NCBI RefSeq assembly: GCF_022201045.2
Contig: NC_068556.1
Location: 24,285,501 to 24,349,500 of the forward strand
Length of the DNA stretch: 64,000 bases
Source of the DNA: Citrus sinensis
Lineage: Eukaryota; Streptophyta; Magnoliopsida; Sapindales; Rutaceae
Reading direction: 5' to 3'
How positions within the stretch are numbered: the first letter of the stretch is position 1; each line of letters opens with the position of its first letter. Below the pieces are notes generated by a model. It made no database searches. It was not told the DNA's origin and worked only from the letters and a program-made list of their open reading frames with translations. The translations under genes and the position numbers were made by a program. This document shows, one piece after another, positions 1 through 64,000 of this stretch.

Positions 1-937
1 CAAAGTTACTGAGAAATGGTGATAACACATGGGTTCCACCATAACCATTTCTCTAAAGTTAAGCAAACTCTCACAAACTTTCAAGACTATGCTGCACACA
101 TATTCTTTTATGTTTAACCGGTAATCTTCTTTGGTGACTTATAAGTAACCCAAAAATCGGAGAAGACCAAAGAAAGAAAAGGGCACTTACTTCGTTCCAC
201 ATTCAATTCACTTTCCAACTCAATGTTTAGAGATTCATATAGCTTCTCTGCAAATTGCCAAAACATAATAATAATTAAAAACAACAAGCTCTGCACAGAT
301 TCAAAATATTCCACTTCCAAAAATTAAAAAAACAATACTACAATAATAACATACCTTCTTCATCATCAGCAAATTCAGGAAGAGCTCTACCATCTTCCTG
401 AACTTTCTTCTGCAAATAAAATTAACCCCAATCCACATCTCAAAATCAACCACAAAGTGCTAGTAACTGACATAAAAATCGAAACTTTTATCCACAAAAT
501 CATATACCTTGTAACACACAATGAAAAATAAATTCCCCATAACAAGATACACAACCCCAGAACTCATTTTACAAACAAGAACTGACAAATTCCATAAAAA
601 TCAAAACTTTATTAAAAAAATCATAGATATAACAATAGACAATGAAACCCATTAAAATAATTGAAACTAGGAAAGCAAAGGCCACAAATAAACTTAAAAC
701 CTCTTTAAGGAGAACGGCTTCTGGGAAAAAGAGATTGTCTTCATCAGCTTTTGAGAAGAAGCTATGAGAATCTTCTTTGTTGTTGTCATTGTTGTTCTTC
801 TTCTTGTTGCTCCTTTTAGCTCCCACTATCACTGAATTTCTTGCAAATGCTAAGCATGAGTTTTGGTTATAAGTTATCAATTTTGGGAATTTAGGCACTA
901 GATAAGTTGCTGAGGTGCTGTGCAGAAGTGACTCCAT
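1..937 (-). CDS. Unrecognised protein, possibly plastid-targeted, 5' part only (runs off the left edge)
   Basis: Minus-strand gene, incomplete at the left edge. Exon 1 is 937-701 (79 codons, phase 0), exon 2 is 409-355 and exon 3 is 247-191, with GT donors and AG acceptors that keep frame. A further exon probably lies within 1-55, but two acceptors are possible there, so its frame is unsettled. The start at 937 begins MESLLHSTSATYL; an in-frame ATG at 973 adds 12 residues. The first ~40 residues are rich in Ser, Thr and basic residues and poor in acidic ones, as in chloroplast transit peptides. An Asn/Lys-rich stretch follows, then an acidic segment across exons 2 and 3 (DGRALPEFADDEE, then ESLNIELESELNVE). 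I do not recognise the family. The hydrophobic run that follows exon 1 in the open frame lies in intron 1 and should not be read as a membrane segment. Confidence 0.6.
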
Positions 938-3110
938 TTTTCGTTCACAGAGCCAAAAGAGAAAGTTGTGCATACGAAAACGATGTCTTCATCTGAGGAG
1001 AAAGAGGGGCTTTTTGGGTATTTTGGATGCAAGTAAGTTCGAGGATGTTTTGGTAATTCAATCAAATCAATATGTCGTTTTGCATAGAAATATTGAATTT
1101 TTACGACAAATCGTTTCGGCATAAAGGCTGAATACGGTATATCGTTCTAATAGGAAATGTAAGTGTAACGATAAGTGGTGATGAATTTTAATTTACGTGG
1201 GTCTCATGTCTCAAGATGATTTCATACTGACAATTTTGATTTAAGTTTTGTCTTACAAATCAAATCAAATGCATATGTAAGTTTCTCGATCTCAGTCACA
1301 AAACCTGAGAAATGGGATGCATAAATTAAAAAGCGCAAAGGAAAAAGTTGTGATGATTGTAATAGTGTGAATTACAATTAAATTATTAATATTTTTATAA
1401 TTTTTAAATAAACAAGTAGTTTCTATAATGAATCAATCAATTATATCACTTTTTATTTTTCCTTTTTTTTACTTAGGTCAATTGATCATCTCCGACTCAA
1501 TGCTATGAGTCGTTAGTATAATTACGAATTATTAGTGAGTATTATTTCAGTCACTTTTAATTAATTCATTTTATGGAGTTGTCGAGGGGGAGTTTCATCT
1601 GCACAAGATGACAGAAATGACTGCCGTGAATTTATGGATAAAATAAATTATTAGTGACTAATTTTGTCTATCAAATAGTTCATAATTGAATCTGTATGGT
1701 AACTTAATCACGAGGACTAAAGATGATAATGATACCCGCTAATCTGTCCAAATCCATGTGGGTAATTTAAGTTTTATGCAGTGAGTTGGTTTTCTTAAAA
1801 AAATTAAAACTCAGGTTGCTGATGAGTTTAGTAATTTAAGTTTTATGCAGGTACAGGTTTAATATTGACAAATCTACTGTGAGCTGTGTCTATTGTCATC
1901 TCTAATCAGGACCAATAGTAACACCACATAAGTTAAGAATAGTGTATTTAAAATTACTGTGACTTATCAATAAATATTAAACATATACTTATTACTGTAG
2001 TCTAATGGTTATTATCCGTACTTTATTGTAGAATATATCCAGCATAATCATTGCTAAATCTTAATACTCATCACTTACAATTGAATAAATAAATTGATAA
2101 ATTGCAGCATCTCCTAATTAAATTAGAGTCTAAAAGGTCATGGTCAGGTCTGATATGAGACACTAGTAGGATTATTGAGGTCATGAATAATAGCAAAAAG
2201 CAGAGTTTTGAGGTTTGTGCATAACATATGTTTCACCCTTATATTGGTAGCAAAGTTTTCCTAAAACATGATTCATATTCATGCCATTACTCTTGTTGTG
2301 TACATGAATTATTGAATTGTTCTACAGTATAAACAAACAAGCATGAATGATTTTAATATGTGAATTTTAGATCAAATAATCATAACTTTTGAAATTTTCT
2401 AAATCAGCTTAAACCTTATTTAATATTGAAGTGTTTTGACTTTTATAACTACTTTGAAAAAAAGTTATAATTATGATCAATTTAATTTCCAAACCACATA
2501 AATATTTACTATATATTTTAATGTTGTGACCTAAAAATTACAATTGCTCAATCACACAATACCAAACAATGCCCTAGTTTAGCTTTGAAAAGAAATCCAA
2601 ACATTTTTTTTTCACTGAATATGATTGACTAAATACTTGGAATAATTTTGCTTAAATGAGATTGAAGATATTGGAGAGATAATTACACAAGGGAATTTGT
2701 GTTTTAAATTAGCTTGTAACATGGAACTAATAGCGAAGCTAAAATATATCTTATATTTGGTTTTAACTTTTAAATATTCATTTTGATTTTATAGTTGAAC
2801 GAATATGGATACTACTTGGACAATAAATAAGAGAATATCACATTCCCATTGGAAGGAGGAAAGGCATAGAGGAATCTCCAAGGGGAATTTAGCGTACTCC
2901 GGGTACATCAGAGAATAAAAGGAGTATAGGAAAACACTCAAATATATATATATATATCTCTCCGGCATGTGAGGAGCTATTATCGCTGCAAAGAGTGATT
3001 GATTTCTTGGCTAGAAATGAGAATCAATTAAGAAATATCTGGCTAAAAATGAGGAGAAAGTAGGCTGCCGCGCCTGTAAAAAAATCAAAAGTAGCTCATC
3101 AAAATAGTTG
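938..3110. other. Intergenic, no gene seen
   Basis: This is the upstream region of the left-edge gene, followed by AT-rich DNA without a credible ORF. Short ORFs antisense to and overlapping the gene start have no coding character. A (TA)n microsatellite sits at about 2943-2957. Nothing else is recognised. Confidence 0.5.
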
Positions 3111-3119
3111 AGATCATTT

Positions 3120-3640
3120 GTCCTGACTGACACGATTGCAATTTAAAGGGTAACTTCTGTAAAGACATGTAGAATCACTCAACAGTGTCCAACACATGTA
3201 TGTGTGTATAAATCATAAAAATGACATCCAACTTCTCCAAGCATAATCTAAAAGACCCAAACAATCATATGAGTAAAAGTATAGAAATATCCTTGCCACA
3301 GTGACAAAGAACGCCAATAAAAATATGCCACGTGGAATGGCAGCTAAAAATTTAGGACACTCTATATAATAACGTTCAGGTTCTATTGTTCTCATTTATA
3401 AGAAAAACACACACTATAAGGGTTGAGGGTCTCTTCAATCTCTAACTACATTATTAAAAGCTTACAAGCTCTTAACACTGAAAATGATCTCAAAACTAAC
3501 TTGAGTATTGAAGTGTGGTCGCTATCAATTGTCGGCTCCACCTCTAATGTCTTTTCTCCATTTTCCAGGTTAAGCAAAGTCTCAGAGTCACTACAACCTA
3601 GATCTAAGTGGCTCACCATTTCACCGTTATGAGCGAGCCG
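3120..3640 (+). repeat. Degenerate LTR-like segment
   Basis: About 3480-3640 resembles the end of a plant Gypsy-type LTR: a stretch beginning near ACTAACTTGAGTATTGAAGTG, a GGCTCCACCTCT motif and a TTTTCCAGGTT stretch. A TATA-like TCTATATAATAACG occurs at about 3361. No internal retrotransposon domain, primer binding site or partner LTR is visible, so at best this is an old solo LTR. Its borders are guesses. Confidence 0.3.
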
Positions 3641-3691
3641 AGATCACTAATACACTAGAGAAACTTTTTCCTCTATTCAAAGCGTGTTGTC

Positions 3692-3789
3692 TAACACTTG
3701 ATTTACTACACTTCACTTAAGTAAAACTAAGATCAACCGCTAAACATGCAATGATTTATTAATCCAAATTTGATACTTTGACAGTTTTA
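3692..3789 (+). repeat. Dispersed direct repeat, copy 1 (partner at 8389-8485)
   Basis: This ~98-bp block starts TAACACTTGATTTACTACAC and matches 8389-8485 at roughly 90 percent or better by eye, in the same orientation. A short upstream match (AAACTTTTTCCTCTATT) also occurs before both copies. The pair brackets the F-box gene and the unknown gene remnant. Confidence 0.75.
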
Positions 3790-4848
3790 GAAGATAAGTG
3801 AGTTTAATTGCGAATCTCTTTATTGTCAAAAATTAATTCAAGGAAGGTTAAAATCGTAAGTATAAAAGTAAAGGGGTTTTATTAGAGTTTAAAAGGATGC
3901 ATATATAGTAGTGTATCAATTAAAAAAAAAACAAAAAAAACTGCTATCTGCATCCCAAAAATAAACTGCGAGGATTTCGTCGAAGCCCACATTCAAGGCC
4001 CAAATGTTGAAAGGTATAACGTTTTTTAAAAATAGTGACTTGTCAGCAATTAACAAATAAATAAAGTACTTGGAAAGTGGGAATTTCCGTCATTAAATTA
4101 GAGATCGAAGAGACAAAATTAGGGATTCCTGAGGTGAGATTGAAGTACTTGCACTGGTGCCGACCTTTTGCTCTTATTTCTTTTCGTACTTCAGGTAGAA
4201 TGTTGAGTTTAATCAGTTTATTGCGGCTGATTAATTAATCTAGAGTTCGGCTATTTAGACTAAGAGAAGATAAAAGGAAGACAGAAACAGCAGCATATGC
4301 TGTCGTTTCTTGTTCTCTCTCTCTTCAGTTTCCTACATGTGTAAATTCAGTCATGGGCCACAATTAATTTAAAAAAATAAATTTAATATAGCACGTGAGC
4401 CAATATCTGCATTTAACAATCAATTTTTTGTTCTCTCTCTCTCTGCATCTCTCGTATCTCTTTTAGTTGTGCATTTAACGTGAGCTAATATTTATATGTT
4501 GTTGGAAGTAGGAAAACTGGTATTTATCTGTAGAAATAAACCAAAACACCCAAGCATTCGAGAGGCTTGGTATCTCTCCCAAAATGAGCAAGCTCACTAC
4601 AAAATAATTCTCTCCCTTCCCTCCCCAAAAACCAGCTCCTCTCCATATAACCTCCTCACTTCTACGCCCAAATAGAATAACAGAAAACTCTAACAAATTA
4701 TCAAAACCGAATACCATCAACTTATTACTAACAGAAATGCATAACAAACTCTTCTCTCTATACTACTTGATAACACGTCAGCCACGATTGGTATTTCCGG
4801 AATTACCCTTGCGCCTTGCATATGTGAAACGCACTTGTGGCCTAACAC
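3790..4848. other. Intergenic upstream of the F-box gene
   Basis: AT-rich DNA containing CT-rich microsatellite stretches near 4312-4326 and 4432-4446. This is presumably the promoter region of the F-box gene at 4849. The minus-strand 90-codon ORF at 4475-4747 shows no domain and is taken as chance. Confidence 0.4.
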
Positions 4849-6119
4849 ATGGTAGTTACGTACAGACGGCGGCGGCGGCATGCAGATTGGTCAGCTCTTC
4901 CTGAAGGTATCCTGCAAGTAATTTCAGAGAAACTAGCTGTGGCTGACTCTTTATCTTTCAGTAAAGTTTGCAAGTCATGGAGAGATTTTTCATTAGAGTC
5001 ATTGCATTATAAGCCATCGTCACAGGGACTTCCATGGCTTTGTATGTCAGGCCAAGCTTCAACTAAAATCAGAACATGCTCTAGTATATTCGAAAACAAG
5101 ATACGTTTCCTCGATATCATTAAGGCTTTTGGAGGATGCTTATGGGGATCTTTTGATGATTGGTTGATAATTGTGAGGCCTGTTTATGGACAATTTTGGA
5201 CGATCCGGCAGAATATCCCTCTAAGGGAAATCCGAATCTCTTTGCTAAATCCTTTTTCAGGAGCTGATTATCTTCTCCCTGCTGTAAAAAATTGCTATCA
5301 TAAGTTGGCATTGTCCGGGAATCCTCACGAGGAAAGCTGTGTGTATATCCTCCTAGATTTGGAATCAGCTAAGTTTGCCTTGTGGACCAGACAGATCCAA
5401 AATTGGTGTGAATGTGAAATAGAAGGAGAAGATGATGATAATCCCTTTTTGGATGTGATCTCGGTCAATAGTTGTTTCTATCTTTTGACCAAGGCCTATG
5501 ACATCCATGTTGTTGATATTAAAACTGCTTGCTCAATAGTTAAGAAGAAGAGTCGAAGTTCTTCTACTGCTTCTGCTTCGGTCAAAGCTCAGACTTACAA
5601 AGTAAGAATCAATGAGAATGCACAAGAAGAGAGTGTGCTTGTGCTGCGGTACTTGGTGAAATTAAATGGTGAAATTCTGCTTGTTTGTAGATTTCTGAAC
5701 AGAAAGCGTGATATCAAAGACTTCGAGATATATAAGCTGGATTTGTGCAGGAGTAAATGGGTGCTGTTGCATAGCTTGGGGGATGATCAGGTTTTATTTC
5801 TTGGTAGAATTCTTCAAGATTTTTTTCTGTAAAGGACCTGGGTGTGGGCAGAGGCAATTGCCTATATTTCACTAATGAATATGAGCTTCCATGGAGTAAT
5901 GAGTGGGATATTAAAGAGTTTCAGCATCATAAAGGGTCTGAGATTGAAGATTGGGGTATTTTCAGATTGGGTAACGAGAATCCGGAGAATTTTCACGGCT
6001 ATGCCGAACGGGGTAACTGGCCACCTATTTGGTTAACTGCGCCTATGTGGTGGTATCATTCATTGAGGAATAGTGACCAAGGGGGTATCATTCCCCGCGG
6101 AATAGGCCTGAAGTCCTGA
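4849..6119 (+). CDS. F-box protein with DUF295 (KIB-type) domain, interrupted by a one-base frameshift
   Basis: The 327-codon first frame (4849-5832) holds an N-terminal F-box (DWSALPEGILQVISEKLAV, about residues 14-50) and then the beta-propeller-like DUF295 region. F-box proteins of this family are substrate adaptors of SCF ubiquitin ligases through SKP1. The frame ends at TAA 5830-5832. The family's C-terminal part resumes without an ATG in the next frame from about 5826 to 6119 (SVKDLGVGRGNCLYFTNEYE, ending in GLKS). The two frames meet at a T7 run, 5820-5826; one more T would make a single ~423-residue protein of normal length. It is therefore either a pseudogene with a truncated product or a homopolymer error in the assembly. 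No intron is seen. Confidence 0.75.
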
Positions 6120-7004
6120 ATCAGCTTATTTTTATTTTCCTTGGAATGTGTTAACCTAGCTTGTGCTGCCGTTGGGTCTTTGGAATTTCTTATTTTTGCT
6201 TTGCTCGTGCTATTTACGAAGATATATTTATATATTATCATGCCTAGCTGATGACTGATCGTTTTCGATATTGTTTTCAATTTTCTTGGCCTGGTTTGAC
6301 GTACAGATTCATAATAGGCCTTGTTTGAACCCTAAAAATTTTCAAACCGCAAGTCTGTGCCGTCATGAGAATGCTTCTGTACGTGTAAAATAATTTTTGT
6401 TGTCTATATTCTATATTTAATGATAATCTCTAACCACATGACTAGGTTAAAAGAAATATGGCTGGTGGCTGTGTGTGATGGTCGATGATGCAGCGACTGT
6501 TGAGTGGAGAAGGTTAAATTTTTTACGGTATCTCAACAAAAAAAATCACACCTTTACGAGCGAAAATATTCCTGCAAATATAATAGTTTTGGCCGCAAAT
6601 GCTTCTTTTGTAACCAAAAATTTATATGTTTGCAATAAGCCATCGACCATCTCAAAAGTATCAAAATCAACCCAACATCAAATTGTTTCCCAGAATCATC
6701 AACCAGAATTGTTGCCCCCCCTATAAATTTTTCACAGCCGGAATGAGAGACACCAAAAGGTTTTTTTTTTCCCCCCTCTATGCATTTATCATCTGTATGT
6801 ATAAAAATAATAATAATAGATAAAGTAAAATAAAACAAGTAAACTGTCAATTTCCTATTTTCCTAGTATATTGGAAAAAAAAATATTCCCATAAATATAT
6901 AAAATCAATTCCTAATGGATGTAAGACCTATTCACATCAGAGCATAGCCCAACATTTACATTGCTATGCTGAATTTAAGATGCTAATAACCAGAAAATTA
7001 TGTT

Positions 7005-7044
<40 letters not shown>

Positions 7045-7546
7045 ACAGACCATAATCAATTTCCAAATATGCCCATAATTCTTACAAGTAATGCAGCATC
7101 CTAAATATGTCACGACTACATGGACCAATTAGCTTCAATTCCATTGCAGAAGAGGCACATGAATCAGCCACACCACCTCCACTATAAATAGCTTAGCCCA
7201 TGGTTCTTTTCATGGGATACCTTTAATCGGCTACTTGATCAAAAAATTTATAAAGTGAATTGTCAAAATATTTCAACAAACCGTAAACTCAATAATGGGA
7301 AAATATTTCAAAACAGGTTTCCCATTCAAATGATTCCAAGATGAAAGTCATTTTACAAACAAATACTGAACTTTTTTGGGCTTAAAATTTCATGCCCTCT
7401 TCCGTAATGATCATCGTCCAATTAATTGAATTGGGTTCGGTACTGGTACCCCTGAGAACAATTTAAAAAAAAAAAAGTTTTCAATGGCAAGTAATAGTGC
7501 CTAGGTGGCTTTTACTTCAAGTTACCAGAAAGATACGGTCACCCTC
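6120..7546. other. Intergenic with TA/TG microsatellite
   Basis: No gene is seen. A compound microsatellite occupies about 7003-7043: (TA)n followed directly by a long (TG)n. Small overlapping ORFs at 6475-6850 on both strands contain low-complexity runs and no domain. Confidence 0.5.
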
Positions 7547-7989
7547 TCAATCGATCTCTTGCTGATTCTCCATAACTATTAATAGAGCAGTCAGGGCGTC
7601 ATCCACTCGTGTCTGTAGCGTAATCCCATTTATGATTGCAAGCACATCATCTTTGACCTGCATTACGACTTTTAAGTTCAAATGCCTTGCGATTCACCTT
7701 CGTCATCCGCAATGGACAACTAATAAGGGCCCTAGTCGCCCGAATAGATCCTTCAATGACGTCTTGGGGTAAGTTCCAATTTGTTAATTCTACTGCACTC
7801 ACCAGAAACACCATATCCGCATTTTGAGTTTGTTCCTGCTCTTCGTCCGCCACCTGAATTAGTAGCTCCCTGATGGCGTCTCTTCGTCCCATCACATTGT
7901 TTACAACTTGTAAACCGTCGAACTTACTAACATATCGATTTTTCTATGCCGTTCAGCGTAACAGTTACAGCATCCCAATTAGCCGCCAT
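7547..7989 (-). pseudogene. Frame-broken remnant of an unrecognised gene
   Basis: On the minus strand, three consecutive frames read as one protein-like stretch. The first runs from an ATG at 7989 (MAANWDAVTVTLNGIEKSI) to a stop near 7930. The second, including the ATG at 7895, runs to 7647 and reads MGRRDAIRELLIQVADEEQ and onward. The third, from 7657 down to the TGA at 7547, includes VKDDVLAIINGITLQTRVDD. Each change is a single-base shift and no good splice pair bridges it. Codon use and the balanced charged/hydrophobic pattern look coding in all three. I cannot name the family. It is most simply an old gene or gene fragment with two indels. Confidence 0.45.
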
Positions 7990-8388
7990 TTTCCCATTAA
8001 AAAAACAAAAAAAAACGATTAAAAGAGCATTTTATTAGTCATAAACAATGTTAAATCTTGAAAGGCTCAAGAAGCATAAAAAAATTTCAACAAACATATA
8101 AAATTAACCAAGAAAACCAACCAAATCTCGTATCACAGTCATTCGATTACAAGAAAATAAGCAAAAGAACGTAAAATCACATTCGCATGTAAATGTAATT
8201 GTCAAAAAGATCGTAGTAGTACGTGGAGAAGAGAGCATTGTTTATGAATTCAATCTGTATTTGTTTATGTAGCTTTAAACTTTTTCCTCTATTTAAAGCT
8301 ACATAAGGGGGGCTCGTTACTCATTTCACGCCCAAGAAAGGCCAATCAATGGTATTCTTTAAAAAAAATAAAGATGTGTGTGTTTATG
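7990..8388. other. Intergenic, A-rich, no gene seen
   Basis: AT-rich sequence upstream of the broken gene remnant. It may contain that remnant's former promoter. No motif can be assigned. Confidence 0.35.
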
Positions 8389-8485
8389 TAACACTTGATT
8401 TACAACACTTCAATTAAGTAAAACTAAGCTCAACCGCTAAACATGAAATGATTTATTAATCCGAATTTGATACTTTGGCAGTTTA
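8389..8485 (+). repeat. Dispersed direct repeat, copy 2
   Basis: Second copy of the block at 3692-3789, same orientation, with a handful of substitutions (for example GATACTTTGGCAG against GATACTTTGACAG). The upstream shared motif lies about 86 bp further away here than in copy 1, so the element is rearranged or carries an insertion. Confidence 0.75.
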
Positions 8486-8849
8486 AGGTTTAGACTAACT
8501 CAATGCCCAAAAATTTTATGATGCCGTGATTTTCTTAGTTGTTGTATGTTGTGAAATTAGATCAAACGTTCATAATAATTATAATATAACAAAAAATATT
8601 TAATTAAATTATATTTAACCAGTTACTACAAGCTGGTTAATTTTTTTTTTTAAAGTAAAATTTAACTAGTTAAAAATAAAAAAGTTATTATCTTTTTTAA
8701 AAAAAGTAATTGTAATTGATTTTCTCGTGAATCACTCATTCACCCAAATTTAGGGATTTGAAGAATTTTCTAAGCAATTTAGTTCCAAAGCATGAAGTTA
8801 CAATTCCGAGATGTGAGGGTGTTGCTTGAATTTGCTAAGCAATTTAATT

Positions 8850-9330
8850 CTGGATGTCATGGTTCAACCTAAACCTGTTAAGATATTATCCACTTTAACC
8901 CTTAACAAGGCCCACATTGTTTTATTTTTATGATACCCATACCCCCTAAAATGCATATTGCCAGTTAGACTGCAGATCACCCCTTATAAACTCAGTATCT
9001 CTACCCCTCCTGAGGATCACCCCTTATAAACTCAGTATCTGTACCCCCCCTGAGGATTCAGTTGCCTCAGTATCCTCACTGTGATTTACCCCACCATCGT
9101 TCAAGAGGACACACTGAGTCGTTTTGATACCATATGCCATGACTCAAACTCAGACCTGACAAGATATTGTCTACTATGAGCCTTAATAAGACTCGTATGG
9201 TTTTGTTTCTAAGGCATCCATATACCCCAAAACGTGTTTTGTAAATTAGGGTGTAGATCACCTTTTATAAACTTAATAGATATCACGTGCTTTGTCGATG
9301 TGAGATTTGCCTAATGTATTACTCTAGATC
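8850..9330. repeat. Degenerate LTR/TRIM-like repeat with a 40-bp tandem duplication
   Basis: A 40-bp unit starting GATCACCCCTTATAAACTCA is repeated in tandem at 8975-9014 and 9015-9054. Around it, two diverged copies of a longer block occur: AAGATATTATCCACTTTAAC near 8880 and AAGATATTGTCTACTATGAG near 9160, each followed by TATAC/ACCCC and CTTATAAACT-type motifs. A CGATGTGAGATT motif lies near 9296. This combination resembles a widespread family of short plant LTR/TRIM sequences. No coding domain or target-site duplication was found. Confidence 0.5.
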
Positions 9331-10214
9331 ACTCATTCAACTTTCTTATTCACTAATAGTCTAATACTAGTCTTCCTTCTTTGCATAATTTTGCAACAAC
9401 TCTCCTTCTTCAATTTCTGTCTTTTTTAGTTTCTTTTTGGATTGTTTTTTTTTTAAATTAATTATGATTAATTTCTCATATTGTCAAATTGTAATTAGGA
9501 GCTACACTCCCAAATTCTTTGATCCACCCGTCGTGACCATTGGAAGTCCCGAAACATAATCAACATAAGCCGCTGCACACCGAACACCCACCAAGAAGTC
9601 AGCCTATTTTTGGTATAGTTTTTTTTTTTTTTGCTGTGAATAATTTCAATATATTGTTTAATAGAATTGTTTTGTGTCACTAGGGTTAATGAAGAAATTG
9701 AAACTAAAATTAATTTGGAATGGTGTTGAGATTTGGACGAAATTGAAAGTGAATTTCGTCAACTGATAGTGTGCTCTTGAGGTTTGCACAATTAGTCCAA
9801 TTGTTTTATTTGCAAGAATAATGCTAAGTCTCCAAATTCTTAATGTAACATGTTTGATTATACTTTTAAGTTTCTGATTTCATTTTACAAATTTAAACAG
9901 ACAAATTGACGTACATTTTATAAATTAAATGCTTTTTTTCTGCAAATGTACTCTTATCCAGCATCCTGCCTTTGTGCAAGTGAACCCTTCAAGCAAATTT
10001 CTGACCATCTTTCATGCGAAATGCTCCATATCTGATTTTCAAAGTCAAAACGGAGAATTTAAAAAGAAAGATGAAAATCTAAACAAATTTTTATAATCTA
10101 GGCTAAAGCTTTTCTCAGCATTTTAATTAATAAAATAGTAAAAGACCTATAACAGATTCAGAGCCCTGTTTTGTAGACTTTTACTAGCATGAGGACCATA
10201 ATAGATGAGAAGAA
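9331..10214. other. Intergenic, 3' side of the J-protein gene
   Basis: No gene is seen. Poly-T runs occur near 9443-9453 and 9621-9632. The rightmost ~150 bp probably contain the 3' UTR of the J-protein gene. Confidence 0.4.
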
Positions 10215-11983
10215 TCACCATTGCTTCTTTCCCTTTTTCTTTCTCTTGTTGTTGCTGCTGCCGCCATTAGCAGCTGTGCCACTGCTTTTCGAGCTGCTTC
10301 CAGCTTTGGCAGTTGGGCTGTCAGTGGAGGTGCTGCCACTGAAATTGTCAAACAATCCGGCTTGCACAGCATTCTGCAACCACTCAAGGAATTCATCCTC
10401 AGTCATTGTTTCTTCCAAATTAGGTGGTGGCATCCGACCTCCTCGTTGTCCTGAACTTGTTCCCTTGCTGGTATTGTGCTTGGAGGTAACACTAGTGTTC
10501 ACATGAAAACTTGGCTTGTGAGTATTGGCTGGACATCTCATTCCCTGAAAAGAAAATCGAAGGGAAGCAATAATGCATTGCGCACATAAATGAATGAAGG
10601 TTTTGAAATGGACATGTAGGCATTTAGTGAAAACTTCCAACAGTGAAACTATCCAATCTACATCAACCCCAATACAAGTGGTTAGTTCACTCTCAAATCC
10701 TTAATATGTAATCCGCAATCACCAAAAACTAACCCCTCTGCCCTAGATGTAGTCAAAATCTGATAAAGTCGAGTGTATGGTGTCCGGTGATCTGTGAGTA
10801 TATCCGTGATTCATGTCAGGCAACTTGAGATAAACATTGATTCAGGATGCTAAAAAGAAACAGATTTACCTGACAAATATACCAATCAGTAGCATTGTAA
10901 ATTCTGCTATTGGCACAAACATACGCACAAGGAACATCTACCTGAACATCAAAGAAAAGGCAAATATCAGATCTCAATATTATGCTATTTTTTGTAAAAA
11001 TCATGGCACCAATTTTGAGTTATTTTACAAGGTATCCTTGTTTATATTAGGTACTTACCTTCTGAAATATTCCGAAAAAGAGAGGTTCGGAAGATTGTTC
11101 AACCCATCCATCTCCATCTTTTGCTTGATGATAATCATTGCATTCCTTCAAAAGGGAAATTTGGAGGGAAAATCATAAGCACCAGGAACAAAAATCTCTC
11201 CTTTACAGGATCATATCTTGCACTATGCCAGTATGCTCGGCGCCAACATTCATTAATGCCTGATATCTTAAAACCACATATAAGTGCAGAAAGCAAAAAT
11301 GAAAACCTGGCACCATCTTGCACTGGCCTTTGATTTCTTGGTCTCTATCCAGACATGAAAGTTATTGCACTTTTTGCAGGCAATTCGCCTTGATTCTCCA
11401 AAAGGATCGTCGCAGTCAGCCTCTGACCGTGCATATCCCGAGCCAAAGAAACCATGCCTACCATTCTGGGCAATCAAATAAATAAGAACACAAGTAAGAC
11501 CAAAGGATTTGATTTTCATTTCAATAAGTGCCAAGCACATAGCAGAAAGTTAAAAGAAACATCTTCAATCAGAAAACCGATAACTACATTCTCCATGATA
11601 CTTTTGCTCCACTGCCTTTTTGGGAGACAATATTCCAGAACTCTTAGATGCATTCTACAGTTGATAAAAATTACCTTGAACAAGCAAAAGCAAACAGAAT
11701 TTAACACTCACAAATGGCAAGCAATGGAGGACAATAGACAAAAAGCAATATGTTTTATCGAAAACAAAAGCATAGCCAGTGTCTTATTCACAATTATTTT
11801 TATGTTCAAAATATAATGTCCCACTTCACTCTATATTTTTGGCAACAAAATTAGACAGACTATTGAGTACAAATTAGTAGGCAATTCTTCCTCGAACATG
11901 TAAGTGGCTTAGGAGAACATGAAGAGAATGCTGAACGAAGTCCAAGGTCAACAACAAGATAAAAAATACTAGGAAAGAACAGC

Positions 11984-12020
<37 letters not shown>

Positions 12021-14569
12021 TATATCCAAACCTTCTGAGAAGCACTTTGGAATCTACGGAAATAGTCTAGCAGCTCTTCTCTCCTCAACTCATCGTCGTA
12101 TGCTTTTCGCTTAAAGGAATCAAAAAGAACCTAGAGAAATAAAGTTGAACACAAAATCAGAGAAAAATCATGAAAACATAAAATAAAGATTCCTCCATAT
12201 GACAACCCAGTAGAAACCAAAGACATTACCTCATACGCATTCTGAAGTTTTTTAAAAGCTTCAACAGCCTTTTCATTACCCATATTCTTATCAGGATGGA
12301 CCAGCATAGCCTACAAAATTTGAAAGGATCTATTAGGAAAAGTGAAAATCTTATTCCTTCTTTCCCATTTTGGATTAAAAGAATTTTGTAAATTAGCAAA
12401 GAAATGACACATAACTAGTAATGAACAAAACATTTGTAAATCAATAAGACCTAAGAACTTCTAAGAAAATGACATATATTGCAGATATAAAGCAGAGGAG
12501 AGATTAAGAAGAATCATGCTCAAAGTAGGCAAAACAACAAAAATGATTAAGACAGCATACCTTTTTTCTATATTCCCTCTTGAGTATAGACACATCAACG
12601 TTCTCAAACCGCGACAAGCCCAAAGCAGAATAGTGATCAGTACAATTCAATAACCGAACAACTTCATCTTCAGATGTCATCTCAGAGTCATCCCCACTGG
12701 TTGAAGGCACTCCAGGACTACGATCTGCTGATAACCCAGGAACATTATCAGAGAATGCAGGATGCACAGGCTCACCATTGGAAAAGCTTGGTCCAGCTTG
12801 CATTCCAGAGGTTTGCTCAGGGGAACTATCAGTTTTGTGCTGATTTACTTTACTCTTTAAGAAGAATATGAGAGCATCACTTGAGACAAAAGATAAATTC
12901 AGTGCCAACACCAAACCGAGCCATCCAACATAAGTCCAAGCACAATATATGGAGTACATAGTAGTAATAAAAAGTGCAAGGCGCTCATGGGTGAACTTGA
13001 AAGCCAAACCTGAAATATTAGCGCAAATTAGTTCTCAAAACAAATTCAAAAGCACAAGAAGATCCTCATGCAAAAAAAGGTAAAATCGTCACCTCCAAGG
13101 AAGATAACAAAAAATGTTGTCCAGAAACTTCCATAAAGCCATAGGAGAATGGTTCCAGATAAGGCAACAACAACGAGTGCAAGAGCAAACCCGATAAAGA
13201 AAGCCACCAAAGCAGCAACAACCTGAGATAACAAAAATTTTGGTTGTGCACAAGAATGCAAGTATATTAACAGCTTTGAAAAAAGAAAAAATCACAATAT
13301 CAAAGCTCCAGGGAATTCAATTCTAGCAGGAAAATAGTGAAATACCAACACACCCTATGAACCACGTCTCTGTCACACAATCACATAGATCATTTACCAT
13401 CATACAGAGTTTGACTCTATCCTTGTAATGGTACCACTTTTTATACCCAACTAGACCCAGAAACTACATATAAAGCACATAGAACACATTCAATTTCCAT
13501 GAGACATAAAAGATTTTCTTGTTTACTGCAACAAAAACGTAGGATGCTTGCAAGTCATAATCACATAAAGACAGAAAATGCAGCCAAAGGCTGCAAAATG
13601 ATTGTATTGTTTCTTAACTATATAAGGTGAAATTTAAGAAACAGAAAAGAGAAACTAAGTTAATGAGAAATAACTTCTACTAAATTACCAAGAATTTAAT
13701 CATTAGAAACCCTCTATTGAGTGGCAACATGAGGCATAATCAGGGCTTACCAAGACCATAAGAAACTTGAACATCCCAACCATAGCAATTACTGAGAGAA
13801 TGCTGCACCATATGACTGAAAAAAATGATGTTGTGCCCATCCGCATAAAGGAATCGATGCCCCTGATGGTACAGTCCAACCATAGCATTGATAGAAGGAG
13901 CATTATTTTTGCAAAATGTCCTAGATGGTTCAAAGCAACAGGATAAACTTGCTGAACCTTCATTGAAACATAATCATGAGCATTATATATGTTGGTCATT
14001 AGCATTGGACTCTGCCTCTCAAGCAACTCGATTGCAGCCTTCAAGGTGGGCACTACATATACCCTTAAGCTTCTAACCACTACATTAACAGAAAGCTTTA
14101 CCTTCTCCATCATATTTTTAAGATGCACTCTGTTTAGTGACCAGCCCAGACCAGTTTTTCGGTGTTTACGACCACGGCGAGCATTTTCTATTCTTACACC
14201 ACAGGTTTCCCTTGAAGAAATATTATCGGTTGAATCCCCTGCAATGGTCTCCGAAGTCTCCGAAGAAACCGATTGCCCAAGATCCTGCTTTGTGTCTGTT
14301 CCTTGCTTCTCTCTCCTCGGAGATGCCTCAGCATTGTTCTTCCTTATACTCTCATCTCCTGCATGATGATCATTACTTGAACTGTCCGCTGAAGGAATTC
14401 GTGAATGGCTACCATTTGGAAGTTCATCTCCAGGAAAAACCTTTACCTTGCCATCTCTTCCTTGTCCTGTCATATCAGGGACAGCAGACCCTGAGTTTGA
14501 GCCCTTTTTTCTGTGACTTGATGTATGGCGATCCACACCATTTTTCTGTTGATTACCCTTCCGAGCCAT
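10215..14569 (-). CDS. Membrane J-domain protein with Jiv90 zinc domain (DNAJC14-like, cf. At5g49580)
   Basis: Nine coding exons with GT-AG borders and closed phase: 14569-13751, 13222-13093, 13009-12561, 12310-12230, 12130-12032, 11465-11307, 11145-11059, 10941-10870 and 10544-10215, giving 741 residues. A basic, Ser-rich N terminus is followed by several hydrophobic segments (about residues 215-370), so it is probably anchored in an internal membrane, as is DNAJC14 in the ER. The J domain is about residues 441-505 with an intact HPD at 471-473, so it can stimulate Hsp70 ATPase. Beyond it is a Jiv90-type zinc site, C556xxC559 and C578xxC581 (sequence ARWCQECNDYH), and an acidic then Lys-rich C terminus ending KKKGKKQW. 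A 5' UTR intron is likely: donor near 15725, acceptor near 14701. The family assignment is strong; the partner Hsp70 and clients are not visible. Confidence 0.9.
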
Positions 14570-16050
14570 AGAATGATAAATATCACTAATCCTTTAAAGT
14601 TAACAAGAAACTTATCCACTCTAATCCATCATTGGAGCCATGCCATGCAAGATGGATTGCACAGGATAAATGGGTCTTTTCTTCTCAAAAAGCATTCAAC
14701 CTGTTAACAGAAATCGAATAGTCAGCATGTCTATTTTATGGAGATGCTTAATGCAAGATAATGCAACAAGCAAATTTGCATAACCAGTGCACGCCTCGTG
14801 CCAAGGCTCCCAGTGGAATTTCACTTGATGAAAGAATGCACCAACAAGCCAGGAAAAATTGAAACCACATAAAAAGATAAAAGGAAAAGCAATTAACCTA
14901 ACTGTGGAAGAAGCACCGACACAAGACCAAAATTCACAAAAGCAAAATGGCAGCAGTTTTTGCAGAAAACTAAGAAGCATTTCTAGAATTATTATTCTCC
15001 AACTGTTTTATCAAATGGATCAGAATGCCCCACTCTGAAAACAATCTCTTTTGAACCACAAACATTAAAATGAACTGTTCAACTATTCCTGGAACAGCAC
15101 AATGTAACAAGATGTCAAAAAATTGTAAGTCTGCCATATAGTATTCAGTTCAATGCTCATTTAAGCCCGAAAAAATCACAAACAAAAAGATCCACTTCCA
15201 TTCTTAAATCAAGACGCGCACCACAAACTTGGGTCAACCTCAACACAAGCTAAAGTTCTTAGCAAGGTAAGCACACCCAACTTTTGTTACTATAGAGCAT
15301 ATGTATGTAAGCTGATGCTATAATATCCAAACTCAACCTCAGTAACTCAAGCCAGCAAAAATAAATAAATAAATAAATACAACCCACGCAAGCAGGTGCT
15401 CAAGACTCAAAAACTGAGGCTAAAATTTACTTTCCCATCAAATATTTAGCATAAAACGAAACTCCAACACTAGGATTTGACTATAGAAACCTTAAGATAC
15501 AATTAAACAATTGCAACACATAAACTAACCAAAGTGACAAAGTCAAGCGCATCCAATAGGGAACTAAACCTAAAAAAGTTGATAATAACCAGAGTAATCG
15601 ACTTCGCTGCATTCTTATACTAATGTGATAGGAATTAACTTTTGACAAATGAAAAAAAAAAGTTATAATTTTTGCACAGATGATAAAATAATAACAAATT
15701 TAAATAATTATTGTACAGGACATACCTTAAGCAAATTTAACTGTTGCCACTTTGAGATACGGAGATGAGCAATAAGAGAAATAACTTACAAACCCCCAAA
15801 CGGAGGATTTAAAAAACAAAAACAAAAAAAAAAAAGTGATTTTGTTGCTGTTTCCAGACTAATTTTTTGGTTTTTTTTTTCCTTCTTAATAATTTATTCA
15901 CTGGAGATGTTGAAAGAGGAAGATGGACTGATGGAGTCAAAAAAGTCGTGAAATTTAACTTTTTGAAAAAAAAAAAAAAAAATTGTCTAAAATAGGGACT
16001 GGCGAAGGCAGAAAAACAGACACACACATACGAAGCTCTAATCGAAGTTG
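14570..16050 (-). promoter_or_regulatory. 5' UTR, probable leader intron and promoter of the J-protein gene
   Basis: Minus-strand CTTAAG|GTATG at about 15726/15725 is a good donor, and TTAACAG|GTTGAATG near 14701 a good acceptor, so a ~1-kb leader intron is plausible. Upstream, 15810-15980 has long A/T homopolymers. No clear TATA box is seen. This is inference from splice motifs only. Confidence 0.35.
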
Positions 16051-18396
16051 TATTGTTTTCTTCTTGTTAGGACCTGTTTGGCCATTTGGATTCCACTATC
16101 TCTAACCATGCGTTGGAATGCCTTGTGCTGCCGATTGCTAATCACATACGCTCCCGAATACGTGTACAAAGCAGATTGGCACGTTGTTATAATTTTAAGA
16201 GGTCAAAATTTTTTAAAATTGATTTCATTAGCATCTGCGTAAATAGAACATGGCTCGGCCTCGGCCGCTCGGTTTAGTGCAAGCCCTTATGGGTTCATTT
16301 CAATTTTTCAAAATAAATTAAATCCAACCATTTAACGACTTTTTGAATCAATGCTCAAAGTTGACATGCGTTCGTTTCATGCAAATATCCATTCCAAAAA
16401 TTGTATTGTATTATTAAAAAAATCAATTTAAATCGTATCTAAATAAATATTCTAAAAAATAATATATATCAAAGATTATAAAGTTACACATCTTAACTTA
16501 AATTAGTAACTTATAAGTATGGTTAGAGCTTAGAGTGGTTATGAGTAAACTTAACTAAGGTCCAGGAAAGACTTCAATCCCTTCTGCATCATTAATTTTT
16601 CTTTTAAATGTATTCAAATAAAGTATAAAAAAATCATAAATAAAGTATAAAAAAAAAAAAACTAAGTCTCCCTTAATTTAAATGCCGGATCCGCCACCGA
16701 GAGTGGTGACACATAAAGTTCATGCAATGCATAAGATTTTATGCTACTATAAATGCATGAGCCACATTTAGTGAAATGCCAACTGCATTGAGTGAACCCC
16801 TCCCTATTAATAAGCTCAAACTAAACATATAGTTTGTCTGAGAACTTAAAAAATGGGCTTCCAGACCCAGTCCAATTCAAAGAACGAAGCCAAACTTTTA
16901 CTTTGTTATGTGAAGATGGTCCACTTGAGCACAAAAACAAAAGAAAATCAATCTCGGAAGTGAGTTTCACCTGGGGCAGGACTGGAGCCCGTACGTAAAG
17001 GTTTTAGCATACGTATAAAGTTCATTATTAAATAAAAGTTCAACAGATAATAATAATAATTATGAAATTATTATTTCATAACTTTTATTAAACCCAAGAC
17101 TTGTGGTTGTTTGTTGTTATAATAACGATAATAATTGTTATTATTATATTTAAATAGGGTAAATTTTGTTTTTTTTTTTTTTACTTTTACTCCATTTTCA
17201 TTTCCATTCAAGTAAACATTCCCATTCCCCATTGATATTCATCAATTCATATCAGCTCCACGAGTAAACGCAGCATTGAAGTTCTTCATGAAAAGTGAAG
17301 GGAGGGGCGCCTTACCAAATGTCGCTAGATTGTAGTCATTCTTATTTTAAAGTATATACCATAATGGATAGTACATGGAGGAGTAGGTTAATCATATTAC
17401 AAAAGTAACTTCAACTAGTCCCTAACTTGGGGCATGCTTCGGATTGAGCTATTGTTCCATTTTAATCCACGGCTGTTGAATCTTTGAATGGATACACTAT
17501 TTATACAAGTGCATGATTAATAAGCATTGACAACAAAGTGAAAAATTAGCTTCTACGCTTTCACAATAGTTTAGAACTTTCAAACATGCTGTAGTTTAGT
17601 TTAAATGTGCATCAGTGCAATAAAGACATTTGATCAACAGGTAAAGCTATTTGAGATATAAAGATTTTGATCAACAGAGAAAGCCATTGGAGATAGCAAA
17701 CATATCACCCATAATTTGGCTTCAAAATTATGAGAACTGGAGACTGCAGAGGTATCACTTGACAGCAGTATACTGAATACCTTTATCGAAGAAATCATCA
17801 ACAAACCAATTTGTATGCAATATGCAACAAAACTACGTTCTGGCAATCAAAAACGTGAAATATTGTTTACTTGGAACCACATGAAAGGTTCGCCACCTGA
17901 CTGCTTCTAACCAGAACAATAAGCTGTGATATTATTATACATGACATGTGCTAGATATTAGCTTAAATACAACAATTACTGGAAAGTTCTACTTTCTGGA
18001 AAAGGGATACTTCTTACACGAACTGAAGTTTTTCTCAGACCATAAGTATCAGGTTGCAGTAAGTTGCATAGATTTGAAAAGATCTTTAATATATATCCAT
18101 CTTAAAAAGTGATGAATTTTTTGTTGCCACAACCTCAACTTATTGGCACAAAGTGATGTAGACCCTACTACACAACACTAAAATTGTAATGTGATATCAA
18201 ACTTTATCAACAAATATTCCATAGAAGAAAAAATTAGTCACTATAGCATTAAAATAGTAAGCTTCATATGTACAAGTATAATTTCATTTCATTTCATCTT
18301 ATTTTCAGAACATGTAAAATCACAAGAGAAAATTACCAAATAAATAATACCACAAATAAGAAATTTATGTGCAGTTCTCTTTTATGTCGACAAACC
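16051..18396. other. Intergenic, no gene seen
   Basis: The right part probably holds the 3' UTR of the F-box gene at 18397. A GACCTGTTTGGCCATTTGG stretch at 16071-16089 looks like the terminus of a hAT-like MITE, but no matching end or target duplication was found. The rest is AT-rich with no supported ORF. Confidence 0.4.
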
Positions 18397-19458
18397 TTAA
18401 TTACAAGATAATATTGTGCTCCGGAATGCATGAGCAGAGAACCACAATGGGAGAGTAGAGCCGTACTTCACAGAGTACATTTCCTTCCAGAGTCTACCAT
18501 TCCGATGATAAACCAGCACCTGCTTATGAGTGGCCAGGAACACATATTCTCTAGTCTGACTTATAGGAAAAATGCTTGGCACCATACCCTTAATACATCT
18601 AAGACTCACTTTGTCCACCAAATGCCATTCATCTCTATAGTAATCTTTCAACACCCAAGTTTCCATCCACACATCCGAGATTTCAATAACCGACAAACAC
18701 CCATCACATTCCAACAAATAAGACCTACTTTCAGATCCAACTTTTTCCGGCAATGAAATCTTCCTCCAAACATCACCCTCCAGATCTAACGCAAGTATAA
18801 AAGAACAACTATCTGTCAACCAATGAAGAGCCCCATTAACAAACACAACTTGATTTCTGTTCATGATAGAGAACTGATAATAATCTTGAACAGACACAAA
18901 CTTCCTCCATCTATTTGACTCCGAATCAAATACCAAACATTTGAAAGTACCATCGGGTCTGTGCCCAAATGCGCGGTGATAGCCAGCTAACACAACATTA
19001 TACTTATTTTTTGCTAAATCACAAGCCAGACCAACTAAAGTGGCCTCACCATCAGGATAGAATCTAGTTACAGGCCTTTCTCTACTCTTAGGAAGCAACT
19101 TCCATTCTCTAGTCATGGGATTACAAACATAATAAACACCCATTTCAGGAATACTAGAGCAACACAACAAGCCATTACATGAAGCTCTAACCTTAACTCT
19201 ATCATGTAAAAAATCTAAGGAAATTTCAGTAACTCCCCTCCAATTATCAACACAAATAACACCTTTCGATTCTATTAAGTCCGAAATCTGCACCAATAAC
19301 ATTGGATTCTTAGAAGACACTTCATTGTATAGCCGAATGAAATACTTATCTGAAGTCAATTTGTTCCAAAGTTTGCACACTGTTTTGGTCCTAAATAGAG
19401 ACTTAACAGGCAATCTTGCAAGAATTTGTTGTATCACTTCATCAGGAAAAAATCCCAT
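18397..19458 (-). CDS. F-box protein, ortholog-like to Arabidopsis At5g49610
   Basis: Single-exon frame of 353 residues from ATG 19458 (MGFFPDEVIQQILARLPVK). An in-frame ATG at 19494 would add 12 residues; 19458 fits the family start, which puts the F-box at the extreme N terminus. The F-box covers about residues 2-45 (FPDEVIQQILARLPVKSLFR...CKLWNKL). A kelch/propeller-type F-box-associated region follows, with YVCNPMTREWKLLPKSRERP, LVFDSESNRWRKFVSV and LPLWFSAHAFRSTI. These blocks match my memory of At5g49610 along the whole length. The expected role is substrate adaptor of an SCF E3 ligase; the substrate is unknown. The frame is intact. Confidence 0.92.
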   Translation of the reverse strand: MGFFPDEVIQQILARLPVKSLFRTKTVCKLWNKLTSDKYFIRLYNEVSSKNPMLLVQISDLIESKGVICVDNWRGVTEISLDFLHDRVKVRASCNGLLCCSSIPEMGVYYVCNPMTREWKLLPKSRERPVTRFYPDGEATLVGLACDLAKNKYNVVLAGYHRAFGHRPDGTFKCLVFDSESNRWRKFVSVQDYYQFSIMNRNQVVFVNGALHWLTDSCSFILALDLEGDVWRKISLPEKVGSESRSYLLECDGCLSVIEISDVWMETWVLKDYYRDEWHLVDKVSLRCIKGMVPSIFPISQTREYVFLATHKQVLVYHRNGRLWKEMYSVKYGSTLPLWFSAHAFRSTILSCN

Positions 19459-20174
19459 CTTTAAACAAAGACAAATTTTTTTAAAAAAAATCACAAACCC
19501 AGTTGAGAAAATTAAAAAAGGAACTGAAATTTGCTTACCAGATGGAAATTTGGAGGATTTTTTTCTCTTTTTTAATGAAAGTTCATTTGATGCAAATGGT
19601 CATTTCGGCAATTTAAAAAAAAAAATTGAAAAAGATCAAATTTTGTCGAAGAAATTAAGATGAATTCGGTCAAGTGAATATGAGTATTTGAGGGGTTTAG
19701 TTAAAGAATGCTCAGGGATTTGTTTGATTGTGATCAGATTTGATTCTGCAAGAAAGCGAAGGCGAGAAAACTCGAGTTCGGTGGACGAAGTCAACGGTGG
19801 TGATTCGGTTTTGGACAAGATAGATTATGTTGGCCCACGACTAATTGGGTAATGGGCCTCATGGAATATGAGATTGATCCAATGGGCTAAAGAGGTTTGA
19901 TGTCTGTCCAAAAATAGACAAGTACATAATTATTATTATTATTTTTTATTTTTTTTCAAAATGATCCAAACATTTGTCTAAAGCAGCGTTGAAGCACAAA
20001 ATTAGCCGAAAAGAGAATAAGAAAGGAAGTCTTTTTATTCTGTACTACAGAACTGTGATAGAAAATAGAGCACTGAACGTCGCACGGTGATAGAAGTTTG
20101 ACAGAAAGAACAACATAACGTTGTTTTATCTTCTTTTCAAAAAAAATAGAAAAATGGGATTGTTTTACTGCTAT
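19459..20174. other. Upstream region of the F-box gene
   Basis: This probably holds the 5' UTR and promoter of the At5g49610-like gene. A CTCGAGTTCGG stretch and GC-richer DNA lie at 19745-19800. A T-rich run occurs at 19930-19957. Nothing further can be assigned. Confidence 0.35.
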
Positions 20175-20960
20175 TTATGTGCAGAGTAAGGCAAAGAACC
20201 AACTTACCACTTCCTGACAGTCAGACTGCACAATTAATGAATTCAAGTTTGCCTGCTCTGCCATCTGCAGGCCCCAGTCCGTAGCTTCAGCTTCTGCATG
20301 AAATACATCCCTCCAGAAATGGGACGTTTTGACAGCAGCAGCCACACTATTGCCATTTGAATCCCTGATAATTGCACCCAGTCCAGCCATTTGCTTGCCA
20401 CTATCAATTGCAGCATCAACGTTAAGCTTCAACATTTGGATCGAAGGGGGAGTCCATTGTGCTTTTTTCTTGCTAAGCATATTGTCCGCATGTGTATCCC
20501 TGGTTATCCCACTCTCTGTTAAGCATCCACTACAGATTCTACCTTTACAAGGAAAGTAAGAGGATTCATCTTCTTGCCTTCAAAGATGAATTTGCTCCTG
20601 GCTTTCCACACAACCCAACAGCAGGCCATCATAAATTCAGTTTCAGCTTTGCTAAGATTCTTGGAGACATCTTGGAGAACCCTTAACATATCCATATTGA
20701 TGGCAGTTAGGAAAGAGGCCTGCCTCCATAGATTTTTAGCTACCTTGCACCTCAAAAGAGCATGGTAAGCAGTCTCCACCCGTTCTCTACACAATTGGTA
20801 AATTGGAGATTGACAGGATTCTCTTCTTCTAAGTTGTCTGAATTTGGTAGCAAGTTTTAGGCTGCTCTCCAAGCAAAGTGTTTGATCTTGGCAGGAAGGT
20901 CAAAAGCCCAAGTGCCACTCCAAAGCTTAGGCGGATGACCAGAGCAACTAGGAGTATAAG
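20175..20960 (-). mobile_element. LINE (non-LTR retrotransposon) 3' fragment: zf-RVT and RNase H-like domains, broken
   Basis: The minus strand shows a reverse-transcriptase zinc-finger block (LWSGTWAFDLPAKIKHFAWR at about 20918-20870) and then CQSPIYQLCRERVETAYHAL with LLRCKVAKNLWRQA (20872-20519). A plant RVT_3/RNase H-like block follows (KLNVDAAIDSGKQMAGLGAI, then GLQMAEQANLNSLIVQSDCQ, 20480-20175). The frame is broken by stops near 20850 and 20500-20520, and neither the RT core nor the endonuclease is present. This is a 5'-truncated, decayed LINE, inserted between the F-box and DUF538 genes. Confidence 0.85.
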
Positions 20961-21780
20961 AGGGAACTTTAACTGTAAAGCTATTTGACATCCACTTTTA
21001 ACCGTGAACTATTAGGGATATTTATTTTTGTTGAGAATAACCCAAAAAAAAAAAATGGTGATGATTAAACAGTTGTTATAAGATAGACGAACTCTCTAAT
21101 AAATTATGAGTCATGGCAATAAGGGTTGTATGGTACAAAACTAGGTTCCCTTCAAACTTTTCATTATATTTCTCCAATCTATCTTTCCATCTTTCATTTT
21201 AAAAAAGAAAAAAAAACATTTCTACAGTGTATTAAAGTATTTATCAGTGCGTGACAAGTTAAATTAGCTTTAAAACCTTTTTGGAACACATATAAATAAA
21301 TATATTTTTTCTGCATTTCTAAAGTTTTCTTAAAATATCACATGCTAACATTACATCATAAGTTAAGTGTCTTAGCAGATCAACCTCAAAATAAGTTTAA
21401 TTATGGTGCGTCGTGGAATTCAAAGCCTGAATGAGCTACTGCAAAATCTTACGTCTCCTGCCTATATTGAGATAAATTAATCTAGCAACACTTGTCCAAA
21501 AGAAGGCGAAAATGGATATTCCTAATTCAGAATTAAAGGCATGATTAAATTATTAATACTATTATTCCATGAACTCTTAAGAATGAAATAAAACTTCTAA
21601 TGCAACAAGGCGTCGAGATAATCACATTTGATAGCGATATACAATGATGGAAACCAAAGAGAACACAAAATAAAAAACTACAAAACACACAAGCATCGAA
21701 CGATTATATACCATCTCATATTCCGTATTGGAATTGGCTTAGCCCCTCAAAAACTAAACTAAAAACAACCTCCCGCCATC
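20961..21780. other. Upstream region of the DUF538 gene
   Basis: AT-rich. A TATATA stretch at about 21706 lies ~75 bp before the ATG and could be the TATA box of the DUF538 gene. No other gene is seen. Confidence 0.4.
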
Positions 21781-22287
21781 ATGTTACCACAAAACCTCCT
21801 CCCCAGTAAACTCATGAGCAGCAGCAACAACAATATGACTCTGGTAACCGAAAAGATGAAAGCAAGAGCTGAAGTGTATCATGGAGATGAAGTTTGCAGA
21901 AGAAAATTTATGCTTCTGTTAGCAGACATAGGGTTACCCGTTGGATTGCTAACACTTGGGGACATAGAGGAATGTGGTCATGTGAAGGAACTAGGGTTTG
22001 TGTGGTTGAAGCATAAGCAAAAGAAAAAGCACAAGTTCGAGAACGTCGTCGTTTGGTTTGATACCGAAGTTACAGCTTATTTTGAGAGGAACAAGATCAA
22101 GAATCTCACTGGGGTGAAAGCCAAAGAGTTCTTGATTTGGATTTCATTGTGTGAAATCTATGTCAACGATAGTTCCCCTAATGGAAGTATTACTTTCAAG
22201 ACTCCTGCTGGCTTGTCTAAGAGCTTTCCGATTTCGCTGTTCCAGGATGATCGTGGTGATCGGAATAACAATTTGCGTTCAAGTTGA
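21781..22287 (+). CDS. DUF538 family protein
   Basis: Intronless frame of 168 residues. The DUF538 core runs from about residue 25 (KARAEVYHGDEVCRRKF) through LLLADIGLPVGLLTLGDIEE, the basic KHKQKKKHKF, VWFDTEVTAYFERNKIKNLT and a C-terminal GVKAKEFLIWISLCEI. That is the full domain. Alternative in-frame starts exist at residues 12 and 19; no signal peptide is evident. DUF538 proteins are plant-specific; some are linked to stress and trichome phenotypes, but no reaction is established. A ~14-bp element (AATTTGCGTTCAAG) is duplicated across the stop, at about 22272 and 22310, so the last residues and the 3' UTR come from a local duplication. Confidence 0.88.
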   Translation: MLPQNLLPSKLMSSSNNNMTLVTEKMKARAEVYHGDEVCRRKFMLLLADIGLPVGLLTLGDIEECGHVKELGFVWLKHKQKKKHKFENVVVWFDTEVTAYFERNKIKNLTGVKAKEFLIWISLCEIYVNDSSPNGSITFKTPAGLSKSFPISLFQDDRGDRNNNLRSS

Positions 22288-24136
22288 AGAAGACGAAGGA
22301 AAGAAGAGCAATTTGCGTTCAAGTGTAAACAACTTGAACAACATTATTCAGACAATTGTATAGCTAATTGAATAAATAATTATAACATCGATGATTTAGT
22401 TTGTAGCTAATATCTAAATTAAGTTGTGTTGCAGAAACACTTAAAGGCTCTCCAAGACTAGTGTGTACGGATTCAAACCCCCTATTTTTGTATTCTATTT
22501 ACTAAACTAATTACAGAGTTCAGATGAAAGATCCGGTGCAGTACTATTGTTGTCTTGGTCGCACTCTGATCAAAGATGAGTTAATTAAAGTTAATCTCCA
22601 AACCCAACCTAAACCTATGACAAGTAATCTAACCAACTAGGTACTTATCTCATTAAGATCTCGGCGACTGATTCTGTTATTAGCTCTTGTTTGTCTTTTT
22701 TAATAAATTATGTTTACGAGTTGGTTTTGACTGAGCTTAGAGTAAGATTAGTGGGAGAAGTAATCGACGTGTAGCTTTTTTCAAGAGGATAATTATTGGA
22801 TTGGTTTTCTTCAAGGGTGTGATAATGAATTGAAGAGAAGCATAGGCTTAGAAACACTAGTGGTTTATTTTAGGAATATGCTTGCGAAATCTTCTTAAGT
22901 ATTCTCTTTGAGAATCGAGATTCTAATCTTTTACGCAAGTAAAGGGACGTGGTGTTTAAGAAAATGATGTTTGTCATGAAGCTAATGTCAACCAGACAAA
23001 GCCAATCCATCTGGAAAGCCAAGCAATGGACGTAATTTAAGATGATTACTAATAGCAAACACTCAATTTTTCCTTCGTTGACTTGAGTGGTCAAATAGAG
23101 TTTATTGTATTCCTTCTCACTAATGCATGAGAGGGAATTTATGTATGTACTGGGGAGTTGTACAACAACTAACTTTCTCTTTCACTGTTTGATATCGTAC
23201 CAATCAAACACGCGAAATTGAATATGTATACATCTTCTTCTATTATACACAATCATCACTTCTTTAATAATATGCCGTGGCACAACACAATTGGTAGTAT
23301 CACTTGAAAGTGCGAATATGAAAATAGTGAAGTTTTTTCTGCTTGTAAATCACTTATATGACATGGGACGAAAACAATCTTGAATGTAGCAGTTATTTTA
23401 CTCCTCATATAATAACTAATAGGGGTTAGAATATAAATTTGTAAAAGAAAGCAAATAGAAAATGCCATCACAAAATTTACAATCCCAAGTTGCTCTTTCA
23501 AAATATTTTTTGAAAGAAAAAATTCACAGGTTGCCAGGACTAGAAGGCACATCGGTCGCGTGACATTAAGTGTCAGCTTATGATTTGTCCTTTTTATCTT
23601 GGAGATGGCATTTTGCACGGTTCACCCGTCTGTATCTGCTTCTCAGCATTAAAAGCATAAATTAAATTCATCCTAAATTGATGCAGAAATAAAGGAAATC
23701 TACAGAGGGAATTGTTATATATTAAGATGATTTCTTGCATACGTAATTTGTTTTCCAAATTAATTATTTATACAACATTTCATTTGCATCATTTCTAAGA
23801 AAAATAACCAATCTGTTTCAATAATATATGACCGCCAGGCGCCAACATCCTTATGAACATCATTTATCTGTTGCAACAGATACCTTTAAGCAATTGAATC
23901 ATGTCCTATCAATTCCCAAAAAAAAAAAAGAAAAAAAAAAAAGAGAGCATTATGCACAAAATAAGCATGTTTTTTCTCTAATCACACAGATTAACAAAAA
24001 TAAGAAACAAGGAAAATAGCACATCGTAAATCTCGTAGGTTTGGAAAACTAGCACAAAAGAAGGTGCTACGGAAGTTGGCATACCTCGGTAGCTTTAGAG
24101 AAGGAAATCATAAAGATCGCCAGCAGAGATAGGCAC
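22288..24136. other. Intergenic, no gene seen
   Basis: The 3' regions of the convergent DUF538 (+) and SFR2 (-) genes meet here. Minus-strand ORFs at 22870-23094 and 23256-23618 show no domain. Poly-A runs lie at 23919-23941. Confidence 0.45.
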
Positions 24137-27100
24137 TTAGATACTGAATTGAAGAGGTTGGACAACCAATTCAGCATCATCCTTCTGAGGTTCTCTTTTC
24201 TTTATAATAGAGAATGGTCTCAGAATGCATCTTGATAAGCGGCTTAGTGGGTCCTGCAGACCTTCCATCTGATAGTGTCCAAACCGCCAATCTCGTTGGA
24301 TATAAGGCCGTTGAGTTGGTTCATCAAGGCCTCCTGTCAAAAGAAGGAAATGAATGTTATTGCATACCTTACTTAGAGGGATCTCAATAAAAATAATTAA
24401 AAAAATGAATTACAACTACCACCATTGACAAGGAATATGATTCAGATACATGTATGATACTTATGCTCCACATGACTAGTTTGGCCTACACAAATTTATA
24501 TTGTTTTTCCAAGCTCTTCATACTACTAGTACTTCTTAGTCAGGGGAAAATCTGAAATCTAGTTGGCCTGTTAACAAAGCAAAGATTAAGAATACAGGAG
24601 TACAATTAAACAAGCAAGAGTCTTGGATGCAAGTGATTGATAATGAATAACAAGAGTAAATTCCAAGAAGATGAAATGAGTTCATTTACCTGCATACATC
24701 AATCCATGTTTATTAACTGCCCGATAGAATGGTCGTGTCTTTTTTTGTTTAGCAGCTAATTGAAGTTCACTCCATGCACGTGCTCGGTCTTCACGTGTGA
24801 CTTTACCAGTAGTGACTACCTGAAATCAAGATTTGATCTAAACCATTGATAAACACCACAAGAGTTTCCAGAAGGACCAAGATAGTCAATGCAAAACAAA
24901 AATGAACTGTTACCTTGGTAAATAGATGGTACGAAGGACGAGGAATGCGGGCAAGATTGTTTGCCCGGTCCACTGCAACGAGTCCAAACTTGGGACCATA
25001 CCCATCAGCCCATTCCCAATTGTCAGAAATAGTCCAAAAAAGATAACCAATCACAGGGACACCCTGTAAATCAACAATGATAAGGTCTAACATATGACGA
25101 TTATATAATCAATTAACCAAATTTCAATGAGTGAAAAGCTAAGAGACAAAACTGTAATCATGGCAGCATAAACAGCAAGCAAATGTTCTATAAGATATGG
25201 TCGACGAATCAGATCTGTCTCATCAGAAACCCCATTTTCTGTTATGATGAAGGGTAAGTTCAAATGCTTGTATCTTTCATGGAACTGGTGCAGCACACGG
25301 AACAGACCATCAGGATATACACCACGTCCAGATTCACTGTACTCATCAGTCTCTACTAGCTTCAAGCCAGGACCAGAGACCACTTCCTGCACAGAGAAAT
25401 ATTGATTGGTAAGACCGGGTTGTTTACAATCTTACTGAATAAAGAGGCTAAAAAAGCACCTGTCCGTAGTAGTTAATGCCCATAAAATCCAGCCTGTCAG
25501 AGATACTATCCACATATGGAAAGGTGGTAAGGGTATTAGCCAATGTAACCGCAGTAACATCAAAGAGACCATATGGTCGCATAAATGATACATGGTGTGC
25601 TACCCCAACCTTCGACTTTGTTGATGTGCTGCTGAAAGTAAAAGAAAAAGTAATGGTAAAATTGATATGATGGAAAAGCAATAGAAACTTAGTGGATGCA
25701 TTAAAGTAACTCGCTTATCAAGCAATTATGGAGATGTAAGAAAAATGTAAGTTGTGAGAAGAGATACAATGCTCAGAATTTAGAAAAGAATATACACAGA
25801 GACAAATGTGATGACGAAAATATTTCAGTAAACAGCCTCAGTTACTTTGAATTAAAGGAATTTTCAGTTATGTTGATTTGAGATGGATAAGTCATTTGTC
25901 CACAAAATGTATAACTTATACAGGAAACACAAGAATCATAAAATAAATTTGTGTGTTTGTGCTAACTACTCAGTGTTCCAACTTGCCATCTATCAAGAAA
26001 AATTCAGTGCAGGATTCTTTTCTGAAGCTTATAAGGGGAAGAAAAACCTTTTTGCATGAATATAATCATAGGCCTTTGAGTGTGCAATGGCCATCCAATG
26101 CATGGCTTGATTGAAAACACCAGTAGGTAAGGCAGAAGTGGCAACTTCCAGCATATCAGGATTACCACCAGGCCAAGTCCCCGCACAGTAAGTGAGCATA
26201 CAAAAGACATGCGGCTCATTAAATGTTACCCAATAATCTACGATATCTGATACACTGTCGACAACAAGCCTGCAGAAAAGCAGAACATGTAAGACTTGCA
26301 AGGCTGATAAGAAAAATACTAGTCATTCCCTAAAGCAAGAAACCACGTGCATACATCGGAATTGATTGCCATTGCCAAATCAATTACTAGAAATCATTTT
26401 CCTTAAGGGTACATTTCACTTAATTTTGATTTACGAATAACTATAAATTTGTGTTACTATCATTTTGTTCCTGAAAGGTGGATAAAAAACAGAGCAGCCA
26501 CTGATACAACCTACATCATTTCAGAAAATTGATGGTAACTTGAACAGCTGGAAAAATCCATGAAATAGTCAACAGTTAAAGCAAAACTAACCTGGTAAAA
26601 TCCATGAAATAGTCAATAGTTTTTTCCAGCTTCCAACCGCCATACTCACCAGCCCATGCTGGCAATGAGTGATGGAACAGGGTCAGCATCACTTTCATTC
26701 CATAGGAGCGAACCCTATTGATGATCCACTTATATCGCTCCAGTGCTGCAAAATTAACCTAGAAAGAAAGTCATGCAACATAGCTAAGCAAAGATACAGC
26801 TCAAAAAATGTCAAGAGTATGAAATTTGGGTGGATTTTCTAATGGTAAGTTAAACGTCAGAACTGTTTTAGGTCTCCAACCAGGGTTCAAAGATTCAATC
26901 AAATGCATTAGCTATATGAAAAATAAATAAGACTTACAGTTTCTTTAAGACCATTGACTGGCTCCGCAGGCATGATCCTTGACCAATCAATTCCCAGCCG
27001 AAAGACACTGACACCAGTGTCTTTTGCCAGCTTCAGTTCTATATCAGGATCAGACCAAAATCGTAGCCTTTCTTCCCTGCAACATATCAAGTTATTGAAT

Positions 27101-28586
27101 TGAGGAAAAAAGAGTGAGTTTTGAAAATGCAATGATTGAAAAAGAAATGATACTGGGCTAGACCTATGCTAGATACATTTCCTAATAAAAACAGTCTTCA
27201 AAGATTCAAGACATCAGATTATGTAATTAAGCTTACGGGTGAGGAACATTGTGCCATGCAGTTACTTTGTGATGGACTTCTTCATTTTCTGTTGGTACTT
27301 CATTTTCTCCCGATACTTCTTCTCCTTCATCTACTTCTATGTACTTTTGAAATCCCCTAATCATAGCTTCTATGCTTAACTTAACAGGCTTCCTTTTCTT
27401 CTTCGTCTTATTAACTTCATTACTCGGTAATGGAGCTTGCTGAGACCCACCATCACCAGCAGCTGCACCCATTAATGCATCTGCAGGTTCCAAAACCTCC
27501 TTATATGACTTCTTTCTTGGCTCGTCTTCTGCAAACTGAAGCCAAGCATCATTAAGTCTGTCCTCAACATGTGCTGGTGCCGTAGCCAATCCGAAGAAAA
27601 ACTCATCTTCCCCTTCCGCTGCGTCACAAAAGACAAGAAAAACAAAATTTTGATTAACAGAAACTGAAAATACTTAGCCACTTTCAAAACAAGAAGACAT
27701 GCAACATTCTGAGCACCCTACCACTGCCTGTTGAAAACCTCAAACTTTCCATTATACCCCAAGTTTTCTGTTGTTGACACATTAAGATAAGTGTTTTGAT
27801 TATTACATAATACGTAATAAGTTGTGGGATAAGAATGAAAATGCGGGGACAGCTTAAGTTTTTTCAATAGAGAGTCGGGTTGAGCACTGTAGACAGCATT
27901 GTAAAGTGATAATTAATTGTTTCCAAGTCTCAACCCATGCAGCACTAGTCAACAAATATCATGTATTAGTGATTATCAACTTTATTATGACATCATCGAT
28001 GATAGTTGCATTCCAACTATGAGAAAATGTTATACATGTAAAGTTTGGATGCAAATTCCACACTAGGCCCTAATATAAGTCCATGAGATGTTAAGACAAG
28101 TAATCACTTTACAAACAGTTTGAAAGGATCTCTCGTTTTAAGCAATAATAAAGCCAATAATTACTGATACATCACACATGGAAATTAATTGATTGATGCC
28201 TAAGGAAGTTTAAGCCTATAATGCTTAACCTAAAATTAATCAAGCTATTACGACATCGTTTAGCATCACTTATGGAAATTCATTGATTGGTGCCTGAGGA
28301 AGTTTAAGCCTATAATGCTTAATCTAAAATTAATCAAGCTATTACGACATCGTTTTGCAATATAAAGGTCCGAAGATAATACCAAAAATGCTAAAAAGGA
28401 GTTCATTCACTAACCTTCGACATTGAAGGAGGCCAGAATATCAGCAGACTCGTCAATTGGAGACCGCAACGGCAGGAGATTCTTTTTCCGATAACGCGAA
28501 AAAGAGAAGGCGTTCGCCGCCACAGTCACCGTCACTAAGATTCCGGCGAGCTGCGTCGCCGATACAAGCAGTGTTACTATTGTCAT
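24137..28586 (-). CDS. SFR2: SENSITIVE TO FREEZING 2: galactolipid galactosyltransferase (GH1 family)
   Basis: Ten exons with consistent phase: 28586-28415, 27618-27237, 27076-26938, 26758-26592, 26269-26048, 25631-25460, 25386-25153, 25063-24914, 24819-24690 and 24333-24137, giving 654 residues (622 in Arabidopsis, from memory). An N-terminal hydrophobic anchor (about residues 3-25) precedes basic RYRKK, as expected for the chloroplast outer envelope. The GH1 barrel has the acid/base glutamate in TFNEP (E305) and the nucleophile in ITENG (E468). ATAPAHVEDRLNDAWLQFAE and FWTISDNWEWADGYGPKFGL are SFR2 signatures. An acidic/basic insert lies at about residues 95-170, and a C-terminal extension has DWRFGHYQMEGLQDPLSRLS. 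The enzyme moves galactose between MGDG molecules, making oligogalactolipids and diacylglycerol, and protects membranes in freezing. The frame is intact. Confidence 0.96.
28172..28356. repeat. 94-bp tandem duplication in SFR2 intron 1
   Basis: Two head-to-tail copies, about 28172-28262 and 28266-28356, are offset by 94 bp. Shared blocks include GTTTAAGCCTATAATGCTTA and ATCAAGCTATTACGACATCG. A few substitutions separate them, so the duplication is recent but not new. It lies wholly in intron 1 (27619-28414) and does not touch the splice sites. Confidence 0.85.
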
Positions 28587-28711
28587 CTATCTCAATTTTC
28601 GATTTCATTCGAAGAAGAAGAAAAATACATCACGGTGTTTGGAACTAGATTGAGTTCCATACTGAGACAATGAAAGCTGAGTACAGTGACGGGGCGAACC
28701 TACTGGATCTC

Positions 28712-28766
28712 CACGTGGTAGGCGAAACATAGCAAGAATGTCTTTGTCTCGCGTGAGCTACACGTG
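28712..28766. promoter_or_regulatory. Two CACGTG G-boxes upstream of SFR2
   Basis: Palindromic CACGTG hexamers occur at 28712-28717 and 28761-28766, about 126 and 175 bp upstream of the SFR2 ATG. G-boxes are bound by bZIP and bHLH factors, including ABA- and light-responsive ones. Use of these sites is inferred from position. Confidence 0.45.
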
Positions 28767-31700
28767 TTTGTTGCTTTAACGGATCTTTGCCAATTGCCAT
28801 GGGGAATGATTGAATATTTGAATGAATGGCTAGAGTGCATCGTGCCAAACGGTCCCTTGCTTTAGCGCGTGAAAGATGGTGTTTGAAAGGGAAATGATCG
28901 TGTGGTCCTAGAATTATTAGGAACGGTGGTCCATCCAATCTAATGGCAGTGCTGTTGCGAGCTTTCCGCATATTTATGGCCGTTAGATTTTGGAGGGTGA
29001 AAAGGCACCGCTTCAACTCAAATACTTTGACAATTTTGTCGATTGTTATTAGCAGTAAATTTTTAAATAATTTTGAGAGGATTTTGAAGATTGTTAATTT
29101 ATTAATTAGAGGGATAAACTGAAATTAAGCATTTTTAACATGATAAATAGACATTAAGATAAGGAAAAAGAAATTTTCAAAATCTCACTCCTTCTCATGA
29201 GTTGTTATTTATTTTATTGGAAAATTATTCTCGATTGCATTTATTTTTTTTTTCCATTTTTTACAGTGGTTTTGTTTCTTCTTAGATCATACCTAAATAG
29301 TAAGAAATAGGTATTAGAAAAATGTAGATATAGAACACTAAAATTAAATAATTTCACCCATCCCTCGACGTGTTTGAGCACCTGCGTCTTAGCATAGTAT
29401 AGGTGGGTTTACTCCTCTCCACATCGCTTAAGTAGTTAGCAATGACAGAGTGATGAGTGTAATTCCTAGTTGTTTTGATGGTGATAGAATTAACCTTGGT
29501 TCTGTCTCTGCCGCTAACAAAGAATAAAAAAGGGGGGCAATTGCCAATAGTTGAAATGTTTACTCGACCTGAGAATTGTTAACTGTTTTTTTCAGATAAT
29601 TTGCTGTTACGAGCAGTTTTCTAAGATTCAATTGTAAAACTTGTTATGATGTATAACAAGCACGATATTTTATAGAGTAATGCTACGTATTCTAATATTT
29701 AAGAATTAATTTAAATTCATGACTGATGTGGCATTCATTTATTCGATAATAGTTAAGTAATTTTTTAAGTTATGAAATCGTTCGTCCAATAAATAAATAA
29801 CATATAGTATTAAAATTTAGGTTGGAATTCAAACGTTAGGATTTCTAACATTATTGTTTAATATTTACGATGTGAGTAGACTTTAAAGCTCTGAATCTAC
29901 TTCGTTCAATTGTAGACGTGAATGGCGGAATATAAATAGAGAAAAAGTTCTTGACATTGTTGATATGTTTATGTTGGAGCACGATTACCACAAATAAGCC
30001 TGCAAGTATTGAGGGGCGGCTCAAGTCAAAGTATATGATACTGAAGCCGATGATTAACTACATGCAGTTTGCTGTAACAATATAGTAATACAGTAGGGGT
30101 AAAATAAAGGGACTAGTGATAATGATTAAACTTTTGAGTATCATCTATAATTCAAAGCTACAGCTTGTAAAACTCCAGAACAAGCTTAAGCTTTACGTAC
30201 ATCAAATTAAATCTCCATTGCGGCCTAGCAGGTCGGTCTTTGGAAGAAGAAAGCAAATTAAAGAAAGTAGAAAGGGCTGTCACTTATGGAATAATTTGGA
30301 CAGTGTCATTACAGACACATTATAAACCAGAATAAGTAAATAATTACTTATCAGTCCATTCAGAAACGAGACAGAAAATTAATGGGGGAAAAGAAAGGGC
30401 TCGCGCTCCGCTTCACCTTCAATCGAAACCATAGCTGTGCAGCAGTTCTCTCACCTTCACTTTGCATTAGGCTTTTCTGCAAGATAACTAGCTTAGGACA
30501 AGCAAATTAAAGGATCACACCATGTGCATAACACTGCTTCATAAAGGGGGAAAAGAAAAACTTACTTAGTAATAATTAATACCTTATAGACATACACTCA
30601 CACTTAACATAGATTGATTTAGATTTCATGGTGGTGGCTTGATCCCCACATCCATTTCTATGAAAAAAGAACTTTTACTGTTCTTTATACGTATAGTAAT
30701 GTCTGCCCCCCAAAATAATAAAAACAAAAAAAAAACACACACAGAGACCACTACACCAATCATAGAATCACGTGAAAGAGGCCTACAAGACTTGATTGTG
30801 AACTATCCGATCAAGACGCCTATACTTCATACAGAGTTACCGGCATCGGCCGGCAGTCTTAAGTATCATTTTTCAAAAATATTCAACATCAGTATCCCTT
30901 GAGTGTTTATTTAACCATTTGAAAATAAAATTATATAAAGAACTTATTACCACTAATTCGTTTGCTTTACAAATTAAACAATGTAGATGTTATACAATTC
31001 ACATGCTCTCATTCGGCGGCAAAATTAGGTGATGAATTCATATATCATTACTAGGAGATTCACTTTTACAATATGCATATATGCTGTGATGTATAACAAT
31101 ATTGACACCCTAAACCTGTTGGTGCGAATAGTGAAGACTAAGCATTTGTAAGTATCACAATCTCGGAGATAACGTACTTTCTCTTCTCCATTATTTCATT
31201 TCACCATTTGATTTCTTTTTCAATATTTACTCTTCTATATTTATGATGTGCGTGCATAGGCTTTTCAGGCATTGTATCCACTATCGTTCATTTGTTATAT
31301 GGATGAAAGTTTGTAATAATCTTACAAGTTATTAAGTGCAGATATCTATACTTTTTAAAACGAAAATCTAAGATTAAAAGATAGTATACTTTAGTTACCA
31401 TTTAGCAATCTTAAATAGGTTTTCGCAATTAAAAAAATAAAAATAAAAATAAAAAGTGTATTTCGCTTTAAAATTATAGTTGAAATTATCAAAAAAAAAT
31501 TTATGACGGCCCACTTATAAATTCAAAAATTTAAAAAGGGTCACAAATCCAGCTGGGGGTGTCATCATATTTCATGGAGGCTGGAGACCTGTAGTTTGGA
31601 CCATGAAACCTGAATTACAATTATTCACACACTTGCAAGAATCTTTGCAGGTTTTGTAATTTGTATGTTTCTTGGCCCAAATGGGCCTGTCTTTGCTATT

Positions 31701-33952
31701 TTCAAAAACACCAAAAAGCAAAAATGGCTCCAATTTGGCGGCATCTGACATGTACATGATGAAATTAAAAAAAAAAAGAAAAAAAAAATTCAACATTTCT
31801 TCTTTTATCTCTACACGCAGAGTAGCTTTTTTGCTATTTGCTTCCCTGATTTGGTCACAAAATTGAAATTTTAAATTCAGGGTTGAAAATTTCAAACAAG
31901 CAATGCGAATTACGCAACTTCTCAGAGGGACACATGTTTCCCAAGTAGTGCATGTCTGTAGCCAAATTTGGTCCTTGTTACGGATTTTGAAGGCTCATTT
32001 GTCAGATCAGATTGCCCATTTTAGCAGAGGCCAAACAATTGGCCCCTGGCCCATGCCCATGCATATTGATGTACAATTGTTCTTGCTATTAATTATTTTG
32101 AGCAACGTTGTCCAACGTATAGAAATCCCATATAGGATGAGGGAAATTTTGTTAATTAAAACGAAAAAAAAAAAAAAGTTACACCTACTCGAGGGGACAA
32201 ATAAAATCTCTATTAATTCTTTTGCAAAGTGATACGAATCATTTTATTGACCAAGGTTGAACCAGTATTGGAATCTTTGTGACCTTCGAGTTAAAGCTTT
32301 CAATCAACATTGTATTGGGTCAAGTTTGACCAAAGCGTCTTGTGGTTGGATCACTTCGGATTACGTGAACTAAATTTCTAAAAGTGATATCGGTCACATG
32401 ACAAGTTCATAAAATTCTATTAAAGTGACGTGTCTACTTAAGTACAAGCTACATGTCTACATGCCTATTCTAATTAACTCTTTTGGGGAAAAAAAAAAAA
32501 AATCGCAGAGACCGTAATATTTTTATTGTTGTGGCCTTTATCAAATTACCCTTTAAGTCAAAACGGTAACTTAATCACATAAACTTGCTTAATTCTCTTG
32601 AAACCTTTTTATTCTAAATAAATAAAATAGATAGTGTTTACTGAACGAAACTTGAACTCGTCAGTAAGTATCCCCAACAATCATATTTAAACTTCAACAG
32701 ATAATAATTAACTTTGAACGTCTCTAAAAAAACTCTTCAAGTAAGATTTTATTACTTATTTAAAGAGCCACACAAACAGTTAAGACTTCAAAAGACACTC
32801 TAATTAAATTTTTTTTTTTAAAAAATAATTTTCTATCTTCAATTTTATAGAGTTACTTTCTCCCTCTTTAATTTATATTTTATTATTTTTTATTGAATAG
32901 AGAGAGAAAAGTACTTTAATTACCCTTATTTTTAAAAAAAATATTTATTTAATTAAAATAACATTAATTTATTTCTATTTGAAAAGACTTTTAGATAATA
33001 ATATATTTTTTATTATATTATTTTAAGTAAATAAATAATATTTTTAATTAAAAAATCTTTTAAAAACTATTTTAGATAATGATATTTTTTAATATTTAAT
33101 ATTTAATAATATTATAGATAATAATATTTTTTAAATAATATTTTAGATAATAATATTTTAAATAATAATAATATTTTAGATAATAATATTGTAGATAATA
33201 ATATTTTTTCATATTTAATATTTTTTAAATAATATTTTAGATAATAATATTTTCGATAAAAAATATTTTCATATCTAATATTTAATAATATTGTAGATAA
33301 TAATATTTTTTAAAAAAATATTTTTTATTTTTTTAAGTAAATAAATAATTATTTTAAGAGTGAAATTATTGGAGTTTTTTTTTAGAGATGTTCTTAATTC
33401 AAACTATTAGGCTTGTTACGAGGATGGGCATGTTTAAGAAAAGACAAAGCTTTAAGCATGGGCATGCTATGCTGCACATGTACACTAAGAGCCGCCTCGT
33501 GGGTGAAGTGGACAGGAAATAATGGGTTGGGGGAAGTCAATTAATGAGCTAGCTGGCTAGCAGCTGCAGTCTGTGTATGATTGATCCAGAAGAATTATGG
33601 ACAGGATCATGCAAATACTGGTGTTCGCAAAATGTCAAAGACTTGGCCAATAATCGCACAACCAGCTTCAACTTCAATGCCATTTGTTTTGCTACAGAAT
33701 TGTAGTCATTATTTAATGCACTACTGGAGAATGACTTATAGCAATGCCATTGTTTTTTAGAAGCACCTACATTTCCATTGAAGTTCCTAAGTTTTTCAAT
33801 TATGCTCTCGAGTTTCTCATTTTGACTTCTACTTATAATCATTATGATGTCGGTTGGTTGCATGGAACGAGTAGGGTGTCTTTCGTACGTCATAACTTAG
33901 GTTTTAAGTGTCTTTTTTTTTAAATATAATATACCGTTTTAAAACTTATACC
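28767..33952. other. Long gene-poor intergenic stretch
   Basis: No supported gene. A degenerate MITE-like segment starts at 29675 (GAGTAATGCTACGTATTC) and runs to about 29870; its start resembles the element at 53113. ORFs at 30116-30325, 30639-30902, 31572-32232 (both strands) and 33549-33893 (-) have no recognisable domain. An AT minisatellite is listed separately. Confidence 0.4.
32990..33350. repeat. AT-only minisatellite built on AGATAATAATATTTT
   Basis: Irregular tandem copies of a ~15-bp motif (AGATAATAATATTTT and AAATAATATTTT variants) fill this stretch with almost no G or C. Such sequence behaves as a matrix-attachment or replication-slippage region. No function can be assigned from sequence. 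Confidence 0.7.
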
Positions 33953-33962
33953 ATTTTATTCG

Positions 33963-34592
33963 TGGGTAATTTTTAAAAACCTCCCCTGAAATTTGGACTT
34001 GTTATAAGTAGATGGCGAGAATTGATTTATTTGTAAAAAACTCCCTACCGTCAGTTAATTTTAACATTGACCGTTAGTTGACTGTGCAAAGATAATATTA
34101 CCCTTAACAATAATTTGTAGACAGAAATAACTATAAAAAAATTAAAATTATTGGTTATTTTACCCTCTTTAAATTATTGATATTTTCTTAAAGTTCCTAC
34201 AAGAAAGATAAAATTTAAATTTTAAAAAATTCTCTTTAAATTATTGATATTTTCTTAAAGTTTCTACAAAAAAGATAAGATTAAAAACTTGAAAATAAAA
34301 TAGTTATAATCTTTACCTATGATATTGTAAATTTTTGGAATTGACAAGGATAAAATTGTCAAAAAATAGGGTTTGTGCTTTTCGCACCAACAATTTTAAT
34401 TTTTTTTTTAGTTATTTCCGTCTACAAATTGTTGTTGAGGGTAATATTGTCTTTGCACAGTCAACTAACGGTCAATGTTAAAGTTAACTGATGGTAGGAG
34501 GTTTTTTACAAATAAACAGATTCTCGCCATCTACTTGCACGCCATCTACTTGCAACAAGTCCAAACCTCAGGAGAGGTTTTTAAAAATTATC
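33963..34592 (+). mobile_element. Long-TIR Mutator-like MITE, copy 1
   Basis: Terminal arms of roughly 180-190 bp are inverted copies: GGGTAATTTTTAAAAACCTC at the left and its complement GAGGTTTTTAAAAATTA at the right, with GACCGTTAGTTGACTGT inside both. The element is flanked by a perfect 10-bp duplication, ATTTTATTCG (33953-33962 and 34593-34602). It has no ORF of note. The 9-11-bp duplication with long arms is the hallmark of Mutator-like elements. A second copy lies at 58034-58647 in the opposite orientation. The right arm has a small internal duplication (CGCCATCTACTTGCA twice near 34530). Confidence 0.85.
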
Positions 34593-34602
34593 ATTTTATT
34601 CG

Positions 34603-36460
34603 ATGATCAAACTGGAAATTTCGCTTCTTTTTTTGTGATTTTTTTAGTCTTAAAAAAAAATTTGTTTCTTTTAAGATTTTTTTTTATATTTTAGATTTGG
34701 ACACCATTTGTTTTACTTTTCTCATTTAAATTAGTAGAATTTTATTATAAAATAATATTTTTTATTTATTTATTTTGATAAATTTACGATATTTAAAATT
34801 ATTATATTATTCAACTTTGGACGTTTCGTCACAATATGTATAATATACAAAAATTTATAGGGTGAGTAACGAATAATTTAGGAGTATAATAAAGAGTTTA
34901 AAGTTTTTAACAAAGTATAAGGGGCGTTGTGTTAGACGATTAATGGGTTATAGTTATATAGTGAACGCTGCAAGCACTCGTGCATAATTAATTAGCTTTT
35001 AACTTGGAAAATTTATAGGCAGTACACGACATCTATGAATCTTTGCTGGCTCTTAAGAGGAGTCAAAGCATGTGGAATTTAAAACTCATGATACTCATGT
35101 GGTTAAAATACTACAAACAAAACGCAGGCCAAGGAATTGGGTAGTGAGATTTGCTCGTAATTATATTATTTTGACCAAATCCATCTTTGGAGACTGTGAT
35201 GTTAAATTAAAGGCCTCATCAGCCTCACTAGTCACAAGCACGCCCTTGAGGTTCCATTTTCCCACAAATCTCGACAAAATTGTTTTATTTAGTTCTTAGT
35301 TAATTAATTAAAAGCACAATTTTTATAAAATTTTAAAGTGCCCGTACTCTCAGTTTTAAGGTTCAGTGCAATTACCTAGATTCCCATTTCCCCATTTCGT
35401 TGTCCCAACTCCCGCTGTCCTGCATTGGATTTTGCATTTAGCTTATTGTGCCGGTATCTACACTTGCTTTGTATGAATGCAAAATGGCAATAAACAAAAA
35501 CTCCAAATTGATTCTCATTCAATTTAGTTGGCTTTGTAATTATTCTCCAATTTCCTTACAAATGTTTACTTTGCATGAACTGTTATGGAAGAAATTCTTG
35601 TACAATAAAATTATTGCTGCCTCGATAACTGTAACCAGCTTTCGCTACTCTAAGCTTGTATTGTAATTTAATCAACATATAGCCGACCTTAAATTGACAA
35701 AATTATCAATAAATTAATAATCGAGAGAAGTATTTAAGTATGTTATTTGTTTCATTAAAAATAAACCAATTCAAATTAGTTAAATTGTTGTGTAGTATTT
35801 GACTTCATACTTTTTTATTTGGATAAATAAATGAATATATATAATATAATTATTTAATGAGGATATTTTTTATTGGGGGGGGGGGGTGACAAAATGGATC
35901 CTAGATATAGTAAAAATGAGAAAAATGCTGAAATTGGGGTTCCTACAAGGGGTGTTTTCAGTTTCGTGGGGGTATTGGAACCACACGAGCACATCAGAAG
36001 ACGAACGGACCAAAACCTGCCGCGTGTGGAACAAGACTGGATATCATCTTAATCATCCAATTGTACGGACATTCCCGAAACTGTAACCTACAGTAAAAAT
36101 TTTCGGGCCGATGAAGAATTGTATGGTTTCTTTAAATGCCACTCTTTCACCTTCGGATAATAATATTTATGTCCATATAGTCAAATATTATTACATAAAC
36201 AGATCTAATTTATTAATATAAACTAAATTAATCCACTATTATCAGAAAATCTTCTTAAGCGATATTATATTACAATAATACAATTTACTAACAAAATCAT
36301 AAGTCTACAATCAATTTAAATTCATAAAAACATACATACATCGATTAAGTATACTTTATTGGTGTAACTCAGTTGGTTGTGAACGTATTTTACGCTTATA
36401 GTAACTTGAGTTTAAACAATAATAAAAAAATAAGAGTTGGTTCTTAACAAGTCAAGTTTT
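34603..36460. other. Intergenic, no gene seen; G12 homopolymer
   Basis: AT-rich with no supported gene. A run of 12 G at 35875-35886 is unusual in this composition. ORFs at 35072-35299, 35448-35666 and 35886-36086 show no domain. A short tRNA-related, SINE-like head (GTGTAACTCAGTTGGTTGTG) occurs at about 36362. Confidence 0.4.
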
Positions 36461-36469
36461 GTATCTCTA

Positions 36470-37460
36470 TTCATGTTCTCTCAACAGCTTTGGGAGTGGC
36501 TCACTTCTTTATTCAGAGTCATATTTCCCACGAATGGAGATCTTGTGAGTTTACGAAAGTTAATTCTTAATGATAGATGCTCTCATCACACGGCCTCCCT
36601 TTAGTGCATGACTTACTTCAACCTGCTTCATTATATGTGGAAAGCTCGAAACTTATTACGTTTTGAAAATCATGTACTTTCCTTGTCTCAACTAAAGGCC
36701 ATCATTTCTTCTCACATTATTTTACTAAACTCTTATTGTCTAGGACATGTAGCTACCTAGGTTCTAATTTATGATATATTGGGCATAAAGAAGCCGTTGT
36801 GATGTGCTCCGAATGTAGTTTTAGTTTTCTAGCATTCTCTTATAATTCCTTGGGTTAAAATTAATACAAATGGCCTTGGTAAAAGAAATCTCGGAGAGGC
36901 AGCTTGTGGTGCTGTTTTCAAGGGACTTAATGGAGCCTTTAAAGGTTGCTTTGCAATGCCTTTAGGTCTTCATTCTTCATTTTATGCTTAAATATTTCAT
37001 ATTATTGTGACTATTGAAGAAGCAGCTAATAGAGGGCAATATGTTTGGTTAGAGAGCAACCCTACTGCTGCACTGTCTTATCTTCAAAATCCTAAATTTG
37101 CTCCTCCATAGCGCATCCATAATAGATGGATTAATTGTTGTACCTTAATTAAAAATATAGTTTTCAGCAGCTCTCATATTTTTCGAGAAGGAGATTTTGT
37201 AGCAAATTGCTTGGCTAACCTGGGCTTCTCTTGTTCCATGTATACTTAATGGGATTATCCACCAATGGCTATGAGGAAAAAGTTATTTGATGATGTTTAG
37301 GGCTATTCTAAGTATCGTTTCATAACTTAACCTCTTGTACATGAGAATTTTATAACTCTTCTCTTTTTTATTAATTTATTTTCAAATTTATATATATATA
37401 AAAGTTTTCTATCTCTATTGAAACCTTATTTAAAAAAAGAAGAAGAAGAAGAAGAAAGAG
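36470..37460 (+). mobile_element. LINE 3' end with decayed RNase H-like domain and A-rich tail
   Basis: The plus strand reads MWKARNLLRFENHVLS near 36640, then NTNGLGKRNLGEAACGAVFK with FKGLNGAFKGCFAMPLG (from 36860), VTIEEAANRGQYVWLESNP (37000-37075) and HIFREGDFVANCLANLG (37165-37230). This is the order of a plant LINE RNase H (RVT_3) domain. In-frame stops occur (near 36990 and 37110). Downstream is an A-rich GAAGAAGAA tail at 37430-37457. It is 5'-truncated and inactive. Confidence 0.8.
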
Positions 37461-37739
37461 TTTACTAAATATGTATAACTTAAAAAAGTTTGTGCTATAA
37501 ATCTCACACTTACAAATAAATATTTATAAATAACTCATTCCTTATAATTAAATAAGAAGAATACTCAATCAAGTCCCTTATCTTGAATAACTAAAATACC
37601 TTGTCTCATCAACTTATTTACTCGAATAAATTAATTGCGAAAATCGAAATTCTATTTTAGTGATAGTCTATTCTATACAAATTTACAAACTACATGCTCT
37701 TATTCCGAAAATATATATTAAAAAAAACAGGGACTCCGA

Positions 37740-37965
37740 TGTTAAAAACCCGAGCTATTAGTGACAGAGAAGAAGAGAACGGTAAGGCGGGCAGCCGCGG
37801 TCAGCTTCACTGGGCAGGCCCATCTCTGCCAATGACGTACACATTCTTTCTGGGCCTTCGACCTGTCACTGACAGCGTCCATCAGTGCACAGCCCAGTGC
37901 CTGTGGCCGCCCACACTCAATTTTTTCCCCCCTTTATAAATCTTTGCTTCCTCCCCACTTTTCCC
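37740..37965 (+). promoter_or_regulatory. GC-rich promoter with TGGGC motifs and TATA box
   Basis: This island stands out from AT-rich surroundings. It has several TGGGC/GCCCA motifs (near 37813, 37820, 37853 and 37892), which resemble TCP-bound site II elements, and a TATA box TTTATAAAT at 37933-37941. The downstream leader is pyrimidine-rich with (CT)n at about 38012-38037. The arrangement is typical of a plant promoter firing to the right, into the small gene at 38068. Confidence 0.55.
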
Positions 37966-38067
37966 TTCCATCCTTCGCTCACTTTCTTCTTCTAATTATT
38001 CTCCTTCTTCCTTCTCTCTCTCTCTCTCTCTCTCTCTAACTCTTTTAAAAAAAAAAAAATCTCAAAA

Positions 38068-39035
38068 ATGAAAAAAAGACCCAAAATTTTACCAGGTATG
38101 CCAAATTTTTCATTCTTAGCACTAACGTCACACTTGTATTCTGTTTCTTATTTATTTTTATTATTATATAGTTGCAAAAAACTTTTATGTTCTTGCTTGG
38201 CATGTAAATAAACATATATAACTACTTGATGTTGTGTTTGATGTACATGTACTTCTGTTTTGCGTACAGTAAAAATCATGCATGGAAGCAAAAACAAGAA
38301 AGCAGCAGCAGCTGCCGCCAGGGATGGACTCGTGATGGCCAGCTTTGAATTGGGAGCTAGGGTATCCATTTCAATAGCTGCCTCCCGTTCATCCTAATTT
38401 GGTGCTATCCTACCTGAGCTTTTTCAATAATTTTTCTTGATTTTTTTTCAAGTTTTTTTTTTCTTTTGTGTCTTCTTGACCTTGTAAGACCTTTTCTTGA
38501 CCTTGTAAGACCCCGTGTTGTGTTCTTTCCGTTTATTTTTCGTTCCGTTATAAATTCTGTATCTCAACTTTCTGATATAGGATTTAATCTCCGTTCTTCC
38601 CCGTTTCCGCCCAACTCATCTTCTCCTTCCTTGTCTATCCCTCCTGAGCTGTTTGAATCATAGTAAAAATAATTTACGCATCTTTCCTCAATTATCCAAT
38701 TCAATGAAGGCCTTAAATTCCAATGTGGGGTTTCATTAATTTAATGTATAAATTAGGAGGAAAATGTTTCAACTTCGAAGAGTTGTTGTTGTTGTATTGT
38801 ATGTAAAGATGAGTAATAAATGAATGAATGAATGAATTAATTAATTAAAAGTGTTTTTGTAATTTTATCATCTTTGTTATCATGTGTGCAGAAATATTAT
38901 GCTGCTGCCAGGCATCAGTTTCGTTGTTTTTTATGTTGTTGTATGAGAATTAAACAGAAAGAGAGAATAAATATTCTTTCAGATCTGTCTGCGCAACAAG
39001 TTCCCCTCGTGACTGCTCCTGTATGTGCAGCATAG
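38068..39035 (+). CDS. Possible novel small three-exon gene, 87 residues
   Basis: Model: exon 1 38068-38095, exon 2 38270-38361, exon 3 38892-39035. Borders are CCAG|GTATGC, GTACAG|TAAAA, GCTAGG|GTATCC and a T-rich tract ending GTGTGCAG|AAATA. Phases close to 88 codons. The peptide starts MKKRPKILPVKIMHGSKNKK, then has an Ala6 run, GLVMASFELGAR, then KYYAAARHQFRCFLCCCMRI and ends APVCAA. It is basic and Cys-rich in the middle, with no signal peptide. If intron 2 is retained the frame instead ends after exon 2 at a TAA near 38397 (51 residues). I do not recognise it. The TATA box 135 bp upstream supports a transcript, which could also be non-coding. Confidence 0.35.
38471..38513. repeat. Short tandem duplication in intron 2 of the small gene
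   Basis: TTCTTGACCTTGTAAGACC occurs twice, at about 38472 and 38494. It is a local duplication of ~20 bp. Confidence 0.7.
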
Positions 39036-41235
39036 ATATCCACAGTACAGTATTATTGGGGAGTAAATTAATTCAAAAGCACTTTTTATACCAAAGAAAC
39101 GTTCTTCAGAAAAAGCTGATTTCCTTGAAAGTGCTTTCCCACTCCTCATTAATGTGATGAGGTCAGAGCCAATTTCTTGGGTTAAAAGGAAATAATAACA
39201 ACTTGAACCCAAAAAAAGATGAAAGAGAGATGGAATTGAGTTAATTTACTGATTTTGACTGTCTTGCTTTTGATTTATTTTCTTCTTTCATGCAAGACAA
39301 GTTACATGAAAGTGAGTTGGCTCTCACTTTGGAAGTTGACATGTCCCAAACTGTAAGCTCATTTTTGTTACAAATTTACAGTAGTGTTTATTAAAATAAC
39401 ATATACATGCATGCGTATAGATACAGGTTAGTTTTACAAACTGTAAGTTATAGACATGCATGCATATATATATAGATCCCTTTAATTTTTGCCTGATATT
39501 TAATAATTTACGTACAAATATATATATTTTCATCTGATCTTCACTCAAATATAATGATAATTCATGACAATTTTTTTTTATAGTTTAGTCTGGTCAAAAA
39601 TCAAATTCTAACTTAATTAAAAACCCTTTGTTTAATATTTGTTTGCGTATACTAAATTGAGGGGATTTATATTTCATGATTCCAAGAACTTGTATTTATC
39701 ATTTTTTTTCCCAATTCAACTTGACATAATTTTATCCTAAAAGATTCCCTTACAACATTGGAAATATGTCACATCGATGGTTTAAATATAGTAAGAAATT
39801 TCAATAGGTGGCCATTTTATTATGCCTAATTCTTAATTATTATTCGTGTAAACAATGGTAGATGCCCTACCTGAGAGAATATTTTGATTCGACGTGTCCC
39901 CAACCCCATGATGAAAAAATACAATAAGTTTGTATAGTGAATGCGATGTTTATGGATAAAATTTAAGTGATGTTATATCTCGGACATGTCACATGGAAAA
40001 CTTTATGACATTTTATGTTCTTTGATCATTAATACCCATTACCCGCAAAATGAATACTATCCACATACTTTTTTCACTGCTCAAAATTTGTAGATATGCA
40101 GTTCATGTGGTAACTATTCACGGCACTTGTTATAGGGGGAAAAAAATGCATAAAAGCCCCACTAAATATAGATTTGTTTTTTTTTTCCCAAGCTTTATTC
40201 ATGAACTTGTGTGAAATCACGAACTTGTGAAACTATTTTCAATATGTAGTTGTTCTTTCAGTAGATATTACGTCTAAAAATTTGGATTTTATGCTTATTT
40301 GAGTTGTACTAAAGTTTTAAATATCATGTGCTATGGGTGGTGGGTGCATTTATACAAACATGGTTCAGATTTAGTTAATCTTACATTTTATACAAACATG
40401 AAATCTAAGTCCTCGTACCAAACTTATTACAATATCTATTCAATTAAGCTATATGTAATAGATAAATGGTTTGGAACAAAGAGGAATACAATAGTGTTTT
40501 GTAGCAAAAGAGAACAATCAGCGGTGTTTTGCTGCAAAATAGAACAATATAGACTAATATTTTAGCACAGAAAGATAATGTATTGTTCCAATTTACTTTC
40601 TATTATGTGCGAACATCAGTTAACGAGAATGTTAACATAGATTTCTAGGACCTACAACAATCTCCTTTCGATATATATGATGACTTCTTTTTTAATACTT
40701 TGAACTGAGGTCTCATTTTCCAGTCAATTTTCATCTTGTTATTCTTACTTTTTAGAATTTAGAGTCCCAGAAAGGAGTCATAGATTTAGTGAATTCAAGC
40801 ACAAAATGATGGTGTCCACAAGTGGGCATTTGAAAAAGTTCAATGCCTTTGTGCCTTGTCGTCCCCTCACTGAATAGTATCCATTTTACCCCTCTTTGCC
40901 TTTTTCTGCTGGCATGCAATGAAGCAAATGAAATGTGACAACATAAAAAAGCTAAAAGAATGATCACTTTTGAATCATTGAATGGGAATTGAGGGAGGAA
41001 GCAGATCCATCATTTCCCTTATATCCCGATTGAGCACTTTGTGTTAGGTACAAGCAGCAACTGGGGGCCATGTTGTTTTTCAAACTTTTTACCATCTTTG
41101 GGTAGCATGCTAACATGGGCTCATTCATTATGCCTTCTTTCTATTTATTTACTTTTTTCTCAAATCATTCCTTCCACGACCTCTCAATAATGCCTTGATG
41201 AAGAAAATATTACAGCAATGCTTTGATTTTGACAG

Positions 41236-41273
<38 letters not shown>

Positions 41274-44200
41274 GACTCGTGATGATACAAGATGCTTTGA
41301 ATTACAAGTGTTTCTCGTAAGGAAATTAGCTCACATGTATGTTTCAATTACAGTATCCAAGAAAATTGTCACCACTTTCTTTCTTCGCCAGATTAAGTAA
41401 TTGTAGCTATATTTATGCTGGGTTGTTGATATATATAAATCTAGTTCATTTAGGTCGCACTTATCAGCAAAATTTTCTTAAAACGATATAATTATTTATT
41501 ATATAGAATATAGAACAAAGTTCGAGAAAACATAATGAGGTTTAATTAAAACTAAAGGAAAAATATAAAGCAAGAAAGACAGAAAAATCACAAAAAAAAA
41601 AAAAAAGAGTAAATATTGCCAACAGAGCACAAGAAGAGCCGAAAGATAAAACAAAACCTGGTGGAGGAAGCTGCTTTCACGAATTTGAAATATGTGTACG
41701 CATTTTAGCCGATTCTGGTGAGTCCTTTTGTTTTTTTTAGGTCCCCTTCAGCTTTTTGGTCCTGGAGACTGTTGCTATAAGCACCCGACTATTATCCTAG
41801 ATACACTTCCCATTCTGGCTTGGAATTGGGCCAACTTTTGTACTTTTAAAATCAATCGGGCCAGAATCAAACTCTTCCAATCTTGAAAACTCCTCCTCTA
41901 CGCAAATTAAAAAAAAGAGAGGCGGGGGCGAGGAAATGAAGCAGCTCACATGTATTGATGATGATTGCAATCTATCCGCCTGGAACAAGAGAAGCAGAGA
42001 ACTGACGTGGTGCATTTAGAATAATTTTTTTGGGCTTTCCTATGTGGTCCATGACACTTTAAAACCCAATCAATGAAGGCCCATTTTTTACATATTGTTA
42101 CCAGTAACCTTATCGCGCGCCCTATTTTTGAAACATTGCCAGAGGAAATTATATAAATTGATAAATATGAATTTTTTTTTTCACAAATATTAATTTAACT
42201 TGATTAATATGTCTTCACATATACAAATCTGACCCTAGTACCCCAACTATCTTAAGATCATGGTCAATGAGACACACACCACTACAAGAAAAAAATATGT
42301 AGGGTAGCATTTGAAAAACTTTCCTGAAAGTAAATAGTAGCGCGTGTGTGCGCGCGCACACATCTATATCCAAAATAATTTTGAAACACAATGAAAAAAT
42401 AAATTAACTATTGATAGGAATTTTGCTATGATATGTAGGTTTATAATTTAATTAGTTTATTTTAGATGCTATAAGAATGTAAATTGTAATTTTTTTGTCT
42501 TTTTATAATTTTCATCAAGGGAAGAGTTAAGTGGGACTTCATGAGAGTTTTAAAGGGATGTTAGAAGCTCCATTAATCTTGAATCTTTAGGAAGATTATT
42601 TTATTAATCAAATTACTTGGAAAATGAAACCACTAATTGTTCTTTAATAGAATGATTTTGACCATTATTTTAAACTCAGAAGCTTCAAATATCTTCGGCA
42701 ACTAAACAAAATCCATTTGATTGAAGACACCCACACGAATCCATCTCTTAAATTTCAATAATTTTTTTTAATAGCTATTTGCATGATCTATGAAGTAGCC
42801 CATTGCGCGCACGCTAAAAATTAAGCAGCAAAAATGGATTTGATGTGGACTTATTGATCAGATTAATTAAGTTAATTAAACTTGACTTTAATTAATCTAA
42901 TTTTAGATTTTGAAACTTCCTCAACTATCAACTACCCAAATGACAAAGACATTAATATTTTTGATATTATTCCATCAATTTTCTATCATTTTCCAGATGT
43001 TTCATTCAGAAAAAGAAGTTGAAAACTCAACATTTGCTAACCTCCAATAATAAAATAGCCATTATGTAATTAATATTTTATGAACATATTAATATAATAA
43101 CATATCGTTTAATTTTATAATACATTGTACCTATGCAACAGCAAATCTCGAGATAGAAGCTGGCAGCTCTTGATGATGCAAAAATAGTGTTTTTATTTTT
43201 ATTTTATATACTTAGTTCTCATTCTTTAAGGCTCGAGCTAAGAAGGAAAAAAAAACCTTTAAAAATAAAAATAAATTAGTTTTATCTTTTTAAAAAGAAC
43301 ATATAAAATAAAATAAAAATCGGTCACCATTTCGAATATGATTGTTAAGCAGCCAATTGATTAAAGCCTAGTTAGGTGGTGAGATAACGTCTATGAAAAT
43401 TTATCAGTTGTTGTTGTCTTTAATTGTTTTTTCCAATTTTAAATTTGTTTCAGCTTATCAAAATCAAACTTTTTCAAAAGTTATTGTGCCATAATATTTT
43501 ACAGAAATATCTAAAGAGATTCAATATTTTTAATCTTGTCATTTTTTTTAATGCAGAGAAAGAGTGCAGTTATTCTTCGAAATAGAGTTGCTTTATAAAA
43601 TAACATTAATGACGAAAATATAAAAATTATCCTGAAATATTTGTAATGATTCATGGGTTAAAAAAAAAACAATTATTGGATGTCTTCAAAATGAAAATTT
43701 AATAAATACTTAGCATGCATCTCTGTGTAAATGTATTATTGTTGACGGGGGTTGGAAACTCTAAATTTTCACTTGCAAATCATCGTGCAACGTGGCAACT
43801 GACCGATTCTGAACTAAAAGAGAGAAGAAGAGAAGGAACCTTCTGGTTTTTAATTCCTACAAGGCAAATGTGGGATTGTGGGATTTTTTATGGGAACGTG
43901 CAAACCCTAGACTTGGTTTAAAAGTCAACAACAACTTTAATCCCAAAGTTTTAAGGCATATTCTATTTTTAGAAAGAGATTAGGTGTCCCTGATCTATCA
44001 ATAATTAATTATCTTAATTATAAATAATTGCCACATTAAGGAGAGTTCTCTTATTATAAAGTTCAATCCATTATTGTTTCATATTTGCTCATCAACCTCG
44101 TTATCCACTCAAATTAAATATATATTTATCCACTGATAATATAAAAATTTAACTTTACTTTTGCTTAGATAATGTCATGTATAAGCATTAACTTTATTTT

Positions 44201-45350
44201 TCTATTCACATTGACACCTATGGTCTATAGTTTAATAATTACTTCGGATCATTAAACCTGTGATGACTCTATTAAATAATGAAAATTTGGTCATATCTAT
44301 CTTATTGGTTCGGATTTAATATGCATTAAAGTAGATTTACTGATAAAATCTCAAAATCAACTTATTTGACAAGAATTTTATAGTAATAATTCTTTTTAGA
44401 GATTTTTTTTAATGATACAATCTTCATATATTAAAATTTAAAAACAATTCTTAAGTTATGTTTCATGTAATTTATAGCCTGTTTAATCCAATAGATGAGG
44501 TTGAATTTATGAAAAAATAGTAATTAATTAGATTGGTTAAATTTATGGGCTGTAACTCACGCAAACCATATAAGTTAAGGAGACTCAAATCTAAATCTAT
44601 ATGTTAATAGTATAGTCAGATACCAAATTACGATCAAGCATGATTTACAACCACCAAATGAGACTACATCTTCACACAACAAACGTCGGGAAAAAAAAGG
44701 GGTTAGAAGAGATGTTGAAACCCTAGTTTGAAACAAAAATGGAAAGAATCAATAGACTTGGTTTGCAATTCTAGGCTCGAGAAACGAGCACCCCGAAAAA
44801 GCTTACTTGCATAGGAAGCATGGAATGTGTCCGAGAGAGAGAGAGAGAGAGAGGAGGGGTTAGGTTTCATTTTTATGAACAACTTGAGGCAATGTGTTAT
44901 GCGAGTCAAAGAATTGGCTAACATAAAGGTGATTAAAAGCAAAATTAGGTCAAGAAAAGCATCTTAAAAAGGCAACGAAAAGAAAATCATCCCATAGGCC
45001 TGCCTAAACCTATACTTGCAGGTTGAAATTTTTTGGTATACATTATGAAAATAAATGTACCTTTGAAAAAAAAAACAAAAAAATATTAGAGCATACTTTT
45101 CTTATGTGAGCTGTATACATCAAAACACGTCCTCATATTTATTAATGCATATCCGAATTAGATTTCAACCTGACTATATAAAAGCTTGTCTCGAGAGACT
45201 CTGACACAGTTCTCAATAGACTTGTAATACAAAAGAAAAAAGGTTAATTAAAGAGAGTCAAACTCAAAGCGTAGAAAGTCAACGTGCTTTTTATGACAGG
45301 ATTTTGCTAGTTGTACTTCACCCAAATCCAAGTCTCAGGATTCCTGAATC
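39036..45350. other. Gene-poor intergenic stretch left of GA2ox
   Basis: No supported gene. Microsatellites: (GA)n at about 41240-41272 and 44832-44853, and a GT/GC alternating run near 42343-42361. ORFs at 40299-40565, 41797-42015, 43715-43921 and 44703-44942 have no domain. The last one overlaps the GA repeat. Confidence 0.4.
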
Positions 45351-45355
45351 CTCAT

Positions 45356-45367
45356 TTTTATATAAAT
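45356..45367 (+). promoter_or_regulatory. TATA box of the GA2ox gene
   Basis: TTTTATATAAAT lies 85 bp before the chosen ATG, with a CT-rich leader between. A second TATA-like site (CTATATAAAAG) is at about 45175. The nearer one fits a normal leader length. Confidence 0.5.
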
Positions 45368-45451
45368 CTCCCCTCTCCCTCACTCGCTCTGTGTGTCTCT
45401 CTATATCAGTCACTCGAAAAAAGGTTCTGATATTTCATGCAATTAATAGCA

Positions 45452-48400
45452 ATGGTGGTAGCCTCACCAAATCCTGTGAGAAATGAGAAAATCCTGGCTA
45501 TTGATCTTCCTATGATTGATCTTTCAGCTGATAGATCAGAGGTGGGAAAGCTCATTGTGAGAGCTTGTGAGGAGTATGGTTTTTTCAAGGTGATAAATCA
45601 TGGGGTTCCTGAGGGTGTTATTGCAGAAATGGAACAAGAAAGTGTTAATTTCTTTGAAAAGCCATTAGCTGAAAAGCAACGAGCTGGCCCTGCTAATCCT
45701 TTTGGTTATGGCTGCAAAAATATTGGTTTTAATGGTGATATGGGCGAAGTTGAATTTCTTCTTCTTCATACAAATCCTCTCTCCATTGCTCAAAGATCCA
45801 AATCCATCTCTAACGACCCTTCAAAATTCGGGTACCCTCAACTAATTATTCTCTCTTTTTTTTTTCCCCTTCCTTTTGCATGCATACTCTCCTTTTGTTT
45901 AGTTTAAGTTTTGTACATGGCAAGAAGTTGGTCATACTGATCAGTCCTATTCATGCATGTTATGATGGTTTTATTATAGATTTTCTTTTTGTAAAATAAA
46001 ATAAAATATTGGACCAAGATTGTCATATTAATGGAATTAATCTACATACTTGTTGCCAGCTTTGCTTTGCTTGTCCAACTTGATGAGTTTGTAAATCTTG
46101 GTGATGGTAATTAGCTGGGCATGATTTTTGTGAAGTTTCATACACATGTAAAACTTTGAAAGTGTCTATGCATATATAATATTGATCCATGCATGCTTCA
46201 ATTGATTAGTATTTTAGTTCCCTCCCTCGAACTTTGTTTTGAAAACAGAAAATTGTTTTTAAAAAAACCCTAACTAATTAGTATATACTTTAATTCCCTT
46301 CCTTGAACTCTATTTTTTGAAAACAGAAAATTGTTTTTAAAAAAACATAACCAACACCCACTAGAATATGTCTTTTCCTGAATTAGATAAAAAGATGGAA
46401 AATATGAACTTGTTCTAGACCAAGATTGTCATATCAACGCAATCAGTCTACATACATGAACTTGGTTTTTTTTTTTTTTTTGGGTTAAATTCAATGAATA
46501 ACGAGTCGTATGGGATAAATAAAAACTTTCCCGTAAATTTGGATTGAATTTGTCAGAGAAACTTTCCTTCCGTGTAACACACAGGGACTAGTCATTCAGT
46601 GGGTGAAAAAGAGGAGAAAAGATTGATCCACTTTTACAGAATGTAAGTCAGAGATAGGTAAAGCTAGTACAAGCTAAATTTGAGACACATATTTTGCCTG
46701 ATGCAAAGAAATCACTAGCAATAGAAAAAGAAATAGATATTGCGTTTTTTTTACTCATTATTGGAAGAAGAAAATACAGTAGATAGCAAGATAGAAAGCA
46801 CTAAAAATCTAGATAGCCATGATAGCCATGATAAGCTAATAAATGAAAGTATGAAACTAGCCATAATAGCCTAGAATTAGAAAATTGCATGCACGACAAT
46901 AACAAGCACGAAAGCAACAACCAAGACTGAGAAATTTTAAGTGATAATGAAATAGATGAATACTTGCAAGATGTCGTGAATATAGAAAAAGAATTAGAAT
47001 GCATAGAATGTGAGGAGTGGCCTGAGGATATTAGAAAAAAAAGTAGAAGAGTTTGAACAATTAAAAATAAGAGGTAATGATTCAATTACCTTCATTTACT
47101 TTAATTTTTTAAAGTAATGATAGATAAATCAGCTAATAAAAAGAGGAGAGCAAAAGAGAAAAAAAAAGTAGAAGAGTTAGAACACTTAGAAATAATATAT
47201 AATAATTCAATTAGAAAAAATAATAGTGAAGTATATAAATTACAAATAATTAATTCAGATATAACAATAAAAACTCAAGATGCAGCGTATAGTTTAGAAG
47301 ATAGAATTGAATTTAAAATTCATATAAGTGAATTATTAGAAATAAACTTCAATCAAATCAAGGATGAATAACAAAAATTTTGAACCCAAAAAATAGAAAA
47401 AAGTAACAGCAGTTTCTTCTCAAAGACTTCTTACCAAAAGAAGCAAAGCCAAGATGCATGTGGTGAGAACCAAAAAGGCAAAGGGATTTATTTTTTATTT
47501 TTTTTATTTTAAACAAACTATTATTACAGGCATCATCAGCTTCGTCACCGTTATACTGATACAGTATAGCTAACCCTACTTCTGCTTCTGCTGGTGCTGC
47601 TACCGCAACTTGTTTAACGTGTGATATTATTTACGACAGGTCAGCGATGAATAATTACATACGAGCAGTTAGAGAGTTAGCATGTGAGATATTGGATCTA
47701 ATGGCTGAAGGATTGTGGGTCCGTGACCCATCATACTTCAGTAAGATGATCAGGGACGTTGAAAATGATTCATTTTTCAGAATTAATCACTACCCATCTT
47801 GTTGCAATAACAACACTACGAGGGTTGGATTTGGGGAGCACTCTGATCCTCAGATCCTGACTATCTTGAGATCCAACGACGTGGGTGGCTTGCAAATTTC
47901 TCCTGATCATGGTGTGTGGATCCCAGTGGCTCCTGATTCCGCTGCGTTTTGTGTAAATGTCGGTGACGTGCTACAGGTAAAATCTAGATTCTCTATCTTG
48001 TGGTAATCATAACAAAAGCAAAATAAAAAAGTTGAGTTTGATTCGACTGATTGGAAACTGTGGAACTGATGTATTGGGAATCAGATTTCTTTTGCGAAAT
48101 CTACGCTGCAGCTTTGAATTCGATGAAACTGTGGGTCCCCCATCAGTTTCTGTCCAATGGAAATTGAGTATTTAATCAATGTTAATGATTCTGTGGGCGA
48201 CGTTAAGTTACGGCCGTTATGTGTTTTTATTGCATTTCGCTGCAGGCTATGACCAATGGGAGGTTCGTAAGCGTGAGGCATAGGGCTTTAAGTTACTCAA
48301 GCCAGTCGAGAATGTCAATGGCCTATTTCGGGGCACCAGCCCTACAAGCGAGGGTCAGTGCCCCTCCAGAAATGGTGACAACCAACAGGCCTTCTCTTTA

Positions 48401-48518
48401 TAGGCCATTCACCTGGGCCGAGTACAAAGCAACTGCTTATTCCCTCAGCCTTGGAGACAACCGCCTTGATCTCTTCATAAATTGCAAAGATGATGATCAC
48501 AAAAAGTTGCTCGATTGA
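45452..48518 (+). CDS. GA2ox6-like: Gibberellin 2-beta-dioxygenase (C19 class, GA2ox6-like)
   Basis: Three exons, 45452-45831, 47640-47976 and 48246-48518, give 329 residues, the length I recall for AtGA2ox6. The start [13 protein letters not shown] matches the family; an upstream in-frame ATG at 45437 adds five residues. The N-terminal DIOX_N part has [18 protein letters not shown] and [20 protein letters not shown]. The 2-oxoglutarate/Fe(II) core has iron ligands H194 and D196 (GFGEHSDPQ) and H251 (SVRHRAL), with 2-oxoglutarate-binding R261xS263. The enzyme inactivates bioactive and precursor C19 gibberellins by 2-beta-hydroxylation in the cytosol. All catalytic residues are present. Intron 1 is ~1.8 kb and repeat-filled. 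Confidence 0.95.
46204..46346. repeat. 72-bp tandem duplication in GA2ox intron 1
   Basis: Two copies starting ATTAGTAT (46205 and 46277) share TGAAAACAGAAAATTGTTTT and flanking CCCTNCCTNGAACT-type text. A second duplicated phrase, ACCAAGATTGTCATAT plus TCTACATAC, occurs at about 46013 and 46419 on either side. The intron has grown by local duplication. Confidence 0.75.
46600..47390 (+). other. A-rich coding-like remnant in GA2ox intron 1, possibly an old viral or retroelement insert
   Basis: The plus strand is strongly A-biased (AAA, GAA, ATA codons) and shows Lys/Glu-rich, coiled-coil-like frames, the longest 47117-47371 (84 codons), with stops between them. A ~50-bp coding block is duplicated (about 47038 and 47162). 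The A-rich, acidic/basic pattern recalls gag or coat-region DNA of plant pararetroviruses (Caulimoviridae) or retrotransposons, but no reverse transcriptase, protease or zinc knuckle is present and I cannot confirm the origin. It is broken and non-functional as it stands. Confidence 0.3.
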
Positions 48519-49002
48519 TGAATTTTGAGGCATCTTCTGAATCCGGCCACCCACGGAAGGACAGTTTTGTTTATAATCAATCAATGCTATTGCTACCTAT
48601 ATATTTTGCATACAGGAACAAGTACATGGGATTAGGAAAATATGGCGTTGTAGTAATCGATGTAGTTTAGCTGTTAAGCGAAAAATGTTCCGTTCAATGC
48701 TCGCTCTTTTGCTCTTTGTTGCTGACTACTTACAATACCTCAAAACTAAAGCTGAAACAACCAATTTAGCAGGCACATCATGAAAGAAGAGCAAATACAT
48801 ATATAAAGTAATGTGCATTATCCAAATGAATCTGTAGCTGTGTTAGCGGCAATTAAAAAAATAGCCGACTAATCGAAACAGTCAGATACAGGAATGTTCA
48901 TAGTTAAAAAATGAAGTTCTCTGGGAACATATGCTTTTTCTGCTATGCTAGTACAGGCTGCAAAAGGCAGTGAAGACTTAACTTCACACAAGATGTTTTG
49001 CA
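48519..49002. other. Convergent 3' region of GA2ox and invertase
   Basis: The 484 bp between two converging stop codons holds both 3' UTRs. No clear terminator logic is visible beyond AT-rich sequence. Confidence 0.5.
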
Positions 49003-51857
49003 TTAGACACGGATCTGGGATCTTGCAGCAAAGCGTAAGCATTTCTTTCGACCAGTTTTGCTAAGTGCACAAACACAATTCTCAAGAAGCTCGTAGTCCT
49101 CCTCCCAGAATAGCAAAGATGCCTTGGCTGGGTTCTCCAAAAGCATCTTTGAGGTTAAGTAACCAGCAATTGTCCATGTTTGGTGAAGCCGGGATTGCTT
49201 GCCTATAAACCTCCCACTTTGTGTGTCATAATACTCAGGCCACTGATCCACTGACAGCCTCTTTTCCGCCATTGCAACTGCCTTTTCTGCTAACTCCGGC
49301 CTTCCCATCTTGATGCAGGCCAAGGTGAACTAGAATATCAATCAGCAAATACATCAGTGAATATCCAAAATCATATTTGAACCAAACCTAATTAATGTGT
49401 AATCATTTCTTTTATTGATAGTTAAAAAAAAAAAAAAGGAAAAGGATACTTGAAGAACTTTAATCCCTACCTGCCATAAGAGTGTTGGCCAAGATCCACC
49501 ATTGTGATATGACCATGGACTGCATGCAATCAAGGCTATGTGTTAATAAATTTATTCAAATGAAAAGGTAAGGGTGTTATAAAGCACAAAACAAGAGCCT
49601 CACGTGTTCTTTGGGTCACCGCCAGTGATTATTCGCCATTCCTCGTACTCCAAAGCAGGGTAACAGATCTTAAGAGGCATATGAGCAACAAGATCATCCC
49701 ACTTAGCCTCAATTAAATTCAGAATACCCTCATTCTGTCTTGCGGTACCCAAAGAAGAAACAATGGCCCAAAGATTTCCAAGAGTGAAGAATCTAAAATC
49801 CATGTGACCTGGTTCTAGATTGCCAATAAGATAGCCACCTTCATTAGGTATCCAATCTACAAGCCATGAAGGAATTTGATCTGGATAGATGTTGAACTTG
49901 TTGATGGCATCCACAGAGTATTCTTCAGTCTTGTAACGATAGATCTCATTGATTTTCATCATATCCACCCAATAGTACTCTCTGACATGAAATGAGAGTG
50001 CACTAAGTCTGTTATTTATTGCAGCTACCAGGTTCTTAGTTCCATCATTGACAATGAGCATCTCACGAGAGCAGCGTAATGCCGAATAGAATAATGACTG
50101 TAAAATCAGATGCGTCAAGCAAATCACAAAATAAACTAGAGGCAAACAAACATAAACAAATCACAAACACAGGAGAATTTGAAAAAATCAATCAAGTGAA
50201 GATGGTAGGCAAAATTAGTTAAGTAACTAATTTTTTCCTATTCTTCCCAAAATAATCAAAAGTTAACAACAAAAGCATTGGCATCAACCTCATGTTGTCA
50301 GATAAATGGAAAAGACATTTATCACAGCAAAATCTGAGTATTCGACTTACTTGGATTTCAAGAGGGTGTCCATGAATACCCATGCGTCTATCAATCATGC
50401 AGGAACCATCAGTGACTAACAGAGAAGGAAACATATCGAATCCATCAGTTAGACAAAGATTAAGGATCAGTCTTATGCCTGTTTGGACGTCCACCCTCTC
50501 CTGCAATGCATAGTCACCGGTGATCTTTCCGTAAGCTCTCAACAAAATGATCCACCATAACCCTATCAATGAGATCAACATCTCAATCAAATTCCAAGTA
50601 TGCTATTAAAAGAAACTCTAAAAAACTACAGTATTCTAATTTGGGAATACACTGGATTAATATCTAGACATGCAGAATGTCCACAATGATGAAAACTTTC
50701 CAGCAACATTAGCCATAGACAAACTACTGGTTATCAAACAGTGTACAGTATATGGAACATTGCATTATCTTACCAGAATCAACAGGGGCAACACGACCAA
50801 TGGCTGATTCTCCAAAATCAGGATCTAAAACCTCTTCAAGTGTTCCATCGCCTCCATCAAGAGGCACAGTTCTAACTTTGAAACTTGCTGGCATCAAGCC
50901 TTGGCCAGGACTATAGCAGTCCACAGTCTTCTCCCAACTCTGGAATCAATCAAGGAAATATTTGATAAATTAAAAGTTAGAAGAAATGCCAATGCCCATG
51001 TAGAAAGCAAAGCCAACATCTCAATGGTTAATATCCCAACACAACATTAGGTTTAGATCATAAGTTACCTGTAATTGCAATGTGTGAAGAAGAAAATTCT
51101 TGACAATCTCCCCTTCTCCATTGAGCAAAAAAGCAAGTGCAGAAGGTACAAAATCACGAATAAACACTTGATCATAATTCAGAGGTTGCTTGTCTGCGGG
51201 ATTATTGGCTGCAACTGTCCCCACCGGATTCCCACAATAATTAACAACCGCATCCCGAAGCAACTTCCAAGCCTCCTTCTCAATATTCGATGCCTCACTC
51301 TCAGTTTCAACATTCTCATTCAGATCCTTCAAAATATCCAAATTTACACCTGACCCATTAACCTGTACCCTACTCTCATCTTCTTTCACTACCTCATTTC
51401 CATTTTCAATCTTTTCAATCACAAATGGCTTCACATTCAAACCACCTTGAATGTAAATACTCTCAAATCCCTTCTCACTAACATGGCTATCAATAGACGT
51501 GGAGTGGTTCCTAAAATCCGACGCTACGTGGGGAATTACTAAAATACCCCTGCTACTATCTTTATTTACACCGAGCTTATTCTTACCTAAGATCTTAGAT
51601 TCACCCCAATTCGAACCAGAGGCAAAAAAAGCCCTCCGGTTCAAATCAATTACACCCTTCTTATGCCCTATAACCTTACACTTGGCATCATTATAACAAC
51701 TAAGCTTCGATTTTGAATGTAATTTCGACGAATTGTTTACAATTTTATGATTTGATCTTATATGAGAAACTCCAAATATTGAAGAGATTCTATAACCAAT
51801 CAAGATTCTACAACAGGGTTTCATTGTTGAGATTCCAATACAGCTACTAGTATTCAT
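49003..51857 (-). CDS. INVC-like: Alkaline/neutral invertase (GH100), A/N-INVC-like
   Basis: Six exons in phase: 51857-51069, 50939-50774, 50562-50351, 50097-49604, 49519-49471 and 49329-49003, giving 678 residues. It cleaves sucrose to glucose and fructose at neutral pH. The ~200-residue N-terminal extension starts [20 protein letters not shown], is basic and Ser-rich, and matches my memory of Arabidopsis At3g06500 (mitochondrial A/N-InvC), so an organellar location is likely. The catalytic domain has [87 protein letters not shown] and [16 protein letters not shown], all GH100 hallmarks. Exon 5 is only 49 bp. The frame is intact. A 5' UTR intron (about 51879-52038) is suggested by a GTAAGTAAAG donor. 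Confidence 0.95.
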
Positions 51858-52120
51858 TTTTTTTCCTTTTAAATACAGCTATCTCAATTATAAATTATAA
51901 TTAAGCTATTAACTAAAATGGTATTTATTTTTTTTTATATACACAAGGCTCTGCTAATTCTAAAATATTAAAAACGAAGGGAGAAAAAAGAAGCTAAAAA
52001 TGAAATGAAATAAAAATCGAATTAAAACCTTTACTTACAATTAGAGAAACGACTTTGAAGATTCAGCTTGTGAGAGAATGTGTGAAGATTTGGGAGATAT
52101 TGGTGGCGCTGCTCCAACGG

Positions 52121-52130
52121 GAATTTATAG
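52121..52130 (-). promoter_or_regulatory. TATA box of the invertase gene
   Basis: Minus-strand CTATAAATTC lies ~265 bp upstream of the ATG. With the inferred leader intron of ~160 bp the spliced leader would be ~75 nt. The position is good; the function is inferred. Confidence 0.45.
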
Positions 52131-52296
52131 GCAGCGTAAAGTGAAAGTTCGTGGATGATTCGGACGATACGTATTTACATTTTTGTCCCTGCACGTGCAA
52201 ATGGTTTGGATGATGTTGAGATCGAATTCTCAGTCTGTCCTTGAAGAATGAGTTTATTACCAGTTTACCACCACGTTTTTTGGGGACATTTTGACG

Positions 52297-52323
52297 TGTA
52301 TATATATATATATATATATATAT
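52297..52323. repeat. (TA)n microsatellite
   Basis: About 13 TA units sit just upstream of the invertase promoter. The length is likely polymorphic. Confidence 0.9.
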
Positions 52324-52568
52324 TTTAAAGAAATATGGAAAAAATATACATTTTTTTAGTTTGTCTTGTTTAATATACTTAGTTCAAGAATTAAAATACT
52401 TATAGTACAAAGAAAGTTATGTTTAATTTTTAATATATAACTGAAAAGGATAAATTTATTTAATTTTTCCCTCAAGAATTATTTAAACAAGCAACTCTTT
52501 GAGAGAATTCAATTTTTTAGAGATTAATATTTAGAATTAGAAAATTATTGAGATATTATCTATATTAA

Positions 52569-52709
52569 GGATCAGGCTACGGTGCAACTGTGACACCGTG
52601 CCACAGTTGCATCTAGCCGTTGGATGCAGTTAGAGTGGTGGGGTCCACTGGCATCCAACGGCTAGATGCAACTGTGGTACGGTGCCACAGTTGCACCTAA
52701 GGTTCTCCC
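52569..52709. mobile_element. Compact MITE, a hairpin with nested hairpins, 9-bp target duplication
   Basis: A 141-bp element is flanked by a perfect 9-bp duplication, CTATATTAA (52560-52568 and 52710-52718). Arms of ~45 bp are near-perfect inverse copies (GTGCAACTGTG...CATCTAGCCGTTGGATGC and its complement) around a ~23-bp spacer. Each arm also folds on itself (TGCAACTGTG against CACAGTTGCA). The 9-bp duplication suggests Mutator-like mobilisation. GC content is far above the flanks. Confidence 0.85.
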
Positions 52710-53112
52710 CTATATTAACTATGTAATATTACAATAAAGATATTTGAAAAAAAATGGATTAAATATGTATTTTAAATGTTTAAAATAAATTATTCTCTTT
52801 CACACGCGAGGGGCTTGAACTATTCAAAATTTGTTAAATTTTAGCTTTTGTACCGAAGAATTTTAAACGTCAAAAAATAAATCTAAATACAATTTTTATT
52901 TACAACGAATTCAAATATGACTTCTCTTTTTGCTTTTGTTGAACAAGTCACGCAAGCATCGTTCCAAATACCTAAAGCGGGTCCGTCAGAAAAGAGGGTA
53001 AAATCGTCTTATCATTTTTACATTTACGAATGGATCAGATTGGTCGGTTGAGTCTCTAGTATTCCGGTCTTAAATAAATGTGCAAAAATCGAGAAAGCAA
53101 CATTTTTTAAAA

Positions 53113-53314
53113 GAGTAATGATACAGCCACAAACTCTTGTACAAATTTATTTTGTACAAACTGATGTGGCATTAATTCATTGGTTGAATGAAAATATAAA
53201 ATAATAAAAATAAATCATGTGGGCCAAGTAATATTTAATTCAATCAATGTTATCATGCCACATCAGTTTGTACAAAATAAGTTTGTACAAGAGTTTGTGG
53301 CTATATCATTACTC
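53113..53314. mobile_element. Inverted-repeat MITE with ~75-bp arms (hAT-like duplication)
   Basis: Left arm GAGTAATGATACAGCCACAA and right arm complement GAGTAATGATATAGCCACAA extend inward through TTGTACAAA and TTTGTACAAACTGATGTGG for ~75 bp, then a short AT loop. Flanks are TTTTAAAA and TTTTGAAA, an 8-bp duplication with one mismatch, as expected for hAT elements. It has no ORF. Confidence 0.8.
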
Positions 53315-53962
53315 TTTTGAAAAAGGACATTTAAGAGAAGCAACGATACATGTATTTACACGTGTAAATTTATGATTGGTTCGAAAACTAACAGCTACGA
53401 CATCAGAGGAATCAAGTGTTTTTGGCTAATACGACACCGTAGTTCTATTGCGCATGTTTCCAAAAGGCTAAAATATCTCCAAAAGATATCTCTTCGTTGT
53501 TCGAAATATCGCGATATCGTGAACTGATATTTTGCTTTTGTTGGTGTATGCCGTGCATGAATGTCCGTTGGAGTCAATTAAATGGCCCAGTTGATACTTT
53601 TGGGCCAAAATGAATCCTAATAACTATCCCATTGGGGTTCATACCAAATAGTAATCGAATAGAAGCCCATTTAAGACCTTCCCATGGGCTATTTAATTAC
53701 GAGGGTTTATAAAAATATAATTCAATCATGATGTTACAGTAAAAGACTTTCATATCTTATCTTTTCCTTTCTAAAAATGACGTTGATAATAAAAGAATTA
53801 ATCTCAAATCGATTTTTTTAGTCACGACCTTCCTTGAATTTGGATTCAGATGGTCAATAAAATAAATAAAAAAATCTGTTTGAAACTTAGTCAAGTCTCT
53901 GAGGTTACTTTCATATAATCATATCTTATCTTATATCTTGTATCAAATTTTTATCTCCTTAA

Positions 53963-54093
53963 GAGTAATGATAAATATCTGAAATTTCATCTGAAATGAT
54001 GTATCGTTTATTGAGTGGCTGATAGTTTTTTATAAGATTTAAGTGAATTGATTTTATTATATTACCAAACAATTGATAAATGCTATATCATTT
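53963..54093. repeat. Degenerate relative of the 53113 MITE
   Basis: It begins GAGTAATGATAAATATCTG and ends GCTATATCATT, the same termini as the element 850 bp upstream, but the interior and arms have diverged. No target duplication was found. Confidence 0.45.
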
Positions 54094-54119
54094 AGAGACC
54101 AAATAGTATTTTGCGCCCA

Positions 54120-54256
54120 AAAGTGTAGCCGAGCTTTTTTCTAAGTAATTGTATTTAACTGGTCACCCAAGTTTGAATCTTGAGAGAGGTAAAGGACTAT
54201 AAAATGAATATAGGCTTTACCTACTCCCTCGCCCCTCCTTTAAAAAAAATAATAAT
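54120..54256 (+). repeat. SINE-like sequence
   Basis: It carries a tRNA B-box-like AAGTTTGAATCTTGAG and ends in CTCCTTTAAAAAAAATAATAAT, an A-rich tail. The A-box part is weak. The layout suggests an old tRNA-derived SINE, but no flanking duplication was identified. Confidence 0.35.
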
Positions 54257-56150
54257 TGTCATGTTAAAATAAAAAATTTGAGATGTGTAGTGCTACTCAT
54301 CTTCTGAATTTTAATAAACCCATTATATGAGTCAATAATTTTCACTTAATCGCCATCTTTGATATCGTAAGCAATGATCTATTTTCTCACTCACCGGATG
54401 CATTGCTTGACTAGTGTTTTTCTAGGCATTAAACTTTAAATAATGGTTTTAGTAGTTGTCGAGGTCTAGGCCGCTAATCTAACTATATATATAAATAATT
54501 TTCAGAACAACTTTAGGATAGTGATCAATTAAGCAATAGCATTGAGTTTTTTATTCAATCGTGGATGACTTTATAGTGCTAATTAATCAATTGTGTCGAG
54601 GGCGTGCATTTCATGTATTAAGAATTTATGTTAAATCATGCTATTAATGCCTTTAAAATAAATTAATTTATGTCACAAAAATGTCTTACAAGTTACTAGT
54701 CTTAGTTTACCGGAGTGAGTAGATTGCGGGCTTGTGGCTTGAGATATACATATTCAATTGATCTTCAATAATAAAAAGATTAATTAAAAAATGTCTCATC
54801 AATAATCCTTAGATTCAGGCTCTTCAGAAAAAAAAAAAATCTTAAAATAGAAACGTTTACTGTTTTTGAAATATGTATATGATTCGAAGCTATACTGTAA
54901 CTACTAGTTGTGAATGGATGATAAATTGTAATAAGTCAAAATAGTTCACATTTAAAGCTATACACACGTCTTTGATAGAGAATGACTTATTTAAACATTT
55001 TTTTTAAAATATTATGTTACAGTCCATTCATATTTATAATAAAATATTTGATAAACATTATTAAGAAAAATTTCAATAATGGCATATGCCCGATGTCTAA
55101 GCTTAATAATTAGAAGAAAATCTTCTTTAAAATACACACAAGAGACTTAAATCCCTATTCATTTGCATGGAAATGGAAGTGTTCTAGCTCCCGGTTGTAA
55201 GGGTTAGCCAACTAACATTAATTATTTAGGTGGTGTGTTTGCACACCACGTTCCATCAATAGAAAATTGTATTCAATTTGACATGGCCTTTCTAATAACT
55301 CTCAAAATATAACTTATTATGAGTTATCATTCTATTCTTACCACACATTTTCCTTCTTAATTTTAAATCAACAATCACTTTCTTGACTCATAATAATCAT
55401 CTAAATAATTCCAGCTCCGGATCCTGGCTATGTTAAATCACTTCCAATGCCTAACCATGCAAATCAAGTAAAATAAACTTTTGCGTGCTCACTATATTTA
55501 TAGACACAAACCTAAACAATGAGTCCCATGGGCAATCTAACTTCGATTAAGCATTTGATGTTATGAACGCAATTAATTAGGAAGATGGAACATCAAGTAA
55601 CACATCACCAAGCACATTGTATCAAGTGATCATCAATGGTGGATCACTAAAGCCTAGTGCAAATATCGCTTTAACGTACGTTTTGAGGCCAAAAAGAATT
55701 GTACTGTTTCGAACGTAAAATATAAAGTTCATAGTTTGGTCTCTTTTATACCAAATCCGGCCAGCTGAGATCAAAGAACTTGCATTCTTCAATGCTTCGT
55801 CATATAAATTAGCAGCTAACTAATATTCACATACACAAGCATCTAATTATTATGGAACTCTAGATGAGGAATCTTTCAATTCCACATTCAGTAAGATATC
55901 AACAAGTTGTATACTTAATCGTATTCGTCAATTAATTTGAGATGTGTTAGGCTCCGTTGTACATAGACATGGTAACTCCATTGTATTGATGTTCGCACGC
56001 TTTAAAATACAGATTTAGACTCGATAAGCAACTAACTGATTTAATCAATGCTATATTATAGCTAGATGGATCTAACCGGCTACCGTTCAATATAAATTAA
56101 CAATGTCACGGGTAGATCATATGATGAAGCTGAAAATTTAATCCTTTAAC
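54257..56150. other. Intergenic, no gene seen
   Basis: AT-rich with no supported ORF or repeat border. Confidence 0.4.
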
Positions 56151-56154
56151 TCAT

Positions 56155-56341
56155 GTTTGGTTGGAAAAATGGTAGGAGAAGAAATGAATGGAAAGAAAAG
56201 AAGGGGAGAAAAAATGAGTGAAAAAGAAAGTTAATTTCATTTTTATTGTTTAGATGGACAAAGAATTTATTTTTTTCATTTATTTTTTCCCCTCTTCTCT
56301 TCTTTCTTCTCCTTATATTTTTTTTCGAACCAAACATACCA
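56155..56341. mobile_element. Small MITE: purine-rich half facing pyrimidine-rich half
   Basis: The termini ATGTTTGGTTGGAAAAA and TTTTTCGAACCAAACAT are inverted copies. The left half is G/A-rich on the plus strand and the right half C/T-rich, so the whole can fold back. TTAA lies near both borders, which would fit a 3-bp TAA duplication as in PIF/Harbinger elements, but this is not decisive. Confidence 0.55.
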
Positions 56342-57600
56342 TTAAGAGACAGAAAAATTAAAATGTATAACGTCAATCATGTCAAACCTGCCCATCAAAA
56401 TTAATTTCCTGACATGAATAAGCACAATATCCAAAAACAAAAACTATGTTCTTACTTTGTTACTTATAACAAAACTCCCACACGAGCACTTACTTTATTT
56501 TTTACGGGTCCGAAATTTCTTCTATCCTTTTTCGGCCATGTTTCATTAATTGAAAGGGATGACACCAAAAACTCTCTTCAATTATTAAACATGCACCCAA
56601 AATTTCTAGATTCACAGCTTGTCAAAAATGGTACATGTAAAGCGATGTATCATATGCACTATTAATTTAGCCATCACCTCGCTTTCAATACAAAAATTTC
56701 ACGCAACGTTAAAATGAGAATTGAGAAGGATGTTGATACGTCAATTGGCATAAAGTGGTAGTAAAAGGGGAAGAATAAAGTACAGTTTCTAGCAAATGTG
56801 TCATCACATTTACTAAATTTTGATCCAAATTTATGTACAAACAAATTCGTTTCGGTGCACAATCAAGTGGGTTCATTTCTTTATCTTTAGTTTTACATGT
56901 TTTTTTTTTTTCTAAGATCACCATTTGCCTATCTTTAGTAAACCACCCTATGGTTTTAAATATTTTATCTACATGTATAAATATACGTAAAAATGTAAAT
57001 CTTCGAATTAAATCTAATAACAAATGACATATGTAATGATGTAAAGTAAGTTGGAGGACTAACGTTTTAAACATGATTCACGTGTTGTGTAAAAATATCC
57101 AAAACACCAAATGGTACATATAATTATGTGTGATAATTATTTTTTTTCATGACCAAACACGTGGATTCAATTATAAGCTACAACAATGAATAGTCCAAAA
57201 CAAGTGGATAGATAAAAGCCAATGAATAGTCCAAAATGAATTGAGAATTAAAGTTATTGGTCCAATTTTAACATTTAGCATGAGATAAAAATCACTTTTT
57301 ATCTCCTTTTAGGGTATGCATGCATTCATCGTCTTCAAAAGTTGAATTATTATATAGACTGGCACAGCCATAAAGATTGGTATCTACTTTTTGGAGTGGA
57401 TATTCAGATATTTAAAATACAATAATAATTGAGATTGTAATAATTAAATTTCAATTATAATCTATTATATATATTAAATAATAAATTTTATATCTAAGAA
57501 AATTAATATTTTAACATTCATTAAATAAATTTCACCGTATTAATCGAAACTCAAGGTAGGACTTGATTGTTGGGATCATAGAATTACTCTATAAAAAATA
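56342..57600. other. Intergenic, no gene seen
   Basis: ORFs at 56414-56665 and 56709-57074 have no domain. Nothing else is recognised. Confidence 0.4.
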
Positions 57601-57609
57601 TAAATTCAA

Positions 57610-57722
57610 GGATCACCTTATGTTACGTTAAACGTAACATACACACACTCACAGCAACAATAACAGACTAAATTAATACTGTTGTTGTGAGTGCGTGTAT
57701 GTAACGTAACGTAGCACCGGCC
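57610..57722. mobile_element. Foldback MITE with 9-bp target duplication
   Basis: A 113-bp element sits between perfect copies of TAAATTCAA (57601-57609 and 57723-57731). Arms are inverted (ACATACACACACTCACAGCA against its complement with TGTTGTGAGTGCGTGTATGT). The left end also contains a nested palindrome, GTTACGTTAAACGTAAC. Both this element and the one at 52569 start GGATCA and leave 9-bp duplications, suggesting the same transposase class. Confidence 0.8.
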
Positions 57723-58033
57723 TAAATTCAAACTCTTTGTTAAGCGTGTGAAGCAGTTGAACTAAATAGTCCCGCGAACAGTATTACAGCGTCGTTTCAA
57801 AAGACTTAGCATCCACATTTAAGCCTAAGAGATAAATCCATGAATGAAAGAATAGAGTAAGCAACCTCGATCGCTACGCTACAAACTTCTAAATATATAT
57901 GTACTAAAAACTGCAGCGAAAAGACAATTTGGTCACACCGTCGTGGCAATAACTGCTGAAACTACACAAATCAATCAAACAACACTCTGCGTGATAATAT
58001 CTACTGAGGGTACACGAATAAGAATAACATAAG

Positions 58034-58647
58034 GGGTAATTTTTAAAAACCTCCCCTGAGGTTTGGACTTGTTGCAAGTAGATGGTGAGAATCTGTTTAT
58101 TTGTAAAAAACCCCCTACCGTCAGTTAACTTTAACATTGACCGTTAGTTGACTGTGTAAAGACAATATTACCCTCAACAACAATTTGTAGACGGAAATAA
58201 CTAAAAAAAAATTAAAATTGTTGGCGCGAAAAACACAAACCCTATTTTTTGACAATTTTATCCTTGTCAATTCCAAAAATTTACAATATCATAAGTAAAG
58301 ATTATAACTATTTCATTTTCAAGTTTTTAATTTTATCTTTTTTGTTGAAACTTTAAGAAAATATCAATCATTTAAAAAGAATTTTTAAAATTTTAAATTT
58401 TATCTTTCTTGTAGGAACTTTAAGAAAATATCAATAATTTAAAGAGGATAAAATAGCCAACAATTTTAATTTTTTTTTAGTTATTTCCGTCTACAAATTA
58501 TTGTTAAGGGTAATATTGTCTTTGCATAGTCAACTAACGGTCAATGTTAAAATTAACTGATGGTAGAAAATTTTTTATAAATAAATCAATTTTCGCCATC
58601 TACTTGCAACAAGTCTAAACCTCAGGGGAGGTTTTTAAAAATTACCC
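58034..58647 (-). mobile_element. Long-TIR Mutator-like MITE, copy 2
   Basis: 614 bp, the reverse-oriented sibling of 33963-34592. Arms of ~190 bp (58034-58224 and 58458-58647) run from GGGTAATTTTTAAAAACCTC to TTAAAATTGTTGG. The flanks ATAACATAAG (58024-58033) and ATAACATCAG (58648-58657) are a 10-bp duplication with one mismatch. The interior carries a doubled phrase AACTTTAAGAAAATATCAAT. It has no coding capacity. Confidence 0.88.
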
Positions 58648-61233
58648 ATAACATCAGCCACGCGTACGAGATATATATATATATTTTTATTTCCTCCTAT
58701 GCAAAGCGAAGCTTTTCTCCCGTCCCATGTACGCTCATAGTCATCATAAGACGGAGAAACATGACAACTGCTTACAGCCGTCCACATATACGTCGATGCT
58801 ACGTCGGATTCTCGCGCGGGCCCCAGCATGTTGACCGGGTGAAGTCGTGGTCGTTATGAGGCGGTATGGGCATGGGCATCCACTAGAAGAAGATTGTCAG
58901 TGATTGGAGTTTTGTAAGTTTGAATAGGAGATGGAAAATATTTAGAAACGTGGCTCAAAGACAGTTGTCTTTCGCAATTTTGTGGACTACAGCTCGACAT
59001 TCTTTTCGTACCTCCACACACAAAAATAACTCTTCCCATCTAAAACAAATTATGCACATTCTTTTTAATTATTTATTTTTTGATAAATTACACACATTCT
59101 TTTCAGCCAAGTAATCCTTTTTATTAATTAATAATCTTATAAGTAAATCTACTCAAATTACTTTTTATCTCAATTAATTTTTAAAAATGAGTCTAGTGAT
59201 AGCCTAGATCTCTATAATCATAATATACAATCTCATACTTTATCAAGTTGTGACTTAGAATTATGCGCCTAGCCACCCACTACATATAATATAATAAATA
59301 AACTCCTTATGTAAAATCAAATTAACATGATACGGCATCTTAAGATGAAGATTAATGTGGCCAAAGAACTCTTTTTTTTTTTTTTAATTAAAAAAAATTT
59401 ACTCGAGACTTGAATCCTCTGTATTATAGATAAAAAAAAATAAAGTGCCAACCAAATTGAAGAAAGAACTCTCGTTTCAAGAAAAGGACACGGGTGATTA
59501 TGATTTATGACAGAGACTATAACCTATGGTAAAATGAATTGCTTTCTTTTTTCGGAATTATAGTGAAATGAATTAATAAAAAGAAAATACACAGACACGT
59601 GTACAAGCGAGAATGAAAGGTTGTGCACATGCATTAATACGTGGGTGGTGGTGTAAGTGTTACGTGGTCGTATTGCATAGAGGGGTTTTTTCATTTTCAA
59701 GAGTTGCGGCTGGTGGTGAGTGTTTCAGTCCAGGAAGCCTAACCAAACTCCCACCCAATTAGCGTTCGCATTAGCAGCATTAGCTGTTAACCAAATCCTT
59801 TTGTTTTAATACAAATCTTTTTGACGCAACACGTGGCACCTCCTCAACATACTTCTTATTTGGGACCACTTTGATGGCTTCTCTTATAGGCGCGCGGCCT
59901 TCAAAGATTCCCTCCGCCGCCACGCTTCTCTCTCCCACCTCTCTCAGTCTCTCCAAACTACGCTACTATTCCATCACGTGGGAGTCACATTTTCAGTCTT
60001 TGATCTTTAACTTCCACAAATCAGTATTTGATCTATTTGAAAATGAAATTAACCACAAATTATCAATCAAGCACGAATTTAAGTCCTAAATAACTACTCT
60101 TATCGATTGTGTGAGTTCACATTGTCGTTTGGGATTTATATATCTTTGTTTATCAATTATTCTAATTTTGTTAAATCTTGAAATGGAACTAATAAAAATA
60201 TTTGATCCACTTTTACATTTCAACTAATGTATATTAATTATAATGGATGTTAGCTAGTTGATTTGCTTAGCTCATAAAACCTTTTAAAATAAAATTAGTT
60301 AACGTCCCTCTAAAAAAAAATTAATATTAACAATTACTCACGGTTTACACTGCTTGTTACTTTGTTAGGAAGTGATTCTTTTTAAAATAGTTATTGATTA
60401 AAAACCACGACATATAATTCCAGATATAATCGAAGAAAAGGAGGGTTTGAGAGCACAGTATATATACAAATTTTATTAATTATACTACCTTTAGAAAAAC
60501 ATGGACTACTTGTATAGGATGATTATGTGAAGTTTGTCTGGTTTAATGGGGTTAATCTTAAGCAAAATGTCCGTACGATGATGAACAAAGGAATGTAAAG
60601 ATTGGGATCGTACTTAAGTGGCAACAAGCATCAATAATGATCTAACATGATAAGATTCATCTTTTTAAACAAGTTAAGTCCCTAATGGCCAACTTAACCC
60701 ATAAGTTGATGAATCCTAAAGCGCCACGTCTCCCAAAAACATTAATTACTTGTAATTAATTTGATCACTTTTTGCGTTCTAGAAACAAGACAATAATAAT
60801 TTTGGAACCTCTTCACTCTCTACAAACAGGTTCACGCCCCATGGACAATTGTTTCAAAAGTAGCATGACTTAGATTACACTATATTCTAATCATAACGCT
60901 TAGAATAATGACTTGTAATTATAATATTGTGGAACCAAATAATTCACATCTTTATTATTTTATTAATATTAATAGTAAAATTATCTCCAAAGACATGCTC
61001 CTATATTGCAATCACTTGCTTGAAAAAGTAAAAAAAAAAAAAAAAAAAAACTACTACTACCGGGTCAATGTCAATGTATATCAAAGAATGAGATTAAAAA
61101 TCTCAAATTACAAATTTATCCCCCACCCACAAAAAAAAAAAAAAAAGGAAAAAGAAAAAAATTACAGATCGTAGAAATTCATATGTCCTAAAGCTTATCT
61201 TGTTCCCGTTTCATAAGTTTTTCTTCTCCCTTT
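58648..61233. other. Intergenic, with a GC-richer block and an orphan transit-peptide-like ORF
   Basis: 58720-58890 is GC-richer and lacks an ORF of note. At 59874 an ATG opens MASLIGARPSKIPSAATLLS followed by Ser/Leu-rich residues, like an organelle targeting peptide. After ~35 codons it dissolves into AT-rich sequence and stops at 60089, so it may be a captured or decayed first exon. A ~20-bp poly-A lies near 61031-61050. Confidence 0.3.
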
Positions 61234-62978
61234 TCACATGTTGGTGTTGAATTGCTGCTGTAAGGACCATAATTCATCAACATTCATATTCCACAGATTA
61301 TCAGACGCATCTCCACCGTCCATCATTGGATTATTGGCCTCGAAAGCTGCTTGGAAATCAATGCCAGGGTTGAAGTAACCCGTGGGACTAATAAGAGACG
61401 ATTCCGCGAAACCGACATGACTCTGGAAATAATCCGGATTAGTGTTATTATTAACCGGAATAGCATAGTACTCCGCCAAGTCCGAGACAGATGAAACCTG
61501 AGTCCCAAACGAGTCCGATGAAGCCCCCGTGCTTGAATTCTCCGGGGTGTAATGACAAGTAGTAATTTGTGAAGTTGTAACTTGTGATGAACAATTCAAT
61601 GGCTGCATGACCATTTGCTCCGTGCCCACATCAATGTTGTTGAAGAACCGACTAGCCGGTTCATCAATGGGGGCGGTGGTGAAGCTGCCGGAGGTGGCTC
61701 CCGTAGTTGCGATTGGGGTGGCCGTTGCGGCCGGGGCCTCCGAGGCTTTATTGGCTTGAATTCTTTCAATCAATCTTGGCATCCATAAATATCGCATGGT
61801 GTCTTTGAATTGCTTGCTGTTCACGTCACATTTAAGCTGTTTTGCGTGCTTTTGGACTCGGGTCCTCCAATAATTCTTGATCTCATTATCAGTTCTGCCC
61901 GGCAAGTGTTGAGCAATTTTCGACCACCTGTATACATATGTATGCGTATGTAAACAAATTATTTGGCATCAAATTTATAATCATTAGGTTACACAAACAA
62001 GGAACCCAGATGAAAAGTTTGTGAAGTTCATTAAAATGAATATTAATTTAATTTACTTACCGGTTTCCCCATCGAGAATGAAGCTCTAGAATCATAAGCT
62101 GTTCTTCAAGAGTGATGTTTCCACGTCGAACATCGGGTCGTAAATAATTCAACCACCTTAATCTGCAGCTCTTTCCAGTTCTTTTGAGGCCTGTTCCATT
62201 GAATTTGGCTTAGATATATGATAGTTTTTTGTTTTTAGTTTTCTTTTTTTTTGGTAAAGTTGTCAAAGAAAATTATCGTGAATTGGAAATTTGCTTTCAT
62301 GAGAAGTGCTTTTTGCTTAAGGACTTTCCACAACACATATGCTCTTTTTATTTAATAGATCAACTTGCATCTTATCATCTCATCATATATATCAATATCA
62401 CCAACTTCATAATGATAAACACAAAAACAAAGCTAGCTAATACGATTTCTCTTTTTACGCTAAACATGCAGCTTTTATATTTTGCTTCAAATAGGCAAAA
62501 TTTTTTGAAAAAGAAAAACACTAAAACGACAAAAGGGAAAAGGAAGCAAAAACTTCGCCGTGTCGATTATGCATAATAAGGATCTTTCTCTTTCGTTAAG
62601 AAAAAACGAAAAGCCCATTTCACTCCAAGAAAAGACATGGAGATAGAAACATGGCACGAACAAGTTGATGAATTTAATCATCAACTTGTCAAATTTTCCT
62701 CGTCTATTATTATTATTATTGTTTATTTCATTTCACGAGAGAATTATCTCGACAGAACTAGGGGAGTTTATTAAAAAAGAAAAAGAAAAAAAATTACCTG
62801 CACAACGAGCAAGACAGTTCCATCGGCCTTCACCATGATTAGAAATGTAATTAATAAGCTTAAAATCTTCTTCAACAGTCCATGGACCCCTTCTCAAGTC
62901 CAGGTCTTCTTCAGAAATGGTAGTGCTTGATGATTTGGAGTTGCCTTTGCTTCTGCAAGCTCTCCCTTTAACTTCCAT
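61234..62978 (-). CDS. MYB108-like: R2R3-MYB transcription factor, subgroup 20 (MYB108/MYB78-like)
   Basis: Three exons, 62978-62798, 62190-62061 and 61927-61234, give 334 residues. Intron positions are the standard R2R3-MYB ones (after CAG in R2 and at GNR|W in R3). R2 spans about residues 27-78 with W33, W53 and W73. R3 is about 81-131, with Ile86 replacing the first Trp as usual and W105 and W124 present; [11 protein letters not shown] is the recognition helix. The subgroup-20 motif [12 protein letters not shown] is at about 150-161. The C terminus is Ala/Thr- then Asn/Gln-rich and acidic ([19 protein letters not shown]), a likely activation region. Arabidopsis relatives act in the nucleus in stress, jasmonate, stamen and senescence responses. 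The frame is intact. Confidence 0.95.
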
Positions 62979-63089
62979 TTCGGTTGGGTTGCCTTAAATG
63001 AACAAACTGAGTGACTGAAAGAAAAAAGATCCCTTCTTTCAGATTATGTAAAGAGAAATAGCCAATTCTTGAAAGAGAAAATAAAAGAG

Positions 63090-63094
<5 letters not shown>

Positions 63095-63120
<26 letters not shown>

Positions 63121-63121
63121 T
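63095..63121. repeat. (GA)n in the MYB leader
   Basis: About 13 GA units, read as CT on the coding strand, lie between the TATA box and the MYB ATG, in the probable 5' UTR. CT-rich leaders are common in plant transcription-factor genes. Confidence 0.85.
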
Positions 63122-63160
63122 GAGTGTTTTGGATTTTAATAGGGGGAAGATAGAGCAGGT

Positions 63161-63171
63161 GGGTTTTTATA
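63161..63171 (-). promoter_or_regulatory. TATA box of the MYB gene
   Basis: Minus-strand TATAAAAACCC is 183 bp upstream of the ATG. A (TA)n run follows at about 63207-63231 further upstream and could mimic TATA, but the 63161 site has the proper sequence and spacing. Confidence 0.55.
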
Positions 63172-63193
63172 GGTACATGGATACGTTTTGAAT

Positions 63194-63231
<38 letters not shown>

Positions 63232-63242
<11 letters not shown>

Positions 63243-64000
63243 CATGTGGGAGGAGAGCAAGCCGCAATAGGGAACTTGGTTTCTTTGATTAATTTATTAT
63301 TTAATTAACACTTAAGCTTCGGTAGTAATTATAGTTAGCCACAGGGGTTTGAAGTTTGACTCTTTGACTTTTTTTTTTCTTTTCATTTTTTTAAATCTCA
63401 GTGCGTGTTTGGAAGAATTGAGTTTATCGAATTTGTGGAAATAGGTTAATCTTCTCAAAAAAGCAACTTGCTCTTAAGTAACTGTTTTATCTAACAGAAT
63501 ATTTTGGATACTCCCATTATATTTTTTTTCTTAATATATTTTAGAGTAAGATGCATGTCTAGAGCAATTATATGATAAATACACGTGTGACAAAATTTTT
63601 AACATATTACTTAATATTTCGAAACACCTAGAATTTATGTAAATATGAGACCTTCTTAGATATTTTGAGTAAAATTCTTAAATTGAAAACAATTATTTTT
63701 TTTCCTCATTGACTATTACATTACAAGTCCATTGATATTTATATTATAAGATATATAAAAAAAAACCTCATGCGTCAATTATATGATAGTGCAATTTGAT
63801 TGTTTGATTGTAGATCAATGAAGGTGTAGTTTAATTGTTTTGATATAACACAAATTGGATCTACTTTTGCATATTTAGATTAACATCAACTACATTAATT
63901 AATGCTGCACACAGGAACTCAGACCAAGGAAAATAATTAATCACCGATTTATTAAGTGATGCTTAAAAGAACTTTATTTTCTGCTTTTATACTGATATAA
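63232..64000. other. Distal upstream region of the MYB gene
   Basis: AT-rich to the right edge with no gene seen. A GTGCGTGTTTGGAAGAATTG stretch at about 63402 looks like a transposon terminus without a partner. Confidence 0.35.

Follow-up and report, generated by a model that had tools for sequence, protein, structure and literature searches.

How did genes that are divided between two chromosomes in Arabidopsis come to lie side by side in another plant? A 64,000-nucleotide stretch of DNA, analysed here as a whole and called the window, raises this question. Between positions 10215 and 62978 it carries seven genes, identified by Pfam domains and splice models, in the order DnaJ-Jiv90, F-box, DUF538, SFR2-type GH1, GA 2-oxidase (GA2ox), neutral invertase and R2R3-MYB. 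The original prediction had listed these seven genes in this order, and Pfam scans and GT-AG splice models bore out both the list and the order. The gene families of two Arabidopsis half-sets, taken on the Arabidopsis side from published locus numbers, are found together in this one interval. Very probably, the window is a nuclear segment of citrus-like origin in which an old eudicot neighbourhood survives; in the Arabidopsis lineage the segment would have been copied, and the two copies would then have lost complementary genes.

Five of the genes gave uninterrupted spliced proteins with GT-AG introns, and the F-box and DUF538 genes are one open reading frame (ORF) each. The DnaJ-Jiv90 chaperone gene (10215-14569, minus strand) was modelled with 9 exons encoding 741 aa; the scan for J and Jiv90 domains used the Citrus x aurantiifolia DnaJ P0121, which is 98% identical to the window protein and carries both. 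The single-exon F-box gene (18397-19458, minus strand) encodes 353 aa from an MGFFPDEV start and scored 35.5 bits with PF00646 and 45.9 bits with PF24750, its best propeller family; PF23635 (AT5G49610-like) scored 24.9 bits, below its cut-off of 27 and below PF24750. The DUF538 gene (21781-22287, plus strand; PF04398, 95.7 bits) is given from the first Met of its ORF. The GH1 gene (24137-28586, minus strand; 10 exons, 654 aa, GH1 201.1 bits) is presumably SFR2, a name given from its general features. The GA2ox gene (45452-48518, plus strand) has 3 exons, a first intron of 1.8 kb and a product of 329 aa, in which Pfam found 2OG-FeII_Oxy (95.0 bits) and DIOX_N; its best solved structure was 6ku3, Gibberellin 2-beta-dioxygenase 3 (E 1.2e-82), and it is a putative class II member. 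The alkaline/neutral invertase gene (49003-51857, minus strand; 6 exons, 678 aa) matched the GH100 profile over all of its positions (1-435 of 435) at residues 196-637 with 732.9 bits, leaving an N-terminal extension of 195 residues ahead of the domain. The MYB108/78-type gene (61234-62978, minus strand) consists of exons 62978-62798, 62190-62061 and 61927-61234 and encodes 334 aa that are 99% identical to P0001, 78% to Zanthoxylum and 70% to poplar P0008. It is the DnaJ match to Citrus x aurantiifolia and the MYB match to Zanthoxylum that mark the window as citrus-like. The search for further block genes covered the 12 listed ORFs of at least 90 aa in the gaps 28587-45451 and 51858-61233, none of which matched a Pfam family at its cut-off.

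Several other features were seen along the window. An F-box gene with a KIB1-4 propeller (4849-6119, plus strand; PF03478, 101.7 bits) has a frame that breaks at a T run near 5820, with the remainder in another frame; it is either a pseudogene or the product of a sequence slip. The ORFs at 569-988 and 7647-7943 (both minus strand) matched no Pfam family at cut-off, and by eye the former resembles the beginning of a small, plastid-targeted membrane protein. Between the F-box and DUF538 genes lie the remains of a reverse-transcriptase element (20175-20899, minus strand; RVT_3 above cut-off, zf-RVT below it), and intron 1 of the SFR2-type gene contains a 94 nt tandem duplication whose copies are 93% alike (28170-28357). 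The GA2ox-invertase pair is flanked by two inverted copies of a palindromic element (33963-34539 and 58034-58648; 94% alike over 446 nt), which resembles a foldback or MITE-type transposon.

All seven Arabidopsis locus numbers given in the original prediction were found in print. The chromosome 5 loci are At5g49580 for DnaJ (PMC2613251), At5g49600 for the DUF538 protein SVB6 (PMC8268597) and At5g49610 for the F-box protein (PMC3499479), and those on chromosome 3 are At3g06500 for A/N-InvC, called mitochondrial (PMC5612693), and At3g06510 for SFR2 (PMC11525325). MYB78 (At5g49620) and MYB108 (At3g06490), which had been proposed as the surviving duplicate pair, are published as homologous pair AtHP41 (PMC3542171). 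Further literature drawn on was PMC11897725, PMC3896445, PMC7744511, PMC6626041, PMC7596293, PMC10661998, PMC11203840 and PMC5853547. For the six genes other than the MYB, orthology to the named Arabidopsis loci is inferred from family and published locus number, and the DnaJ gene is matched to At5g49580 on the basis of its family and its position; sequence comparison with Brassicaceae was confined to the MYB. The DUF538 and invertase assignments are the weakest, because Arabidopsis has six SVB-type DUF538 members (PMC8268597) and three mitochondrial invertase members (PMC5612693).

Compared by locus number, the predicted agreement in gene order held on chromosome 3, where SFR2, invertase and MYB are collinear with the window, but not throughout chromosome 5, where F-box and DUF538 have changed places. 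In the window DnaJ is followed by F-box and then DUF538, whereas the chromosome 5 numbers run DnaJ 49580, DUF538 49600, F-box 49610 and then MYB78. Because the two genes stand in opposite order, at least one local rearrangement separates the window from Arabidopsis chromosome 5. One gene model each from Malus (P0163) and Cannabis (P0165) joins an F-box and then a DnaJ, with the relative order and strand of the window. The window F-box matches P0163 at 73% over 347 aa (residues 17-361) and P0165 at 72% over 250 aa (residues 39-287), and the Citrus DnaJ aligns with residues 379-1106 of P0163 and 309-1033 of P0165. Because these joint models share the arrangement of the window, they suggest that Arabidopsis is the rearranged side.

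Two trees were used to follow the history of the MYB, the only gene that the two Arabidopsis half-sets have in common. Of 182 MYB proteins listed, 78 and 36, hand-picked for spread, were combined with the window protein in a quick tree of 79 rows and a careful tree of 37 rows, which agree on the points used here. In both trees the Brassicaceae proteins split into two clades, one including MYB78 records from A. lyrata, B. napus and Raphanus and the other a MYB108 record from B. rapa and a MYB108-like one from Camelina; none of the listed MYB rows carries the name A. thaliana. The record names are partly automatic: Brassicaceae rows such as P0283, P0286 and P0287 of Camelina, which were left out of the trees, also bear the name "MYB108-like" although they are only 57-60% identical to the bait. 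Support in the 37-row tree was 100/99 for the MYB108 clade and 100/100 for the MYB78 clade, and the window MYB grouped there with Zanthoxylum (100/99) and then with Melia (99/97). The window MYB branches outside the split between MYB108 and MYB78, as the original prediction requires, and both trees place that split within the Brassicaceae. Forcing the window MYB into the MYB108 or the MYB78 clade was rejected (p-AU 2.45e-07 and 2.29e-08, respectively), which rules it out as the ortholog of one Arabidopsis gene alone. According to the tree, the MYB108-type genes of citrus and poplar are co-orthologs of both MYB108 and MYB78, which is useful for naming orthologs.

The MYB occurs once in the window, and a diverged second copy is found elsewhere in Citrus x aurantiifolia (P0091). 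This MYB108-like protein is 81% identical over 64% of the window MYB, has a different C-terminus and groups with the Rutaceae copies in the 79-row tree; it is possibly a recent extra copy.

These trees also bear on whether the Arabidopsis half-sets were formed in another way, in which part of the block was translocated or transposed and the MYB was duplicated separately, without segmental duplication followed by loss. The F-box/DUF538 swap shows that rearrangement did happen in Arabidopsis, and each half-set holds only 3-4 genes, both of which speak for such an origin. However, the sole gene shared by the two half-sets is the terminal one in each, and its copies split inside the Brassicaceae in both trees, as loss after duplication predicts. 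We consider translocation very improbable and infer that the Arabidopsis pattern was made by loss.

As to the age of the duplication, the MYB108 and MYB78 clades join with a support of 94 in the 79-row tree and of 89/90, not starred, in the 37-row tree, and three copies from Tarenaya (Cleomaceae) branch outside the joined pair in both, followed by other rosids. The likely event is the Brassicaceae alpha whole-genome duplication. The alternative is that the MYB split and the block duplication predated the divergence of Brassicaceae and Cleomaceae (the beta event or earlier); in its favour, a grouping of MYB78 with Cleomaceae was not rejected (p-AU 0.154), and the MYB108-MYB78 join had the 89/90 support given above. 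The corresponding grouping for MYB108 gave p-AU 0.0135, which counts against an older split, as does the position of the three Tarenaya copies, and we regard it as unlikely.

Closeness in other plants was assessed for the two ends of the block, MYB and DnaJ, by the distance between locus tags. Among 20 assemblies with both genes listed under one tag series, 14 had them no more than 40 tags apart, at a spacing of 3-34 tags: Nyssa, Xanthoceras, Jatropha, Bauhinia, Erythroxylum, Rhamnella, Paulownia, Sarracenia, Bertholletia, Camellia fascicularis, Clitoria, Ulmus, Diplodiscus and Pterospermum (two loci). Nyssa, Camellia, Sarracenia, Bertholletia and Paulownia are, we take it, asterids. The pair was not close in the other six, being 370 tags apart in Liquidambar, 3788 in Flemingia, 18188 in Canavalia and 44467 in Citrus x aurantiifolia, and on different chromosomes in Craigia and Corymbia; the count was made from the best 120 rows per listing, so that a miss may involve another paralog, and in Citrus x aurantiifolia the MYB row is the diverged copy P0091. 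Closeness in 14 of the 20 rules out chance. Judged by these two ends, the neighbourhood is thus widespread among both rosids and asterids, with Arabidopsis as the derived case.

Such persistence could also mean that the genes were kept together because they work together, as a cluster for stress, gibberellin and sucrose. The closeness of MYB and DnaJ across many eudicots would fit this, as would the presence of GA2ox beside a MYB of subgroup 20 (S20) in the window, in poplar and, by number, at At1g47990/At1g48000. The products nevertheless belong, by family, to unrelated pathways, and the genes are separated in Arabidopsis; we find a functional cluster hardly credible. The inherited neighbourhood is an ordinary one, and no function need be assumed for the linkage.

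The original prediction had set GA2ox apart as the one member that fits neither Arabidopsis block, and this does not hold. In poplar, Potri.008G101400 is the MYB (the locus of P0008), Potri.008G101500 the neutral invertase NIN1 and Potri.008G101600 PtaGA2ox4. By locus number, with sequence compared for the MYB, these three genes of chromosome 8 are consecutive in the order of the window, which rules out GA2ox as a late intruder. Poplar differs from the window in having the block in two copies; on the homoeologous chromosome 10, GA2ox5 (010G149700) and MYB108 (010G149900) are two numbers apart. The published descriptions also differ, with NIN1 called cytoplasmic and the Arabidopsis A/N-InvC mitochondrial. 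Of the 12 identifiers searched at adjoining poplar numbers, none was linked in a paper to SFR2, DUF538, F-box or DnaJ. Primers at the first codon and in mid-gene of poplar GA2ox4 and GA2ox5 map to corresponding sites in the window GA2ox; these matches were dropped as evidence, as their scores were barely above those of shuffled primers and about equal to those of other GA2ox primers.

In Arabidopsis, GA2ox4 is At1g47990 and MYB112 is At1g48000; the numbers are consecutive, which indicates that the two genes are neighbours. MYB112 belongs to S20, as do MYB78 and MYB108, and AtGA2ox4/6 make up the class II C19-GA2ox class, as opposed to AtGA2ox1-3 (PMC10169729). The chromosome 1 pair resembles the window in placing a GA2ox next to an S20 MYB and differs in that, by number, no invertase lies in between. 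GA2ox thus looks like an old member of the neighbourhood, and GA2ox4-MYB112 is perhaps a relic of an older, third paralogous copy. We give about an even chance to the proposal that the GA2ox-MYB pairing predates the Arabidopsis block duplication, with the chromosome 1 pair and the GA2ox-invertase-MYB108 of citrus and poplar being paralogous copies of a single ancestral S20-MYB/GA2ox neighbourhood that dates from the gamma hexaploidy or before. If this is true, the window and Arabidopsis together preserve relics of more than one ancestral copy. The GA2ox-MYB pair gives a lead, open to testing, towards an earlier common neighbourhood, and is the one point worth following. No paper was found that places a poplar MYB beside GA2ox2 or GA2ox7 (002G191900 and 014G117300; six identifiers searched), nor was one found in the text of the poplar MYB paper.

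Taken together, these data are best explained by an ancestral set of DnaJ, F-box, DUF538, SFR2, GA2ox, neutral invertase and S20-MYB that would have been copied as a segment in the Arabidopsis lineage, most likely by the alpha duplication. The chromosome 5 copy would have retained DnaJ, F-box, DUF538 and MYB78 and the chromosome 3 copy SFR2, A/N-InvC and MYB108; GA2ox would have been lost from both, and the MYB alone kept twice. The window would hold the unreduced set because its lineage never had that duplication. The description of the window as an undivided ancestor is therefore right about the undivided families in one interval, but the window is a living lineage without that duplication and not an ancestor.

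Fractionation of Arabidopsis alpha-duplicate blocks relative to an unduplicated outgroup is a general phenomenon, and the present case is an ordinary example of it, with inherited gene order. It shares the same features, namely subsets that complement each other on two chromosomes of Arabidopsis, an outgroup that has them united and one pair kept in both. There is no difference in kind, only a local difference in F-box/DUF538 order and the absence of GA2ox from both halves. It offers a clean worked example, with no new mechanism, of how an unduplicated genome explains genes that are scattered in Arabidopsis.
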